A DNA stretch of 64,000 nucleotides, taken from assembly GCF_963675165.1 (NCBI RefSeq), contig NC_087377.1, positions 6,217,122 through 6,281,121 on the forward strand, in the 5' to 3' direction. Shown here one piece after another: positions 1 to 64,000 of the stretch (within the stretch, counting starts at the first letter, position 1; each line of letters opens with the position of its first letter). The notes beneath the pieces are model-generated. The model did no database searches and was not told where the DNA came from. It worked only from the letters and a program-made list of their open reading frames with translations. The stretch is from Halichondria panicea. Its lineage: Eukaryota > Porifera > Demospongiae > Suberitida > Halichondriidae. A program made the translations under genes and the position numbers.

Positions 1-218
1 ATTATCTTACCACCTTCTTTCTGCACATAAACGATGTTATAAACACTTTCCCCTTACGTTCACAAGTTCGCTGCTGCAAGTAGCACTGTCATCTAAGTGT
101 ATTACATACTACATTGGAACAGTGTGCCATTCCCGCCACTGCATGGTTAGCCGATTCAAAATCAGTGAGGGTAAATCAATATGTTAGGTTCAAAGCTCAA
201 ATTCACACGGCATACACC

Positions 219-438
219 TTAGAACAGGTTTTTGACTTCATTGATTTCTTCCACATTGATTTCTTCCACCCTGTCTACGTTCACATAGGCGTTCCACTTC
301 ACACTCCATTTCTGAAGCTCGTCGGGTTCAGACAATACACTCTCCAAAAGAACGTAGTTGGTGTTCAATAGATTTGCACAGGGTGCTATGAGTAGCCCCT
401 TTGTAATCAAACAAAATGTCTATTTCTTCCTCCGCCAT
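219..438 (-). pseudogene. Possible broken coding fragment, N-terminal domain-like
   Basis: Reading the minus strand from an ATG at 438 gives an acidic start (MAEEEIDILFDYKG) and then a shift into a second frame containing LQKWSVKWNAYVNVDRVEEI. The pattern LQ-W-x-W-x-V-x-VD-x-EI resembles the start of ubiquitin-like or PB1-like domains, but this is recall of a pattern, not a match. A small in-phase duplication (VEEI-NVEEI) follows. The two halves lie in different frames, so it is either a decayed gene start or chance. No downstream exon was recognised. Low confidence. Confidence 0.2.
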
Positions 439-617
439 TCTTCACCTCCACGTGTGTCTACAAATGCTACAAAGAAGACTTGTGTCATTACACCAGAGGA
501 GGTTTGGACAGAATCATGTGCTGGATTGTCACAAGACCTCTTACTTTTACTGATGGTACATTTCATAGCCAAAGAGAGGAGGTCGCCAACCCCGTTCAAC
601 CCCATATTAACGAAGCT

Positions 618-1126
618 ACTCAGGTGTATTAAGGCATCAAGAACAAAAGTATTCAATATTAAACATAGTAATTGCACATTTTGTTTTGTCAAAATAATTT
701 AAGTTTCCTTAATGAAAAAAAATTGATCATGTGACTATCATGTGACCAATTAACATCAAAAACCATTTGTTCCAGCTTAGTTAGATCCTATCTTAGATCC
801 TATCTTACATATCATATACTGATGAAATCTGCAAAAGCAGATTCATAGGTAATCAAGATTTATCCCTGAGATCTCCTCCTAACATTCTTGTTTGGTTGCA
901 CTCTGTCTTGCGCAGCAGGAAACAAGTTCTCTACTATCTAATAGTCTTAGTTAAGGCCTTTTAATAACAAATGGGTTTTACACGAGCTATGGTCAACTTC
1001 AGAAAGCTAAGTACAGTGCATGTGATCGAAGCTCCACCCCCACTAGTAATTGCAGACGTTTTCCACCCAAGCACGTGATAAACATGTGTATGAAATGAAT
1101 ATCATTATAACAAAATTCCTTGTAAT
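618..1126 (+). repeat. Dispersed repeat, inverted partner of 14452-15052
   Basis: This stretch matches the reverse complement of 14452-15052 over most of its length. Shared blocks include the pieces around 700-730 (AAGTTTCCTTAATGA), 905-945 (GCGCAGCAGGAAACAAG) and 1030-1060 (GCTCCACCCCCACTAG). The copies differ by small indels and substitutions. No long open frame is shared, so this is probably a non-autonomous transposon or a fragment of a larger element. Confidence 0.8.
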
Positions 1127-2559
1127 TTTAATTTGGACAGTCCTTAATGCCCCTAAGCAGGAAATTGCGTTGAAGGTAAAAGATTATGGTAAAATGTCTG
1201 TACTAGCCACAGTGTTCCTGTATTTGGTGTAGAATATTAAAATAGTGATTAGAACATTGTAGGTTCCGCCTAGTATGGAAGAGCTGGTATGGAAGAGCTG
1301 ACAAAGGCAGAGGGTACTCCCGAGGACGCAACGATGGACGGTTGTGATGGCATTTATGGATGGCGAAAAGTGACCCTCCTGTTTTAGTGACCCTCCTGTT
1401 TTGGACACGGGCCTGCTGTATAATTGTGCATCGACAAAAGAGGTTGATCTGTGATATCTTATGGATTTCAGCATTGGTGCAAAAGAGACCAACGTAGTAC
1501 TCTGACCACCCGAAGCAAGATATTAAACAGCCTTGACTGTGGAGCTGCCACCTCCTCCTGCTAGACCTTCACGAACTCTCATAATGTTAACTCACATGGT
1601 GTACTCAACTAAGAATGATGTGCTTGAAAGATCTACATGTACAAGAAACGACCATCTCTTGTATCCATGTAGCCTCAATTCCAAGCCGCATTAATCAGCC
1701 TTGGATAGAGGTCAAAGTCAATTGCATTCCCTTTACTTTTACTTATAGGTGTGCAGTCCAACCAGCAACCTCCTCTGTCATTTACACATTAGTTTCTTAC
1801 GACGTCATGTCAGTTGTATTCCAAGTCTTTTTCGTTATTATTTTGTCCAAGCCGTCTTGTGTTATACGACGTCGTGAAGTTTCTTATACGACGTCATGTC
1901 AGGTCGTCATGTAATAATGTTACTGATGTCTTGCCATATTTCCAGGCCAACAAACTTAAAATGGCTTATCTCTTCAACCCGCCCTGCAGTAGACTAAAAA
2001 TGTATATTCGAGCCATGAAATGGACCTCATAGATCTAGCTCATGAATTATTAATGAGCAAACGGTTGACCGTAACCTTAACTTACCTGAGTAGCTGTGTG
2101 GTTTCTTGCAGGATATGTTGCATTCCGACGTCCACGTCGTGAATCCCAAGTTTCCGTAATTGCCAGTTTCTTACAACAGTTGTCCAGAGCAACAGATAAG
2201 GAATTTGTTTGTTTATACATAATTATAGTGAGTTTAAAAATTGCAACATTGTAAAGATGCCAGAGGCATGTTTTACTCTGAAATAGCTGTTCATGAGTTA
2301 TCTTCACTGCAACTGGTCTTCACTGCAACTGGGACAGTTGAGCCTACTGGCAATTGCAGTAACGGTTTAACTGATTTTGAGGCATTCACTGTGCTGCAGT
2401 CTATACTTCATCAGCCCAAGGTTGAAGTTCGGCAGGAACTATTTCACATCATCGGCAGGTGGGTGCAGAATCCAACACAATCCAACACAACTAGCGCGCC
2501 GGCAGTGATGTCGCAATGCTTGCAGTCATTCCAGAGGTAGCCTAGATTTGTGTAGGAGC
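1127..2559. other. No gene recognised; short CRE-like repeats
   Basis: I see no supported gene here. Open frames are short and lack family features. Between about 1796 and 1900 the motif ACGACGTCATGTCA occurs twice, with a variant ACGACGTCGTG between. These contain the CRE/ATF core TGACGT/ACGTCA, but a degenerate tandem repeat explains them equally well. Confidence 0.4.
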
Positions 2560-2950
2560 TGGTAAGGTGTGTGTGTGTGTTACCTACCAATGTGTTGCTC
2601 GAACCCCCCTGGCCTCTGGGACTGCTTGGGCCAACAAAGATCCCTGCTGTTATCTGTTTAGTACTTCATTATGATGTTCGTCAATGATGCTTGTCCTATA
2701 TATATATATATCGTCGACTCCACAGCCCTCTCCGTAAGCTAGGAATTGTTTCTATCCCGCAAAAGCCACTGGAAGAAATGGTCATGACTCCACAGCACTC
2801 TGCAGTCCTCAACTAATGCTGATAGTAAGGCAGTAGCTTTTGCCCAAATCAGCTTAAGGGTTGCTAATGAGATAGAAAGATAATTTACTATCAGCGATAG
2901 TTGAGGTACTTGCATTACAAAGAGGGGCAGAGCTGCTGTGGAGTCATGAC
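2560..2950 (+). repeat. Transposon arm with fold-back element 2782-2949
   Basis: Positions 2782-2949 form a fold-back element: the left end TCATGACTCCACAG and a nearby TCAACTAATGCTGATAGTAA block return inverted at 2890-2949. The whole 2560-2950 stretch, including its AT-repeat flank, recurs inverted at 6945-7260, so the fold-back is part of a larger repeated unit. No coding content is visible. Confidence 0.7.
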
Positions 2951-3570
2951 AGCGTCAGCTCGACCAAACTACCATGTTTGACCCAAGCTGCAGACCAGAG
3001 ATCTACCAAGCATGTAGCATGTACGAAACGACATCTAATGTCGGACATGTGTCGTGTGCAAGACCATGACAAAATGTTGCAAACTATTCTATTCCGTTCC
3101 AAACTGAACTGCTTCAGAACAAAACATAATTTATAATTATACAAGACGCAACAGCTGCACTGAGTACTGTTAACACTCTCACACTCGTGTTGTAGCTGAA
3201 ATGCACGAATTTGTCCTTTTCACAGAGCTTTATCAAGCACTCGCGTCTCTCGCTGTCAGACAGAGTCCAAATATCTGTCGGAAGGAAGGGGGTGTCATTT
3301 GCAGACTTTAGTTGAAAGGTAGCAAGAACTGTCAGTCACTATCTCAATGAAGTCGCCTTTTTTGAGACTCTTTACCGCTTGTTGCGGATCTGGTAGTGTC
3401 TCCTGGTAGAGTGTCTCCTAGAAAACCTTCCAGATAACCTGTATCGAAAGAGGTAAATATTTACATTAGCACCCCTTACATCCTTACATTTAACAATGTG
3501 CCAATCAGTTGCAACAGGGACTGATCCATTCACTTTTGCCTTCTGTGCCCTAGCCGCAGTATTTTGGTCC

Positions 3571-3622
3571 CCTGCAAACTGCCTGCAAACTAACTGCCTG
3601 CAAACTAACTGCCTGCAAACTG
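3571..3622 (+). repeat. Short tandem repeat (CTGCCTGCAAACTAA)
   Basis: About three and a half copies of a 15-16 base unit, CTGCCTGCAAACTAA, lie head to tail. They translate to a short repeating peptide in an otherwise featureless frame, so no coding role is claimed. Confidence 0.85.
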
Positions 3623-3822
3623 TAAGAGATAAGTCACCACTGGCACAGTATAGTTGGAATATAGAAGTCCTTGACCTTGACCATTGGAACATAATTTATT
3701 GCTGTAAATCAGACATTATGTTGTTTTCGTCTTTAGGTAGAATTCCGAGAGGGTGCTAATGAATGTGTGAAAATTGTAGTTAAGATCACAATAAAATAAT
3801 AAAATGTCTTACTAACCACTTT

Positions 3823-4242
3823 TTACTTTGTTGACATCTCGTCATAGAATTGATGCCAATCTACGACACCATCAAAAGCTAGATTGAAGAATCCCATGTT
3901 TTCGTAGAGAATTCTGGACATGATGGAAGTAGTGAATATCATCCGGCTTACTGGTACCAACTCGCACATTATCACCATTAATGGTACATTGTTGGATGAT
4001 CTATATGCAAAAACACAAAGTAAAAAGTATACATAATGCAGCCATATTTCCAGTTTGTGGTGCGTTAGAAGTTGAGCCCTGGTGAGTAGGAAGGAGTATC
4101 TTCTTGCTGTCAAAATTACTCACATCACTTGAAAAGGAGTTACTCCTGAGATCATCATCACCTTCGTCTTCTGACCCAGAGGTGATGGGTGAGAGTCAGA
4201 ATCAATGCTGTGGGCTGACCCCAGGGGGCTCTCCGAATTTGC
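3823..4242 (-). pseudogene. Possible last two exons of an unrecognised gene
   Basis: On the minus strand a putative exon 4242-4124 (acceptor TACAG, donor GTGAGT) reads through NSESPLGSAHSIDSDSH and joins in phase to 4000-3823 (acceptor ATAG), which reads SSNNVPLMVIMCELVPVS, then FDGVVDWHQFYDEM and a stop. Splice signals and phases agree, which is suggestive. I do not recognise a family, and no upstream exon was found that joins in phase; the nearby frame at 4370 does not. It may be a 3' gene remnant or chance. Confidence 0.25.
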
Positions 4243-4884
4243 TGTATAATTATTTTTTAAAAAAGAATTAATAATTAACAAATTTCTCATTGCTACTGTC
4301 CAGTGTGGATACAAGGCGATCTCTCCGTTCCTTAACCTGAGCTCAGGTACTGGAGGTTGGACGCGCGTCATCCACCATCAGGTTTTATCACGTGCGCTCA
4401 TAAGAATGTAATTAAAATGGCCGATTAGGCACCATTAGGCACCTCAATGCTCCACTGTTTCGTAGCCTGTACAGAGACACTGCAAGTAGCCAGAAGTGCA
4501 TTCCCACCGACTGGATCTAGACTAGTATTTTTTTGACACTTTTCCAATTTTTGTTTAAAATCTGTTTAGCTCTTACTTGCACTTTTACTTACTTGCACTT
4601 TTACTCAAAGGAATTCTAACATGATACCTCCTCTGGACTGGGACCACCACGCTAATATGTTTTGTGTGTAAAAAATTAGTTTAGTTACTTATAGTTACTT
4701 ATCTTTTTTAGGTGTGTGCACACAAGCAATTCCTACCAGATCAACTTTGCATGAGGCAACTCTCATAGAATCAACTTTTCATATGATCAACTTCATGGGA
4801 TCACAATTTGAATTTAATAAAAAGTGAAATTAGAATTCCAAAAATGAATAAAAAAAAAATTAGATTAGAGTGCGTCATGCCTCC

Positions 4885-6051
4885 TGTGTTAAATCGGTCA
4901 AACAGTGTCTGAATCCTCTTTTCCTTCTCTTTCATTCGGCGTCTCTGTGGCCGAGCAGTAGCTCCAGACATGTAGCTCTGAATCTTTGCTTTGGTCACTG
5001 CTCCAATCCATTTGAAGATGTTTGTGTGAGGGTTGCCTATAACTTTTTTCATTCTCCCTCAACATGGTTGTTGGTTCTAGGCTGATGTTGATTGAAGTAG
5101 TTTCAGTGAATTGGTGGAAAGTTTCCATTGATCCAGGCGGTAGTGAAATAATCCACTAGCTCGTTAACTCTTGGGATGTTCGGAGCATCCTGTTGGATGG
5201 AAGTTCTAACAAATGTCAGTGTACGAATTCCTTCAACTCCGGCGACGGTATTGGCTAGCCCCAGGCATAGAAAATAGAGTTAGAATATATACCTTTCTCC
5301 AAATCGCTTGCATGAAGTGATAATGCATGAAGTTATAATAACAGCCTATGAGTTCGGAGAACCATGGCCAGCTCAAAATCACTCACAACTACTTCAACTA
5401 CTTCAACATCAAAACTGATACCGGGAACTTTAACTAGTGAGTAGCATGAACACTCTGTTATATGTCTGTCGTTAGCAATATACCATTGGAAATGTATGGC
5501 ACACCTGCAGAAAAGAGATGAATGAAATATTCATGTACATAATTATGTACCTGGTAGAACAGAATGGGGCATGTTGAGAATGTGCCATCAATGCCTCTGC
5601 ATCAGACAGTGTCTGAGGTTTTCTTCTCCATCGTCAACCAGGAGGAAGTCTTCCCGAGTGTTTGAGAATCTGGTAGAGAGGCTGACATCTCTTCTGAGGG
5701 TCAGAAGGATGGGAGTGTCTTCGTGTCTAGCTCGGTACAGAGAGGACCTGATAGACTCATGCAAGGCTAGGCAGTTGTGCCAGCACATCAGCAGAGTTCT
5801 GTTTTTGGCTAATTACGTCCAGTTGATCATCGTAGATTTCATCTCGCAACTTGAGTGGTGATCTCAGCTGGATTGGGTGGGTGATACCTTACAACCTCAT
5901 TCCTTACAACCACACTCAAACCCTAAGAAGTGGCTCTTGCTGGGCAACCAGCCTTGTGGTTTTTGCACCTCCAGAATTGAAAATCGGTTCCATCTCTTAT
6001 TTCAGGTTCTTTCCTCCTCTTGACGATCATGTTGCAAATGAGTGCATGCTA
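4885..6051 (-). pseudogene. MULE transposase with FLYWCH-type zinc finger, broken
   Basis: Reading right to left, about 6051-5930 encodes a FLYWCH-like finger core (FQFWRCKNHKAGCPARATS) ended by a stop. About 5790-5590 encodes a degraded N-terminal transposase stretch with LLTLRRDVSLSTRF and EDFLLVDDGEEN. About 5165-4885 encodes the C-terminal signature: YFTTAWINGNFPP, then PRTNNHVEG, then a segment with NPHTNIFKWIGAV. The aromatic-rich WI-G-FPP and RTNN-EG motifs are typical of MULE transposases linked to FLYWCH fingers. Frames change several times and stops intervene, and most of the catalytic core could not be read, so it is inactive. Confidence 0.65.
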
Positions 6052-6315
6052 GTTCTAGTGGCCCTTTTATCAAAACCTGTCAACCTGTCACAAAATATTT
6101 AGCACATGTACTATAGTAATTAGCTATAAAAATAAAAATAGTAAAAATAGTTAATTTCTGGATTTTAAAAATTGGACGTCAGTTGATTTCAGGAGTTGAG
6201 TTGACTCTATGAAAAGTTGACTCTATGAGAGTTGATCTACTGAGAGTTGACCTCATGCAAAGTTGATCTGGTAAGAATTGATCTCGTGGGAGTTGATCTC
6301 GTGAAAGTTGATCTC

Positions 6316-6547
6316 GTTCTAATTCCGGAAGTCTAAACCTTCCTCTAAATTTTTAGTGTTCAAAGCAGTAGGTAGTTCAAAGCAGACTATTCAATCGGGA
6401 GGAAGCATGGTACTCTAGCTTTTACATTTAAAATTAACAAACTAGGTTTTCTCACCTTTGGTTGAGCTCCCTCCCTCCCCATAACTACCTTTGAACTACC
6501 TACTACACTAAAAATTTAGAGCAGGTTTAGACTTCCGGAATTAGAAC
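6316..6547. mobile_element. Fold-back MITE nested in the MULE terminus
   Basis: A 232-base element with inverted ends of about 42 bases. GTTCTAATTCCGGAAGTC begins it and GACTTCCGGAATTAGAAC ends it, with AAATTTTTAGTGT / ACACTAAAAATTT continuing the match. It splits the right terminal segment of the surrounding MULE, so it inserted later. Confidence 0.85.
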
Positions 6548-6944
6548 TAAAAAAGATAAGTACGTAGCTAAACTAATTTTTTACATATTAAAAATCGTGG
6601 GCGTGGCTGCGTTTTAGCTGATTCAGCTAATTGCTGGTTAACCTACCTGAGAAGCATTCACAGAAGAGTGTGATACAGTCACTATGTAGTTGCTGATAGA
6701 CCTATACAGTATTACAACCGTACGAAGTAATCTCAGTCTATATATCGGTAATTATAATTATACCTAAATCCAGGACTTAGGCAACTTTTTTTTGCTTTTA
6801 CGAGCAATACTATGTGTTTTCGGCTAGGAGTGAGCAGGAATGTTTTTGGAGTTTGTAACACCACAACTTCAGGGGACTGGGTGCTAGATGCTGATGGCTG
6901 AGCCCTAGTTGTTTGCCAAGACAGTGAACTATCAAGCTGGATCC

Positions 6945-7260
6945 CACTCCACAGCAGCAGCAGCATGCAAGTATATACCTCAACTATCACTGATAGTAAA
7001 TTGTCTTTCTATCCCATTAGCAACCCTTAAGCTCAAAAGCTACTGCACCTGTTCCCTTACTATCAGCGATAGTTGAGGTTCTTGCAGAGGGGCACAGCTG
7101 CTGTGGTATATTATATATATATATAGAACAAGCATAGGGAATTACATTGACGAACACCCTAATGAATGATAACAGCAGGCACGCATTTTTGTTGGAGTTT
7201 TGAGACAGTCTTTAATTATTTCCCAGTACACCAGGGGGGGTTCGAGCAACACTTATATTC
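6945..7260 (-). repeat. Inverted copy of the 2560-2950 repeat
   Basis: This matches the reverse complement of 2560-2950. A fold-back core at about 6948-7110 is bounded by CTCCACAGCAG and GCACAGCTGCTGTGG, with ACTATCAGCGATAGTTGAGG inside. The shared flank extends through the (AT)n tract at 7112-7125. The two copies bracket the MULE region. Confidence 0.7.
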
Positions 7261-8443
7261 ACTGCAGATTGATCAACCACCAGCTTGCAGATTAATTAAC
7301 CACCTGTCACTAGCCTTGGTCTTGTCTCACCCCAATCTACTCAGGGACCCCAATCTACTCAGGAACTCAATCTACTCAGGGTACAACTACCTTTTATATC
7401 CTAGGTGATTTCCAGTGGAAGTATTGGAATATTTTTACTTCATCTTGACAATTTGTAAAATAGTCATATTGAGCTAGCAAGCTAGCAGTCTAAGCTACAC
7501 GCTAGAAACACTGCAATTCAATCCTTGCTCTGTGTTAGGCTGTGGCGCAGAGGTACTGTACTAGGTACGTAGAGGAGTACAGTGCATGCAGTGTTGTGCA
7601 ATGAAAACGGCAGCTGCTGATATTGGTGGGCGGGTCTGGTCAGCTTCCAGTAGAACCTAGCTGCTTGGAGAAGTAGCTAGCTCTCACTGTAACTGCATAG
7701 CAAGCTTGACTGTCTCTGTTTTGCTGTTTTTTGTAAATAAATCACATTTCAGGCTCTGCACAAGAGACTAAAGTTCCCAGTGAAGAAGTTCTCAGTGGTG
7801 GGAGCGGGTTGTAAAGGACAGGATGCAGAATTTCCGAATGAGCCGAGAGACGTTTTTCTTCGTCTATTGAAAAAAGAAATACCTCGATGCAGTCTACGAC
7901 TTCATATCACGTACTTAGGAATGTTGTGGTTACGCGTCATAGTGAGTAGTACTTCCTTTGTGCAACAGTGAATCAATTTCATTTGTAAGGCTCAGCATAT
8001 ACATGTCAGTGATACATGTCACAGAGAAGAGATGAGGATGGTATAAAAAGGTCAATTTTTTAATGGTAAGATAATGTGATGTGATGTGATGTGATGTGAT
8101 GGTATAGTAAATCGGAGGATTTCTTGTTGATATTGCACTACTTTGTTGATTATAGTGTGTTTCGATATAGTTAGTGATCGATTATCAGATGTCACTTGTT
8201 TGCAAAATGTATGCCTTGACTCTCAATGTAATCTTCTTTCTCACTCAGTCGTTTTTTTTCCATCATTTGCTATTTGTTTTACGTGCATGTGTGACCAAAC
8301 AAAATAATCTTCAATCATCACCACTTCCATACTCTCTCATATAGCTACCCAATCATCATTGGCAACACGGTAACATCACATTACAATAATTAAATTAATT
8401 AAATTAATTACTGTCATACTCAATATCGAACTCTAACTCATGG
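7261..8443. other. No gene recognised; simple repeats
   Basis: Contains a triplicated CAATCTACTCAGG unit near 7330-7381, a GATGT/TGTGA microsatellite at about 8076-8101, and AATT-rich sequence at 8385-8410. A frame at 7780-7971 follows a plausible splice acceptor (CACATTTCAG at about 7752) but has no recognisable domain. Confidence 0.4.
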
Positions 8444-8449
8444 TCAGAG

Positions 8450-8680
8450 GCAACTCAATTTCATCTGCACCACTGTCAACGTCATCGATATCTTCATCCT
8501 CACTTTCACTCTCTTCAAATTCATGTGCAATGCTGCTGGGGATCTATTAATACATTTTGGACAAGTGCCACCATCATTGTGAGGATTTTTACAATTCAAC
8601 TTACATTTGCATTTTAACGTACACGGTTTACAAGAATGCTTACACTTGACCCATCGCAATTTCCAGTGCACCCACAAGCT
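8450..8680 (-). pseudogene. Cysteine-rich coding fragment, probably from a mobile element
   Basis: The minus-strand frame contains CKHSCKPCTLKCKCKLNC followed by NPHNDGGTCPKC. This dense spacing of Cys pairs resembles the zinc-binding tails of transposon-encoded proteins in invertebrate genomes, or CXC-type modules. The adjoining frame at 9178-8786 shows no recognisable domain. Neighbours are transposons on both sides, so a mobile-element remnant is the simplest reading; the family is not identified. Confidence 0.3.
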
Positions 8681-9491
8681 TTATTCCGAGGACACAACAC
8701 TCCCACTGTACTCAACCTTCTCCTCAATAAACTGCCATCCATGCTAGCTCAATTATGCTATCATTAAACGCACAGTGCATTGTCTTTAAAGAGCTGCAGC
8801 ATATGATACTTCAAAGCTCTCATTGATGGGATTAATGGTGTTTGCTGCCAGTAGAGTGGTGAAAACAAACTCTATGCGTAAATGTATGCCAATCACTAAT
8901 AAGACGTTAAGGGATTCATATCTTTGTAAGCTAAACATTTCACCATTAAGTTGCACCGTTAGAGACTTGATGGTATGCTGAAACAGGGTCTCATGTTTAA
9001 CCAAGTAAACACTACAAACAAGTCTATACCATGCGTCAGTACTTATGTCATTAATTATTTGTTTTTTAGCACTTCCACAAGCTGCTATCAGTGAAGACCT
9101 GGCTAGAAATTGAAGACTTTCTGTCTGCTGAAGAGTTGTACTTCCCCATTGTTTTCCAGTCCAGTCCCCCCCCCTCATTAATCCCGATTATTCAATTTTA
9201 TAAAACAAAGAAACGATTATGAGTGTAAATCAATATACTTGTTAAACACAGCTTTGTTGTGCATGTCACAAAGATATACCAGTAAACAGAGTCCATGGAG
9301 TCCATGGTGGTTTGAGCTGTGCCAATACATAGTGGTACTCTTCATCTACAATCACAACATCCATAACACTTATAAAATAATGTCGACTACACCACGAATC
9401 ATCAGGTGCTCTGATTACATCTGGCCTGACAATGTTTTTGCCGAGCAAATGGCTCAGTAAACTTCTTGGAGCGGTATTTACCCATCCACAA

Positions 9492-10176
9492 TGTACTAAA
9501 CTGTTCTGATAGTAGCATCACGTGTGACTGGTAAAGGGTGATACAATCTAAATGATCTAAATGATACATAACATGAATCAACAGGTATAACCAGGAGCAC
9601 ATTACAGAAGGAGCGTCTTACCTCGGGAGTGGCCTTATATGCAAAACCACTAAGTGGGTCTGTGGGCGAGTGCTAATTGAGCTGATGGTGCACTTTTACC
9701 AAGATAGGTCAATAAAAGTGAAAAGCTACAGCTAGCTATAGGCCTGGTAGTAAGCTCTCTCTTCTAAGAACCCTCCCTACTGCAAAAACAAAACGCCTAG
9801 TATGTGTTAGTCTAAGTCTAGCAAACTTTCTCTGTACAAAGTGACTGGATATGCTCCTATTTTAGAACCTTACCGATGACAGTCTCTTCCATGATGTATA
9901 CCAACATTCATCAAAGATCTAGCTATTCATTTTAGCTCTTTCTGGCTCAACCTAGCTGCTGCACTACATACGTTTATAATGATATTCACAGGCTGACCGC
10001 GGTCTGTAATTTATGTACACAGTACTTACACACTTTTCTTATAAGGCAATGCGGCGTTTAGGAAAGCACACGAGACGCGATTTCCGAACCCATGCACAGT
10101 TAGACGCTCCTTCTGTAATGTGCTCCTGGTATAACAAAGGGATAATAATAGTGATTGTTCTAATAGTTTCATATCA
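9492..10176 (-). repeat. 3' LTR, interrupted by a nested MITE
   Basis: Minus-strand LTR from TGATATGAAACTATTAG (10176) to CAGTTTAGTACA (9492). Removing the nested element 9592-10127 and one 8-base duplication leaves about 141 bases that align with the 5' LTR. The junction reads AACAGGTATAACAAAGG in the uninterrupted 5' copy, which proves the insertion. Confidence 0.87.
9592..10127. mobile_element. hAT-like MITE nested in the LTR
   Basis: A 536-base element with inverted ends (CAGGAGCACATTACAGAAGG at left, its complement at 10102-10127). It is flanked by the perfect 8-base direct repeat GGTATAAC at 9584-9591 and 10128-10135, and the empty site is seen in the other LTR. An 8-base duplication is characteristic of hAT transposons. 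It has no transposase frame. A shorter relative lies at 20939-21263. Confidence 0.88.
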
Positions 10177-10259
10177 TTCACCCTCACTGTCGAATGTTCA
10201 ATAACAGTCAGGTGAGCAAATTGTTCAGTAATAGAGAAATAGTCAGGTGAGGACCTGTG

Positions 10260-12660
10260 GCGTTGCGAACGCCGAAGTGGAGGTTCAATAGTCAGGTACC
10301 TCGCGGATTCTCAGTAGCCGGAACAGGGATTACGAGTGGAGGGGACGTCCAAGGCAGTAGTATCCTCAGATGTTGTGGGAGTGGTATTGTCATCAGGAGA
10401 CTGTTGGGAACTATCGTCAAATGTCTCCACAGGGAGCCAAGTGTCGAATGGACACAGTAGTTTCTCGTCCATCAGGGTGTCGAATATGAGCATACTGTGG
10501 ATTTGCCTGAAGCAGCTCGACTTCGTCGACCAAAGGGTCACTTTTACTTGTTCGAACATGACGTTTGAGTAGGACAGGACCAGGTGAGGAGAGCCACGTT
10601 GGCACAGATCCCCCGCAGGAAGATCGCCTCTCAAATTTGAAGAATCTCTCATGCGGTGTACAATTAGTAGCCGTGCAGAGTAGCGAGTGGCAGGGAGTAC
10701 ATCCTGCCAGCGTGTGACTGGTAATCCTCGAGTCTTCAGGGCCATCGTCATAGCCGTTCCGTTGTACTTTTCCTAAGGAGTGGTTCGACTGGTCGCAATG
10801 CCTTTACTCAGGAGGAATTGTCGTAGTTCCTCACTCATAAAGGATGCACCCCTGCACCCCTGTCAGAGTGGATGTATGTATGCAGGCATTCCAAAGAGGG
10901 AAAAGAGCTGGCATAAGCACTGTATAACGCTGACATCCTTACACGGGAACACGAAAGGGAATCTCATCGATAATGTTGAGGAAGTAAACGTTTTGGTTGT
11001 TAGACTTTAATGGGCATTTGAAATCGATGTTTAGTCGCTCGAATGGAAGTGAGATTGAACTGGTGAGTAAAACCGGGGCTTATTTTCGGCCGGCAAGCCT
11101 TGGTCATCTGTCACATCTTCAATAGAATATGGTAGGTTTCCAGTTTTCACAAAGTGGCACATGCGGGTGACACCAGGATGACAAAGTGAATTATGAAGCT
11201 CACTTAAGCTCTCAGCAGATGGAATGGCAGCACTGAAGGCTCGGCATAACGTGTCAGGTGGAATGTTCTCAGTTCCAGGACGATAAACAATGTCAAACCG
11301 GTAGCACGACAACTCAGTCCTCCATCACATAATCTTGTCATTTTTAATCTTTCCTTTCTGTTTGTTGTCAAACATGTAGGCAACTGATCGCTGATCAGTT
11401 GTTATAGTGAATTTCCTTCCGGTAAGATAGTGCCGCCAGTGACTGATAGCTTGGGCTTCTTTTTCGACAGAGGCAAGGCCAATCTCAGGACCATGTAACA
11501 TGCGAGAGAAAAAGGCCCGTTCTGATTGAGGGTAGCATAGTCAGATGCATCGTTTTCAAACGCCAGCTGGGCTTCTCTGGATAGTGGGAGGATGGATGTG
11601 GTGGTAAGCGGTCGTATCTTCTCAGATTAGTGCTTAATCCACGGGGAGTAGTACGAGAAGAACCCGAGGACACTCTTCATGTCATTTGGAGCAGAGAGCT
11701 GCAGGAGGGGTTGTAGGCGTTCAGGGTCTGGTCTGACTTCTCCTTCCCCGGCTATGGAACCAAGTATAGCCAGTTTTCGAGTGGAAAAAACACTTTTGAC
11801 ATCATTGTAGGTGATTTGTCGCTGGGTGGCCACATTTTGGAAACGCTTCAAATTTTCGTCGTGCTCTTCTTAAGTCTTCCCACATATGGTTACGTTGTCC
11901 AGATAGGCAAAGGTACCTTGCAGCTTTTCACTTGTGATTAAATCACCCATGATTCTCTGAAAACATGCCACTCCGTTCGTTACTCCGAAAGGTATACGCG
12001 TAGAAAGGTATACGCGTAAACTGATACAACGCATCACCAGCTTGGAAGGCCGTATAAGGTTTATCATTTTCCTTAATGCTGACCTGATGGTATGCACTGC
12101 GTAGATCGATGGTGCTAAAAACACGATACTGGGCTATAGCATGACGGTGTCATCAATTCGGGGTAAAGGCCCAAAAGAGTAAAACGATTGATAGTTTGCG
12201 AGTAGTCGATAACCATTCTCTTCTTGTGGTTTTCATTGCGGGTTACCACAACTTGAGCCCAGATTTGCTAGGTTCGATAATTCCTTCACCCAGTAGACGT
12301 TGCACTTCGGAATCAATGAACTTCTTATCTTCGACTTGGTGGCGATTGGGTGGACATCCGCTGTTAGATTGGCAAAGAGGTCAGGAGGTTCTACTTTCAA
12401 TGTGGTGAGACCACAGACCTCAAGAGGTGGTTTTGGGCCACCATGAAGAAAGCTAATACTCTGATGCACAAGGATAGACAGACGAAAACCAGGATAGGTT
12501 TTTCCATTCAACCCTAGGTTGACAACACAGGTGCTCAGCTGACAGTGTGGACTGGGCCATAGATATCCTTCGACGAACAGGGTGTTTGCGGAGGTTAAGG
12601 GTGCCAGCGAGGTGGGGATGGATAAAACTTTCGGAGCTGCAAGAATCCACCAAACCCCTG
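10260..12660 (-). pseudogene. Pol region (PR-RT-RNaseH-IN), decayed
   Basis: Domains appear in order on the minus strand. Protease: about 12650, VDSCSSESFI, where the usual Asp-Ser/Thr-Gly is Asp-Ser-Cys. Reverse transcriptase: 12124-11870, with RIPFGVTNGVACFQRIM and AYLDNVTICGKT; the catalytic pair reads YLDN, not YLDD. Connection segment: 11850-11630, with VLGFFSYYSPWI. RNase H: about 11560-11330, ending near a stop, then FDIVYRPGTENIPPDTLCRA. Integrase zinc-binding region: about 11220, LHNSLCHPG. Integrase core: about 10960-10840, LNIIDEIPFPF and GMPAYIHSDRGA. C-terminal tail: 10751-10311. Several frame changes separate these blocks. Confidence 0.85.
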
Positions 12661-12664
12661 GCAC

Positions 12665-13453
12665 TTACGATGTCAGTAGGGTTGGCGGAGTGGAGGAAGG
12701 GACCGTGGCTAGAGTCGGGTACACAGACGCCGTGGCATTACTTTGTTCTGATCGGTTGCTCGCTGGATTGGATCTACAAACGTTGGCAAAGTGCCCTTTC
12801 TTTTGGCAACTTCGGCAAACAGCTTCTTTAGCGGGGCGAGGATGCTTACTGTATCCGCAAAAGTAGCACTTAGTTCCGCACACCGCAGCTATTGTGCTTT
12901 CGGAAGGATCATCAGTAGATAAGGTAGCAGCTGCAGTAGAGAACGTGGGTGGATTAGGTGTAACATACGTTTCAGAGCTCCGTTGGGCCGCGTCTAGGGA
13001 TCGGGCTTGTGTGAACATTGCATTCAAGTCGAGTGTACTATTCTCCAACAAACACTGTCGAATAGAACCGGACTGTAGACCGGTGATGAAGGCATCACGC
13101 ACAGACTCATCTCTGTACACCGTAGCAGTGAGGGCCTGGAGGAATTCATCCATTGTCTCTCCACTCTTCTGCCGTCGAGTACCCAGCAAATGTCGGGCGA
13201 ACACTTCGTTGGTGGGCTTTATATACAGTGCCTTTAGAGTAGCAACTGCATCATCGTATCTCTCGCAATGCTCGATATACTCAAATATCTGTGGGCTGAC
13301 ATAGTTAGTTAGTACTTGCAGTTTGTTGAGGCTTTCTGCTGGGAGGACAGAGACAAAATTGTCGAAGGTACGTATCCAATGCAGCCAGTCCTTCTCAGCC
13401 GTGCTGGAGCTTGGGTCCGAATCCAGTCTAGTGGGCCGCAGGAACTTATCCAT
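12665..13453 (-). CDS. Retrotransposon Gag protein
   Basis: An open frame of 262 codons from ATG at 13453 to a stop at 12665. Gag forms the virus-like particle core and binds the element RNA. The N-terminal half has the helix-rich look of a Ty3/Gypsy capsid (ERYDDAVATLKALY, then TMDEFLQALTATVYRDESVR). Near the C-terminus are two Cys/His clusters: an atypical CYFCGYSKH and a canonical CCHC knuckle, CRSCQKKGHFANVC, spaced C-x2-C-x4-H-x4-C. The start follows the 5' LTR by only 12 bases, so the leader is very short. The frame is intact while pol is broken. The frame also extends upstream into the LTR, but the ATG at 13453 best fits family length. Confidence 0.85.
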   Translation of the reverse strand: MDKFLRPTRLDSDPSSSTAEKDWLHWIRTFDNFVSVLPAESLNKLQVLTNYVSPQIFEYIEHCERYDDAVATLKALYIKPTNEVFARHLLGTRRQKSGETMDEFLQALTATVYRDESVRDAFITGLQSGSIRQCLLENSTLDLNAMFTQARSLDAAQRSSETYVTPNPPTFSTAAATLSTDDPSESTIAAVCGTKCYFCGYSKHPRPAKEAVCRSCQKKGHFANVCRSNPASNRSEQSNATASVYPTLATVPSSTPPTLLTS

Positions 13454-13465
13454 TGCTATCAAAAT

Positions 13466-13618
13466 TGTACTAAACTGTTCTGATAGTGTCAATAGAAATA
13501 TACCTCCGCTTTTGATAGCATAGAATGACACGTGTGACTGGTAAAGGGTGATATAACATGAATCAACAGGTATAACAAAGGGGATAATAATAGTGATTGT
13601 TCTAATAGTTTTATCTCA
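13466..13618 (-). repeat. 5' LTR of the Gypsy-type element
   Basis: 153 bases, read on the minus strand from TGAGATAAAACTATTAG to CAGTTTAGTACA. Compared with the 3' LTR it carries an extra stretch near 13500-13530 and lacks a short TTTAGATCA duplication, so the two LTRs have diverged since insertion. Confidence 0.85.
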
Positions 13619-13623
13619 CACAA

Positions 13624-13883
13624 AATTTTACTTTTTGCCGGGGCAATCGTCCCGGTATTTACCCAGGCTAACAGTTCCCAGGCTAACAGTTCAGTAAAAA
13701 TATTGCCGTGGCAAATGTCCCGGTAAAACGTTTTTGCCTCGGCAATATTACCGGCACAATACTGACTCAAATTACACGCCATAACAGAGCCCCATTTTTT
13801 ATTTATTATTCGTCCATTTGGCCCAGCCCCTTTTAACTGCGCATGGAAGCCAGCCTGAACTTTACACTCAAATCAGTATAGCT
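13624..13883. repeat. GC-richer palindromic sequence beside the Gypsy element
   Basis: Contains inverted motifs (TTGCCGGGGCAA, CGTCCCGGTATTTACCC, GCCTCGGCAATATTACCGG) and a tandem CCCAGGCTAACAGTT. Similar words (GCGGTATTTACCCAT, GTTTTTGCCGAGCAAAT) occur at 9430-9486 on the other side of the retrotransposon, so the Gypsy element may have landed inside an older fold-back transposon. Confidence 0.45.
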
Positions 13884-14118
13884 ATGGATATTCGTTTTAG
13901 ACCGCAAATTGGTTATCATCTAAGTGAAACTGAAATTCGTGACAGTGACTTGAATGATTCAGATATGTGATTCCATGTTGGACGATGCACATGCAAGCAA
14001 AGATGAAGAACAACCAGTTATCTCTCAAAGCGAAGCCGCATTCATGTTCGAGCGGTTAGAGCATCGACCAGAGGTCAATACGTATAACACAACATGTGTT
14101 CAACAGCCATGTACGTAA
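13884..14118 (+). pseudogene. Frameshifted coding-like fragment, unrecognised
   Basis: Starts at an ATG and reads MDIRFRPQIGYHLSETEIRD to about 13967, where a one-base shift is needed to continue through DEEQPVISQSEAAFMFERLE to a stop at 14118. Amino-acid composition is ordinary and stop-free in each part, suggesting former coding sequence. No family is recognised and its neighbours are all transposons. Confidence 0.25.
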
Positions 14119-14410
14119 ATTGTCCATGTACGTAAATTGTATCATTTTGAATATACTAGAGCTAGTGTAACGTACTTTTGTCATTGACTTAACAAGTTTG
14201 TTCTTCCATCTCGACTGACAACTTCACATTGAATTGTTCGACAAGAAAGTGGATACTGGTATTTCTACATTTCGGCTACAGGTATCCACACCACCAAAAA
14301 GCGTCCCTGCTGCTCCTCAGGTTCCACTAACAGTAGGGATCATAGTTGCAGCGCATGCGCAACACTAGCTGAGTCAGTTGCATTTGTGGGTGTGGTCAAT
14401 ATTCAATTAT

Positions 14411-14434
14411 GTTCGGATAATCGAGGTTCTACTG
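14411..14434 (-). mobile_element. Terminal fragment of a pogo/Tigger-like MITE
   Basis: GATAATCGAGGTTCTACTG matches the right end of the complete element at 55560-55868. Only this end is recognisable here, so it is a truncated or strongly diverged copy. Confidence 0.6.
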
Positions 14435-14451
14435 TATAAGTTTCACGATCT

Positions 14452-15052
14452 CAGGGAAAATTACAAGGAATTTTGTTATAATGATATTCATACACAAGTG
14501 TCATCGCATTGGAATGTTTATCACGTGCGTGGGTGGAAAACATCTGCAATTACTAGTGGGGGTGGAGCTTCGGTCGTGTAAAACCCTGAAAAACTATTTG
14601 TTGTAAGCTACCTAGTAGTTAATTAAAGGCCTTAACTAAGACTATTAGATAGTAGAGAACTTGTTTCCTGCTGCGCAAGACAGAGTGCAACCAAACAAGA
14701 ATGTTAGGAGGAGATCTCGGGGACAATTCAGGTAAATCTTACCATGTTGTTTGTGTAGACCATGATTACCTATGAATCTGCTTTTGCGCACAGGATTTCA
14801 TCAGTATATGATATGTACATCAGGATTCCAAGAAAAGATAGGATCTAACTAAGCTGGAACAAAATTAATGATAATTAAGGAAATTTCATGTTAATTGGTC
14901 ACATGATCTTTTTTTTCATTAAGGAAACTTAAATTATTATGACAAAACAAAAATAATGTGCAATTACTATGTTTAATATTGAATACTTTTTGATATAATT
15001 ATGTGACGTTGGCTGTTCTTGATTCTGGACGTGCCTTAATACACCTGAGATA
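14452..15052 (-). repeat. Dispersed repeat, inverted partner of 618-1126
   Basis: Reverse-complement match to 618-1126, somewhat longer because of an insertion near 14735-14765 and small indels. Shared landmarks include CTTGTTTCCTGCTGCGCAAG and the terminal GCACGTGATAA/TTATCACGTGC word. The pair lies 13.3 kb apart and encloses the MULE and Gypsy elements. Confidence 0.8.
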
Positions 15053-16448
15053 ATAATCGACGGTACAATTCAATAATAATACATTCTAAGTTGTATTATA
15101 GTACAAGGTATAATAATTATGGTCAGTTGATCATTAATCCAACTGCAGCCGGTATTTTATCGAGCAATGTATTTAAGCGATTTATTGCAATGATGTATTA
15201 CATGATCAATGCCACTCTGCACATGAATATATATCCAGCAATAGGTAGGCCATTCATCAAGGGATGTAATCATTATTTATCTAGCGATAGTTACAAATTT
15301 ATCCAGCAATACATGTAGACTAATTCTATCCAGGGATATATAATTCTATACATCCAGCAACGGTTATTCGTCGAGCAATGATCGCCCCAAGACTGCATGC
15401 GCCTTTCTCTTTCCTGTTATGGAGCTCCGAGATCACGCCTCAAGTTCAAAGCCGGAAGTACAGACACACATATAATCAAGAGTAGTCGGCTGAGATATAC
15501 GTTGAGATATACGTGTAAGTCTAGTTGACAAGAACTACATCACGTAGGCCCTGGCAAATTATGCTCCTGCCGCACTGCCCCAAAGTCAGCCTATTATGCG
15601 AACCCATTATGCCCCACATTGACGTCCTTTTTTCAGCAGTAGTAGTAGCCAAAAAATTATATCTTTTGTTGTATTGTACATTGTAACATAACTGAAGATT
15701 CAACATAATCTTCTAGACGTGAAAGAGTCATTTAAAAGAGAAAAAACACGTTCAGCAACAGTAGAGGACCGTTGTATTTGTACCAAATTGACCAAATTCA
15801 AAATTTTAACCCTATTATGGACCTAACCCCAAATTATGCCGGCATAATTTGCCACGGCCTAACTAGTACATGGGAAAGTCCCCCAGGTCAAGTGCAGAAT
15901 ATGAGATACAGTGCAGAATATGAGCATTATGGTGCATATTGCACATAGCAACAGCATAGCAACGGGATATAATGTTTATTAGAATTGGCCGAGAGCTAGG
16001 CCCGTACAATGCATGTGAGTCTTTGTACCATTATCTGTGCATGCATTATCTTTGTGTGTTTCTGTTTGTGACCTCCCGTCAAGCAGCCCATCTTGACTGT
16101 GTTTGCGTGGTATCAAGCTCTGCCATACTGCTCACCCATAATCATCCAGGGGCTCAGCATGATTGGGCACTTAGAGTGAGGCTGAGGCTCAGAGCGCTAG
16201 TGGCCGTGGGGGGCTCCAAATCGCTAGCGTTTTAGGGCCCAGAGGTCACAAAATCGGGAGGAGCCAGCACTTAGCGGCTGGGATTATGTATAACATCTTG
16301 CACTCTCACTTTATAGTATGCAAAATAATACAATATTAAGAGGTGTCTGCACACGTCTGAAACTATAATTATGATGTAGGAACATAATAATTATTTATAG
16401 CAGTATATACATGTTCATTTGTACAAAAAGGGTTCATTTGTTCCACAT
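15053..16448. other. Intergenic region downstream of gene A
   Basis: No gene recognised. Between 15140 and 15370 the word ATCCAGCAAT / ATCGAGCAAT recurs several times at irregular spacing. A fold-back element occupies 15545-15861. The stretch ends at the stop codon of gene A (minus strand) at 16449. Confidence 0.45.
15545..15861. mobile_element. MITE with TA duplication
   Basis: Inverted ends TAGGCCCTGGCAAATTATGC and GCATAATTTGCCACGGCCTA, about 20 bases with one mismatch, with TA at each border as in mariner-type insertions. A shorter, diverged relative of one end occurs near 54495. Confidence 0.75.
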
Positions 16449-19400
16449 TCAATGGGGATTTGCATAAACATATGGATCTTCTCCTTTCAATATCTGCTCA
16501 GCAGAATGACGTCCAGATATTACCTTTAGTAAACGAACTCTTCTCAATTTGGATGTTACCTATGAACAGTTTGGGAACATTTTACGACTGCTTCCTTGCG
16601 AAAACATTACATGACATGATACAGTGCGTATGATGACTGTGTTACTGGTTCCCTCCAAGAAACCTCACATTATTATCACGTGACTCGACCCTCGACCACC
16701 TACAGCTAATTTGAAGTCTGCTAAGCGGGTAAGGATTACTACTAACACCACATAATAATTATTATGAAATAACACAGCTTTTTAGTCACGACATCAAGGC
16801 TAAATCACAGGCAAACGGAAACTCAAAGAGTAAGTATATTGATTGTTGTTAAAAACGATTGATGCCACGGCAGAGCCTTGCAGCAGCTACCAATAGCTAG
16901 CGTTCTATAGTGCAGAACTAACTACTAAGTAGAGTAGCAACACTCGGTGAACAAGTTTGCTGCGTACTTTTCAGAAAAGGCTGCAATGACATTCTAAGTA
17001 CGCAAACCAGGCATAACTCGAGAACAAAGCATTATTTTGCAAATCCACAAATTAAAATCCAAGAAAACATGACTAGAAGCCTATAGAAACTCTTACTTGC
17101 ACTTGATTGATCCTTGAGCAGCTGTAGCAGTCTACACACACAAACACACTGCCGTATACCACGCTTGCGCATGCGCACCGAGGCATAATAAACATAGCCC
17201 TTCTATGAAGTCGTGGGAGGTCAAAGCTTGCGGTGTGTCTAAAATACTGCAAACGTTTAGGAACGTGCAGATTATCTACCGTATTACTGGAATGTTTTGC
17301 AAACATCAAACATTTGCGCACTTTGCGATGGTTGATCAATTCGCAACGCAAAACCTATACACATGATCCTTGCCAGCAAAGGGTCAAATTTTCTGTTGAT
17401 TTAGCTCATTCGCAAAGATTTTTCACCAGCAAAATATTCTAGTAATACGGTATAGCTTGAAGCCATTCTATATAGCACTTAGATACATAATCACCAAGTC
17501 AAGCAATGCCCTTTGCTTCACCAGAGAAGTTGACATAGAGTAATTCAAGCTAAACTCAACAAAAAATAAACAGAGTAAAGACAACGGACTTAGAGCTAGT
17601 CAGTGGTGTAAACTTATTTCTCCAGAGTACCTCCCAGCCCCTGAGTGATCGCTAGTGGATAGGAGACAGTTAAATACAACCTCAACCGCGAAAATATTTG
17701 CGAGCACGAAATATAACGCAGAGTGTTTCAACCTACACAAGGATCATTCCCTTCCTATGTATGTACATAACATGTATGCAACTGGTTGTGAACATAACAA
17801 TCTACCTTTAATTCATTCAATAGAACATCCTCATCACACTCCAACAGTACTTCCCCATTTACTCTCTCGGCCATGAATGCTTCTTGGTAAGCTTTCAGAC
17901 CCATTAATTCCAGCAGTTTTAGTACCTGAGAGTAGATGTTAGATCAATGAACTACTAGATCAATGAACTAAAGGGTGCATGTATAGTGCAAGCTGCAGCC
18001 AAATTAAGGTTTCTGGTACATTTGCGTAGTAGTCTGCGTTTGTTTTGATTCTGTTGCACGCCAGCAAAGCAATCAGTGCAAGCAAAACAATCATTGTTTT
18101 GGTGCAGGTGCAATCAAGCTTGTTGACTTACACAAACCGCTACTTGCAATTAAGAGATTGCTACATGTACATGCTTGTGAGTGTAAACAATGGAACCATA
18201 AAACCGCAGCGTAGTACATGCGTAGGCGGAAACAGGCCTTTGCTAAATCAGCGATCTATCAAACGGAACAGAAACTTTATTTTGGCACATGTACCTGCAT
18301 GTAGTCCAACGAGTTCAGAAACTGACGATTTTCTTCACATACACTCTCAGGTATCGAGGCTTGCGACTGCATAGGTGACCTGCCCACCGATTTGACGGGG
18401 GATAGATGTTCTACTGTAGCCAGTTTTTGAAGTGGTGCAGCAGGTCTACAGTGTTAATATCTATGCACGTGAATTGATCTGCTTCTAGTATACCGTAGAA
18501 ACTGGATTATTAGCGCTTACTCGACTATAAGGGTATCTTTATTTGAAGCGCATGCTCAACTGCAGGCTTTTTATACTCAAATTGAAGCGTTTTTCCAATT
18601 ATGCGAAGGTTATTAGTGAAATTTTAGAATTGATTCAGCTAATTTTATTTATATCTATGTAGTTAGCTTGTACAGTGCATGATAGCTATATAGCTGGTGA
18701 TATCCATCTGTAAGGACTCCCTGGGCATGCTGTTACCTCGTTTGATCATGTTGAGACATGGATGAGGTCCTAGTTCCTGGTCAATATGAATGTTTAATAT
18801 GAATTTAAATGATCTGTAAAATGAACTGTAACATAATAGTATGATATAGATCCAGTTGGGTTGCCTGCTTGCCCTTGCTTGCTCACTTTCTAGCCAGCTC
18901 TCATCACAGAGACATCCGGTTGCTGGGTGAGGCTCGAAATGACTGCATTATAGGCGCATTCTCGAATATAAGCGTAGAGAACTCACCCTAAAAGCGCATG
19001 CGCTAATAATCCAGTTTCTACGGTAGGCTCAAAACAATGTGTACCAGCCATAAAACATCAGGCACTCACATGACATCATAAATGCCCCCACCCAGGGCCT
19101 GTTCAGTGACGGTCTCATCACTGCCAATAGAGGTTGAGCCTATAGGGGTGTAGACTAGGGGTCCCTTCTTCTGATCACTTAATGACCTCACTTGTTCACA
19201 AAGACCAGTCAGAATGCCTTGCATAGAGAGCACTTTCGTTGCTGTACATAAGTAATGACAAACAGCACTGGTGATGATGGAACCGCTTACAGATTTCCAA
19301 CAAGTGCTTTTTTAGTTCAACAGTATCCTCCAATGCTCTTCCAGTTCGTGACTCAAGCCTTTTCATGTCAGCTCTGGCAGACGTGATTTGACGGGAAACT

Positions 19401-22400
19401 TGAGTACTGTTTTCTTCAGTTTTCAACTGCTTTAGAGTTTCTTCAATTGTCCTTAAACGTTGATCCTTTTAGGTGTTTAGACTTATGCACACATGACATT
19501 GTATGTGTGTCATTGTATGTGTGTGTGTACGTGTGCATTTGAAGCGACACTCACCATTTTGGAATCAGATGCATCAGTAGAAACGGAGTCCAAAGAAGGT
19601 TCCATCTGGTAAATAGCTTCAATCGTTGACTTAGTTGGACTACTAATGCTACCATTTGCAGCATTCCTTTGTTCGTGAATGTTGTAGTATATTGCTGGAG
19701 GCTTTACAATGTCAATCCCTGAGAAGCAAGTGAAGCAACAGTATGATGCTATACATACATCTATAGTGTTGACTAGAAAACTAAATTTATTGTCGCACAC
19801 ACATCATGTGTTACCTGACAATGCATTGTCCTCTCTCATCACCGCAATACTGTACACGTTGCTGGAGGCGTTGTACTGTGTGACCTTGCCTGGGTTATAG
19901 TGCTCTAAGAGTGTGCGTGTGTCAGAATACAGCTGCTCCGTGTCCTCTGGACGCTTGTAATTAAGCACTTGGAGCTGCAAAACAATTTAAGCATTGCTGG
20001 AGTACAGTATGAAGGTGATTGAACAAGCAAATCGCAATCTATATCATTATAAGTGTCAAAATAGAACCAGTTATAATAACTGCATCACTAAATTTTCATG
20101 AGACAAAAAATTACCTCAATATCCAAATCGAGGGGTATATCAAACATAGGGGCATCTGTGAAGTCATCTACTTCAGTGTTAGTAGCGATAAGCGAGGTCT
20201 CAATGTTGCTCTCGGTGAGAGACACTACAGCTGTTACGAGGTGTTTCGGTAACTCTGACGCAGTATCCGAATGAACAAACAGCATTGCCTGACAAGGAAT
20301 TGCATTGGGCATGTGCTCAACAATATCTGACAAGAAGAAGCGAACATCATACGGCCGTGTGCTGAATTTACCTGGGGATGAGAGATACACATGAACAACA
20401 TGTTTTTTATCAACTGACTAATTCTACACCATCTTGCTTCTCAAAAACATGTACATGTAGTGTTAACTCTACAGAAATTGAGCGTTACTGTAGAGTGCAA
20501 AATTTCAAAACACTTAAAATTCGTGGCCTCTAAAAACATTTCGTTGAATACATTTTGTGGGTTGACTTGCTTGCTGGCAGCACTTCCGGGCCACACCTTT
20601 AATCTTTGCACGTTTTATAGCAGATACCGTACAGTGGAAAATGTTTGCGGGTCCACTATTTGGCCTTAGCAGAATTTTTTTGTGGAATATAATATTTGCG
20701 GTTCAATGCCAGAAAACCACACCCACCAATAGCTTTGCATATGAAATACCAGTGAATGGGAGTTTATCTCGGTTCGTTAACTGCTCTACCCTCGAATAAC
20801 GCGACATTTTGCAATTCACGAAAATTTCCAGCTATATATACGGTATAACTATGTACAATTTTCGTGGAATTAACTTTCGTGTAGGATATATTGCTAACCC
20901 ACGAAAACTGCGAAAATTTCGGTATTTTTTGATACGTAGAGCACATTACAGAAGGACCCAGTCACTTTGTACAGAAAAAGTTTGCTAGACTTAGACTAAC
21001 ACATGCTAGGCGTTTTGTTTTTGCAGTAGCGAGTCTTATTGGGGTTCTTAGAAGAGAGAGCTTACTACCAGGCCTATAGCTAGCTAGCTAGCTAGCTGTA
21101 GCTTTTCACTTTTATTGACTTGTGCTTGGTAAAAATGCACTGTCAGCTCAATTAGCACTCGCCCGCAGACCCACTTAGCAGTTTTGCATATAAGGTCATG
21201 CTTTGCAAACTTGCACGAGATTCGATTCCCGAGGTAAGACGCTCCATCTGTAATGTGCTCCTGGTACCGCCTACTATAGAGGTTACAACTGAAGTTTTAC
21301 AGCTCGCATTTTTTTGTGTCGCCCTCTGCACCTAGGTATCTATCTATACATCTACATGCATGTACAAGCCAAAAAAATTGCGTATGACGTACTATACCAC
21401 CGCTGTTTGCTAGTGGTGCCAAAAGTAGACCCATGCTTGGGGTTTTGGGAGAGAGATGTTATTATAACTGAATCTTATTATACATTCTTACACACAGTAA
21501 TTTTAGCGTTTTCAGATCTTTCTCTGTTTTTAGGGTACTAATTTTGGTGGATTTGTAGCAAATTCATTATTACCACTCACAAGTATGAGTTTTAAGAAAG
21601 TTTGAAGTCAGATACAGATGAAAAAAGGGCTAGCTTGTTAGCATACATTACATTATACCAAAGTACATAAAAAAAGATAATTTAAGATAATATTATTCAT
21701 TTTAATCGCGTTTTATTATTAGCGAATGCTTGTTTAGAGTTAATTACAAATTTGCTAAAATTAGTTACCCATTTATAATAGTAACAATAAGGTACGTAGT
21801 ACCGTACCCTCGCGAAAATACGCCCACCCTTTTCTGCAAGAAGTCTAGGCTTATTAGGGGACTGGGCGTTTAATCGCGAACGGTAGGTTTTCATTCGAAT
21901 ATACGCCCACCCGCGGCCTCAAATCGAGGTTTTTATTTAATGTATTTTCATTTTAATACATAGTGTGAACATTTCATTGACAACAACAATGTTATAAACT
22001 AATGCTGAGTATGATTAAAGCATGACAAGAGAATGAACATGAAGAAGTGGACTCTTGACTCTATTCGTTGCTTGTCACTTGTGTCGATGTCAGATGTAGC
22101 AGAAACTTCCCAAAGGATGGTAGGTCATACTCTTACAGAGCAGCTATCTATCAGGTACTTTGTTTCAGAAAACCAAGGCAAGGTTACCAGCAAAATTGGC
22201 CTGTGTGATAATTTCTTGGACTTTGTGTTTTCTTTTCTCTGAAAGAAGAAAATTGATTCTTCCAGGATCTGTAGTTCAGTGTATAATTTTAATATCTAAG
22301 AAGAAAAGACTTGTGTACATGTTATCTTATATATGGTAGTGTTTTGTGGCTTACCAGGCCCTCAAGAAAAATATGATTCTGCCAGGAGGATTTGTGTCCA

Positions 22401-25400
22401 AAGAGATCAATTTCACAAATGGCTACTGCACTGCTAGCTAGCTGTTTTAACTGAGTCTTGTAGCTCACAAAAAGCTAGCGCTTTAGTGCAAGGCTAATTC
22501 ATTATGTTGAATAGAAAGTTTGTACGGACAGATGATGCTATGAAAGATTCTGAAGAGACTGCAACAGCCTTCAATGTGAGTCAAACTAGCCATAACTCGA
22601 GAAAGAAGCTTTAGTTTGCTAATCCACGAATCAAAATCCAAGAGAACGTGGCTAGAAGCCTATAGAAGCTGTTAGCTTTCGTCGCATTGCAACCGTTCAG
22701 CAGTTACAGCTAGAACACGCACGCACGCGCGCGCACACACACACACACACACAGTCAGCTTTACCGTATCCCTCGTGCGGCCGCCTCGAGGCATAATAAG
22801 TGAGCAGTCTTCTCCCACACATTACATACAAAATCATGTTTCCTACGACTCATTTAATTTCCATGTATCTTACATTCAGTATCATTTGGGTCTTTCCCCC
22901 CTCGTAAAAGCAGGGGATAATTATATTTATTACACATCATTACACACTCACAGAGTTTAAAATATCAAAACTTCTATCGGCTATCACAATCTAACAAGCT
23001 CGGTGAGATACTTGTCACTTACACGCCCCCCCCCCCCCTCCAACTTGAAAGGGTTTAATACATCAAAAGATAATTGCTAAACATGTTACAGAACAGAACC
23101 ATTATATAGAAAAAGACACCAACATTGTACTTACAGACCAGAATAATACTTTACAAACATTGTCATTGCTGTGAAACTTAAACTTGGATATTCAATAACT
23201 TGTAGCGCCCTTCCAGCTGTTCTTGCATTTTCTGTCCGGCCGGGGATCGTTAAATCAGTTTGTGTTGCTGTGCCATTTTCTAGTTTCATGTCTTCTTGTG
23301 CTCGAGTAGGACCAACATGACTTTGACCATCAAGTGAGAGGAGCAGTCTGTTCCAGTAAAAACACTGTACTTTTCAGGTCTCTCCAAATATAGGGATAAG
23401 AAGCCACCTCTTCTCTCTTCGTAAGATTATACTCTTGCTTTTAGGAGTCCTGTACTGTAAAATAAGACGCCTTTATCTTGTCCGGAGCGCTTGGAACATC
23501 TTAAAACTCGGCAGCTAGCTATATAAACAGAGTTCAGCTGTACTCCAAAATGGTAGACAAGTTGATTTTCACATGACTGTGACGTCACATGAAAACGCTC
23601 TATAATGGCTAGATCTACTAAAATAGCAAGCTTCGCTCCTTCTGACTCTTGTAGCTAACAAAAAGCTAGCGCTTTTAAATTAGTGCAAGGCTAACTTATA
23701 AGTTGAATAGAAAGTTTGTGCGAACAGATGATGCTGCGAAAATTCTAAAGAGACTGCAACAGCCTTCAATGTGAGTCAAACTAGCCATAACTCGAGAAAG
23801 AAGATTTAGTTTGCTAATGCACGAATCAAAATCCAACAGAACGTGGCTAGAAGCCTATAGAAGCGCAACCATTGAGCAGTTACAGCTGGAACAGACACAC
23901 AGACACACACAGTCAGCTTTACCGTATCCCTCGTGCGGCTACGCCTCGAGGCATAATTATTAGCATCCATATGAGTACACTCAGATATCACAAAAAACAG
24001 ACAAACTAGAGCACCAGAGCACTGGAGTACACACTACAGGATCAATAGAAAGGGACAGGGTGGCAGTGGAGAATCAAACCTTGAAATCATCAGTGGAGGG
24101 CTATAGAGCAATGCTTTTCTGGTGCTACTGGAGAATTTTTAGACATTGATAAGAAAGTGAGTTTACACGATATGAACAAAACCGTCCTTTCCAGGATACA
24201 CTTGCATGACACGTGCAATAGGCCATTCTAAAAAGGTTGCAATGGCACTCCAAGTATGCATAACTCGAGAACGAAGCATTATTTTGCAAATCCACGAATG
24301 AAAACATGACTAGAAACCTATACTTGCACTCCATTGATCGTTGAGTACCTGTAGCAGTCTACACACACACACAAACACACTACCGTATACCTCGCTTGCA
24401 CATGCGCACCGCGTACCGAGGCATAATCATCACTTTTCAATCCTCTGTAACTTCTCTATACTACACTTCCTGTTCTTTTTACATGAAAGTTAATGAAATT
24501 TCAAACTGTCTGCTTGAGATAGCCACCACTAGAAAAGGAGCACTTTCAACAGAAAAACCTGTCAGATAAGAGTGAAAGTAGGCTGCAAACTTAGCTTTTA
24601 CTTGTTTTATAGAAGATGGCATGCACTCTCTATAAAAAAAAAAGAATACCGTAAGACCTCGATTTAAGGCGACCCTCCAAATATGCAACACCCAGGAGCT
24701 TCAGCAATTTTCTGACCTCTAAAAGTAGCGACAGCTGCGTTGACAATTATTTTTTAATGTCGCGTTCTAAATAGAGGTAAATGTAGCCACTCCCTAGCCT
24801 CGATTGTAGCCCACTGGAAAATCAAGTGTTTTTAAGCAGCCTGAAATCGAGGCAAGTAGACTCTGTAAAGTTACCTCCAATTAGATGCGACCCTCTAAAT
24901 ATGCGACACCAGGACTTCAATATAATTTGTCAATCTCCAAAAGAAGCGATCTCTGGCTTTGTAATTATTGAAAAGTGTCGTTTTAAATCGAGATCTTACG
25001 GTAGTAACGTTTTAAGCTTACATAAGTTGGAGAAATCAAATTAGTGACCTTAAAAGACAAAGCTAATTGTAACCCACTGCCTTTCACTATAATTATGGTT
25101 GTGTTCTATGGTTTCCGCCAAGGAGTGGCTTCAAAATTAATGTTGCATGGAATAACTAACGTTGGAATAATTATACCTATTACGTATAATTTTTTATACA
25201 GGGTAAAAGAAATAGCTTCTACAAATCTAATTACTATTTCTGTGATGGATATACAAGAACATGAAATCGTATGAACATTCGACTATAAAAATGATAAAAA
25301 TACATCATTTCGAAGCTAAATTAATGCATGCATATAATTATAGGTTTTCGATATGTAATTAGTTTCTGTTGTCTAGGCTAATACTGTATTGTGTGCATAC

Positions 25401-28400
25401 ATTGCAAATACTGACGGCCGAATGGTTCAGCTTACACGGAATTGCCCATGCTACAGTACACGAGCTTAATACACTCCATAGTATCAGGGCACATCGTGGT
25501 ACAGATAACAATGATCCGAGTAAATTTGAATTCCAAATTCCATGAAAAATGCTAACAATTACTATACTAGTACTATGGTCCACAGACTGGCACAAAAATT
25601 GTGGCTTAAGGTTTCTTTGGACCACGGTAAAATTTCTTATAATGATCACTACCTATCTTATAAAGTTTCTTATAATGATCATAATGATCACTACCTATCA
25701 TAAAGTTTATCGACATGAAATAACGGAGTGTACATGTATATAAGCTATACATACGTACAGTATGTACGTGCTAATGCATGTTAAACGTTAGTCTTGGTAA
25801 TACTCATGTAGACATACGTGCTAGTACGACAAAAACAAAACATTCACTCTTAACATAGGGAGGTATGATAAACACACACAATAATAATGAAAACAAAACA
25901 CAATTCAAACCGCTAAGTGCTTGCTAACATCTTTCATTGTACGTATAAAAATGACATAAGCGGGTACTTTTCGGGGGAAATATACGTGGTTCAGCAATAA
26001 TAATTATTATTATTTAGATATTTCGTGGATAATATTTTCGTGGTTGCTGATTGCACTGTAGGTAAAGGTAGTCAAGGTCGCTTCATCCGTGGGTAAATAT
26101 TCGTGTGGCGAGAGCTTCAACACGAATATTTTCCCCCCGAAAATTACCGGTATTCGGTATTTAGATCAAACGCGTTATCAGCCATACATGTACAGAGCAC
26201 TTCACAATTACAAACAAGGAATGTGATTAAGGTTAGGTATTGTGGTCACTCGTGAATATTCATGAGTTTTACTCTGTCAGCTTTTTCTCTTTTGCAGGGT
26301 TCAAAGAAGTCTGCTGTGCTTACGAATGTAAATTCTATTGCTATTGTAAAAATGTAATGATTATAAAGATGCATGAATGAGACAAGAGGGCATCAAAACC
26401 GCAACTAACCTTAATCACATATGGACTATTTTTTACGTCAATTTATAAGAGCAGTAAGTAGCAAGCTTTATCGGTATCTATATGTAGCTAAGTACCTTCC
26501 AGTAGGCTCGCAAGCCACTCCCTTTTCTCTGATTGGACGGGGGCGGGAGAAAAGGGACTGGTGACTCTGGGCTACAGCTTCTGTCTCTACCAGAATTTGG
26601 GTAGAGATTATTCATTGATTTTTCCACGTGTTCCAAAAATTGCGTGAGGTTAAGTAGAATTGCGTAGCCTGCAAAAGTGATCACGGGCTTCTACAGTTTG
26701 AGAATGGATGCTAGTGCTAGAAAAGAGAAGATGATGGAGTAATAACGACATCAGGCATTCAGCTAGGATATAGTCATCTAAGACACCAGCAGAGATTAGC
26801 TGTGTTTCTGTTTTACGTGATGAGAACTGGCAGCCGAAAATCAGTGTGTTATTGGTTGCCTAAAGCTTTTTATTAACCTGTACAATACAAGACAGATAAT
26901 GGCAGAGGGCAGCAGTTGAATTGAGAGTAGTCAGACTTGTACAAGCTGTCTTAAATCGCTGCCACTCCTCGATTCAAAGAAGGACTGCCAAGATTTCTAC
27001 GTTCATCAGCTGTTCCATGCTAATCCACAAGTTGTGGCACAACAGACACTGGTACAAGGATCTATAATATCAAAAGGCTGGCTAGATAGATCTGTATACT
27101 TGTCTTCTGTGTACATATGTACTTGTCTTTAGCTTTTGACGCATCAGAATAAATTGGATAATTTGCACGTGACATTAATATTTAATAGCATTCCTGATTT
27201 ACACAAGCTGTAGCCCAGAGTCACCAGTCCCTGTTCTCCCGCCCCCGTCCAATCAGAGAAAAGGGAGTGGCTTGCGAGTCTAACCTTCCAGAGGGCCAGA
27301 CGAAGAGATATCCGTTGTAAAAGTTCTTACGCGAGAGAAAAAGCTAAGAGTATACGGTAAGTATCTAAAAATACACATGAACAGAGAGCTAGCAACAATT
27401 TCTCTTCGTCTGGCCCTGCCCCTACCTTTCTTTATCCACGCTAAAAATTAAACTCCAGTACAACTTGCCTGCTAACGAAATGATATTCATACTCCACAAT
27501 AATATTTATATATATATATTATACCTAATTCTGCATAATTCCTGAAACGTGACATACAAATAGGTTTTGTGAGACGCGATGCAGTATTAGTTGACTCGCG
27601 CTAAAGCAATAACCAGTACATGTATGCAATGCAATCCACATGCATACACACCTACACAACTCTCCGGTAACTCTTTTTTCTTCCCGGTAGCAAGGTTATA
27701 CACTTTGAGAGTCTTGGTGTTCAGCCGTTTCTTGATTCCTTTGATCAAAAGCACTTCACCACTCTCAATAGTAGAGCTGGCACCAGATCCTCTCCAAGCT
27801 GCTCCAGTTCTCACTGCACATGGCATACTCTTGGCTGCCAGAAGTTCCGACACTTTCTCGAATACAAAGCCATTCTGAAATGCAATTTTTGTTAGAAACG
27901 TGTTAAGCACGGGATAAGTAGATGCTATACAATACCATAATTATACTTGTGGAGAAAGCCTATAACGTTGGGTACTTACTAGTGCTTGGTCTCTTTTTTG
28001 ATTTGGATCGTACATAATGCCAAACTCGAGGGCTGAGTTCAAAGGGATTTTGTAGATAGCTCCACCTCCATCAAGCATGTGCACCACCTGCAGGAGGAAG
28101 ATACATGTGTACATGCATGTATGACATTATGAATATCCCCATGAACCAGAAAAGTCTAAGGTTAAGTAGTTCTACTGACCAGTTGCAAGCTACATTTGTA
28201 TACTATCAGTGTTTGCTAGCAGAGGAGGTTGGCCACGCGTTATCAATCATGTGACATTCCTAAGGTCTCTGCTCACGTTACCATAGATATCGAATAACTG
28301 TAATAAAAAAGTTTTGCTGACTTGTAACACCGGACTAGCTGTACCTGTTGTCTGACTGGAACAAGATTATAGCTAGACTATAGGGTAGAGTATAGTTTAG

Positions 28401-30963
28401 CAGTGCTGTATATGCAGCTTGCATTGTACTGGCTGGTAAGAATCTAGTAAACACTGTATGCACTGATAACTCGCCAGAATAGAGGGGATCGGTGGGGATC
28501 GGGTTGATTAATGAAAGTTTTATATCAAGAAAAGCCAGAGAGGCACATAAAGTTTGCCTTCAGCCTCTAATGACCGTGCAACACCAGCTAGAAGTTTACG
28601 TAGAACTCATTATCAATTTTTGTGCCAGCTCAGCAAAAAAAGTGGTGCACGTGATCGTGTCCAACCTCCTCTGGTTTGCTAGTGTGATAAACTATGCTCT
28701 CAATCATACATGTGGTATATTTCTGATTAGTGGCCAATTTAAGTGATCACTACAATTTAAGTCAACTCATTACGGTACACGAATATAGAAGGCAGTACGG
28801 TGTACAGTTGTGAATCAAAAATACTATTACACAGGCATGCTGCACAAGTACTTTATGTAGTCTTTACTTTACCTTCATACGTTTTGTAGTTACCGTAACA
28901 AAATTTCTATGAACCACAAAGTAAGTGACCGTGTATTATTATGCATCGGTGCGCATGTGCAAGCAAGGTATACGGTATAGTGTGTTTGTGTGTGTGTAGA
29001 CTGCAAGGATGAAGTGCAAGTAAGAGTTTCTATAGGCTTAATTCTAGTCATGTTTTCTTTGATGGTTCTCAAGGTATGCCTATAGTTTTGCGTTCTTGGA
29101 ATGCCATTGCAGCCTTTTCAATACAACTTGCAACTTAGTAAAGTCGTCAGCCTGGTACCCATATATTCTTCAACAATTCATACATGTATGATGCGTACAT
29201 CATACATTCACTCACTCACTTTAGTATGCTTGACAAAGTGAATGTTGAAGGTGTCTCCTTCTGACACAGAAGTTCGATCCGAATGACCGTAAAAACCTTT
29301 ACAAACACGTATTTTAAGAGGAAATTTGTCTTGGTGTTTGTTGACAAAACTAGATGGATTAAGCTCTTCCGAGTCAATAATGAAGTCCTATGATAATATT
29401 GGACATATAGCATGTAACTCAAATAACAGACAAGAATAAGAAAACTTACACTGATCGGAATTCGTTTTTGCTTCTTTGGCACTACGAGCTCATCCCAGTC
29501 CAATTGAGGCTGAAGAATCACAGCTAGCACACATGCATATACATGTACATGCATGTACAATTGTTTGCAGTCCATCTGTCCTAGGTATACTTTTTCGACT
29601 GTACTGTCACAAACGCACAATACATGTAGCATACTTAATACCTTTGATGGTGTAGGAGGGATAAAGCCACAGAAAGATAACTACCCAATCACTACAATGT
29701 TTTACATGGAAGCAGTAGCCTTGAACATAAAAGCAGTAGCCTAGTTTACACGCAAAAGTGTATAATAAGTCCATGACTATAATTATGACCTTGTATATAC
29801 ATGTAAAGACCTACATGTTTATCTACATGTAAGTATTGTCATTGTAAGATAAAAGTCATAATAATTATGGCGTAGTAGTTACGTACATGCAAGCAGTACT
29901 GCATTCAATAATCAACCGCCGTTTGCTTACCGCATGAATTACTCATTATTGCTGATGTCAGCTATTACTAGAGGTCAAGATCGTTTTTTGGCTGATTATT
30001 CCAGTATTTACCGGAACCACAGTTTTGCTGAATTAACTTACTAAATTAACTTACTGGGGGTTTGGGAGGGAGGGGTGGTGGAGTTGTCGTACCCAGTGCG
30101 ATGCTACGGGAACGTACTTTCAGTGGACCTAGATAATTTTTACGGCACTGATCACCCCCCATACTATACATACAATCTAGCACAGTTGACTATTATCACT
30201 GAATACATGTACATGTACAGTGTGTCACAACAAGCATGGCTAAGTGGTATTAGCTTACTCTACAGAGCATAATTGTATACATAGAAACAGAATCAACACG
30301 TATACTAACCATCTGAACGTTGCTGTGGTATTGATGGTAATGGGCCTGTTTTCTCAAACAGAGAGCCTGTTTTTCGAAAAGGTGGACGTGTTGCAGGAGG
30401 TGTATCTGTGATACAAAATAGTGTCATACATGGGATAATTTCTCCTGCAAATATTATTTTAAAAGTACATGTGTAGCAATTAATGTACGACGCATGTGCA
30501 CAATTAGTTATCATTTCAAATACCCATGTATTCTCACAAACACGACATAATTATAAATGTATAATATTTGAGGTACGTACAAGCTTAATCAGCGAAAACA
30601 GCGAACATTTATACCCTCGAATTAATTATACCCGCTATATGGTAGGTAGTCAAATCTGATTAGTGCTGCCAACATTTCGGCAAGAGTAATGGAATCATGC
30701 AGTGCAATAAGGATCAGACGTTTCTCCCAAAAATACGTTTTGTTCGCGAGACTACAACAATAGACTATACAACAATAATATTATATAAGGTACGTAGCAC
30801 ACCTAACTATCACACTTACTTAGGTTATACAAAAATCTGCTAACTTACGGCTGCCTTCAGGAATTGGAATTGGAGCTCTTTTCAATACCGAGGGAATTAT
30901 GGGCTTTCCAGATGTATCCATATCTATTTCAGTGTAAGCTTCACAATCACTGTCCCCGCTCAT
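16449..30963 (-). CDS. Gene A: GAREM-like adaptor, CABIT + coiled coil + SAM
   Basis: Hand-built model of 14 exons (minus): 30963-30849, 30405-30310, 29523-29450, 29387-29220, 28087-27980, 27874-27652, 20371-20115, 19974-19815, 19718-19555, 19465-19291, 19217-19070, 18379-18295, 17925-17806, 16559-16449. All junctions are GT-AG, phases agree, and the sum is 2004 nt, giving 667 residues. Residues about 100-350 form a CABIT domain: FPLKIRVCKGFYG, GDTFNIHFVKH, IPLNSALEFGIMYD, and the family core ELPESCVGKFSTRPYDV (LP-x4-G-x-F with Cys). Residues about 455-515 are heptad-like (TIEETLKQLK, DMKRLESRTGRALED). Residues about 592-650 are SAM: VLKLLELMGLKAYQEAF to SKLRRVRLLKVISG. GAREM proteins link receptor tyrosine kinases to ERK through this CABIT-SAM layout; the function here is inferred. 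Intron 6 is 7.3 kb. Confidence 0.88.
16785..17192 (+). repeat. R1 repeat, copy 1 (in gene A last intron)
   Basis: Member of a repeat family sharing the word AACTCGAGAACGAAGCATTA, the block AACATGACTAGAAGCCTATA, a CA-rich tract, and an end TGCGCATGCGCACCGAGGCATAAT-like. The end can fold: CCTCG/ACCACGCTTGCGCATGCGCACCGAGG. Other R1 copies are at 24218-24428 (plus), 28920-29130, 53812-54250 and 59135-59585 (minus). Confidence 0.8.
17277..17452. mobile_element. MITE with TACCGTA termini
   Basis: 176 bases bounded by TACCGTATTACTGGAATGTT and its near complement ending TCTAGTAATACGGTA, with TTTTGC/GCAAAA extending the match. A degraded relative of the right part is at about 31030-31262 (GCCGTATTAATACTGG). 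Confidence 0.8.
18491..19025. mobile_element. MITE with TACCGTA termini
   Basis: 535 bases, ends TACCGTAGAAACTGGATTAT and ATAATCCAGTTTCTACGGTA as perfect inverted copies of at least 20 bases, continuing into AGCGCATGC repeats. Related words (AATAAGCGCACATC, TAATAGGCGCATACTGG) occur at 33635-33672. Confidence 0.88.
20625..20845. mobile_element. MITE with TACCGTA termini
   Basis: Bounded by TACCGTACAGTGGAAAATG and a partly matching inverted end CATTTTCC/GAAAATTTCCAGCTATATATACGGTA. The ends are less perfect than in the other TACCGTA elements. Adjacent 20850-20935 has further ATTTTCGTGG / CCACGAAAA inverted words of the 62858 family. Confidence 0.55.
20939..21263 (-). mobile_element. Shorter relative of the hAT-like MITE 9592-10127
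   Basis: Begins GAGCACATTACAGAAGG and ends TCTGTAATGTGCTCCTG, the same termini as 9592-10127 in opposite orientation. Inside, CACTTTGTACAGAAAAAGTTTGC and AGGCGTTTTGTTTTTGCAGTA are shared. It lacks the segment corresponding to about 9870-10100, so it is an internally deleted derivative. Confidence 0.8.
22345..22800 (+). repeat. R2 repeat, copy 1
   Basis: Second subfamily related to R1: begins near TTTTGTGGCTTACCAGG, contains AGCTAGCGCTTTAGTGCAAG, AACTCGAGAAAGAAGCTTTA and ACGTGGCTAGAAGCCTATAG, then a CA tract and the end CCTCGTGCGGC...CCTCGAGGCATAAT. Other R2 copies are at 23640-23958, 36525-37060 and 48180-48645, all plus strand. Confidence 0.82.
22713..22753. repeat. (CG/CA)n dinucleotide repeat
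   Basis: Alternating ACGCACGCGCGCGC followed by (AC)n inside the R2 copy. Purine-pyrimidine alternation of this kind can adopt left-handed DNA; no function is claimed. Confidence 0.85.
23640..23958 (+). repeat. R2 repeat, copy 2
   Basis: A direct copy of the 3' two thirds of R2, 0.9 kb downstream of copy 1 in the same intron and closely similar (shared AACAGCCTTCAATGTGAGTC). Ends CGGCTACGCCTCGAGGCATAAT-like. Confidence 0.8.
24218..24428 (+). repeat. R1 repeat, copy 2 (truncated)
   Basis: Carries the R1 words ATAACTCGAGAACGAAGCAT and AACATGACTAGAAACCTATA, the CA tract and the GCGCACCGCGTACCGAGGCATAAT-like end with a small duplication. It lacks the 5' part seen at 16785-16900. Confidence 0.75.
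24647..25003. mobile_element. MITE with TACCGTA termini
   Basis: 357 bases, ends TACCGTAAGACCTCGATTTA and TAAATCGAGATCTTACGGTA. Interior words GCGACCCTCTAAATATGCGAC are repeated inverted and direct. A related, partly truncated copy is at 63700-63920 at the end of the window. Confidence 0.88.
25957..26161. mobile_element. MITE of the 62858 family, degraded
   Basis: Shares GGTAGTCAAGGTCGCTTCAT and TTCGTGGATAATATTTTCGTGG with 55359-55877 and 62858-63068. Termini (AAGCGGGTACTTTTCGGGGG and CCCCGAAAATTACCGG) are decayed relative to those copies. Confidence 0.75.
26503..27282. mobile_element. Mutator-like MITE with 9-base target duplication
   Basis: 780 bases with inverted ends of about 80 bases: TAGGCTCGCAAGCCACTCCC at left and GGGAGTGGCTTGCGAGTCTA at right, continuing through the GATTGGACGGGGGCGGGAGA block. 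The 9-base direct repeat ACCTTCCAG flanks it at 26494-26502 and 27283-27291. Long inverted ends plus a 9-base duplication are the Mutator hallmark. No transposase frame is present. Confidence 0.88.
27292..27417. mobile_element. Small fold-back element
   Basis: AGGGCCAGACGAAGAGA at the left returns as TCTCTTCGTCTGGCCCT at the right, enclosing about 90 bases. It directly abuts the 9-base duplication of the preceding Mutator-like MITE. Confidence 0.75.
28449..28674 (+). repeat. Dispersed repeat shared with 41307-41524
   Basis: Nearly identical to 41307-41524 (for example AACACTGTATGCACTGATAA and AGAGGCACATAAAGTTTGCC). Both copies carry an open frame of about 60 codons. Of eight differences I could place in that frame only two fall at third positions, so the frame shows no sign of selection. 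A GAGGAGGTTGG word at about 28213 mirrors the end CCAACCTCCTC, so the element may be 28210-28680. Confidence 0.8.
28920..29130 (-). repeat. R1 repeat, copy 3
   Basis: Reverse-oriented R1: ATTATGCATCGGTGCGCATG begins it and AATGCCATTGCAGCCTTTTC ends it. Lies in the intron of gene A between exons 4 and 5. It lacks the ACTCGAG block, replaced by a shortened TCTCAAGGTATGCC. Confidence 0.75.
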
Positions 30964-30999
30964 CACAATCTACATAGCAATATAAAAATAATAGCGTCT

Positions 31000-32250
31000 A
31001 TACACGATTATTAAGATTAACATAGAGAAAAGTTTTTCCTACGTAAAAAATGGCTAAATGGCACCAAAGGTTTTGCGAGCATCAATGAGAACGTTCGAGA
31101 GCTAATGGCTTCAAAAAAATAAGATCGCAAAAACTGAGGTCAGTATTATTTTGTACATCACAATACTCGGAAAAATTAAAATTGCGAAGTAATTTTCCAG
31201 TTTCTCTTGATTTGGCTCACTCACAAAGCTTTTTCACAAAACATTGTGCCGTATTAATACTGGATTTCAAATCTGTAGTTAATCAATTGGGAATGCCAAT
31301 GTACAAGCCTGGTTGCATCTTTATTTTTTAAAAACTAAAATCGCATGCGTATGCTCTCTCTACGTACTTGTGAGTCTTTCGTTTGCGACCTATGCGAAAA
31401 ACTTGCCATTCCAAATAAACTTGCATTTGAAACCAGGTCCAGATACGCAGTGTCGCGTCGTATACCTATACCGTACCATGGTGTACGTAAATCTATTCAG
31501 TATTTTTAATATAGATCTACTTTCACTATCTTGCATAAAACACCAGCTAGACTACTGGGCTCCTTCTCATTCTATTGGTTACCTCACTTACCTGTTACAG
31601 TGTAGCCTCGCTGATTTCTTTTTACTGTATAGTTCTGTAGAGACGGTATATACGTACGTACATATCTGCATAATTATAGTACCGCCTATAATACCTGCTA
31701 GGGTCTGTATAATAGTCGAGTCAGCTCTGTCGGGCTGGAGACCACTCCCTTTTTATGCCAAAACCACTACAGATCTTTGCGCCTGCGCGATTCTATCTAC
31801 ACCCCCACATGTGAGGTGCCAAACTCATGTGAGTTTGTAGAGATTACATAGTAGGTCTATATATTGGTTGTCCACATCGAGTCGAAGTGTAATCAGCATC
31901 AGCAGTATAAAGCACAACCGCCTAAATCAAGTGTTCCTGTATAGAACCGTAAGTTGCTAGATCTAGATCTTTACGTATCATACATAAAGATCTACATTGT
32001 ATTTTGATGCAACAAGATAATTTTTGAAATTGTTACTTGTGGTATTAACGGTACACCCTCAGTTTGTAAGCAAGAATGTGTGAAAACCAGTGTAAGTCAG
32101 TTTCAGCATTATATTTATGCTGACACTGATTTAATAATTATCGTGTAAAGTACCCAATTAAAATACTTCGTATACTACTCAGAATAGCGACGTAGATTCT
32201 ATTGAGCAAAAATAATTTGATTGTCGGATTAATCCTCTAAATACGAAACT
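31000..32250. other. Upstream of gene A; no further gene recognised
   Basis: Presumed promoter region of gene A (ATG at 30963, minus strand), but no specific element is convincing. Degraded MITE words occur at 31030-31262. A 175-codon plus-strand frame (31313-31840) has no recognisable domain and irregular composition and is not called. Confidence 0.4.
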
Positions 32251-32254
32251 TATT

Positions 32255-32970
32255 ACCACCCGCTATAAAGATCTATTACAACTACGATACAACTGCTAGC
32301 GGTTTGTTTACAAAAGATATTGTCGTGTCTATCGATATCTCTGATGCAACATTGCATGCAGGGTGTGTACTCGCCGTAGACATAATTATTAGGCCAAGCA
32401 AAGTTTATTGTATATATCATCAGGTTGGATCTGACAAATTGGAACGGGTAAACATTCAACAAGAATGTGCACTTAGCTTTGCAACGGATCTGTACTTTTG
32501 CAGCTCATTATACAATAATAATATTATGGAATAGTAGCTAGCTATTATCAATTAATGCACAATGCATGCAGGTCGAGCTGCAGGTAAGCTCACTGCACTG
32601 TCTACAACACATGGACTTTGTACCACTAGTCAAATGTCAAAATCTTGCACAGTCAGCAATAAAATTTGAAGAACGATAGGTTGAAGATCACACAGACAAT
32701 GATGAGCAATTGGCATTATGTCAGCTAACATCTTTTTTTGCTTACTATATACTGTAGGTGCATTATTAGTAGTAGTTGCTTAAAATTTCCACCCCACCCG
32801 TTATACGGTTTATACAATGCGACTGCTGGCGATTTTTTTACAGTCGTGTCTATATCTCTGGTGCAACATGCGTAACATTATACACAGGGTGTGTTACCGC
32901 CGTAGACATAATAGAGAGTTCGCTTACTATAATTATACCTATTGTAGGTAAGGTGTGGTTCGATCTGTGA
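32255..32970 (+). repeat. Diverged direct repeat pair (32255-32440, 32795-32970)
   Basis: The two blocks share CCACCCG-T-TA-A, GTCGTGTCTAT-GATATCTCTG-TGCAACAT, CAGGGTGTGT and CGCCGTAGACATAAT in the same order, about 540 bases apart. The first contains an open frame (SIDISDATLHAGCVLAVDII); the second is shifted. They may be old transposon fragments. Confidence 0.65.
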
Positions 32971-33074
32971 ACATAACGTGTGAACATTGTTTTCAGTAAA
33001 CGGTAGGGATAGACAAGAGCTTCCAAATTAAAAGTGTTATCTCCAGTCAAAGGAACAAAGAAGAGCTGAGCAGG

Positions 33075-33170
33075 CAGTGGCGTAGGCAGAGGGGGGCTGA
33101 CGGGGCTAGAGCCCCCCTTATTAAGCTCCAGAAACTCAAACTCAGCTTGAATCATCCTGTCAACCTATGT
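33075..33170 (-). mobile_element. Truncated copy of the MITE 33769-34058
   Basis: CAGTGGCGTAGGCAGAGGGG and the following GACGGGGCTAGAGCCCCCC match the right end of 33769-34058 in inverse orientation, and the match continues through CTCAGCTTGAATCA. The other end is missing. Confidence 0.8.
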
Positions 33171-33308
33171 TAGTATACTACGCTAGTTTATGTTTTTTAA
33201 AGTACAGATAACCGGATATCATTCAACGATGGATGTCATTGGCTGATAATTTAATTAATAAAAGCACCGCGGGTACGTGCTGTTGCCTCGGTGATGTGTC
33301 AAAGCTAA

Positions 33309-33428
33309 CATAAAGCTACTATAGCTATTGCTAATACATGCACACATGATAATAACAAGGGCGTACATAAAGCTACTATAGCTATTGCTAATAATTATAT
33401 GCACACATAATAATAACAAGGGCGTATA
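33309..33428 (+). repeat. Tandem duplication, unit about 58 bases
   Basis: CATAAAGCTACTATAGCTATTGCTAATA ... AACAAGGGCGTA occurs twice head to tail (33309-33366 and 33367-33426), differing by a few bases and a short insertion. Confidence 0.85.
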
Positions 33429-33768
33429 AAGAGAAGAGAGCATGCAACTACAATCTAAGGTATTACAATTGGACGAGGGCGTATGTCATTGCACGTGCAC
33501 TTTATACTCTAGACTAGCCTCATTACCAGGAGTGCATGAATATTCATGCACTCCTGTCATTACCTATGTGGGAATATCCTGCTGACTCATCAGTAATAAT
33601 TATGATGCATACACAGTATACGTATACATCTGGTTAATAAGCGCACATCAACTAATAGGCGCATACTGGTTAGCAGCCTTGATAGAAGGTGCATGGTTTT
33701 CTGCACGGTTCTGCCCAACAACTGGTCTCCACACTTCTTCTCATAAATGTTAAATCTCTTTCACTATC

Positions 33769-34058
33769 CAGTGGCGTAGCCAGGATTTGGGGAAGGGCAG
33801 GGCTCAAATCCGTTGAGCAGGCGCTGAATAGCTTGGAATTTTACATAAAAAAAAGATCATCACTTTTCATCAGCAGTAAGCATGCGCAGTAGATGGCCCT
33901 GCCTACATTTCCATTGAATGACATCATTCTAGTAACTACGCATGCAGTACAGGGCAGAATAGATTGACAGATCAAGGTGATTCAAGCTGAGTTGGAGTTG
34001 ATGAAGCACAAAAGGGGGGGGCTCTAGCCCCGTCAGCCCCCCTCTGCCTACGCCACTG
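33769..34058. mobile_element. MITE with CAGTGGCGTAG ends and 5-base duplication
   Basis: 290 bases, left end CAGTGGCGTAGCCAGGATTT, right end TCTGCCTACGCCACTG, with a G-tract near the right end. Flanked by CTATC at 33764-33768 and 34059-34063. Shares CAG...CTG termini, G-tracts and 5-base duplication with 42861-43007 and 46845-47145. Confidence 0.87.
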
Positions 34059-35996
34059 CTATCGGTAGCTGTGTTACTGCTGTCAGATACAGCTCAATAT
34101 AATAATAACGTTCAACCAGAGATAAAGGAAGGAAAGGATTGGCAACGGATTGGCAACGGTTGAAAAAATGTGATTATCCGTGATGCGCTACGTCATCGAC
34201 TTTTTTTAATCTTTTGTAGCCTCCATTTATAGCTAAAAAAACATGCTTATGAAAATCATAATCAAGAATTTATGCAGCCTAATCGATCAACTTAAAAGGG
34301 GCACAAACTAATATAGACACTTTCTCGTCTTTTACAGCCTCCATTTTAGCATTTTGGTAAAAACATACAGGAAATGTATGCAGCCCAGTTCGTCAACATA
34401 GACACAAATAAGCAGGATCCGTAGGCAAAACATCATAATTATGGCTACGGCAGTGCTTCTTAAAAGGGGGCACAGACCAATAATAACTAGTTTTCAAGCT
34501 CTAGAGACAATCAATTCTTCCACGCTTGGACTTCACTTTAAATAATGCACAGGACACGTGTAGCCTTCTATACGCAATTCTATGGTCTCATGAGACTAAT
34601 AGCTGACTAAAAGTAATATTATTTCATTTCGCGGGCGTTGTGCCAGGAAATAATGCGCATCAAGGATGGTTGAGAGGAAATCAATATGAAATCAATGTGA
34701 AATGATCACGTGAGTTACTCCCGTTGCCAATCCCTCTATTACTCTATCTCTGGTTCGGCTAACTTCGTTTTATATCTATGAGCTAGCTAGCTGCCTTGTA
34801 CAGTGCATAGAGGACTGCACTCATCGTTAAACATCTAAGGGCCTCGAGAGACTTGCCAATACTGACCTCCAGATGTGTGCCCCTTCAGGCTTGCACAGTT
34901 GCACAGTTGCAGCCCCTTGTTTCTTTGTTTCTTTTATGCAAGTTATCCTGTGAGTCTGTGCCTGTAAGGCTCCCAATTGAGATGGACAAAGGAGCCTGCA
35001 AAGGAGCCTGCAAAGAGGCTTTGCTAAGTATGTACATGTATGTACATGTATGTAGGCTCCTCTATGCACTGGGCCACGCCCAACTATGCAGATGACGTCG
35101 CTAATAAGAGGTGTAGTTTCCGGTCAACCCAATTCCGGCGCTTCACGCCTTTTTTATTTATGAAAGCACCCCCGAACATTGCTTGTAGGCTAACGCATAA
35201 ATTCGGGTTTTTTCGCATTGGTAATTGGAAGTCTTCACCAAGCAATTCTCCGTACCATCACAAGGGGGGGGGGGGCAGCCTTGAATTTTCCTCGTTTGTC
35301 TTGGCCACAGATGACAAGAGGGCCTTACTATATGGTTTAAGATTGCTTTTGCATTGTGGGTTCCACTGTTCACTCAACCAAAGCAAATTAAGCCTTGGCT
35401 CAGCTTTTCTGTATATATGCTCGATCAGAGGCCGCACTCAAATAGGTGCCTCCCTTGCTAGCAAAATGAAACATTTAGTAGCCGGCCGCTCTCAAATAGT
35501 AGCCTCAGTGAACTTTGGCTCTAGTATATCTGCATGTGGCAACCAAAACATTATTAATACAAGCAGCTTGCTACAGGTAGCAGCTTGTTAGTGCTTCATA
35601 AAGACTTTCTCATGGCAGAGTTCTATAGTTTATGCAGGTGAAAGTAACAAACTAAAGGTTGTTGAATTATAATTATATAGCTATAGCTAATAAATGCCGC
35701 TCTTGAACAGTACCCTCTCTCGAATTGTAGCCTCCTCTTCCAGCAAAATGAATCATTTAGTAGCCGCGGCTCCGGTAGTTCCCAAGTCCACATTCATGTA
35801 AATGCTTCATCTCAGCATCTAATGTCTGAAGAAAGTTTCCAATTAAAGACAGCACTGTTACTTCCAGTTGTTGACAAGCATGCACGCCACGTTGCTTAGC
35901 ACACACAATGAATATCATACAAGATTTGTGAGGGTACTCTTAATTTTCCGAATCACTTCGAGGGTGAACTTGCCCATCCAATAGCTGAGATAATTT
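34059..35996. other. Repeat-rich intergenic DNA
   Basis: No gene recognised. Short repeated words such as AGCAAAATGAAACATTTAGTAGCC (35460, 35740) and GGAGCCTGCAAAG (34992-35015) recur, and TGTACATG tandem words lie at 35030-35050. A 183-codon frame at 35040-35591 is built from these repeats and is not called. Confidence 0.4.
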
Positions 35997-36368
35997 ATGG
36001 CAGAGACATTTCACTGGACCATGATCATGCTATCACTTTGTCTATTGAGAGTCCATTCCTCCCACACGCAAATCCCCCATTCAGTGGATGCCTTGGTGCT
36101 AGTAGGTATAGCTGATGCTCTCAGTGAAGACTCTTGCTCATCAGAAACAGGGAATGCAAACTGTTCAGCCATCGCAATACAGCTTAAATCTAGCTATAGT
36201 TCAAATGGTTTCAAACCTGTTTTTCAGCATGCACATGGTGGGTCTCGTGAGGTGTGTCCCGTGATCAGCAATAAAACAGCAATAACGAGTGTTGCAAGCT
36301 GCGCTGTGCTAATGGCTCTCGCCATGTTATGCTTTCGCTCTAAGTGTTATAGTAGGGGCCGGTTTTAG
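35997..36368 (+). CDS. Small open frame, possible membrane peptide (uncertain)
   Basis: 123 codons from ATG at 35997. The N-terminus is hydrophobic (MLSLCLLRVH), there are several Cys, and a hydrophobic stretch near the C-terminus (SVASCAVLMALAMLCF) is followed by basic residues. The last 30 codons have a counterpart at about 48010-48090, read in the same sense (SAASCAVLIPLAMLCNIIKC), and both are followed by an R2 repeat. It could be a real small membrane protein, an exon of a larger gene, or a frame within a repeat. I do not recognise a family. Confidence 0.25.
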   Translation: MAETFHWTMIMLSLCLLRVHSSHTQIPHSVDALVLVGIADALSEDSCSSETGNANCSAIAIQLKSSYSSNGFKPVFQHAHGGSREVCPVISNKTAITSVASCAVLMALAMLCFRSKCYSRGRF

Positions 36369-36524
36369 GTTTTCTATAATGCATTAAAATTTGATCTATC
36401 TATAAAAATATAACTGAGAAAAAAAGAAACTGAGAATTAGAATTAGAAAACACTTGTGTACATGCATCTCTATTGAATAAGCTTTTTTTTCTACAATGAT
36501 TAAAATTTAGACCTGTGTACATAT

Positions 36525-37060
36525 GCATCTATTGTATATGTATTTTGTGGCTTACCAGGACGATCAAGAAAGATGAAAATTGATTCTGCGGACAAAATGG
36601 ATTGTCTCACACGTGGGAATGAGCGCGCATGCGCAATTTTAGATCCACTGAAAAAAGGGGTGTGTCTGCAAGAGGTCAAGTTCACAAAATTAATGGCTAT
36701 TATAATTATAGCTAGCTGCTCTTTCTGACTCTTGTTGCTACTAAAAAGCTAGCGCTTTAGTGCAAGGCTAACTCCAATAGAAACTTTGTGCGAAGAAATT
36801 ATGCTAAAAAGATTCTGAGGAGACTGCTTCAATGTGTGTAAAACTAGCCAACTCGAGAAAGAAGCTTTAGTTTGCTAATCCACAAATCAAAATCCAAAAG
36901 AACATGGCTAGAAACCTATAGAAGCTGTTAGTTTTCGTCACATTGCAACCGTACGCGTTGAGCAGTTACAGCTGGAACAGACACACAGACATGCAAACTG
37001 ATACACACACGATCAGCTTTACTGTATCCCTCGTGCGGCTACGCCTCGAGGCATAATAAG
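36525..37060 (+). repeat. R2 repeat, copy 3
   Basis: Starts near ATTTTGTGGCTTACCAGGAC and ends CGGCTACGCCTCGAGGCATAAT-like, with AAAAGCTAGCGCTTTAGTGC inside. Resemblance to 48180-48645 extends upstream to about 36270 / 47990. Confidence 0.82.
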
Positions 37061-37522
37061 TGTTCAGACAACACCACACCATGTAGGTTATTACTCATGC
37101 ATGCACGAGGGATGCAACTCGAGCCCGAGGGAAAGAGTTATAAAATTATAATAATTATTATTAGCAGCACAGCACGAGGACATGACGTAATATTTTCAAG
37201 CATCATTCCTTAAGATTGCAGGATTCTACCAGACTGCATTAGGATTCGCCACGTGTCAATGCACTCCAGTTTGCAATGCATGCAAACTAACAGGGTGGTT
37301 GGTGGTGCTTTAGGTTGCATCATCCCACATCATATTAATTAGCTATTAAAAGTAGATTGAATTCTGGGTATGAATAATTATTATTTGCATCGTTATACAA
37401 AGCCTCGATCCAGTATAGAATATTAATGACATCATTATTTTATAGTGTAGCTGCATTCGAAATAATTGTGTGGTAGGATTACCATTGGCAAAAACACTAA
37501 CAAAATGATACTTCCTTACAGA

Positions 37523-40500
37523 ATGGACCACGATCATGGAAAGTCTCCCTTTAAGCATTGTGATATGGGAAAAGCACAACATCACGATACACACCACAGT
37601 AATGTGCGTGTGCTCTCAAAGCCAGTGAGATCTGAACATATCACCAGCAATTCTTCCCAGATTCAGCTAAACAATGAATCGCTGACTTGCCAACAAAGAT
37701 GTGATAAAAAAAGCCAAAATACAAGTCGTCCAAACACACATTCATTTCGCAGTGAGTTCAGTGCAAGCACTCCAACGTTGAACAAGATTGATCGCAATGA
37801 TATCAGACCTAGTGTATTGTTTAGCAACCCACAGAGTCACATTGACGTTAACTACCCCACTAGTTTGATGAAATGTTCACTTGAAGATATTATACATGTA
37901 CGTGAACATGTGCCAATACCAGTCCAAATACCAACTATTCCTGCAGCAAGTTTGCAAGTAGTCAAGTCAAGCGAACTTGAGAACATCAGCAGTCACAGTA
38001 ACAAAGTGAGAAATTCTGCTCCAGATGCTTTTCCCCTTCAATCTCAATATGGTATAACAAATTATCACTCGAAATCTGCAGTACCAGTTAACCTAAAATT
38101 GAACACTTCACCACAGCCAATGACCAAGAAGAAATTTAGCACTCAGTTATCATTGAATGAAAACTCGTCCAGAAAATGGTCAAACACCGGAATACAATCT
38201 TTAGAATCACAGTCTCAATCAATTAGCTCAATGCGAGGATTTACTGTAAACTTGCCATCAAGGAAACAGTCTTCAGTATCTTCGGAAGAGAATGTAGATA
38301 TCGATGAATTGTCTTACAATGGGGAAGAAATAGACAGTCCTTTTGTGAGTGCTGCATTCGATGATGCAATCTCTACTCCTTCAAATTGTGCTACAGAACC
38401 TGTACAATTTACCAAGTTGAAGTCATATCCAAAACTGCTGTCAACATTCATTTCGAATACTCCCACACTTCCTTGTAAGGTTAGGATCATCAAGGGAACA
38501 CTTTATCCTTCAAATGCGGTAGCAATCTCTAGTGGTCATGACCTGGAAATCCATTTCATCAAGCACAGTAAAGCCTTTTCCGTGCAAGATGCTAGTGGAA
38601 ATTTTTTTGTAATTCCATTTAATTCCTCGATCAAAGTGTCGGTCATATATAATCCATCCAATCCTGTAAAGTTCGTACAATACCGTAAAGAATTCAAGTT
38701 CAGATCAGCAGGTGACATCATGAAATTGAAAACCATTCCTCTTGTTGTAGCTGCTACAAAAGCGTATACTGGAGAAACCATAAAATCGAGTGTTAACAAA
38801 AGACAGATACTAGTGATCAAAGGAATCAAGACAAGCTCGACCAAAGGATACCAACTAATGGCAAAGACACTGAGTGGTGCCAAGAAACTTTTATCAGCTG
38901 AATGCATTGGGAACTTTTCAACAGCTCCAACTTTGATTTGCATGTCGCTGAAAGAATTTTTGAAGTGTAAAATCACACTGCCACAACAGGTTTTTTTGGA
39001 TTATCCAGCAAGTTCCCAGAAAATTAAAAATCTTCCTTCTGTCATTACCATTATGGAGCGAACCAATGGCTCGTCAATAATTGCAACTTGCCCTTCTCTA
39101 GCAAATGAATCCAAAGTGCTTGAAATTCCTTTTTCGTCTTCATTGGTAGTACAAGAAATAGAGAATGCCAAAACCAATTATACAACCGACTGTCTTTACG
39201 AATCATTTGATGCCTGTACAGTTGCACATTGCTCAGAATCACCACAGAGAGTGTGTCATCATGATATTCAAAACACATTCTACAAGTGCTTGAGTAGCAC
39301 ACATCGATCACTAGGTTGGGAAATTTCCAACCCAGAAGCCTTAAATACAAAACAACACCCCGTTAAGTTTGAAAACACAGATTTGACTCAAAAACAATTG
39401 CCACAAGCTGATACACCGATATGTGGTAAGAGTAGTAGCGAAGACAATACAAAGAGGTGTAATCCATCCGTTCTAAACAGTTACCATAGCTGTGACTTTG
39501 TACATGAAAGTGATACACGACAAATCACTGCAAACATTGGGTCAAGTGTCACAGCTCTTCATGCGGAGCCGATGGAGCAAACTTTCTCTGGGGACTCAAC
39601 CAAGGCAACTATAATGGAAGTTAAGAAAGTAATGAGTTGCAAAAAGAAGAGTGTTCCTCCTTCACCCATCAATGAAACTTACACAAAGATGGAGGACAAT
39701 GAAGACAAATGGGCCAACAACACTGTAATGGGAATTCCAGAAATCAACAATCATGATGATGACACCACAATGAATGTAGTTGTAAGCAATGTGGAGAAAG
39801 TATCTTCTGAATCAAATGAAAGTAGGTCCACACCTGTCACTCTTAAAAAAAGCGAACATTCAAGGAATCAAGAAGGCTCATTGAATGTTTCAAACAGCAA
39901 ATCTGCAACTGGATACTTTGGCACCAGGTTGAGCAAAGCGAAAACAAGAATTGGCCAATTCCTACACACCAGTAGTCGAATCGTTTCAAGAAATTCACCT
40001 ATGCCTAAACTGATCACTGCTACCAGTGAATTTAATCCTGAACATGAAGCAGAAGTGCCGCCTAAACAAACATTGGCAGCTAGTACAGCAGTACAAAAAG
40101 ACTCAGAGAAGACGTCACCTGTACCTTCAATGGCACTTCCACTTAAAGCTCAGAAAACTATTAATGTGTCCAAACAGGATGTAATCAACAACTCACCTGA
40201 AAACTATAGTCGTTGTTCTATGCAAAGAGACTTGAAGGATGTTGTGGATTCAAATGATCACCATGTTCTGGGTACTATTTCAACTGTTGCCCCAGCCACC
40301 ACCGCAAAAGTCCCCACTAGAGACCAACACCAAAAACCCCCTCTGGCACCTAAACCAGAAAATTACATAAAGAAAACGAAGCAAGCTACACCGAACTTAG
40401 TACTAGGCAGCAAACTTCAACATAAAGATTCGAAACCAGCTAACCAAGACCTAGCAAAAGTCCCCACTAGAGACCAACACCAAAAACCCCCTCTGGCACC

Positions 40501-40780
40501 TAAACCAGAAAATTACATAAAGAAAACGAAGCAAGCTACACCGAACTTAGTACTAGGCAGCAAACTTCAACATAAAGATTCGAAACCAGCTAACCAAGAC
40601 CTAGTTAACAGTTCAACAAAACTTTCAATGCCAAGCACACATAAAGATAACAATACCAGTATCAACTGGAATGAATCATCAGGTGAAACAGAAGATTTGG
40701 ATGCTATTGTAGACAGCATTGCCAACTGGTGTCTACAGATAGAAGATGAAGTTAACCAACTCTCACATGGACTACAATGA
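37523..40780 (+). CDS. Gene C: single-exon CABIT-domain protein without SAM
   Basis: An uninterrupted frame of 1085 residues from ATG 37523 to TGA 40780; an in-frame ATG at 37505 is an alternative. The first 300 residues are Ser/Asn/Thr-rich and low in structure. Residues about 303-560 form a CABIT domain matching A and B: LPCKVRIIKGTLYP, HDLEIHFIKH, FFVIPFNSSIKVSVIYNP, ATKAYTGETIKS, ILVIKGIK, and the core LLSAECIGNFSTAP. The C-terminal 500 residues are disordered-like, with SH3-ligand motifs KPPLAPKP in a perfect 50-residue tandem duplication, and end in an acidic helix-like segment (EDLDAIVDSIANWCLQIEDE). No SAM domain is present. CABIT proteins are cytoplasmic signalling adaptors; partners here are unknown. 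An acceptor-like CTTCCTTACAG lies just before 37523, so a non-coding 5' exon is possible. Confidence 0.85.
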   Translation: MDHDHGKSPFKHCDMGKAQHHDTHHSNVRVLSKPVRSEHITSNSSQIQLNNESLTCQQRCDKKSQNTSRPNTHSFRSEFSASTPTLNKIDRNDIRPSVLFSNPQSHIDVNYPTSLMKCSLEDIIHVREHVPIPVQIPTIPAASLQVVKSSELENISSHSNKVRNSAPDAFPLQSQYGITNYHSKSAVPVNLKLNTSPQPMTKKKFSTQLSLNENSSRKWSNTGIQSLESQSQSISSMRGFTVNLPSRKQSSVSSEENVDIDELSYNGEEIDSPFVSAAFDDAISTPSNCATEPVQFTKLKSYPKLLSTFISNTPTLPCKVRIIKGTLYPSNAVAISSGHDLEIHFIKHSKAFSVQDASGNFFVIPFNSSIKVSVIYNPSNPVKFVQYRKEFKFRSAGDIMKLKTIPLVVAATKAYTGETIKSSVNKRQILVIKGIKTSSTKGYQLMAKTLSGAKKLLSAECIGNFSTAPTLICMSLKEFLKCKITLPQQVFLDYPASSQKIKNLPSVITIMERTNGSSIIATCPSLANESKVLEIPFSSSLVVQEIENAKTNYTTDCLYESFDACTVAHCSESPQRVCHHDIQNTFYKCLSSTHRSLGWEISNPEALNTKQHPVKFENTDLTQKQLPQADTPICGKSSSEDNTKRCNPSVLNSYHSCDFVHESDTRQITANIGSSVTALHAEPMEQTFSGDSTKATIMEVKKVMSCKKKSVPPSPINETYTKMEDNEDKWANNTVMGIPEINNHDDDTTMNVVVSNVEKVSSESNESRSTPVTLKKSEHSRNQEGSLNVSNSKSATGYFGTRLSKAKTRIGQFLHTSSRIVSRNSPMPKLITATSEFNPEHEAEVPPKQTLAASTAVQKDSEKTSPVPSMALPLKAQKTINVSKQDVINNSPENYSRCSMQRDLKDVVDSNDHHVLGTISTVAPATTAKVPTRDQHQKPPLAPKPENYIKKTKQATPNLVLGSKLQHKDSKPANQDLAKVPTRDQHQKPPLAPKPENYIKKTKQATPNLVLGSKLQHKDSKPANQDLVNSSTKLSMPSTHKDNNTSINWNESSGETEDLDAIVDSIANWCLQIEDEVNQLSHGLQ
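40304..40603 (+). repeat. Perfect 150-base tandem duplication inside gene C
   Basis: Units 40304-40453 and 40454-40603 read identically, each coding 50 residues with PTRDQHQKPPLAPKPENY. The length is a multiple of three, so the frame is kept and the SH3-ligand motif is doubled. Complete identity suggests a recent event or copy-number polymorphism. Confidence 0.95.
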
Positions 40781-40854
40781 ATATGCACGGCATAACTTCT
40801 ATTAGTGGCTGTTATTATTATTGAAAAATGTTTCTAAATATATAATTTTGTAAA

Positions 40855-40860
40855 AATAAA
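40855..40860 (+). promoter_or_regulatory. Polyadenylation signal of gene C
   Basis: AATAAA 75 bases after the stop codon of gene C, within the 205-base gap to the converging gene B. Confidence 0.6.
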
Positions 40861-40985
40861 TTGCAGGTCTATATTGATCTTTACCAGCAATAATAATTAT
40901 TATAATTATATAAGTTTAATTTGCTCAGCAAACAGAACATTCAACACAGGACATAATTATTTTAGACACATAACTGCTTAGCAAC

Positions 40986-43900
40986 CTAGCAACAGAGAGG
41001 TTGCATGATTACGTAATCTTGATTTGACATCATGTCAGCTACACAATATTGTCCGGTTATAACTCGCTGAAGTCGCAGACGGTGCAACCTAGATTTAACT
41101 TCCAGTTCATTCTGCAGTATGTCCTCATCACAGTCGCTGAGAATGTCGCCATTGATGTGCTGTTGGCGAAAAGTGTCCACATACTGCTGAAGGTTCATAA
41201 CTTCCAGCAACTTCAGTACCTGAGAAAATAAGAACATTCCCATGACATGCAGTGAATAATTACAATTATACATACAGTGAAACCCAGAGCTATGGCACAA
41301 ATTGAGAACACTGTATGCACTGATAACTCGCCAGAATAGAGGGGATCGGGTTGGTTAACGAAAGTTTTATATCAAAAGAAGCCAGAGAGGCACATAAAGT
41401 TTGCCTTCAGTCTCTAATGACCGTGCAACATCAGCTAGAAGTTTACATAGAACTCATTGTCAATTTTTGTGTCAGCTCAGCCAAAAAAAGTGGTGCACGT
41501 GATCGTGTCCAACCTCCTCTGATGTATACATGATTTGTACTCAGTACCAGAGTAGGAATGCCAGGTCAATAGGGTCAAAATGATTAAATGAACTCTTGTC
41601 TGGGTTCTTGACCTTTGATGCATACAGCAGCTAACGCTTCTTGATTGTTTATTCAAGCTTACTATACCCAAGGGTATATAAAAAGAGAGAGGGCAGCAAA
41701 AACTAAAGGGGGCGGTGGAAAAGTACCGTAACATCAATCAGTAATAGATTTTTGTGTACAGTATGTAGTATATCCGGTCTGTGGCTTTAGTTTTTGCTCG
41801 CATGTAGGGTTGATAGTCAGTTGCATGCCCTCTCTCTTTTTATACGACCTTGCTATACCTAGATCTTCCCAGTGCAGCAAACTAGTACATCAAAATTTAT
41901 ACCCTAGCCGCAGAAGGTATAATCTTGTGGTTTCGAAGAATGCAATAAAAGGTCAAAGGTTGCAGCTAAGCTCAACCGATTTCTGTAGTGATTATAAAGC
42001 GGATCAAGCTAGTGGTGGTGTATAAACCCAGGGGTGCGAGGGTGAACTCAGTTTTACATGTACAAGATAAGGCCACATGCATGGTGTTTTAAATGAATGA
42101 CCCTGGCATTCCTCCTCTGACTCAGTACAGTAGACATAATAAATTATAATTTGTACAATTTCTATTCCAACACTCGAATTCAGGAAAATAATGGCAAAGG
42201 AAAGAAAGTACAGGCTGTACAATGTATGTGTAATCTCTCTCCCTTTTCAACTGTAAGATAAACGACTAGTTACATACATATGTACATCAATTTGATTCTG
42301 AAAGTAAACTAACATCTAAAACTACCAATGGGTTGCTTAGAAGCCAAACATCACCTGATGTGATGTTAACCACACATATCGTTACTTATAAACAGGAGAT
42401 ATGAATACCACTATATACAGTAACATGATAGCACTGCCAAGAATGCAAAAATATCAGACCACAGGAAACATGCTATGAATTATCACCCGACTCTATGGGC
42501 TGTACTGCAACACCCCAAAATAATGGTTGTGGTAGCTATTGTCTAGTGCATTAGGTTGATTAACATGACCTAAAATGTAACAATAAGAAACAAGAATATC
42601 ATGTGCAAAAGTTGTCTCTGTCGCATGAAAGCCTCATTCACCTTTTATGTACATACATGTACGACACATAACTCAACATGTAGCCTTTGCTAAAATTCCT
42701 ACCACAGCATTTTGAACCTACATGTACATGTATCACAGACTGCACTGTACAAAGGTATTTACAGGACATTACGTAACACAAGTACAGGTTTCGCCACAAT
42801 TGCACATGATTCTTGTCACATGCTATAAGATGACCTCTATATAGTATACTAAACAGGGTCCAGGGCTGCATCCAGGATTTTGGATCAAGGGGGGCGAATT
42901 GGGCGATTTAAAAATGTAGAAGGGGCAAAGTCATCAGAATTATAGCAGTGCAAATGAATCTGCCAGATCCTAGGGGGGGGGGGATTACCCCCCTCAATGC
43001 AGCCCTGGGGTCTCTTTGTGTACACATAGTGATCAATACTCGTATACCTACATGTACATGTTTATATACTGTAGCACATCACAACAGCATCGGCCAACCC
43101 TCTCCCCAGCATGAAAAGCTTTTGTTATGCAGTTATGCAGTGAAGCAGTAAGTCCCCTGAATCTAAACTAACAATCAATAGTTTTACCTGTGAATTATCC
43201 ATAGCTTTTAGGAAGAGTTTATTCCTCTCCATAGCTTCAGGTGATGTAGGTGTTGCCTGTTGGTCTGTTGTGCTTTGCACGCTGCCATCAGCTGAGTTAC
43301 CAGCACTGGAGCCACCTTCTGAGAAAAGAAAAGTACAGCACTATTACAGAACCAGCCAACAAGTTGTACTACCCTAACCCACGTTAAACAACACAACCAT
43401 GCAAAGACATCCATCTGTTTGATCAAAGGGTATATGCAAAACCCTGAGTATACCACCTGTACACTTTTATACTCTGCCTGTGTTCTCAAACCCACATCAT
43501 ACGAGCAACTACATGTGTTCTAGGCCACAACAAAGTGAAACCATTAAAATCAATGCCTAAGGATTTTATATTATAGCAAAACTAATGTGCACACCTGATA
43601 TGGTGGAAAAAGAACTGCCTTTCTCCACCAGACAAGATTCCAGGTCTTTGGTCATTTGGTCCAAATCATCCATTATGTTGGTGAACATGAGGCTATCTGG
43701 CCGGGCAGGAGCACTGACTTGTCTGTGCACATGCTCACCAACAGAGAATCCATTTGATAAACGGGCCTCTTTCTTGCGAGCCTCCACAATACCACCGTCA
43801 CTCCCTGCTGAGGAAACAGTGACAGATAGTAAATTACACAATATCAATAATAATTTCAAAAAAGTGGAGTTGTTGGCAACTCATCACCCACAATGGTACA

Positions 43901-46002
43901 TGTACATATAAATATACAAGCAGCACTATAGCTTATAAAAAATTATACCAGTAGGTCTTTCTGAAGCAGTGCCCCTTCTAGAAGTAACACACGCTCCACC
44001 GCTCCCTGTGCTGCCAAAAGAACTCATGTCAGGAATAGTGGAGTCTGGAGCTGAGCTTGACAACGAAGATACTGCAAGGAAACAACATACACATGTTCTT
44101 ATGACATCTACACAAAAATGTACTGTATACATGTAAAAGTTCTCAAGAGAACACAGACATTGCACCTACAGTTACGTGAAGAGTTACAAATGGCGATTAT
44201 GGTTCAATACCCAAACCTAATACATGTATATGGGTACATCACCCTCCACATGTGTGCTTGATGCAGTAGTCGTACACACCTTGTTCACTTGCTTGAGCAG
44301 GTCCTCTCTTACTCTCATCGGGCACGGCAGCCCTGGTTGTGCGAGGGTGAGAATCCACATAACTGTAACCAGTGGAACGCCTGGGAGGATTACTGGCCTG
44401 CATGCATAAAGACACCAATGTAAGTGATGTTTTACAGGTGACTTATATACACATGCACATCCAAATGACTATTACACTCGCAGCTAGTGGTGACACATAC
44501 ATTTACATGTACCATGAGTACAGTGTACGTGCTAAGTAAACCTCCCCAATATACTGCACTGTATTAATAATACGCTACACAAACAGCTGCTGTATAAACA
44601 TGCAACACCATTATGAAGCCATTATGAAGCCATTATATGTATCACTTGCATCTGTTTTGACTCTTGGTGGAGGAAGAGGTGGTCTCCAGGTGGAATCAGC
44701 TGGTGAGACATCTCGTGAAGATTTTCTTTCCACGACTCCACTTCCACTGTCACCAGGAGAGTTTGTGTCCGGAGGATAATATACACTCTCTATAGGCACA
44801 GGATAACTAGTCTTTTTCACTGCACGTGGATGTTGGTAGTGACTCTCAGTCAAGGTGGGGTTGTGTTCCAGCATAGGAGGTTTATGAACATCAACCCCAT
44901 TTCGCTCTTGGCCGAAACAAACGTTTGTATAAAACTGGGACTGAGTGTGTTGGTTGCTGTTTTCCTTGACATATGTACGCACATTGGCAGGGTTGAAGTG
45001 TTCGTAAATGAAAGACGTGTCTTCATATAGTCTTTGGGTTTCGTCCTCATCGACGTTATCTTCAACGCGAACAAGGATATCAAGTTCAATAGGAATTTCC
45101 AACAAGCGTGCATTCTCAGGATCTTGATCGTGAATACTCGTCGCAACAAGTGAGGTTTCCACACTACTGTGGAGCATTTTGACTACAGTAGGTACTCCAA
45201 GCTTTGAATTTGAACCAGTTCTTTGATGCGTTCCAACTTTTCTTGTTGCATTGTCAGTTGGTGTGCTAAATAGAACAGCTTTGGATGGGAAACAATCGGG
45301 CATATGTTTGAGTATTTCGGGCAGATAGAGGCACACATCACGAGGCTTGGTTGAGAAATTTCCAGTGCAATTGGAACTAAGCACCTTATCTTTTCCTGTT
45401 GTCAAGCTGAAAACTTTCAAACTCTGTTTCCCAAGAATTTTGTTTCGCACTTTTCGAACGATCAACAGCTCATTAGCAGAGATAGAAGAATCAGAAGTAG
45501 ACCCCTGATATCCCTTTCTTGCCCACAGAAGTGTAGGTAAAGTGGCCATTTGCAGCACATCAGATACCTTGTCGAACTTGTACCCAGTCATTGCTTCGTT
45601 AATGTTGTTGTGTGGATTGTAGAGAATCGCAAATGGAATTGCAGAATTAAGTGGTACATTGAACCGAGAGCCATTCTCATACTCAATAGCTATGATGGTA
45701 GTGTACTTGAGAAAGTGAACGTTGAATTGATCGCCATCAGACAAAGAGGATTCTTCGTCACTGCCACAAAACCCTTTACATACACGAACTCGAGTAGGAA
45801 ATTCCTGGTGGTGCTTGCTAAGAAACACGGGAAGTGATATTTTCTCACTGGGAGCTGGAACTGGATCTCTGATATCTCTGTAATCCTTGACCAGAATAGT
45901 TGGTTGATCAGAAGTTGGCACAGGTTTCGAATCTAAGCTTTCCATTCGTTGCATTATCGATACCGGGACTGATCGGTTAAGTGGCAAATACTCTCTATCC
46001 AT
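40986..46002 (-). CDS. Gene B: GAREM-like adaptor, CABIT + SAM
   Basis: Six coding exons (minus): 46002-about 44662, 44397-44280, 44071-43949, 43807-43595, 43318-43188, 41219-40986; about 719 residues. The end of exon 1 is not settled: a phase-compatible GT at 44661 is weak and the GT at 44649 gives the wrong phase. ATG 46002 directly follows an acceptor, so a 5' non-coding exon (perhaps 46337-46244) is likely. CABIT is residues about 55-320: TRVRVCKGFCG, DQFNVHFLKY, FNVPLNSAIPFAILYNP, and the core VLSSNCTGNFSTKPRDVCLY. After it come a proline segment WRPPLPPPRVK (SH3-ligand type), a Ser/Gly-rich linker, and SAM at about 643-700 (VLKLLEVMNLQQYVDTF to HRLRLQRVITG). Closest relative in the window is gene A. 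Inferred role: tyrosine-kinase pathway adaptor. Confidence 0.87.
41307..41524 (+). repeat. Dispersed repeat shared with 28449-28674
   Basis: Second copy, in the intron of gene B just before the SAM exon. It is about 95% identical by eye over the aligned part, in the same orientation relative to the host gene as in gene A but at a non-homologous intron. Confidence 0.8.
42861..43007. mobile_element. MITE with CAGGGCTGCA ends and 5-base duplication
   Basis: 147 bases, ends CAGGGCTGCATCCAGGATTT and CCCCCTCAATGCAGCCCTG, with G-tracts inside. Flanked by GGGTC at 42856-42860 and 43008-43012. Lies in the intron of gene B between its last two exons. Confidence 0.87.
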
Positions 46003-46557
46003 CTGTAGCTGTATAAAGATATTAAAGGCATGACGGAACAAAGTCTAGTCATAATCATATATATTAAAATACATAGAATCTATGTAACGATGCTCTCAGG
46101 GGATAGTGTTACCGCATGTCAATGTACATTGTAGAAGAGACTATTAATTAACTATGATTGTTTTAAAACGATGTGTAGAGGATCTACTATATATTGCATA
46201 GGACATTTAATACACTAGCTAGATAGATTTACATAGACTCTACCTGACAAATTTTGACTGGCTCTAAAAGAACTTGCTCTTGGAATTAATTCTTGTGCAA
46301 TTTCCTCGCGTATCTCTTGGCAAAATTTATATACCATCGAACTACCAAGTTTACTACAGCTAAGCTAGCCGGCTGCACTATACTACTATTGAATCACCTG
46401 ATAATTATGATGGGTGTGCTGCAGGTGTGACAGGTGCAAGATGGTTCGATAAAGATTAATTATTATTATTACGGATCCGTCTAGGAAATTTACTGGACTG
46501 CAGCGCATGCGCTGAGTAGTGTTGAGATACGCCCCGTTTTTATAGAAGACGTCGAAC
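46003..46557. promoter_or_regulatory. Probable bidirectional promoter between genes B and D
   Basis: B and D are divergent with start codons 555 bases apart. A candidate 5' exon of B may occupy 46337-46244 (donor CAG/GTAGAG); its ATG is out of frame with B, so it would be untranslated or an upstream frame. The perfect palindrome GCGCATGCGC at 46503-46512 is the consensus of the NRF-1 site common in animal bidirectional promoters and lies 46 bases before the D start codon. The same word also occurs in transposons here, so its role is inferred. Confidence 0.5.
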
Positions 46558-49500
46558 ATGGCGAAGCAATGCTCAATGTACTACCCATTATTCTGCCTTC
46601 TTTCAATTTTCCAAAGCTCTCATCAACAAAGTGGAAGTTCTCTTGGACTTGGTAGTGGAAGTGGAAGTGACCTAATTACAACTACACAACCATCCACAGA
46701 AGGTGTTTAAAAGCTCATACATAACTGTATAATTATACTTGTAGATCATAAATGCATTAATTTTGACATAGCGGTATATTTCGAGGGAATAAATGTTGAT
46801 TAAGCATGTACCACGAATGTTTATACCTCATAATTATCGCATGCCAGGGGCAGATCCAGGACTTTTGGTAGGGGGGGGGGAGGGGGAAACAATACCGTTT
46901 TCTAAAAAAGGTGAACTGTTTTTCATTCTTGGATCTGTTTTCTGCATTGACTCATCAAGACTTCTTAGTCATGCTCAGTATCAAACTGGGTGTGGTCATG
47001 ATAATGTCACCTAGCTACATCGTGATCCAGTGCATGCAGTGAGTGAGTTAATAGCTAGCTAGCTGATAGATCACTATAATAGATGAAGGTTCTTAGGAGG
47101 AAGGGGGGGTGAGCCCCCTATTCCATACCCCTGGATCCGCTCCTGCATGCATGCATGCTGCAAAAATTTTATTCACGAAACCTTTCTATTAGCGGAGACT
47201 GCATGTACAGCGGTTAATTTTCAAATTTTTGTATGAACTGCCCAATTATATTCGTACACTAACAGTGAAGTTGTGTATTGTAGTCATATAATTTCGTAGT
47301 TCGTATGATGCTCTACAATACGACATTTTCCACCCTACGAAATAACCCGCTATAATTCAACAATCAATAAATTTAATTTCCTGTTCATAATAATGTATAG
47401 TAAATGCATTTGGCCACGGAGCCTCTCAGATTTCTACTGCTGTTGTTGACTCAATTCTGACCACCCATGTATACCACCCTTGAGTAATATGCTTTCACAA
47501 AATTAATATCAAAAAGTGTACACGTGAATGATGCTGTGACGAATTGACATCCTCCTCTCCATGCATGCTTGTTTCCTTAGTTTTTTCCCAGGCAAATAAT
47601 TATTTGGAGGTATAATTATTACCATGCAACAAGGAACTCTAACTGGATGGTCACTGTCTCAAAGAAAACAATTTATATAGCTAACACCTCCATCATAGCT
47701 AGATCTGAAGATACACCTTATAAGACGAGCAATGAAATCGGCCTCATTGACAGAAAGTATAGACGTTTATTTGATGAGTATAGCTATTTAGACTGAGGAG
47801 CACCATTAATGTATATTTATGAAAACCTTAATTGCAGTCACCCTAATTATGACATAGTATTTATTATTCACACTATAGTTTTATCACTTCTCCGGCTCGT
47901 TAAATAACGCTTGGTGCTCGAAGATTGCTCGAAATGGGATCATGATTCCGAAGCTATCTTCTTTGACCTCGAGCACCAAGCATAAACGAGTTAATTGGAG
48001 GAGTATAGCTGCTGTGAGTATAACGAGTGCTGCAAGCTGCGCTGTGCTAATTCCTCTCGCCATGTTATGCAATATTATTAAGTGTTGTAGAATAAATCTA
48101 TAATGAGTTTCACATTAAAATTTGCATTTGAATTGTATGTATAACTGAGGATTACATGATATTGTATTATGGATCATGTAAGTGTTTTGTGGCTTATATA
48201 CCAGGACCTCAAGAAAGATGAACATTGATTCTGTCTGGATCTGGATTGTCTCACTCGTGGGGATGAGCGCGCATGCATGTCCACAGGAATAGGGGGCGTG
48301 TCTGCAAAGAGTTCAAGTTCACCTATACTGCTTTAGCAGCTCTTTTCTGATCTTGTAGTTGTAGCTAATGAAGAGCTAGCGCTTTAGTGCAAGGCTAACT
48401 CGAATAAAAACTTTGTGCGAACTAATGATGCTACGAAAGATTCTGAAGAGAACTGCAACAGTCTTCAATTCGAGAAAGAATCTTTAGTTTGCTAATCCAC
48501 GAAAAGAGAACGTGGCTAGAAACATATAGAAGTTGTTAGTTTTCGCCGCATTGCAACCGTTGAGCAGTACATTACAGCTGGAACACACACACACACACAG
48601 TCAGCTTTACCGTATTCCTCGTGCGGCTACGCCTCGAGGCATAATAACCAGATATAATAATACATTACCGGCCGTTGAGTTGTGATTGCTAGGATAAGTG
48701 CCAACCGTATGCTTGACATTAATTAATAATTATTTATACTCAACATTTATTTTTATCTGTTAGTAGTTACTATACATGTACGTAGCTATAATCCATTGTA
48801 TCAAACAGGACCTCTTTTGACTGATGGACAGGACTTCTTGTCATTCCTTAACATTGAGGAAATTGACAATGGAGACCTGAGTGAACTAGGACACACATTG
48901 GATGGATGCTCATCACCAGTGTACATGAATGAAGGAATTCCTTACGGCTCTCGCACAGAAACAATTCTGAGGGTAGGGGTGTATTTGATGTAGTTTTACC
49001 GTACTAATTATTTTTAGTTGCCAGAAAGCTTGACAACATGCACGTCTTCACGTCTTGTCAAATTTTTAGGCCATGCATAATTATAAAGTGATATTAGCAA
49101 TTAAAATTTTTTTAGGTTTGTTCAAATGGAGTAATATCATTTGGAAGACCGTTTACTTGGTGGTATCCCAACGTGTTTCCATCTCGTTATTTTGGGGTGA
49201 GGGAATCAAACGTTGTTGCTGTATTCTGGAACGACCATGATAATCGGCTTTCTGGAAGCCGCATAATTTATAAAACCTACAACCCGAATCAGGGTACAGC
49301 AGCTTCAGCAAAGTTAGAACTAGTCAGTCACTTTGTTTCGAGGAAAACCAAAAGTGATTTCTCGGGGATATGGATGTTGGTTGCTCACTGGATAGATGTA
49401 CCTCCATACCCTTTTGGCTCATACTACTATCAGGTGATTATTGGTGCACAAGTACATACTAGCTTTATAATAGTTGCCTCATGCTCTACCCTATTTCAGC

Positions 49501-52500
49501 GCTATTATGGAGTGAGTGCAATGAGAAATTCTTATCAAGCTATAATTGTTACGGACGGTTTCAAGACCTACACTGTATTTAACTATAACTGTGACATGAT
49601 TGAGTGGTCTGGCAGCTATCGCTATTCTGTTGTAGGCTACAATATCAATTCAAAGTCTGCCCGATCAATAGATTTTCCGTCCTACACAAATCATCCATTG
49701 AGTGGTTACCGAGAGATCAATATGGTTGCATGTAATAATACGGAGTATGGAGTAAGCTGGTCAAACTTAGTTTATCAAATTGGAGCAGCCACAGACTTGA
49801 CACAAAGGGCACGAGCTGAATGTCTAAGCCGAGCTACCAAGGACATTCGATCTTTCCGTGGAAAACAACAATCTTACGATCGTCCATGCCCATGTTCTTT
49901 TTGGCAGGCAATATTCGATAGTCGCTACAGATATGCTTCGTATTATCTAGCACAGATTACTGGAGATTCTAGTTTTTATAATTCTCTATGCTATGTGCAA
50001 AGATTCAAGCCTAGCTCTCCTAACATTGGGGTTCAACTTTGCTGCTACAGCTATGATTTCAGGTTAGTAACTAAATAATGTGACATTACTTAATTAATCC
50101 TTTACCCTACGAAGCAATTTTGGAGCATTGTTGGACTCCTCGTTCGGATACTACGGAAGCTCTTTACTAAGATACAATCCATTCTGGGATCAAGCAAGTT
50201 ATTTGAAAAATGACTATCCTTTCCGAGAATACTGCTGCTTCGATGGTGATATCTGTAAATCATACACCAGTCTTCGTCCAGCAGATTCTTGTTCTACATA
50301 TGTAGCTCCTAGAAGAGGTATACCTATTACCTTAATTTTGTAAATCTAAGATGAATGCTATTATATCCGATGCAGCTTGGTGCTGGGGAGATCCGCATAT
50401 AACAAACCTTGATGGTGGTGTCTTTACTTTTAATGGATGGGGAGAGTACACTCTATTAGATATAAACACAGCTAATACATCATTTGTTCTGCAAGGACGA
50501 ACCCACCCTGTGGGAAACAGTACTGCAACACAGTTGGTCGCAATAGCCTTTGGATTATCTAAGTATTCACCAGTGGAGGTATAATTATATAAAACTCAAG
50601 TTGTTTATACATACCATGCATAATAGGGGAGTTATTACAATAGCTGTACCCAATAGTAATTATGCTTAATTGCCTGCATGTGGCTGGCGACAATAATAAT
50701 GGTAAATATGCTGCACCAAACACATTCTGAACTAACCCTTCCGTTAATGATTGTGTACAAATTCAAATATTGTAGCATACCTTCACTTATTCAACTTCCA
50801 CACTTCCGTTAATGTTAGACCAAATAATTGTATTGCATGTTACAAGAATTGAATTCAACGTATACACAAAAGTAGATGCTTTGTTACAAAATCGCACCAA
50901 AAAGCCAGTTATACAAATTTATTGCACACTCAAATCCAAAGTTACAAATTTGTACGTTTTTTCCTTCTACTTCATTACATTCAGTGTTCTATTTTTATAC
51001 TTACGCCTATAACTTTACCTTCTTCAATAATTCAGCGTCACCCTCGATTCTTAAATCATAAATGAAACATTTAGAACACGTTACTACTGTTTGTTATTAA
51101 AACATGCCCACATGCAGTGAGTATTACTTTGTACCGTAATTATTGTAATTCACACAGGTTCGTCTTCCTGGTGAAAATGATACAGAACCGCTTCTGGTAT
51201 TCTTTGAGGGGAGAGATATCCTAGCTAATGTCTCAAATACGAACGACACATTTGAACATATAAATGCAACTATAACTCGGAGCTCACCTACATCCCTAGT
51301 TGCAAGCTTTCCAAATGGTATTGGAATGATAGTCAACGCTAGTGCAATGCTGGGCTTTACCTTGATTGTTCCCGAAGAGTTTAGAAGCATGGGATCTGGA
51401 CTGAGTGGGAATTTCAATGGGGATGCAACAGATGATGTTGCCTTCAAAAATGGAACAATTTTGACTCCACCAGTGGATGATAGAATTCTACATGAAGTCG
51501 GCCAATCATGTATGACCACATGATACATTATTAATTTTTAAGTATACTCATGGTCACATCAAAGGATTATGGTACTATTTTATTTCAAGTACAGCAGGGT
51601 GAAGTGGTCGTAGGGTGATATCAATACTTCTGTCATCCACAATAATTTTTTGTATTTCCTGGTACAATAACAATAGCCTCAGCGCTAGTAGATTTAGCAC
51701 TACTGCAGGCTAGCTTGTTTCACCAGCTAGCAAAACTCATTGTTTCAGGTACCATGGCATAACACGGTCACCCTGTTATAACAGTACGTCTGTCGACCCT
51801 TCCTGTTACACTTAAACCCACGTACTCTACCTATACCTACTACGAGGACCATGGCACCTTATCGAGCTTCACAATTTTACATTGCCAAGCAGCAGACAAC
51901 ATTAATTTTTTGTATACATGCAGAGACAATAATAGTTACATTATATATACTTATGCATTCGTATTTTCTTGTATTACAGGGATAATCGAACAGGAGGACT
52001 CTCTGTTCACATATCCTGAAGAGTCAACTACTGCAGATTACCAGTTTCCGAATCACATGCCAGTGTTTCTAACAGATGTTCTAGCGGCTGCTCCGCCAGA
52101 TGTACTTGATGCATGTGGAGATAACAATGACTGTATTTTTGATGCTATTCAGACAGGTGATATCAATATTGGAATTCAAACTATGTCATCTAATCAACAG
52201 AATTTAGTCGAGCAAGAGCAAGGAGGTAAGAAAGTAAGAGCTATGAAAAGTTATGCATTAATAATTATTATTCTTGCAGCAAATACCCCACCGGTTATTC
52301 TAGGACCTCGTATTTTACAAATAAGATTCGGTGAAACGGCTGAGCTACACTTTAATGTCACTGACAACAATATCTCTACTATTAATGTATATGTTGCGGG
52401 AGGTGTACCTGAAAATGCAACCTTGACACCTTTTCCTGGGAATGACTATATAGACTATGTTTTCAAGTGGCTGATAACAGAGGAAACAAGTGCACACCTA

Positions 52501-55500
52501 GTATTTGTTGCTGAGGATGAGATGGAGGCTCGATCTGTGCTAAATGTTCAAGTCCAAATATGTGCATGCTTGTATGGAAACTGTACAACAAATGGAGTTA
52601 TCGGATTAAGTGCAAACATTGTTATGCTCAATTGTGAATGTCCAGAAGGTGAGAGGAAATACTGCATTAATATTGTTTTAGGGCAACATGTTAATATTTC
52701 CCTGTTAAATCAACTCGTTTTGTAGGCAGGGAAGGTCTGTTTTGTGAAGAAGACATTAATGGGTGTGCTCAGACTACATGCTTCGAAGGAGTAGAGTGCG
52801 TGGACATACCAGCTCCAGGAGTTGGAGCTGAATGCGGGCCGTGTCCGAATGGCTACTTTGGTGACGGGGGTAAATGTGCAGGTACGTATGTAGTGCCACT
52901 GTTCAGCGCTACAAAATACTGCTTTCCCAATGTAGACATTGATGAATGTATAAATGGGACTGAAAACTGTGCGGACATTTGTGTTAACACTGAGGGTGGC
53001 TTTCAATGTGATTGTAATCCAGGATATCGGTTGTTGAATGCAACTCACTGCAAAGGTAACATGCATTGTCAAACAAGTTGACGTAATTGTTCTTTAAACA
53101 ATCATTTCTACAGATGTTGATGAGTGCTCTATTCGAAATGGAGGCTGCCATCAAATTTGTACTAATAATAATGGTGGATTTAACTGTAGCTGCACTGATG
53201 GATATGAATTATCAAGTGACAGAACATCATGCACAGGTTAGCTTCGATTAATGCATGGTTCTGGCATTAATCAGTTGTCTATCGTGCAGATTCACTTATT
53301 TTAACAATGTGCCCACAATCTGTTTCAATACAGTTTCACCAGATTCAATGTGCAGCGATCTAAACAATTGTGACCAAGTTTGCGTAAATGTATCGGACGT
53401 GGGACAGTGCAGTTGTATGCCTGGTTATGAGCTACGTGCAAATGGACGAACATGTGAAAGTACGTAGAGGTTTTAGGGTGATAGATTAGGTATAGCCATT
53501 ATTTTATACAGTAGACTCTCGTTAATCTGGCCACCACCCTCGGGACAGTTCAGCTTGGCTGGAATAGCGAGTTGGTCGCATTATTTGAAAATAGCCGCGG
53601 CTTAATTAAAAACGACCCTACCTCAAATCTAATGACTAATTTTGCGGCTCTGTCTCAAGGATAATTAATGAATCATTTGTCTACTTATGTGTAATCCAAT
53701 GCCAAACTACACCCAAAACGTTATATCCCTCCGAAAGAAACGTTAATTACATTAAAATGTTTGATGCAGCCAGTAGTGAGTGGCGAGTTTTGTGCAGTAA
53801 ACATAATCATAATTATGCCTCGGTGCGCATGCGCAAGCAAGGTATACGGTGGTGTGTTTGTGTGTCTGTGTGTGTGTGTGTAGACTGTTTCAAGGATCAA
53901 TGAAGTGCAAGTAAGAGTTTCTATAGGCTTCTAGTCATGTTTTCTTGGCTTGGTATTTGTGGATTTGCAAAATAAAGCTTCGTTCTCGAGTTATGCCTAG
54001 TTTTGCTTACTTGGAATGCCATTGCAGCCTTTTCAGAAGAGTCTGTAGCAAAACTTGTTCACCGAGTGTTGCTACTCTACTTAGTAGTTAGCTCTGCACT
54101 AGAACGCTAGCTATTGGTAGCTGCAAGAGTGAGAAGAGAGCTGCAAGGCTCTGCTGACTTGCAGCCATTAATTTTAGACTTGAACTTTTGGCATCGATCG
54201 TTATAACAACAATCATCGTCGATCATTACCCACTCTTTGAGTTTCCCTGTGATTCTGGATTTTGCATGCAGCAAAATCAAAAATGTTCATCATGATAATT
54301 ATAATCAATGTGTGTATAAAAGCTAGCTATTAGTAGCTTTATGTTATGTAGCTTTGGCACCTCCACCGAGGCATCAGCACCCGCGGTGCTTTCATTATTA
54401 TAGCAGTCAATGCCAAACCTATAATGACCGGTATAACAAGGTGGACGTACTTCAGAGAGCCGGAATAGCGAGAGTCTACTGGTAATAGTAATTAGGCCCT
54501 GACAAACTATATTCCTCCCTCCATTCTTCAATTCTTAATTAAAAACTAATCCGGCTCTCTGAATCACAGCATAGATAGAGCAGAGAGGGATTGGAAACGG
54601 AAGTGATTCACGTGATGTTTTACAATATGAAGTTTATGTAGTGGCTCTGGGACCATCCGTGTATCTCCTCATAACTCCCCGCAAAAGCCCGGGAAACTTA
54701 TTATGTTCAATGCATGCATCTCAGAGCTACCCCCAATACTGAATCACATGTCCCCTGATAGTAGGTACCAATTGGAAACGAAGAAAATATATTCTCGATT
54801 GTCGTGAAGTAACTAGAGGTACACAGAGCGCTTTTTCATGTTGTGTTCCTATAATTATAGTTAAGGCTGTGCAACTAAAATAGTGTCCAGTGTCCCAAAT
54901 GGCCTCAAGTATGAGATGAAAGTTGGTGTTTAGCAGTAGAACTGCTCGTGGACTTCTTACAGAGAGCAAACAATTCGCATAAATTATTTATGTTAGCCCT
55001 CACGTTAAAAAGTAAGCCTCGATTAAAACCACGGAGATACACGGATGGTACTTCGAGGGCACTTCCGTTTCCAATCCCTCTCTACTCTATCTATGATCAC
55101 AGACACCATGCATGCAGACACCTCGATAAAATATTAATACCGGCCATTTCGTTTGGCACGGATTGCTAGCTAGATCAGTAGTTGCCCTGCAATATGCTGT
55201 GAAATGTGGATACCTCGCTATTCTGTGCACTGGTTATGCGCGTTGGAAACTCGCTGAAAAACAGCAGTATTGAGAAACACCCACTAAAATAATTGGGAAA
55301 AGTAATTAAGGTATAAGATGGTGGCCGCTTATAGACGAAGCGCTTCAGTGGAAAGAGTTACCGTATAGCCGGTAATTTTCGGGGAACAAAATATTTGTGG
55401 TTCAGCAATATTAATTTTCGTGGATAGTATTTTCGTGGTTGCTGATTGCATTGCAGGTAAAGATAGTCAAGGTTGCTTCATTCGTGGGTAAAATATTCAT

Positions 55501-57456
55501 GGTCAGAGCTTCGATCAACCACAAATATTATTTTTGTCTCCCCCGAAAATTACCCGCTACAGTAGAACCTCGATTATCCGGCCCTCCATTATCCGGAACC
55601 TCGATTATCCGGCTTGGCAGTTTTCTTTTTATCAGATTAGAAAATGGGCGTGACCCTCAAATGCTCTCAAATGCGCATGCGCGGTGCAGCTGTTACCATG
55701 GAGACATGCCAGCTTATCTTCTGCGCATGCGCAGACCACCATGCGGCACTGCTGTTTATCAATAAAGTGGGTGGATCAAGGCGTGGTTTATCTATTCGAT
55801 TATCTGGCATATTCACTTATCCGGCCTGCTTCAGGAACCAAGGTGTCCGGATAATCGAGGTTCTACTGTATACGGTAATTGGATTCAGAGCATCAGGATT
55901 TTGCTAATTATAGTGGACTGTATGTATAATATAGATAACTAAGAAAATTATTATACTGTTAGTTGAACTCTAGCTTGGTTTAACCTATAAAGCTCTACAA
56001 TAGAAAACTTCCACCATAATTTATGAAAACAACTCGCTCTATACGGTACGGTACCTTGATCTTACTAATTATTCCCAGTGCATTTATCGCCTTAGGGCGT
56101 ATCTGAGGCTGCATGAGCTGATAAAATTAATGCCATACCGATACACTGTCATACAGATGTAAACGAGTGCAAAGAGTCACCTTGTGACCCTGATAATGGA
56201 GTATGCACCGATAACCTAGGCAGCTTCAGTTGCAGTTGTGGCAAAGGGTTTACTGAAAATGGAATACAGTGCCAAGGTCAGTGTATGTAGTAAAAATTGA
56301 CCGATGTCTACATCTAAATACAAATAGATATGAATGAATGTGTTGAAGCTGCACTAGGAGGCTCCGATTTGTGTGAAACTGATACGACCATGAGGTACTG
56401 CATCAACACAGTGGGAGGATACATGTGTATATGCCCCGATGGTGTAGAGCAAAGGGGGGACACTTGTGTCAACCTAGGTATGGACAAACTGATCATGATT
56501 CTGCAATTCAATATCTTCATGCATGTAATTTATCGGTAGATCTAGAGCCTAAAGCACCGCCCGGATACGAGGAGTACATCATTGCCATAAAACTTGATGA
56601 ATATTCTCTATTTAGGGTAGGTTTATTATATAGCTGGCAGCTTAAAGTCAAAGTTGTATGTCTGTGTTTTTTAGTTTACAGTAACAATTGAGGATGCATT
56701 CAGAACATTAACTGCTCAAGCAATCAACAAGTACTGTGAATCAAATGTTTGCATATTCAGTAAAAACGACCGTGCCAAGTATGTGAAATAATTATGTATA
56801 GTGGTGTGCATAATTATTGTTTCTGTATTAATTATTATAGGCGGCAAGTGGAACTAGTCACAGAAGATGCTGTCTTCATCACAGATATAGCCACAAATGA
56901 TGATGGTCAAGTGACGTTCTACGTTTACGTTGAAACTGAAAATGGCATACTTTCTGGAATCACACTTCTCAATGCCATCAATGTAAGTTCTTCATACCTA
57001 TGGTTGGAATGAGAAGTTTGTGCGATTTTTAGCTTGTACACAAAGAAATTGGTTAATAATTGTCAGGTCACACTGATCCCTTGCATACTTTACTTAATTT
57101 GCAGAACTTTAGAAACGAGTATGCTGATGGAGGATTTTCACTTTCAGCCAACTTGTTAGTACATGTACCAACCGTCCCTCCATCAATAACTATTCCAACA
57201 TTGTCTGCGGAGCAGAGAGTAATAATAGCTGTGGTGGTTAGTATTTTTGTCGCAATTATCGGAGTTGCAGTAGTTATCGTCATCGTCTGGTGGTAAGTGT
57301 TAGTGATCAATAATTATAGCACCTGATGATCTAATTTTGCACAGCTTTGTGATATCCAAGAAGAAAAAGTCAGCAGTTTTGGTGGAAGAAGAAGAACTAC
57401 GAAAGTTTCCGCTAAAAAGTAACAAGATTCAACCTGACACTAGCACAAGCTTTTAA
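46558..57456 (+). CDS. Gene D: NIDO-AMOP-VWD-EGF type I membrane protein
   Basis: Twenty exons: 46558-46702, 48809-48972, 49116-49433, 49500-50062, 50115-50317, 50376-50578, 51158-51509, 51980-52225, 52280-52648, 52726-52881, 52936-53055, 53114-53236, 53334-53459, 56157-56276, 56328-56477, 56540-56616, 56675-56778, 56841-56982, 57105-57292, 57345-57456. Phases all agree; total 3981 nt, 1326 residues. Order: signal peptide; SGSGSG linker; NIDO about 75-240 (VCSNGVISFGR, VVAVFWNDHDN); AMOP about 340-460 (PCPCSFWQAIF, REYCCFDGDIC); VWD about 465-660 (CWGDPHITNLDGG, GLSGNFNGDATDD, then a spliced W before IIEQEDSLFTY); a beta-rich segment; six Cys-rich EGF-like modules about 855-1119, several with calcium-binding DIDEC/DVDEC starts; a juxtamembrane, possibly SEA-like region; a membrane helix about 1262-1290; a 36-residue tail starting KKKK. 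NIDO-AMOP-VWD is the MUC4/SUSD2/Mesh layout of adhesion proteins. Inferred role: adhesion or recognition at the cell surface. Confidence 0.9.
46845..47145. mobile_element. MITE with CAGGGGC ends and 5-base duplication
   Basis: 301 bases in the first intron of gene D, ends CAGGGGCAGATCCAGGACTT and CCCCTGGATCCGCTCCTG, with G-tracts near both ends. Flanked by CATGC at 46840-46844 and 47146-47150; the right side is a CATG repeat, so the duplication is less certain than in its relatives. Confidence 0.78.
48180..48645 (+). repeat. R2 repeat, copy 4
   Basis: In the first intron of gene D. Shares TTTTGTGGCTTATATACCAGGA, GAAGAGCTAGCGCTTTAGTG and the end GCTACGCCTCGAGGCATAAT with the other R2 copies. 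Similarity to the 36.3-kb region begins further upstream, at about 47990. Confidence 0.82.
53509..54481. mobile_element. Large MITE with CAGTAGACTCTCG ends, carrying R1
   Basis: Ends CAGTAGACTCTCGTTAATCTGGCC and GCCGGAATAGCGAGAGTCTACTG enclose 973 bases in the intron of gene D between exons 13 and 14. The interior includes the R1 copy 53812-54250. Related pieces are at about 58770-58993 and 63200-63528 (GGAATAGC-AGAGTCT-CTG ends, and ACCACACCCAAAACGTTATA inside). Confidence 0.75.
53812..54250 (-). repeat. R1 repeat, copy 4
   Basis: Reverse-oriented R1 beginning ATTATGCCTCGGTGCGCATG and extending to TCTTTGAGTTTCCCTGTGATTC, the same full-length extent as 16785-17192. It sits within the CAGTAGACTCTCG element. 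Confidence 0.8.
55359..55877. mobile_element. MITE with TACCGTA termini, split by a pogo-like MITE
   Basis: Left end TACCGTATAGCCGGTAATTT at 55359; the right end is cut after CGAAAATTACCCGC at 55557 and resumes as TACGGTA at 55871-55877. Removing 55560-55868 and one TA restores an ordinary right terminus. Interior words match 25957-26161 and 62858-63068. Confidence 0.88.
55560..55868. mobile_element. Pogo/Tigger-like MITE nested in another MITE
   Basis: 309 bases, left end CAGTAGAACCTCGATTATCC, right end GGATAATCGAGGTTCTACTG, flanked by TA at 55558-55559 and 55869-55870. TA duplication and this terminal sequence fit the pogo/Tigger branch of mariner transposons. The interior repeats ATTATCCGG-type words. 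Confidence 0.9.
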
Positions 57457-58769
57457 CCGAGCTATAATTATTATCGTGTTTAGAAAAGTGTAGCAAATAA
57501 TAATTTACGTTGTATTATTATAGAGTTCTATAAATTCCCAAATTCTTGATATACATGGTTTGTAACAGACTAACGTACAGCAGATTAAGTTGTGTTCTCA
57601 CTTATTGCACAAAATGTATAATAACTATTTTCTATGATACCTATGCAGCAAAGTTTTATAAGTATGGAAAGTTGGCTGATTTTATAATTATAGTCACTAC
57701 GGTTCGATTGTGAATGATACTTGGTCTCCAGCTCCAATATTATATCAAACAATTGGATTGGATTAGCACCTACACAAAATTAATTAGTGAATTTTATACT
57801 ACAGAAAAAAAACTTACAGGTAAAGCTCCGTTGATTGTCAAGCGAACAAGTACTGCTGGTCACCCTGTTGCTAGGGGTGGGCCCGATAATGGCAATATCG
57901 ATGGTAACGTTCTGTCCAGACACAGCAACTTCATTTATTAGGTGAATTGAGCATTGGCGACTTGTCTCTGTATGTACGTATTGAGAAACAATAAGAATAT
58001 GGTGTACCGTACGTATACAAGCAGTCATACGTACCTGATCGTACTCTTCTTGCAACAACTGCATTTAAACCACCACTACTTACAGATATGGTGACTGTAC
58101 GGGGGCGAATTCCAGCTAAACCACTGAATATGGCGACCCCAGGAATACCTACAAGAATTATAGAGATGCTGAAATAATCTAGTTTGTTGGTTGCCGTCTA
58201 GTACCGCTGACTGAACACTCGGCTGAGTCAAGTGGAGCGTTGGCAGTGAATTCAATTCCAACACGATTGCCAACAACGTCGGGGGTGTCTCCAGTAAATT
58301 GCACAATTATTTCTGTTACTGCATACGCAACATTTTTAGTTTAGTTAACACACAAATTAATTTCACTTATAGTCACAACAAGGATCAGAACCATCCAATG
58401 TTCCATTGTCTAAGCATCTTCACACAACAGTATTGGAGAGTACATAACCAGGATTGCAGCTATAGAGAGCAACTGCCCCAGGCTGCATATCGCCAGTGTC
58501 AACAACTCCATTCATAATAAATAGCAATGGACAATTTCTACCTGAAATTTGAACACGAATATATAACGGAGTTTAAAGATAATTATAATCACCCTCGATC
58601 CAGACGATAGCATAGGATGAATTTTCTTGGATATTCACTCTGTAATCTGGGGACTTCAGATATAAGTACACGTACTTCCCGTCTTGGATTCACCAGGTTA
58701 TCATCATCAGGAACAGTGATGTTTTTGTAAAAGAGTTGTTGAGTGTGTCCTCCAATAATTAGTTTCAGA

Positions 58770-58993
58770 GAGCAAAACCACACCCAAAACGTTATATCCC
58801 GCCGTAATAAAATTAATGTAAAATTACATAGACTGGCCAGTATACGGAAAAGCGAGTGGCCGCATTTCAGGGCGAGTTTTGTGCAGTAAACATCTAGCTG
58901 CTAGCAATCAGTGCCAAACTATATGGCCAATATAATTATAGAGGTGCATGGCCGTACTTGAGAGCCGGAATAGCAAGAGTCTGCTGTTTTAGC
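58770..58993. mobile_element. Partial copy of the CAGTAGACTCTCG element
   Basis: Shares ACCACACCCAAAACGTTATA, GCGAGTTTTGTGCAGTAAAC and the terminal GAGCCGGAATAGCAAGAGTCT with 53509-54481. The left terminus is lost. It lies between exons of the Calx-beta-like pseudogene. Confidence 0.65.
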
Positions 58994-59134
58994 TCTGCAC
59001 TAGAACGCTAGCTGCATAAGTGAGAAAATTAAAAGTTGCAAACCATAATTACGGACTTGGCATCTTTTTTACATGGTTGACGACTTCCTACATGCAAATT
59101 TAGTTTTTTAAAAATTATGTGCACAGAGTATTCA

Positions 59135-59585
59135 TTATGCCTCGTTGTGCATGCACGGTAGTGTGTTTGTGTATCTGTGTAGACTGCTACAGCTGCTCAA
59201 GGATCAATCAAGTGCAAGTAAGAGTTTATATAGGCTTCTAGTCATGTTTTCTTGGATTTTGATTCATAGATTTTCAAAATAATGCTTCGTTCTCGAGTTA
59301 TGCCTAGTTTTGCTTACTTGGAATGCTATTGCAGCCTTTTCACGTAAGCAAAACTTGCTTACCTGGTGTTGCTACTCTACTGTAGTATAATTATTAGCTC
59401 TGAACTATAACGCTAGCTATTGGTAGCTGCAAGATTGAGAAGAGAGCTGCATGCAAGGCTCTGCTGATGCCATTACTGATTTTAGAGGGACTAGAACTTC
59501 TGGCATCGATCGTTTTAACAACAATCGTAGTCGATCGTGGGTACTCTTTGAGTTTCCCTGTGATTCTGAATTCTGCCTGCATGCA
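59135..59585 (-). repeat. R1 repeat, copy 5
   Basis: Reverse-oriented R1 from ATTATGCCTCGTTGTGCATG to TTGAGTTTCCCTGTGATTCTG. Its similarity to the 54-kb copy continues on the far side of the palindrome 59618-59846 (GTAGCTTTATGTTATGTAGC). Confidence 0.8.
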
Positions 59586-59617
59586 GCAAAATAAAAAAAT
59601 GTTCGTCATGACTGTGT

Positions 59618-59846
59618 ATCAGATGTATGCAGAGAATAACGTGACTTCCTGTATCTGTCACAAGCTTGGAATTTGCACACTGACCAATCCAAGCGTGGGT
59701 GATGTAATCTATCAACCCATCCAAGTGTGGGTGATGTAATCTACTTTCTTGATAGATTACATCACCCACACTTGGATTAGTCAGTGTGCAATATCAAAGC
59801 TTGTGACAGATACAGGAAGTCACGTTACTCTCCGCATACATCTGAT
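59618..59846. repeat. Large near-perfect palindrome (98-base arms)
   Basis: Left arm 59618-59715 and right arm 59749-59846 are inverted copies with only a handful of mismatches; the 33-base spacer carries a third copy of CCAAGTGTGGGTGATGTAAT. The related repeat at about 54290 lacks this block, so it was inserted or generated here. Confidence 0.9.
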
Positions 59847-61400
59847 GTACAGTATGCCTACGGTTCGATACTCTTGGTATAGCTATAGTAGCTTTATGTT
59901 ATGTAGCTTTGGCACCTCCACCAAGGTATATATATCAGCATCCGCGGTACTTTCTTTTTAATAGTTGGAAGTGCTAGTACTGCATGTCGTTTAATTCATT
60001 GCCTGCTGCACTGGTATTTAGCATCTGTGGTGCTTTGATTTTGTTTGATTGGATAGAATAATTCACATACAATCGTGGGCAGATAGCTACGCTCAGGGGA
60101 GAATGTACAGACCTTTGATGTGAAGCCAAACTGTGAATTGAACAACTCCAGGACCACGATTCTCAGTACGAGCACAAACTTCAAAGGATGCTCCTTCTAC
60201 AACACTGTAAGGACCCTCTTCTAAGTAAGCATAAACCATTGGCTTATATCTGCGGATGAAAATAATCCAAAACTGAACAGACAGTTATTTTGCAACGTAC
60301 ATTCGTCATCTTGCACCCACACGACAGAATGAGAGTAATAGTCAGGTACCATCACTCTGTAGTCTGCAGATTTGAGTACAAACTTCTCCATGGATTCACT
60401 AGCTTGTCATCTGGTATGGTGACCGTCTTGTACTGTCTCTGTTCAGCATGTCCTTCAACAGTGAATGTGAGACTGTACCAAATGTCCAATTCTGTGCAAT
60501 TTCACATATAATTAATTCACACTCAAAATTAAATTATATATCTACACGTAGCAATAAAGTGCATACTTTCAATATGAATCCACACAGTGAATGTCAACTT
60601 TTCAGGACGATTGACAGCAACGACACATGCTTCAAAACAACTTCCTTCTACTGCACTGTAGTGATAATCTTCCAGGTGAGTGTTTCATAATCTAAAATAA
60701 TTACAAAATGAATCGTGAGTGACAGATCATAATTATACGTATGTATTATAATAACCTTCATTATCCTCTACCCAAATGATTGCATGGGTGTAATTTTCAG
60801 GTATAACACTCTGTAGTCATTTGACTTTAGTTTCTCATACACTGATCTCCATGGATTAACAAGATCATCGTCGGGAATGGTGATGGTTTTGTACTGTCTC
60901 TGTATGCCATTAGCTTTCAAGTATGAATGTCAGTTTGCACCAAACGTCTAGTTCTGTACCAAATTTAACAAAATTAATTATTACTTAATTAGTCAGGTTT
61001 TGATATTATACCTTTTATGTGAATCCAGAAATCAAACGTCAACTCTTCGGGGCTGTGATTGATAGCAACAACACAAACCTCAAAACGTCCTCCTTCTACA
61101 ACACTATATAGTGGTAATCTTCCAGGTGCACATAAGCCAATGGCTCAATTGCTGTTAACAATACAATCATCATTATTATGTTGAAACTAGAAAGTCTGTA
61201 CCTTCATTATCCTCAATCCACACCACTGCATGAGTGTAATTCTCAGGTACAGCCACTCTGTAGTCGGCAGACTTTAGCTTCAAGTACACTGATCTCCATG
61301 GGATTAACAAGATCATCGTCGGGAATGGTGATGTTCTTGTAAATATTGAATTCAGTGTTACCAAGGAGCATGAATGTTAGCTCACACCAGAGATCAAGTT

Positions 61401-62857
61401 CTACGAGAAAAAAAATGCATCTTTCCACTTGTAATAGCAATGACTATTCAGTCTATTAAGTTATCAATAGTATTATTATAATGAAAGTTTTGATGAGCAA
61501 ATAATAATTATTATTAGTATGAAGCTCAGTGGGGGTGGGTGAACGCTTCATGCCTGCATGCTACTGGTACAGAAAACCTATAAGTATGCATGCATCTATA
61601 GAACTAGATAGCACTATTTACGTGGCGATAAACACTTATAATTATGCATTAATGTGCAGCATAATCATGGGCTGTTACAGTACCATTGCAGTTGCCAATA
61701 CAAAGTCATTAAAAAAAGCTGGGGGTAGGTATAAAGGCACAAAAGAATGTGTTTTAGACTTATGCCAATTCGCCACGTAATTCACATTTTGGATACGATA
61801 CGAATGATAATTATTTATGTTATGCAGTATTTACCACATGCAGTGGATTCTTGTAATTCCGGCTCTTTGGTTTCACTTTGTGTAGTCACCTCGATATAAC
61901 AGCTGTTTCGTTTGGCACGAGTTAATTCCTAGCTAAAAAAATCGCCCTCAAATACACCCACCTTGCACACAATACAGACGGATAGGTGTATATATAGAGT
62001 TTGGCAAAAATCACTTAAATAAAGAGCATGTGATGCTTCATTTACTATTCTCGGGACAGAAACGCTATAAACTCGACATTGTTGACTTCGCTTGACAGAT
62101 TGTTACCGTATATATCGGACACTTCTAATTACCCCGGACACTCTTTTGGGCAAATTTTCGTTGTTCTAATACAACGGACACTCCAGTGCTTTAATATTAC
62201 GGACAATATAATTATACCTTAAAAAGTTGAGTTACATTCATAGACGGCAAGTAAGACTTAGAAGATAGCTTTAGCTAGTTTTAGATATAGCTAGTGCAAC
62301 TATTCAGTCGCACACTGTTCTATTAAACATAGTTAGCTCGCATGCAGCTGCTTGCTTGTTCTAATTATTCCAGACACTTCGCATTCTCTATAAAAATCTG
62401 TTCCAATTATACCCGGACAATTTCCAAAATAATTATTTTTGCTGTCCGATAAAAGATATGCTGTAGGTGTTACACTCTTCTTAGACTTAGTCCTCTGTGT
62501 GTTGTGTTGTTAGGTCTAGTTTTAGTAATAGGAGCTCTAACTCTCTCAACAACATCTGTAAAGGCAAAGTTGATTCAGCAAATATGCTAGGCATTCGGTT
62601 GTCGGACCTCCTACGATTAGAAATCAATAGTATAATTGTGTAATAAGGGATTAATAGCACCGATATTGTACTCTTAACCTTAATTACTACAATTATTATA
62701 TATACACGTACGTATGACTGTAATTGTACAGGCCTCGAATAAAAGCCATTAACTAGCAAATTTAAAGCACTATACGGTAGTTAATTGAGTAAAATAGAAG
62801 CTACATAAGTACGAAAGGCATATAATTATTGTACTCTTACCCTCACTACATTATTAT
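61401..62857. other. No gene recognised; degraded repeats
   Basis: Open frames are short and featureless. 62105-62455 contains repeated words CGGACACTTCTAATTA, ACGGACACTCC, CCCGGACAATTTCC, in both orientations, that look like a decayed fold-back element. Confidence 0.4.
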
Positions 62858-63068
62858 TACCGTATAGCGGGTAATTTTCGGGGGACAAAATATTCGTGGT
62901 TCAGCAATATTGAGACATTTCGTGGATAATATTTTCGTGGTTGCTGCTTGGATTGTAGGTAAAGGTAGGCAAGGTCGCTTCATTCATGGGTAAAATATTC
63001 GTGGTCACACCTCCAACCACGAAAACCACGAATATTTTAACCCCACGAAAATTACCAGCTATACGGTA
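62858..63068. mobile_element. MITE with TACCGTA termini, best copy of its family
   Basis: 211 bases with ends TACCGTATAGCGGGTAATTTTCG and CGAAAATTACCAGCTATACGGTA. Interior: ATATTCGTGG / CCACGAATAT, GGTAGGCAAGGTCGCTTCAT. The most intact member; relatives are at 25957-26161 and 55359-55877. Confidence 0.88.
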
Positions 63069-63199
63069 TTATACATATAATACGTATAGCTAGAAATTTC
63101 TGCAGCCCAAACATTCTGGGAATAGCTGTAAAATTTTTGACAGCCCATTCAGTGGACTCCTGTGTCTTTTTGGGAACAATAGTGTAACAAGCTGTTCTT

Positions 63200-63528
63200 T
63201 GCTCTTGCTTTGTTTAAAAACGACCTTACCTCGAATCTAATTTGCGGTTCTTTTAATTGTCTCGAGGATAATTATAATGAATAATTTGATCTGCTCTCTA
63301 TATACGTGTAATCTGCCAAACCACACCCAAAACATCCGGCTGTAATGAAAACCTAGTTTGGGGTATATACATGTAGCCAGCATTGGCCAGTGTACGGTAT
63401 AGCGAGTGGCCGTACTTCGGGGTGAGTTATGTGCAGTAAACATCTAGCTATAGCAATCCATGCCAAACCAAATGGCCGATATATCGAGGTGGCTGTACTT
63501 TAGAGGGCCGGAATAGCGAGAGTCTACT
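63200..63528. mobile_element. Partial copy of the CAGTAGACTCTCG element
   Basis: Begins in AAAAACGACCTTACCTCGAATCTAATTTGCGG (as at 53610) and ends GGCCGGAATAGCGAGAGTCTACTG. The left terminus is missing. Confidence 0.7.
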
Positions 63529-63699
63529 GTACCGCATTTGTTTTAAGTTGAATAATTCGCCCATAATATTATAGTACTGCTTTTCGTACATATTTCTGGG
63601 GGTGCTATATTTAGGCCATACCAAATTGATCTTATGTACGTTTCACGGACATTATTTTAATAGACCAAGGGAGGCAGGCCAAAAAAGTTATCATAAACA

Positions 63700-63920
63700 C
63701 ACCACTTGTTACTACGTCCTAAATAGAGGTCAAACCATAGCCTCGATTCCACTCCAGGCCACTAGAAATGTACGCGGCCTGTAATCGAGGATAGTAGAGT
63801 ATCAGTAACCTGTGACCGGCCCTCTAAATATGCGACACCAGGGCTTCAACATAATTTTTCAGCCTCTAAAAGAACCGACCCTCTAGCTGGCTTCGTAATA
63901 ATTTTTTAAGTGTGTCGAAA
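63700..63920. mobile_element. Partial copy of the 24647-25003 MITE
   Basis: Shares CCTAAATAGAGGTCAAACCATAGCCTCGATT-type sequence and ACCGACCCTCTA / CTCTAAATATGCGACACCAG with 24647-25003. The TACCGTA termini were not found, so it is truncated or decayed. Confidence 0.7.
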
Positions 63921-64000
63921 ATTAAGTTATGTCAATATTAATTGAGCTGCAGTATTTTTTCTTATCTGGCACAACCTAGCGTACCTAGACATAGATTTTA

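Follow-up and report, generated by a model that had tools for sequence, protein, structure and literature searches.

Three genes in the analysed window (the whole stretch of 64,000 nucleotides), here named A, B and C, are with high confidence, as regards both their identity and the genome-wide census, members of a CABIT-domain family that counts at least 13 genes. The most likely explanation, which we hold with moderate confidence, is that they encode GAREM-like tyrosine-kinase adaptors in an old family that is still turning over. The sequence-only reading, which had placed three CABIT-related genes within 30 kb, was borne out by stop-free gene models, by pairwise homology, by Pfam in the case of A and B and by a profile of relatives in the case of C. 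The shared ancestry of the three genes was confirmed by pairwise E values of 1e-70 (A-B), 2e-26 (A-C) and 9e-31 (B-C), and the core Cys-x-G-x-F motifs were found as described, CVGKF in A, CTGNF in B and CIGNF in C. The coordinates are collected in Table 1; the start codons of the gene models are ATGs chosen by the analyst.

Table 1. Features of genes A, B and C, in positions of the window
Feature	Position	Strand	Description	Basis
Gene A	30963 to 16449	minus	15 exons, 710 aa, CABIT+SAM	splice sites, open frame, Pfam
Gene A, exons 1-8	30963-30849, 30405-30306, 30103-30055, 29509-29450, 29387-29220, 28087-27980, 27874-27652, 20371-20115	minus
Gene A, exons 9-15	19974-19815, 19718-19555, 19465-19291, 19241-19070, 18445-18295, 17925-17806, 16559-16449	minus
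Gene A, exon 3	30055..30103	minus	proline-rich TTTPPPLPPKPP, PxxPxK SH3-type motif
Gene A, CABIT domain	20115..29387	minus	spread across four exons	gene model, Pfam, spliced alignment
Gene A, SAM domain	16449..17925	minus	mainly two exons (17925-17806, 16559-16449)	gene model, Pfam
Gene B	46002 to 40986	minus	6 exons, 719 aa, CABIT+SAM	splice sites, Pfam
Gene B, exons	46002-44662, 44397-44280, 44071-43949, 43807-43595, 43318-43188, 41219-40986	minus
Gene B, CABIT domain	45055..45801	minus	one exon, core CTGNF	Pfam aa 68-235, remainder by alignment to A
Gene B, SAM exon	40986..41219	minus	C-terminus QDYVIMQPLCC (YxxM motif)
Gene C	37505..40780	plus	one exon, 1091 aa (1091 open codons), CABIT only
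Gene C, divergent CABIT domain	38441..39160	plus	core CIGNF	homology, family profile
Gene C, exact 150-bp tandem duplication	40304..40603	plus	50 aa, with PPLAPKP

All 14 introns of gene A and the 5 introns of gene B are of the GT..AG type, and both models are stop-free. In gene A, Pfam CABIT was matched at E=6.1e-14 (52.5 bits against a cut-off of 24) and SAM_1 at E=4.7e-8; the corresponding values in gene B were E=2.1e-12 (47.5 bits against the cut-off of 24) and E=4.9e-10. The CABIT...SAM layout proposed earlier for A and B therefore holds, since both domains pass Pfam. The core motif of gene A is split as CVG|KF by a 7.3-kb intron (27651-20372). The introns within this CABIT domain were recovered by spliced alignment too, with a profile that itself contained A, so that this recovery is no independent check. 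The protein ends in DPYVYANPH, which carries a YxN motif. In gene B, the donor of exon 1 is uncertain; the site AGA|gtcaaa at 44662 was taken because an 11-bp tandem repeat near 44610-44640 brings a stop ahead of one candidate donor. An intron within the CABIT domain of B, proposed by spliced alignment, was discarded, since no stop interrupts the exon and the proposed split coincides with an insertion.

The 3' ends of genes C and B face each other across 205 bp. The comparison with CABIT profiles gave a divided result, in which A and B matched Pfam while CABIT was not reported for C, either in the whole protein at E<=1 or in the domain alone at E<=10, but a profile built from the 12 other CABITs matched C at E=3.1e-44, with no match among 4224 reversed ORFs. 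C is counted as a CABIT protein because of its homology to A and B and because of this family profile made without it. SAM was not found in C or downstream of it on its strand, which agrees with the earlier description of C as CABIT alone.

The size of the family was determined by a six-frame, exon-wise search of the genome with eight CABIT protein queries, each of which returned subsets of the same loci. At least 13 intact-looking CABIT genes (a lower bound, in which intact-looking denotes a CABIT model without stop or frameshift) were found on contigs C1, C7, C8 and C15, along with fragments and a decayed copy of a block of B and C, and there are two tandem groups besides A/B/C. The 13 exclude the copies of B and C in this block, of which that of B entered the trees and was taken out before the leave-one-out profiles were made. 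Outside the window only the CABIT and SAM exons were modelled, and their linkage there means common strand and nearness, not transcripts. The CABIT+SAM layout occurs in 11 of the 13 genes, and AG directly precedes the same codon at the start of the SAM exon in 11 genes and in the B copy. The core F is kept in all 13 CABITs and the core Cys in 11, and six of the 13 are intronless. Every one of the 13 CABITs was recovered by leave-one-out profiles at E<=1e-40, and these profiles matched no reversed ORF. For spliced CABITs beyond the window, the models came from a fit to the family profile, which biases their leave-one-out scores upward; no such fitting entered the models of C and the other unspliced members. 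The Pfam CABIT cut-off was passed by only three of the 13 genes, and the Pfam CABIT family searched against the whole genome gave a match at B only. Outside the census, weak matches occurred on C12 (E 0.036) and on C3 (two), C17 and C1:0.77 Mb (E>=0.7). Short CABIT fragments were also noted at 3.766 and 3.771 Mb on C7, as a candidate THEMIS-type tandem at C7:3.77 Mb.

The affinity of the SAM domain bears on whether the layout is that of GAREM. A family SAM profile made from 10 of the 11 SAMs (all but the one at C1:6.554 Mb, which spans two exons) matched, among solved structures, TIR-1/SARM1 at E=4.7e-13 and liprin-beta at 8e-11, far better than 2dkz (LOC64762), which we take to be GAREM1 and which was reached at 1.6e-4, as the 26th of 62 distinct sequences. 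With the SAM of B alone, 2dkz was not matched at E<=1. This ranking is consistent with a family that is not GAREM, in which a SARM1- or liprin-like SAM would have been gained independently and the layout would be convergent. However, 2dkz used as a query was itself closest to SARM1 after itself (E=0.031), and the ranking may therefore reflect a divergent GAREM SAM; moreover, with the whole protein A as query, 2dkz ranks first among the SAM matches (E=0.073). Convergence is considered rather unlikely, and a GAREM-like affinity is preferred.

A, B and C cluster beyond chance: when 13 genes were placed at random 20,000 times, a triple within 30 kb came up in a fraction of 5e-5. The local expansion suggested by the sequence-only reading stands in this respect, but not as a closed local group, as the other family members are spread over several contigs and A and C are each at least as close to one of these, at C1:8.67 Mb, as to their neighbours. 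The CABITs of the three genes are only 28-38% identical. The SAM of a gene at C1:8.67 Mb is 60% identical to that of A, compared with 47% for the SAM of B; the CABIT of A is 38% identical to this gene and 38% to B, and that of C is 33% identical to it versus 28% to A and B. Judged by these identities, A, B and C appear mutually no closer than to paralogues elsewhere in the genome. In the CABIT tree, with the B copy included, an A+B+C clade was neither recovered nor rejected (p-AU 0.24), and it was not retained as a proven clade; a single clade of the intronless CABITs was borderline (p-AU 0.052) and was likewise not retained. The differing architecture of the copies, earlier regarded as a feature of the cluster, is not a mark of it, because CABIT+SAM is the rule in the family. 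The physical clustering, and the fact that part of the cluster was recently duplicated and decayed as in fast-turnover gene families, would suit a functional unit in which the copies act jointly as a recent, lineage-specific adaptor locus of immune type, but the low identity of the CABITs, no greater than to genes elsewhere, and a tree without support for the clade make this quite improbable. An old family with continuing turnover is the reading retained. Three neighbouring ORFs, a minor part of the neighbourhood, were scanned with Pfam and gave NIDO, a sub-threshold VWD and C8-3_MUC4.

The turnover is visible in a copy of the B/C block at C1:5.22-5.27 Mb, about 1 Mb from the genes of the window, which carries the greater part of C and portions of B, is inverted and is split by about 41 kb; its synonymous divergence is about 5%. 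The copy of C is dead, with 27 of its 35 indels breaking the frame. Between C and this copy, synonymous differences number 25 and nonsynonymous ones 43 (omega 0.47, p=0.0035), which is the synonymous excess to be expected if C is constrained and its copy is not. For B and its copy, omega was 1.13 in a DNA-guided alignment (1.23 in an earlier protein-guided one, with the same reading); there is no synonymous excess and therefore no sign of constraint on exon 1 of B from dN/dS. At C1:5.27 Mb, the aligned pieces of the decayed block fit only one copy of the 150-bp unit of C. The single exon of C, its lack of SAM, its absence from the Pfam CABIT matches and its fresh exact duplication could mean that it is without function, as a processed retrocopy or as a pseudogene in decay. 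Against this, the whole reading frame is open, the substitutions relative to the dead copy fit constraint on C, and a single exon is nothing unusual in a family where six of 13 CABITs have no intron; such an origin is quite unlikely, and C is treated as a gene. That the B/C copy is an uncollapsed haplotype or an assembly error rather than a duplication is very unlikely. In general, heterozygous haplotypes might reach about 5% synonymous divergence, but the copy lies far off on the same 18-Mb contig, inverted and split, and most indels of its C part are frame-breaking.

Beside the observed gene models, domains, family size and copy decay, a mechanism for GAREM-like adaptors may be proposed. The family would have originated by old tandem duplication on the present contig C1, followed by dispersal and by continuing birth and death, of which the block copied from B and C and the death of its C part may be an instance. 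In the standard layout of the family, which A and B follow, a CABIT is succeeded by a disordered, proline-rich, tyrosine-bearing linker and then by a SAM, the last being absent from C. The linker would be phosphorylated by receptor tyrosine kinases and recruit Grb2-like SH3/SH2 proteins; GAREM is described as binding Grb2 via its proline-rich region and as being tyrosine phosphorylated (PMC8086153). Self-association of SAM would cluster the adaptor, and the CABIT core may bind and damp an SHP-type tyrosine phosphatase, by which Ras/Erk-type signalling would be prolonged. The CABIT core of Themis is described as needed for Grb2 binding (PMC3931654), and CABIT modules as binding SHP-1 and keeping it oxidised and inactive (PMC10987373). 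Lacking SAM, C could bind partners without clustering and serve as a modulator. Every biochemical step of this mechanism is carried over from described family members, and it is tentative, possible rather than probable. It is weakened because the frequency of SH3- and SH2-type motifs mostly does not exceed that in shuffled sequence (the lowest P values among 18 tests were 0.047 and 0.050) and because two of the 13 genes are without the core Cys. PxxPx[KR] occurs once in A (0.41 expected from shuffled sequence) and once in B (0.36 expected), while both matches of C, and one of its two YxxM, fall inside its CABIT. The counts of proline motifs, which include the stretches PPPLPPKPP in A, RPPLPPPR in B and PPLAPKP in C, are near the shuffled expectation. 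Two ITIM-type motifs are matched in gene A, where shuffling would give 1.48; neither is equated with the Y453 site of GAREM.

Most of what is known of CABIT adaptors comes from THEMIS in T-cell selection and GAREM in growth-factor signalling, and mammals have five CABIT adaptor genes. If the genome is that of a sponge, the CABIT-SAM pairing would predate what one literature statement on its depth implies, and an animal lacking lymphocytes would have enlarged the family to 13 copies or more. A COX1 search of the genome gave one fragment, with two TGA codons, at 5280527 on the 18-Mb contig C1, and no mitochondrial contig. Literature statements on the evolutionary depth of the CABIT domain disagree; in one account the domain is said to be conserved through protozoa (PMC3931654). 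An animal without T cells would then possess a large CABIT-SAM family, mostly below the Pfam threshold and under birth-and-death turnover, with the SAM-less C beside a full B. The diversification of CABIT adaptors would then lie beyond the T-cell context of THEMIS; receptors that sense microbes or tell self from non-self may be what they serve, and proteins of the C type would be natural modulators. This proposal is speculative, and we regard it as doubtful. Among the matches listed in the open-access literature, none was by title a sponge CABIT-domain paper, none concerned GAREM/FAM59A in non-bilaterians, and none of those on THEMIS/CABIT evolution in invertebrates contained CABIT.

As for known systems, structural comparison of the CABITs was uninformative, as the A/B/C CABIT profile had no credible match in the PDB (best E 0.5) and predicted structures of the B and C CABITs were unusable (pLDDT 33 and 38, from unspliced translations with two alignment rows each). 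The SAMs of SARM1/TIR-1 and liprin are the best solved-structure matches of the family SAM; however, Pfam TIR or ankyrin was not reported in A, B or C, in which they are unlike SARM1/TIR-1. THEMIS1/2/3 resemble A, B and C in the Cys-containing CABIT core and the proline-rich stretch, but differ in having two tandem CABITs instead of one; the account in PMC4082722 gives THEMIS proteins two consecutive CABITs and, in that description, names no SAM. GAREM is described there as combining a single CABIT with a proline-rich region and a SAM. In layout A and B are like GAREM1/GAREM2 (Fam59a/b; Grb2-associated regulators of Erk/MAPK), with which they share a CABIT followed by a C-terminal SAM and tyrosines near the C-terminus, along with a putative proline-rich region, whereas C differs by its lack of SAM. 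There are two GAREM genes in mammals against at least 13 genes here, and among solved structures the family SAM has closer matches than the 2dkz SAM.

Genes A, B and C form a cluster inside a larger, old CABIT-SAM family, which is of interest for how many genes it has, how little of it Pfam sees and how it turns over; the results give no sign of an immune or joint function. The three genes were located at 16449-46002 exactly where the sequence-only reading had placed them, with the core motifs it had given (CVGKF in A, CTGNF in B and CIGNF in C), and their models were rebuilt from the sequence. Every intron of the two spliced genes, 14 in A and five in B, runs from GT to AG, and neither spliced frame contains a stop. 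The gene models are least certain at the end of B exon 1: an 11-bp tandem repeat there, which may be polymorphic, shifts the frame so that a stop precedes one candidate donor; this exon was modelled with an earlier donor, at 44662.

Features of the window (bare positions) and related loci elsewhere in the assembly (contig:position)
Feature	Location	Strand	Description
Gene A	30963 to 16449	minus	15 exons, 710 aa
Gene B	46002 to 40986	minus	6 exons, 719 aa
Gene C	37505-40780	plus	single exon, 1091 aa
Other CABIT genes, contig C1	1.23, 5.87, 6.544, 6.554, 8.67 Mb		outside the window
CABIT genes, contig C7	1.26, 3.767, 3.780 Mb		
CABIT gene, contig C8	1.38 Mb		
CABIT gene, contig C15	4.48 Mb		
B/C block copy	C1:5.224 and C1:5.266-5.269 Mb		split
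CABIT fragments	C7:3766201; C7:3771357		short, beside C7 genes
11-bp tandem repeat	44609-44640		end of B exon 1
150-bp tandem duplication	40304-40603		exact, in C
148-nt repeat	28494-28641; 41341-41488		in an A and a B intron, 93% identical; probably a mobile element
126-nt repeat	16965-17090; 22544-22669; 23739-23864; 36800-36925		four copies within and near the genes, matching the reference copy at 67-100%; probably a dispersed element
124-codon frame	35994-36365	plus	between A and C; signal-like start, hydrophobic stretch near end
Extracellular gene, probably mucin-4/nidogen-like	49116-53078	plus	exons with NIDO (E=3.9e-18), sub-threshold VWD, C8-3_MUC4; EGF-like cysteine patterns by eye
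Retroelement-like ORFs	10314-13615	minus	resemble gag and integrase pieces, by eye
COX1 fragment	C1:5280527-5280718		nuclear, two TGA codons; likely mitochondrial insertion, with the decayed B/C block about 12 kb away

When the proteins were compared with Pfam, A and B each gave CABIT and SAM matches above the cut-off. For C, Pfam reported no CABIT at E<=1 with the whole protein, nor at E up to 10 with its domain alone. The assignment of C made by the sequence-only reading therefore fails with Pfam but holds with a profile built from the genome's 12 other CABITs, which found C at 3.1e-44 and reported nothing among 4224 reversed ORFs. Since this profile and BLASTP (A-C 2e-26, B-C 9e-31, over about 250-280 residues) agree, C is, on sequence grounds, a CABIT protein by descent despite the silence of Pfam.

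The census covered the assembly holding the window (131,455,214 bases, 39 contigs), in which the sole match to the Pfam CABIT family was gene B. Eight CABIT protein queries (A, B, C, C7:3.767, C8, C1:6.554, C1:8.67 and most of C15) returned overlapping subsets of one locus set, the last three adding no gene. This set comprises 13 intact-looking CABIT genes, the window's three included, and leaves out a few weak matches elsewhere at E 0.036 or worse. The Pfam CABIT cut-off was passed by three of the 13 (A, B and C1:6.554), C15, C7:1.26 and C7:3.767 matched below it, and CABIT was unreported for the other seven, the input being whole ORFs or proteins for some genes and CABIT models for others; therefore, most family members probably escape Pfam-based annotation.

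In 11 of the 13 genes the CABIT is followed, on its own strand, by a SAM exon; C lacks such an exon, and none was found within 5.7 kb downstream of C7:1.26. In all 11, and in the copy of B described below, the first codon of the SAM exon directly follows an AG and falls at the same SAM residue. This AG is a phase-0 acceptor, part of a full model for A and B only, and its constant position argues for one ancestral CABIT-SAM gene behind the family. The CABIT is free of introns in B, C, C7:1.26, C7:3.767, C7:3.780 and C8, and carries up to five in the others, with a position after ..TK and before V common to A, C1:1.23, C1:6.554 and C1:8.67. The core Phe is present in 13/13 genes and the core Cys in 11/13.

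The local expansion proposed by the sequence-only reading stood in part. In 20,000 random placements of the 13 genes, a triple within 30 kb arose in a fraction of 5e-5 and the observed five pairs within 30 kb in none (mean 0.037), and C1 makes up 13.8% of the assembly yet holds 8/13 genes (binomial 8.8e-5), both tests assuming an independence of genes that tandem duplicates violate. These results show that duplication was local. The cluster, however, looks old rather than a fresh burst, because CABIT identity among A, B and C (28-38%) lies within the family-wide range (20-46%, B copy excluded), the nearest relatives of A's SAM and of C's CABIT are elsewhere (in the C1:8.67 gene, at 60% and 33% identity), and an A+B+C clade is neither rejected nor supported (p-AU 0.24). 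Only three pairs are resolved in the CABIT and CABIT+SAM trees: B plus its copy, C1:1.23 plus C15, and C7:3.767 plus C7:3.780.

Pieces matching 38029-42841 and 45033-46063 form an inverted block about 1 Mb away on C1. The copy of C in this block, C', covers most of C; its 742 aligned codons include four in-frame stops, and 27 of its 35 indels break the frame. Comparison of C with C' gave 25 synonymous and 43 nonsynonymous differences (omega 0.47) and a synonymous excess (p=0.0035, by a simple count without transition correction), a pattern about what is expected if one copy were constrained and the other unconstrained. Between B exon 1 and its copy, omega was 1.13 and the synonymous excess was absent, and the SAM exon, being so short, is not informative; the comparison does not support constraint on B. 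C' seems to hold one unit of the 150-bp duplication of C. The fragment at C7:3771357 is nearly identical to the CABIT start of C7:3.780 and, judged by this likeness, is a recent partial duplication; both C7 fragments point to further turnover of the family.

GAREM is described as tyrosine phosphorylated and as binding Grb2 via a proline-rich region (PMC8086153). The CABIT core of Themis is described as needed for Grb2 association and phosphorylation (PMC3931654), and Themis CABIT modules as binding the SHP-1 phosphatase domain, which is held oxidised and inactive (PMC10987373). A, B and C might work in similar ways, through binding of Grb2-like proteins, tyrosine phosphorylation and inactivation of an SHP-type phosphatase. 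Their proline and tyrosine motifs (PPPLPPKPP and a C-terminal YAN in A; PPLPPPR and a C-terminal YVIM in B; PPLAPKP twice and YTKM in C) may be taken as leads only, because most of them are not enriched over shuffled sequence. The solved structures closest to the family's SAM are those of SARM1/TIR-1 and liprin-beta, whereas the solved SAM of LOC64762 (2dkz), which we take to be GAREM1, ranks 26th of 62, yet prefers SARM1 after itself.
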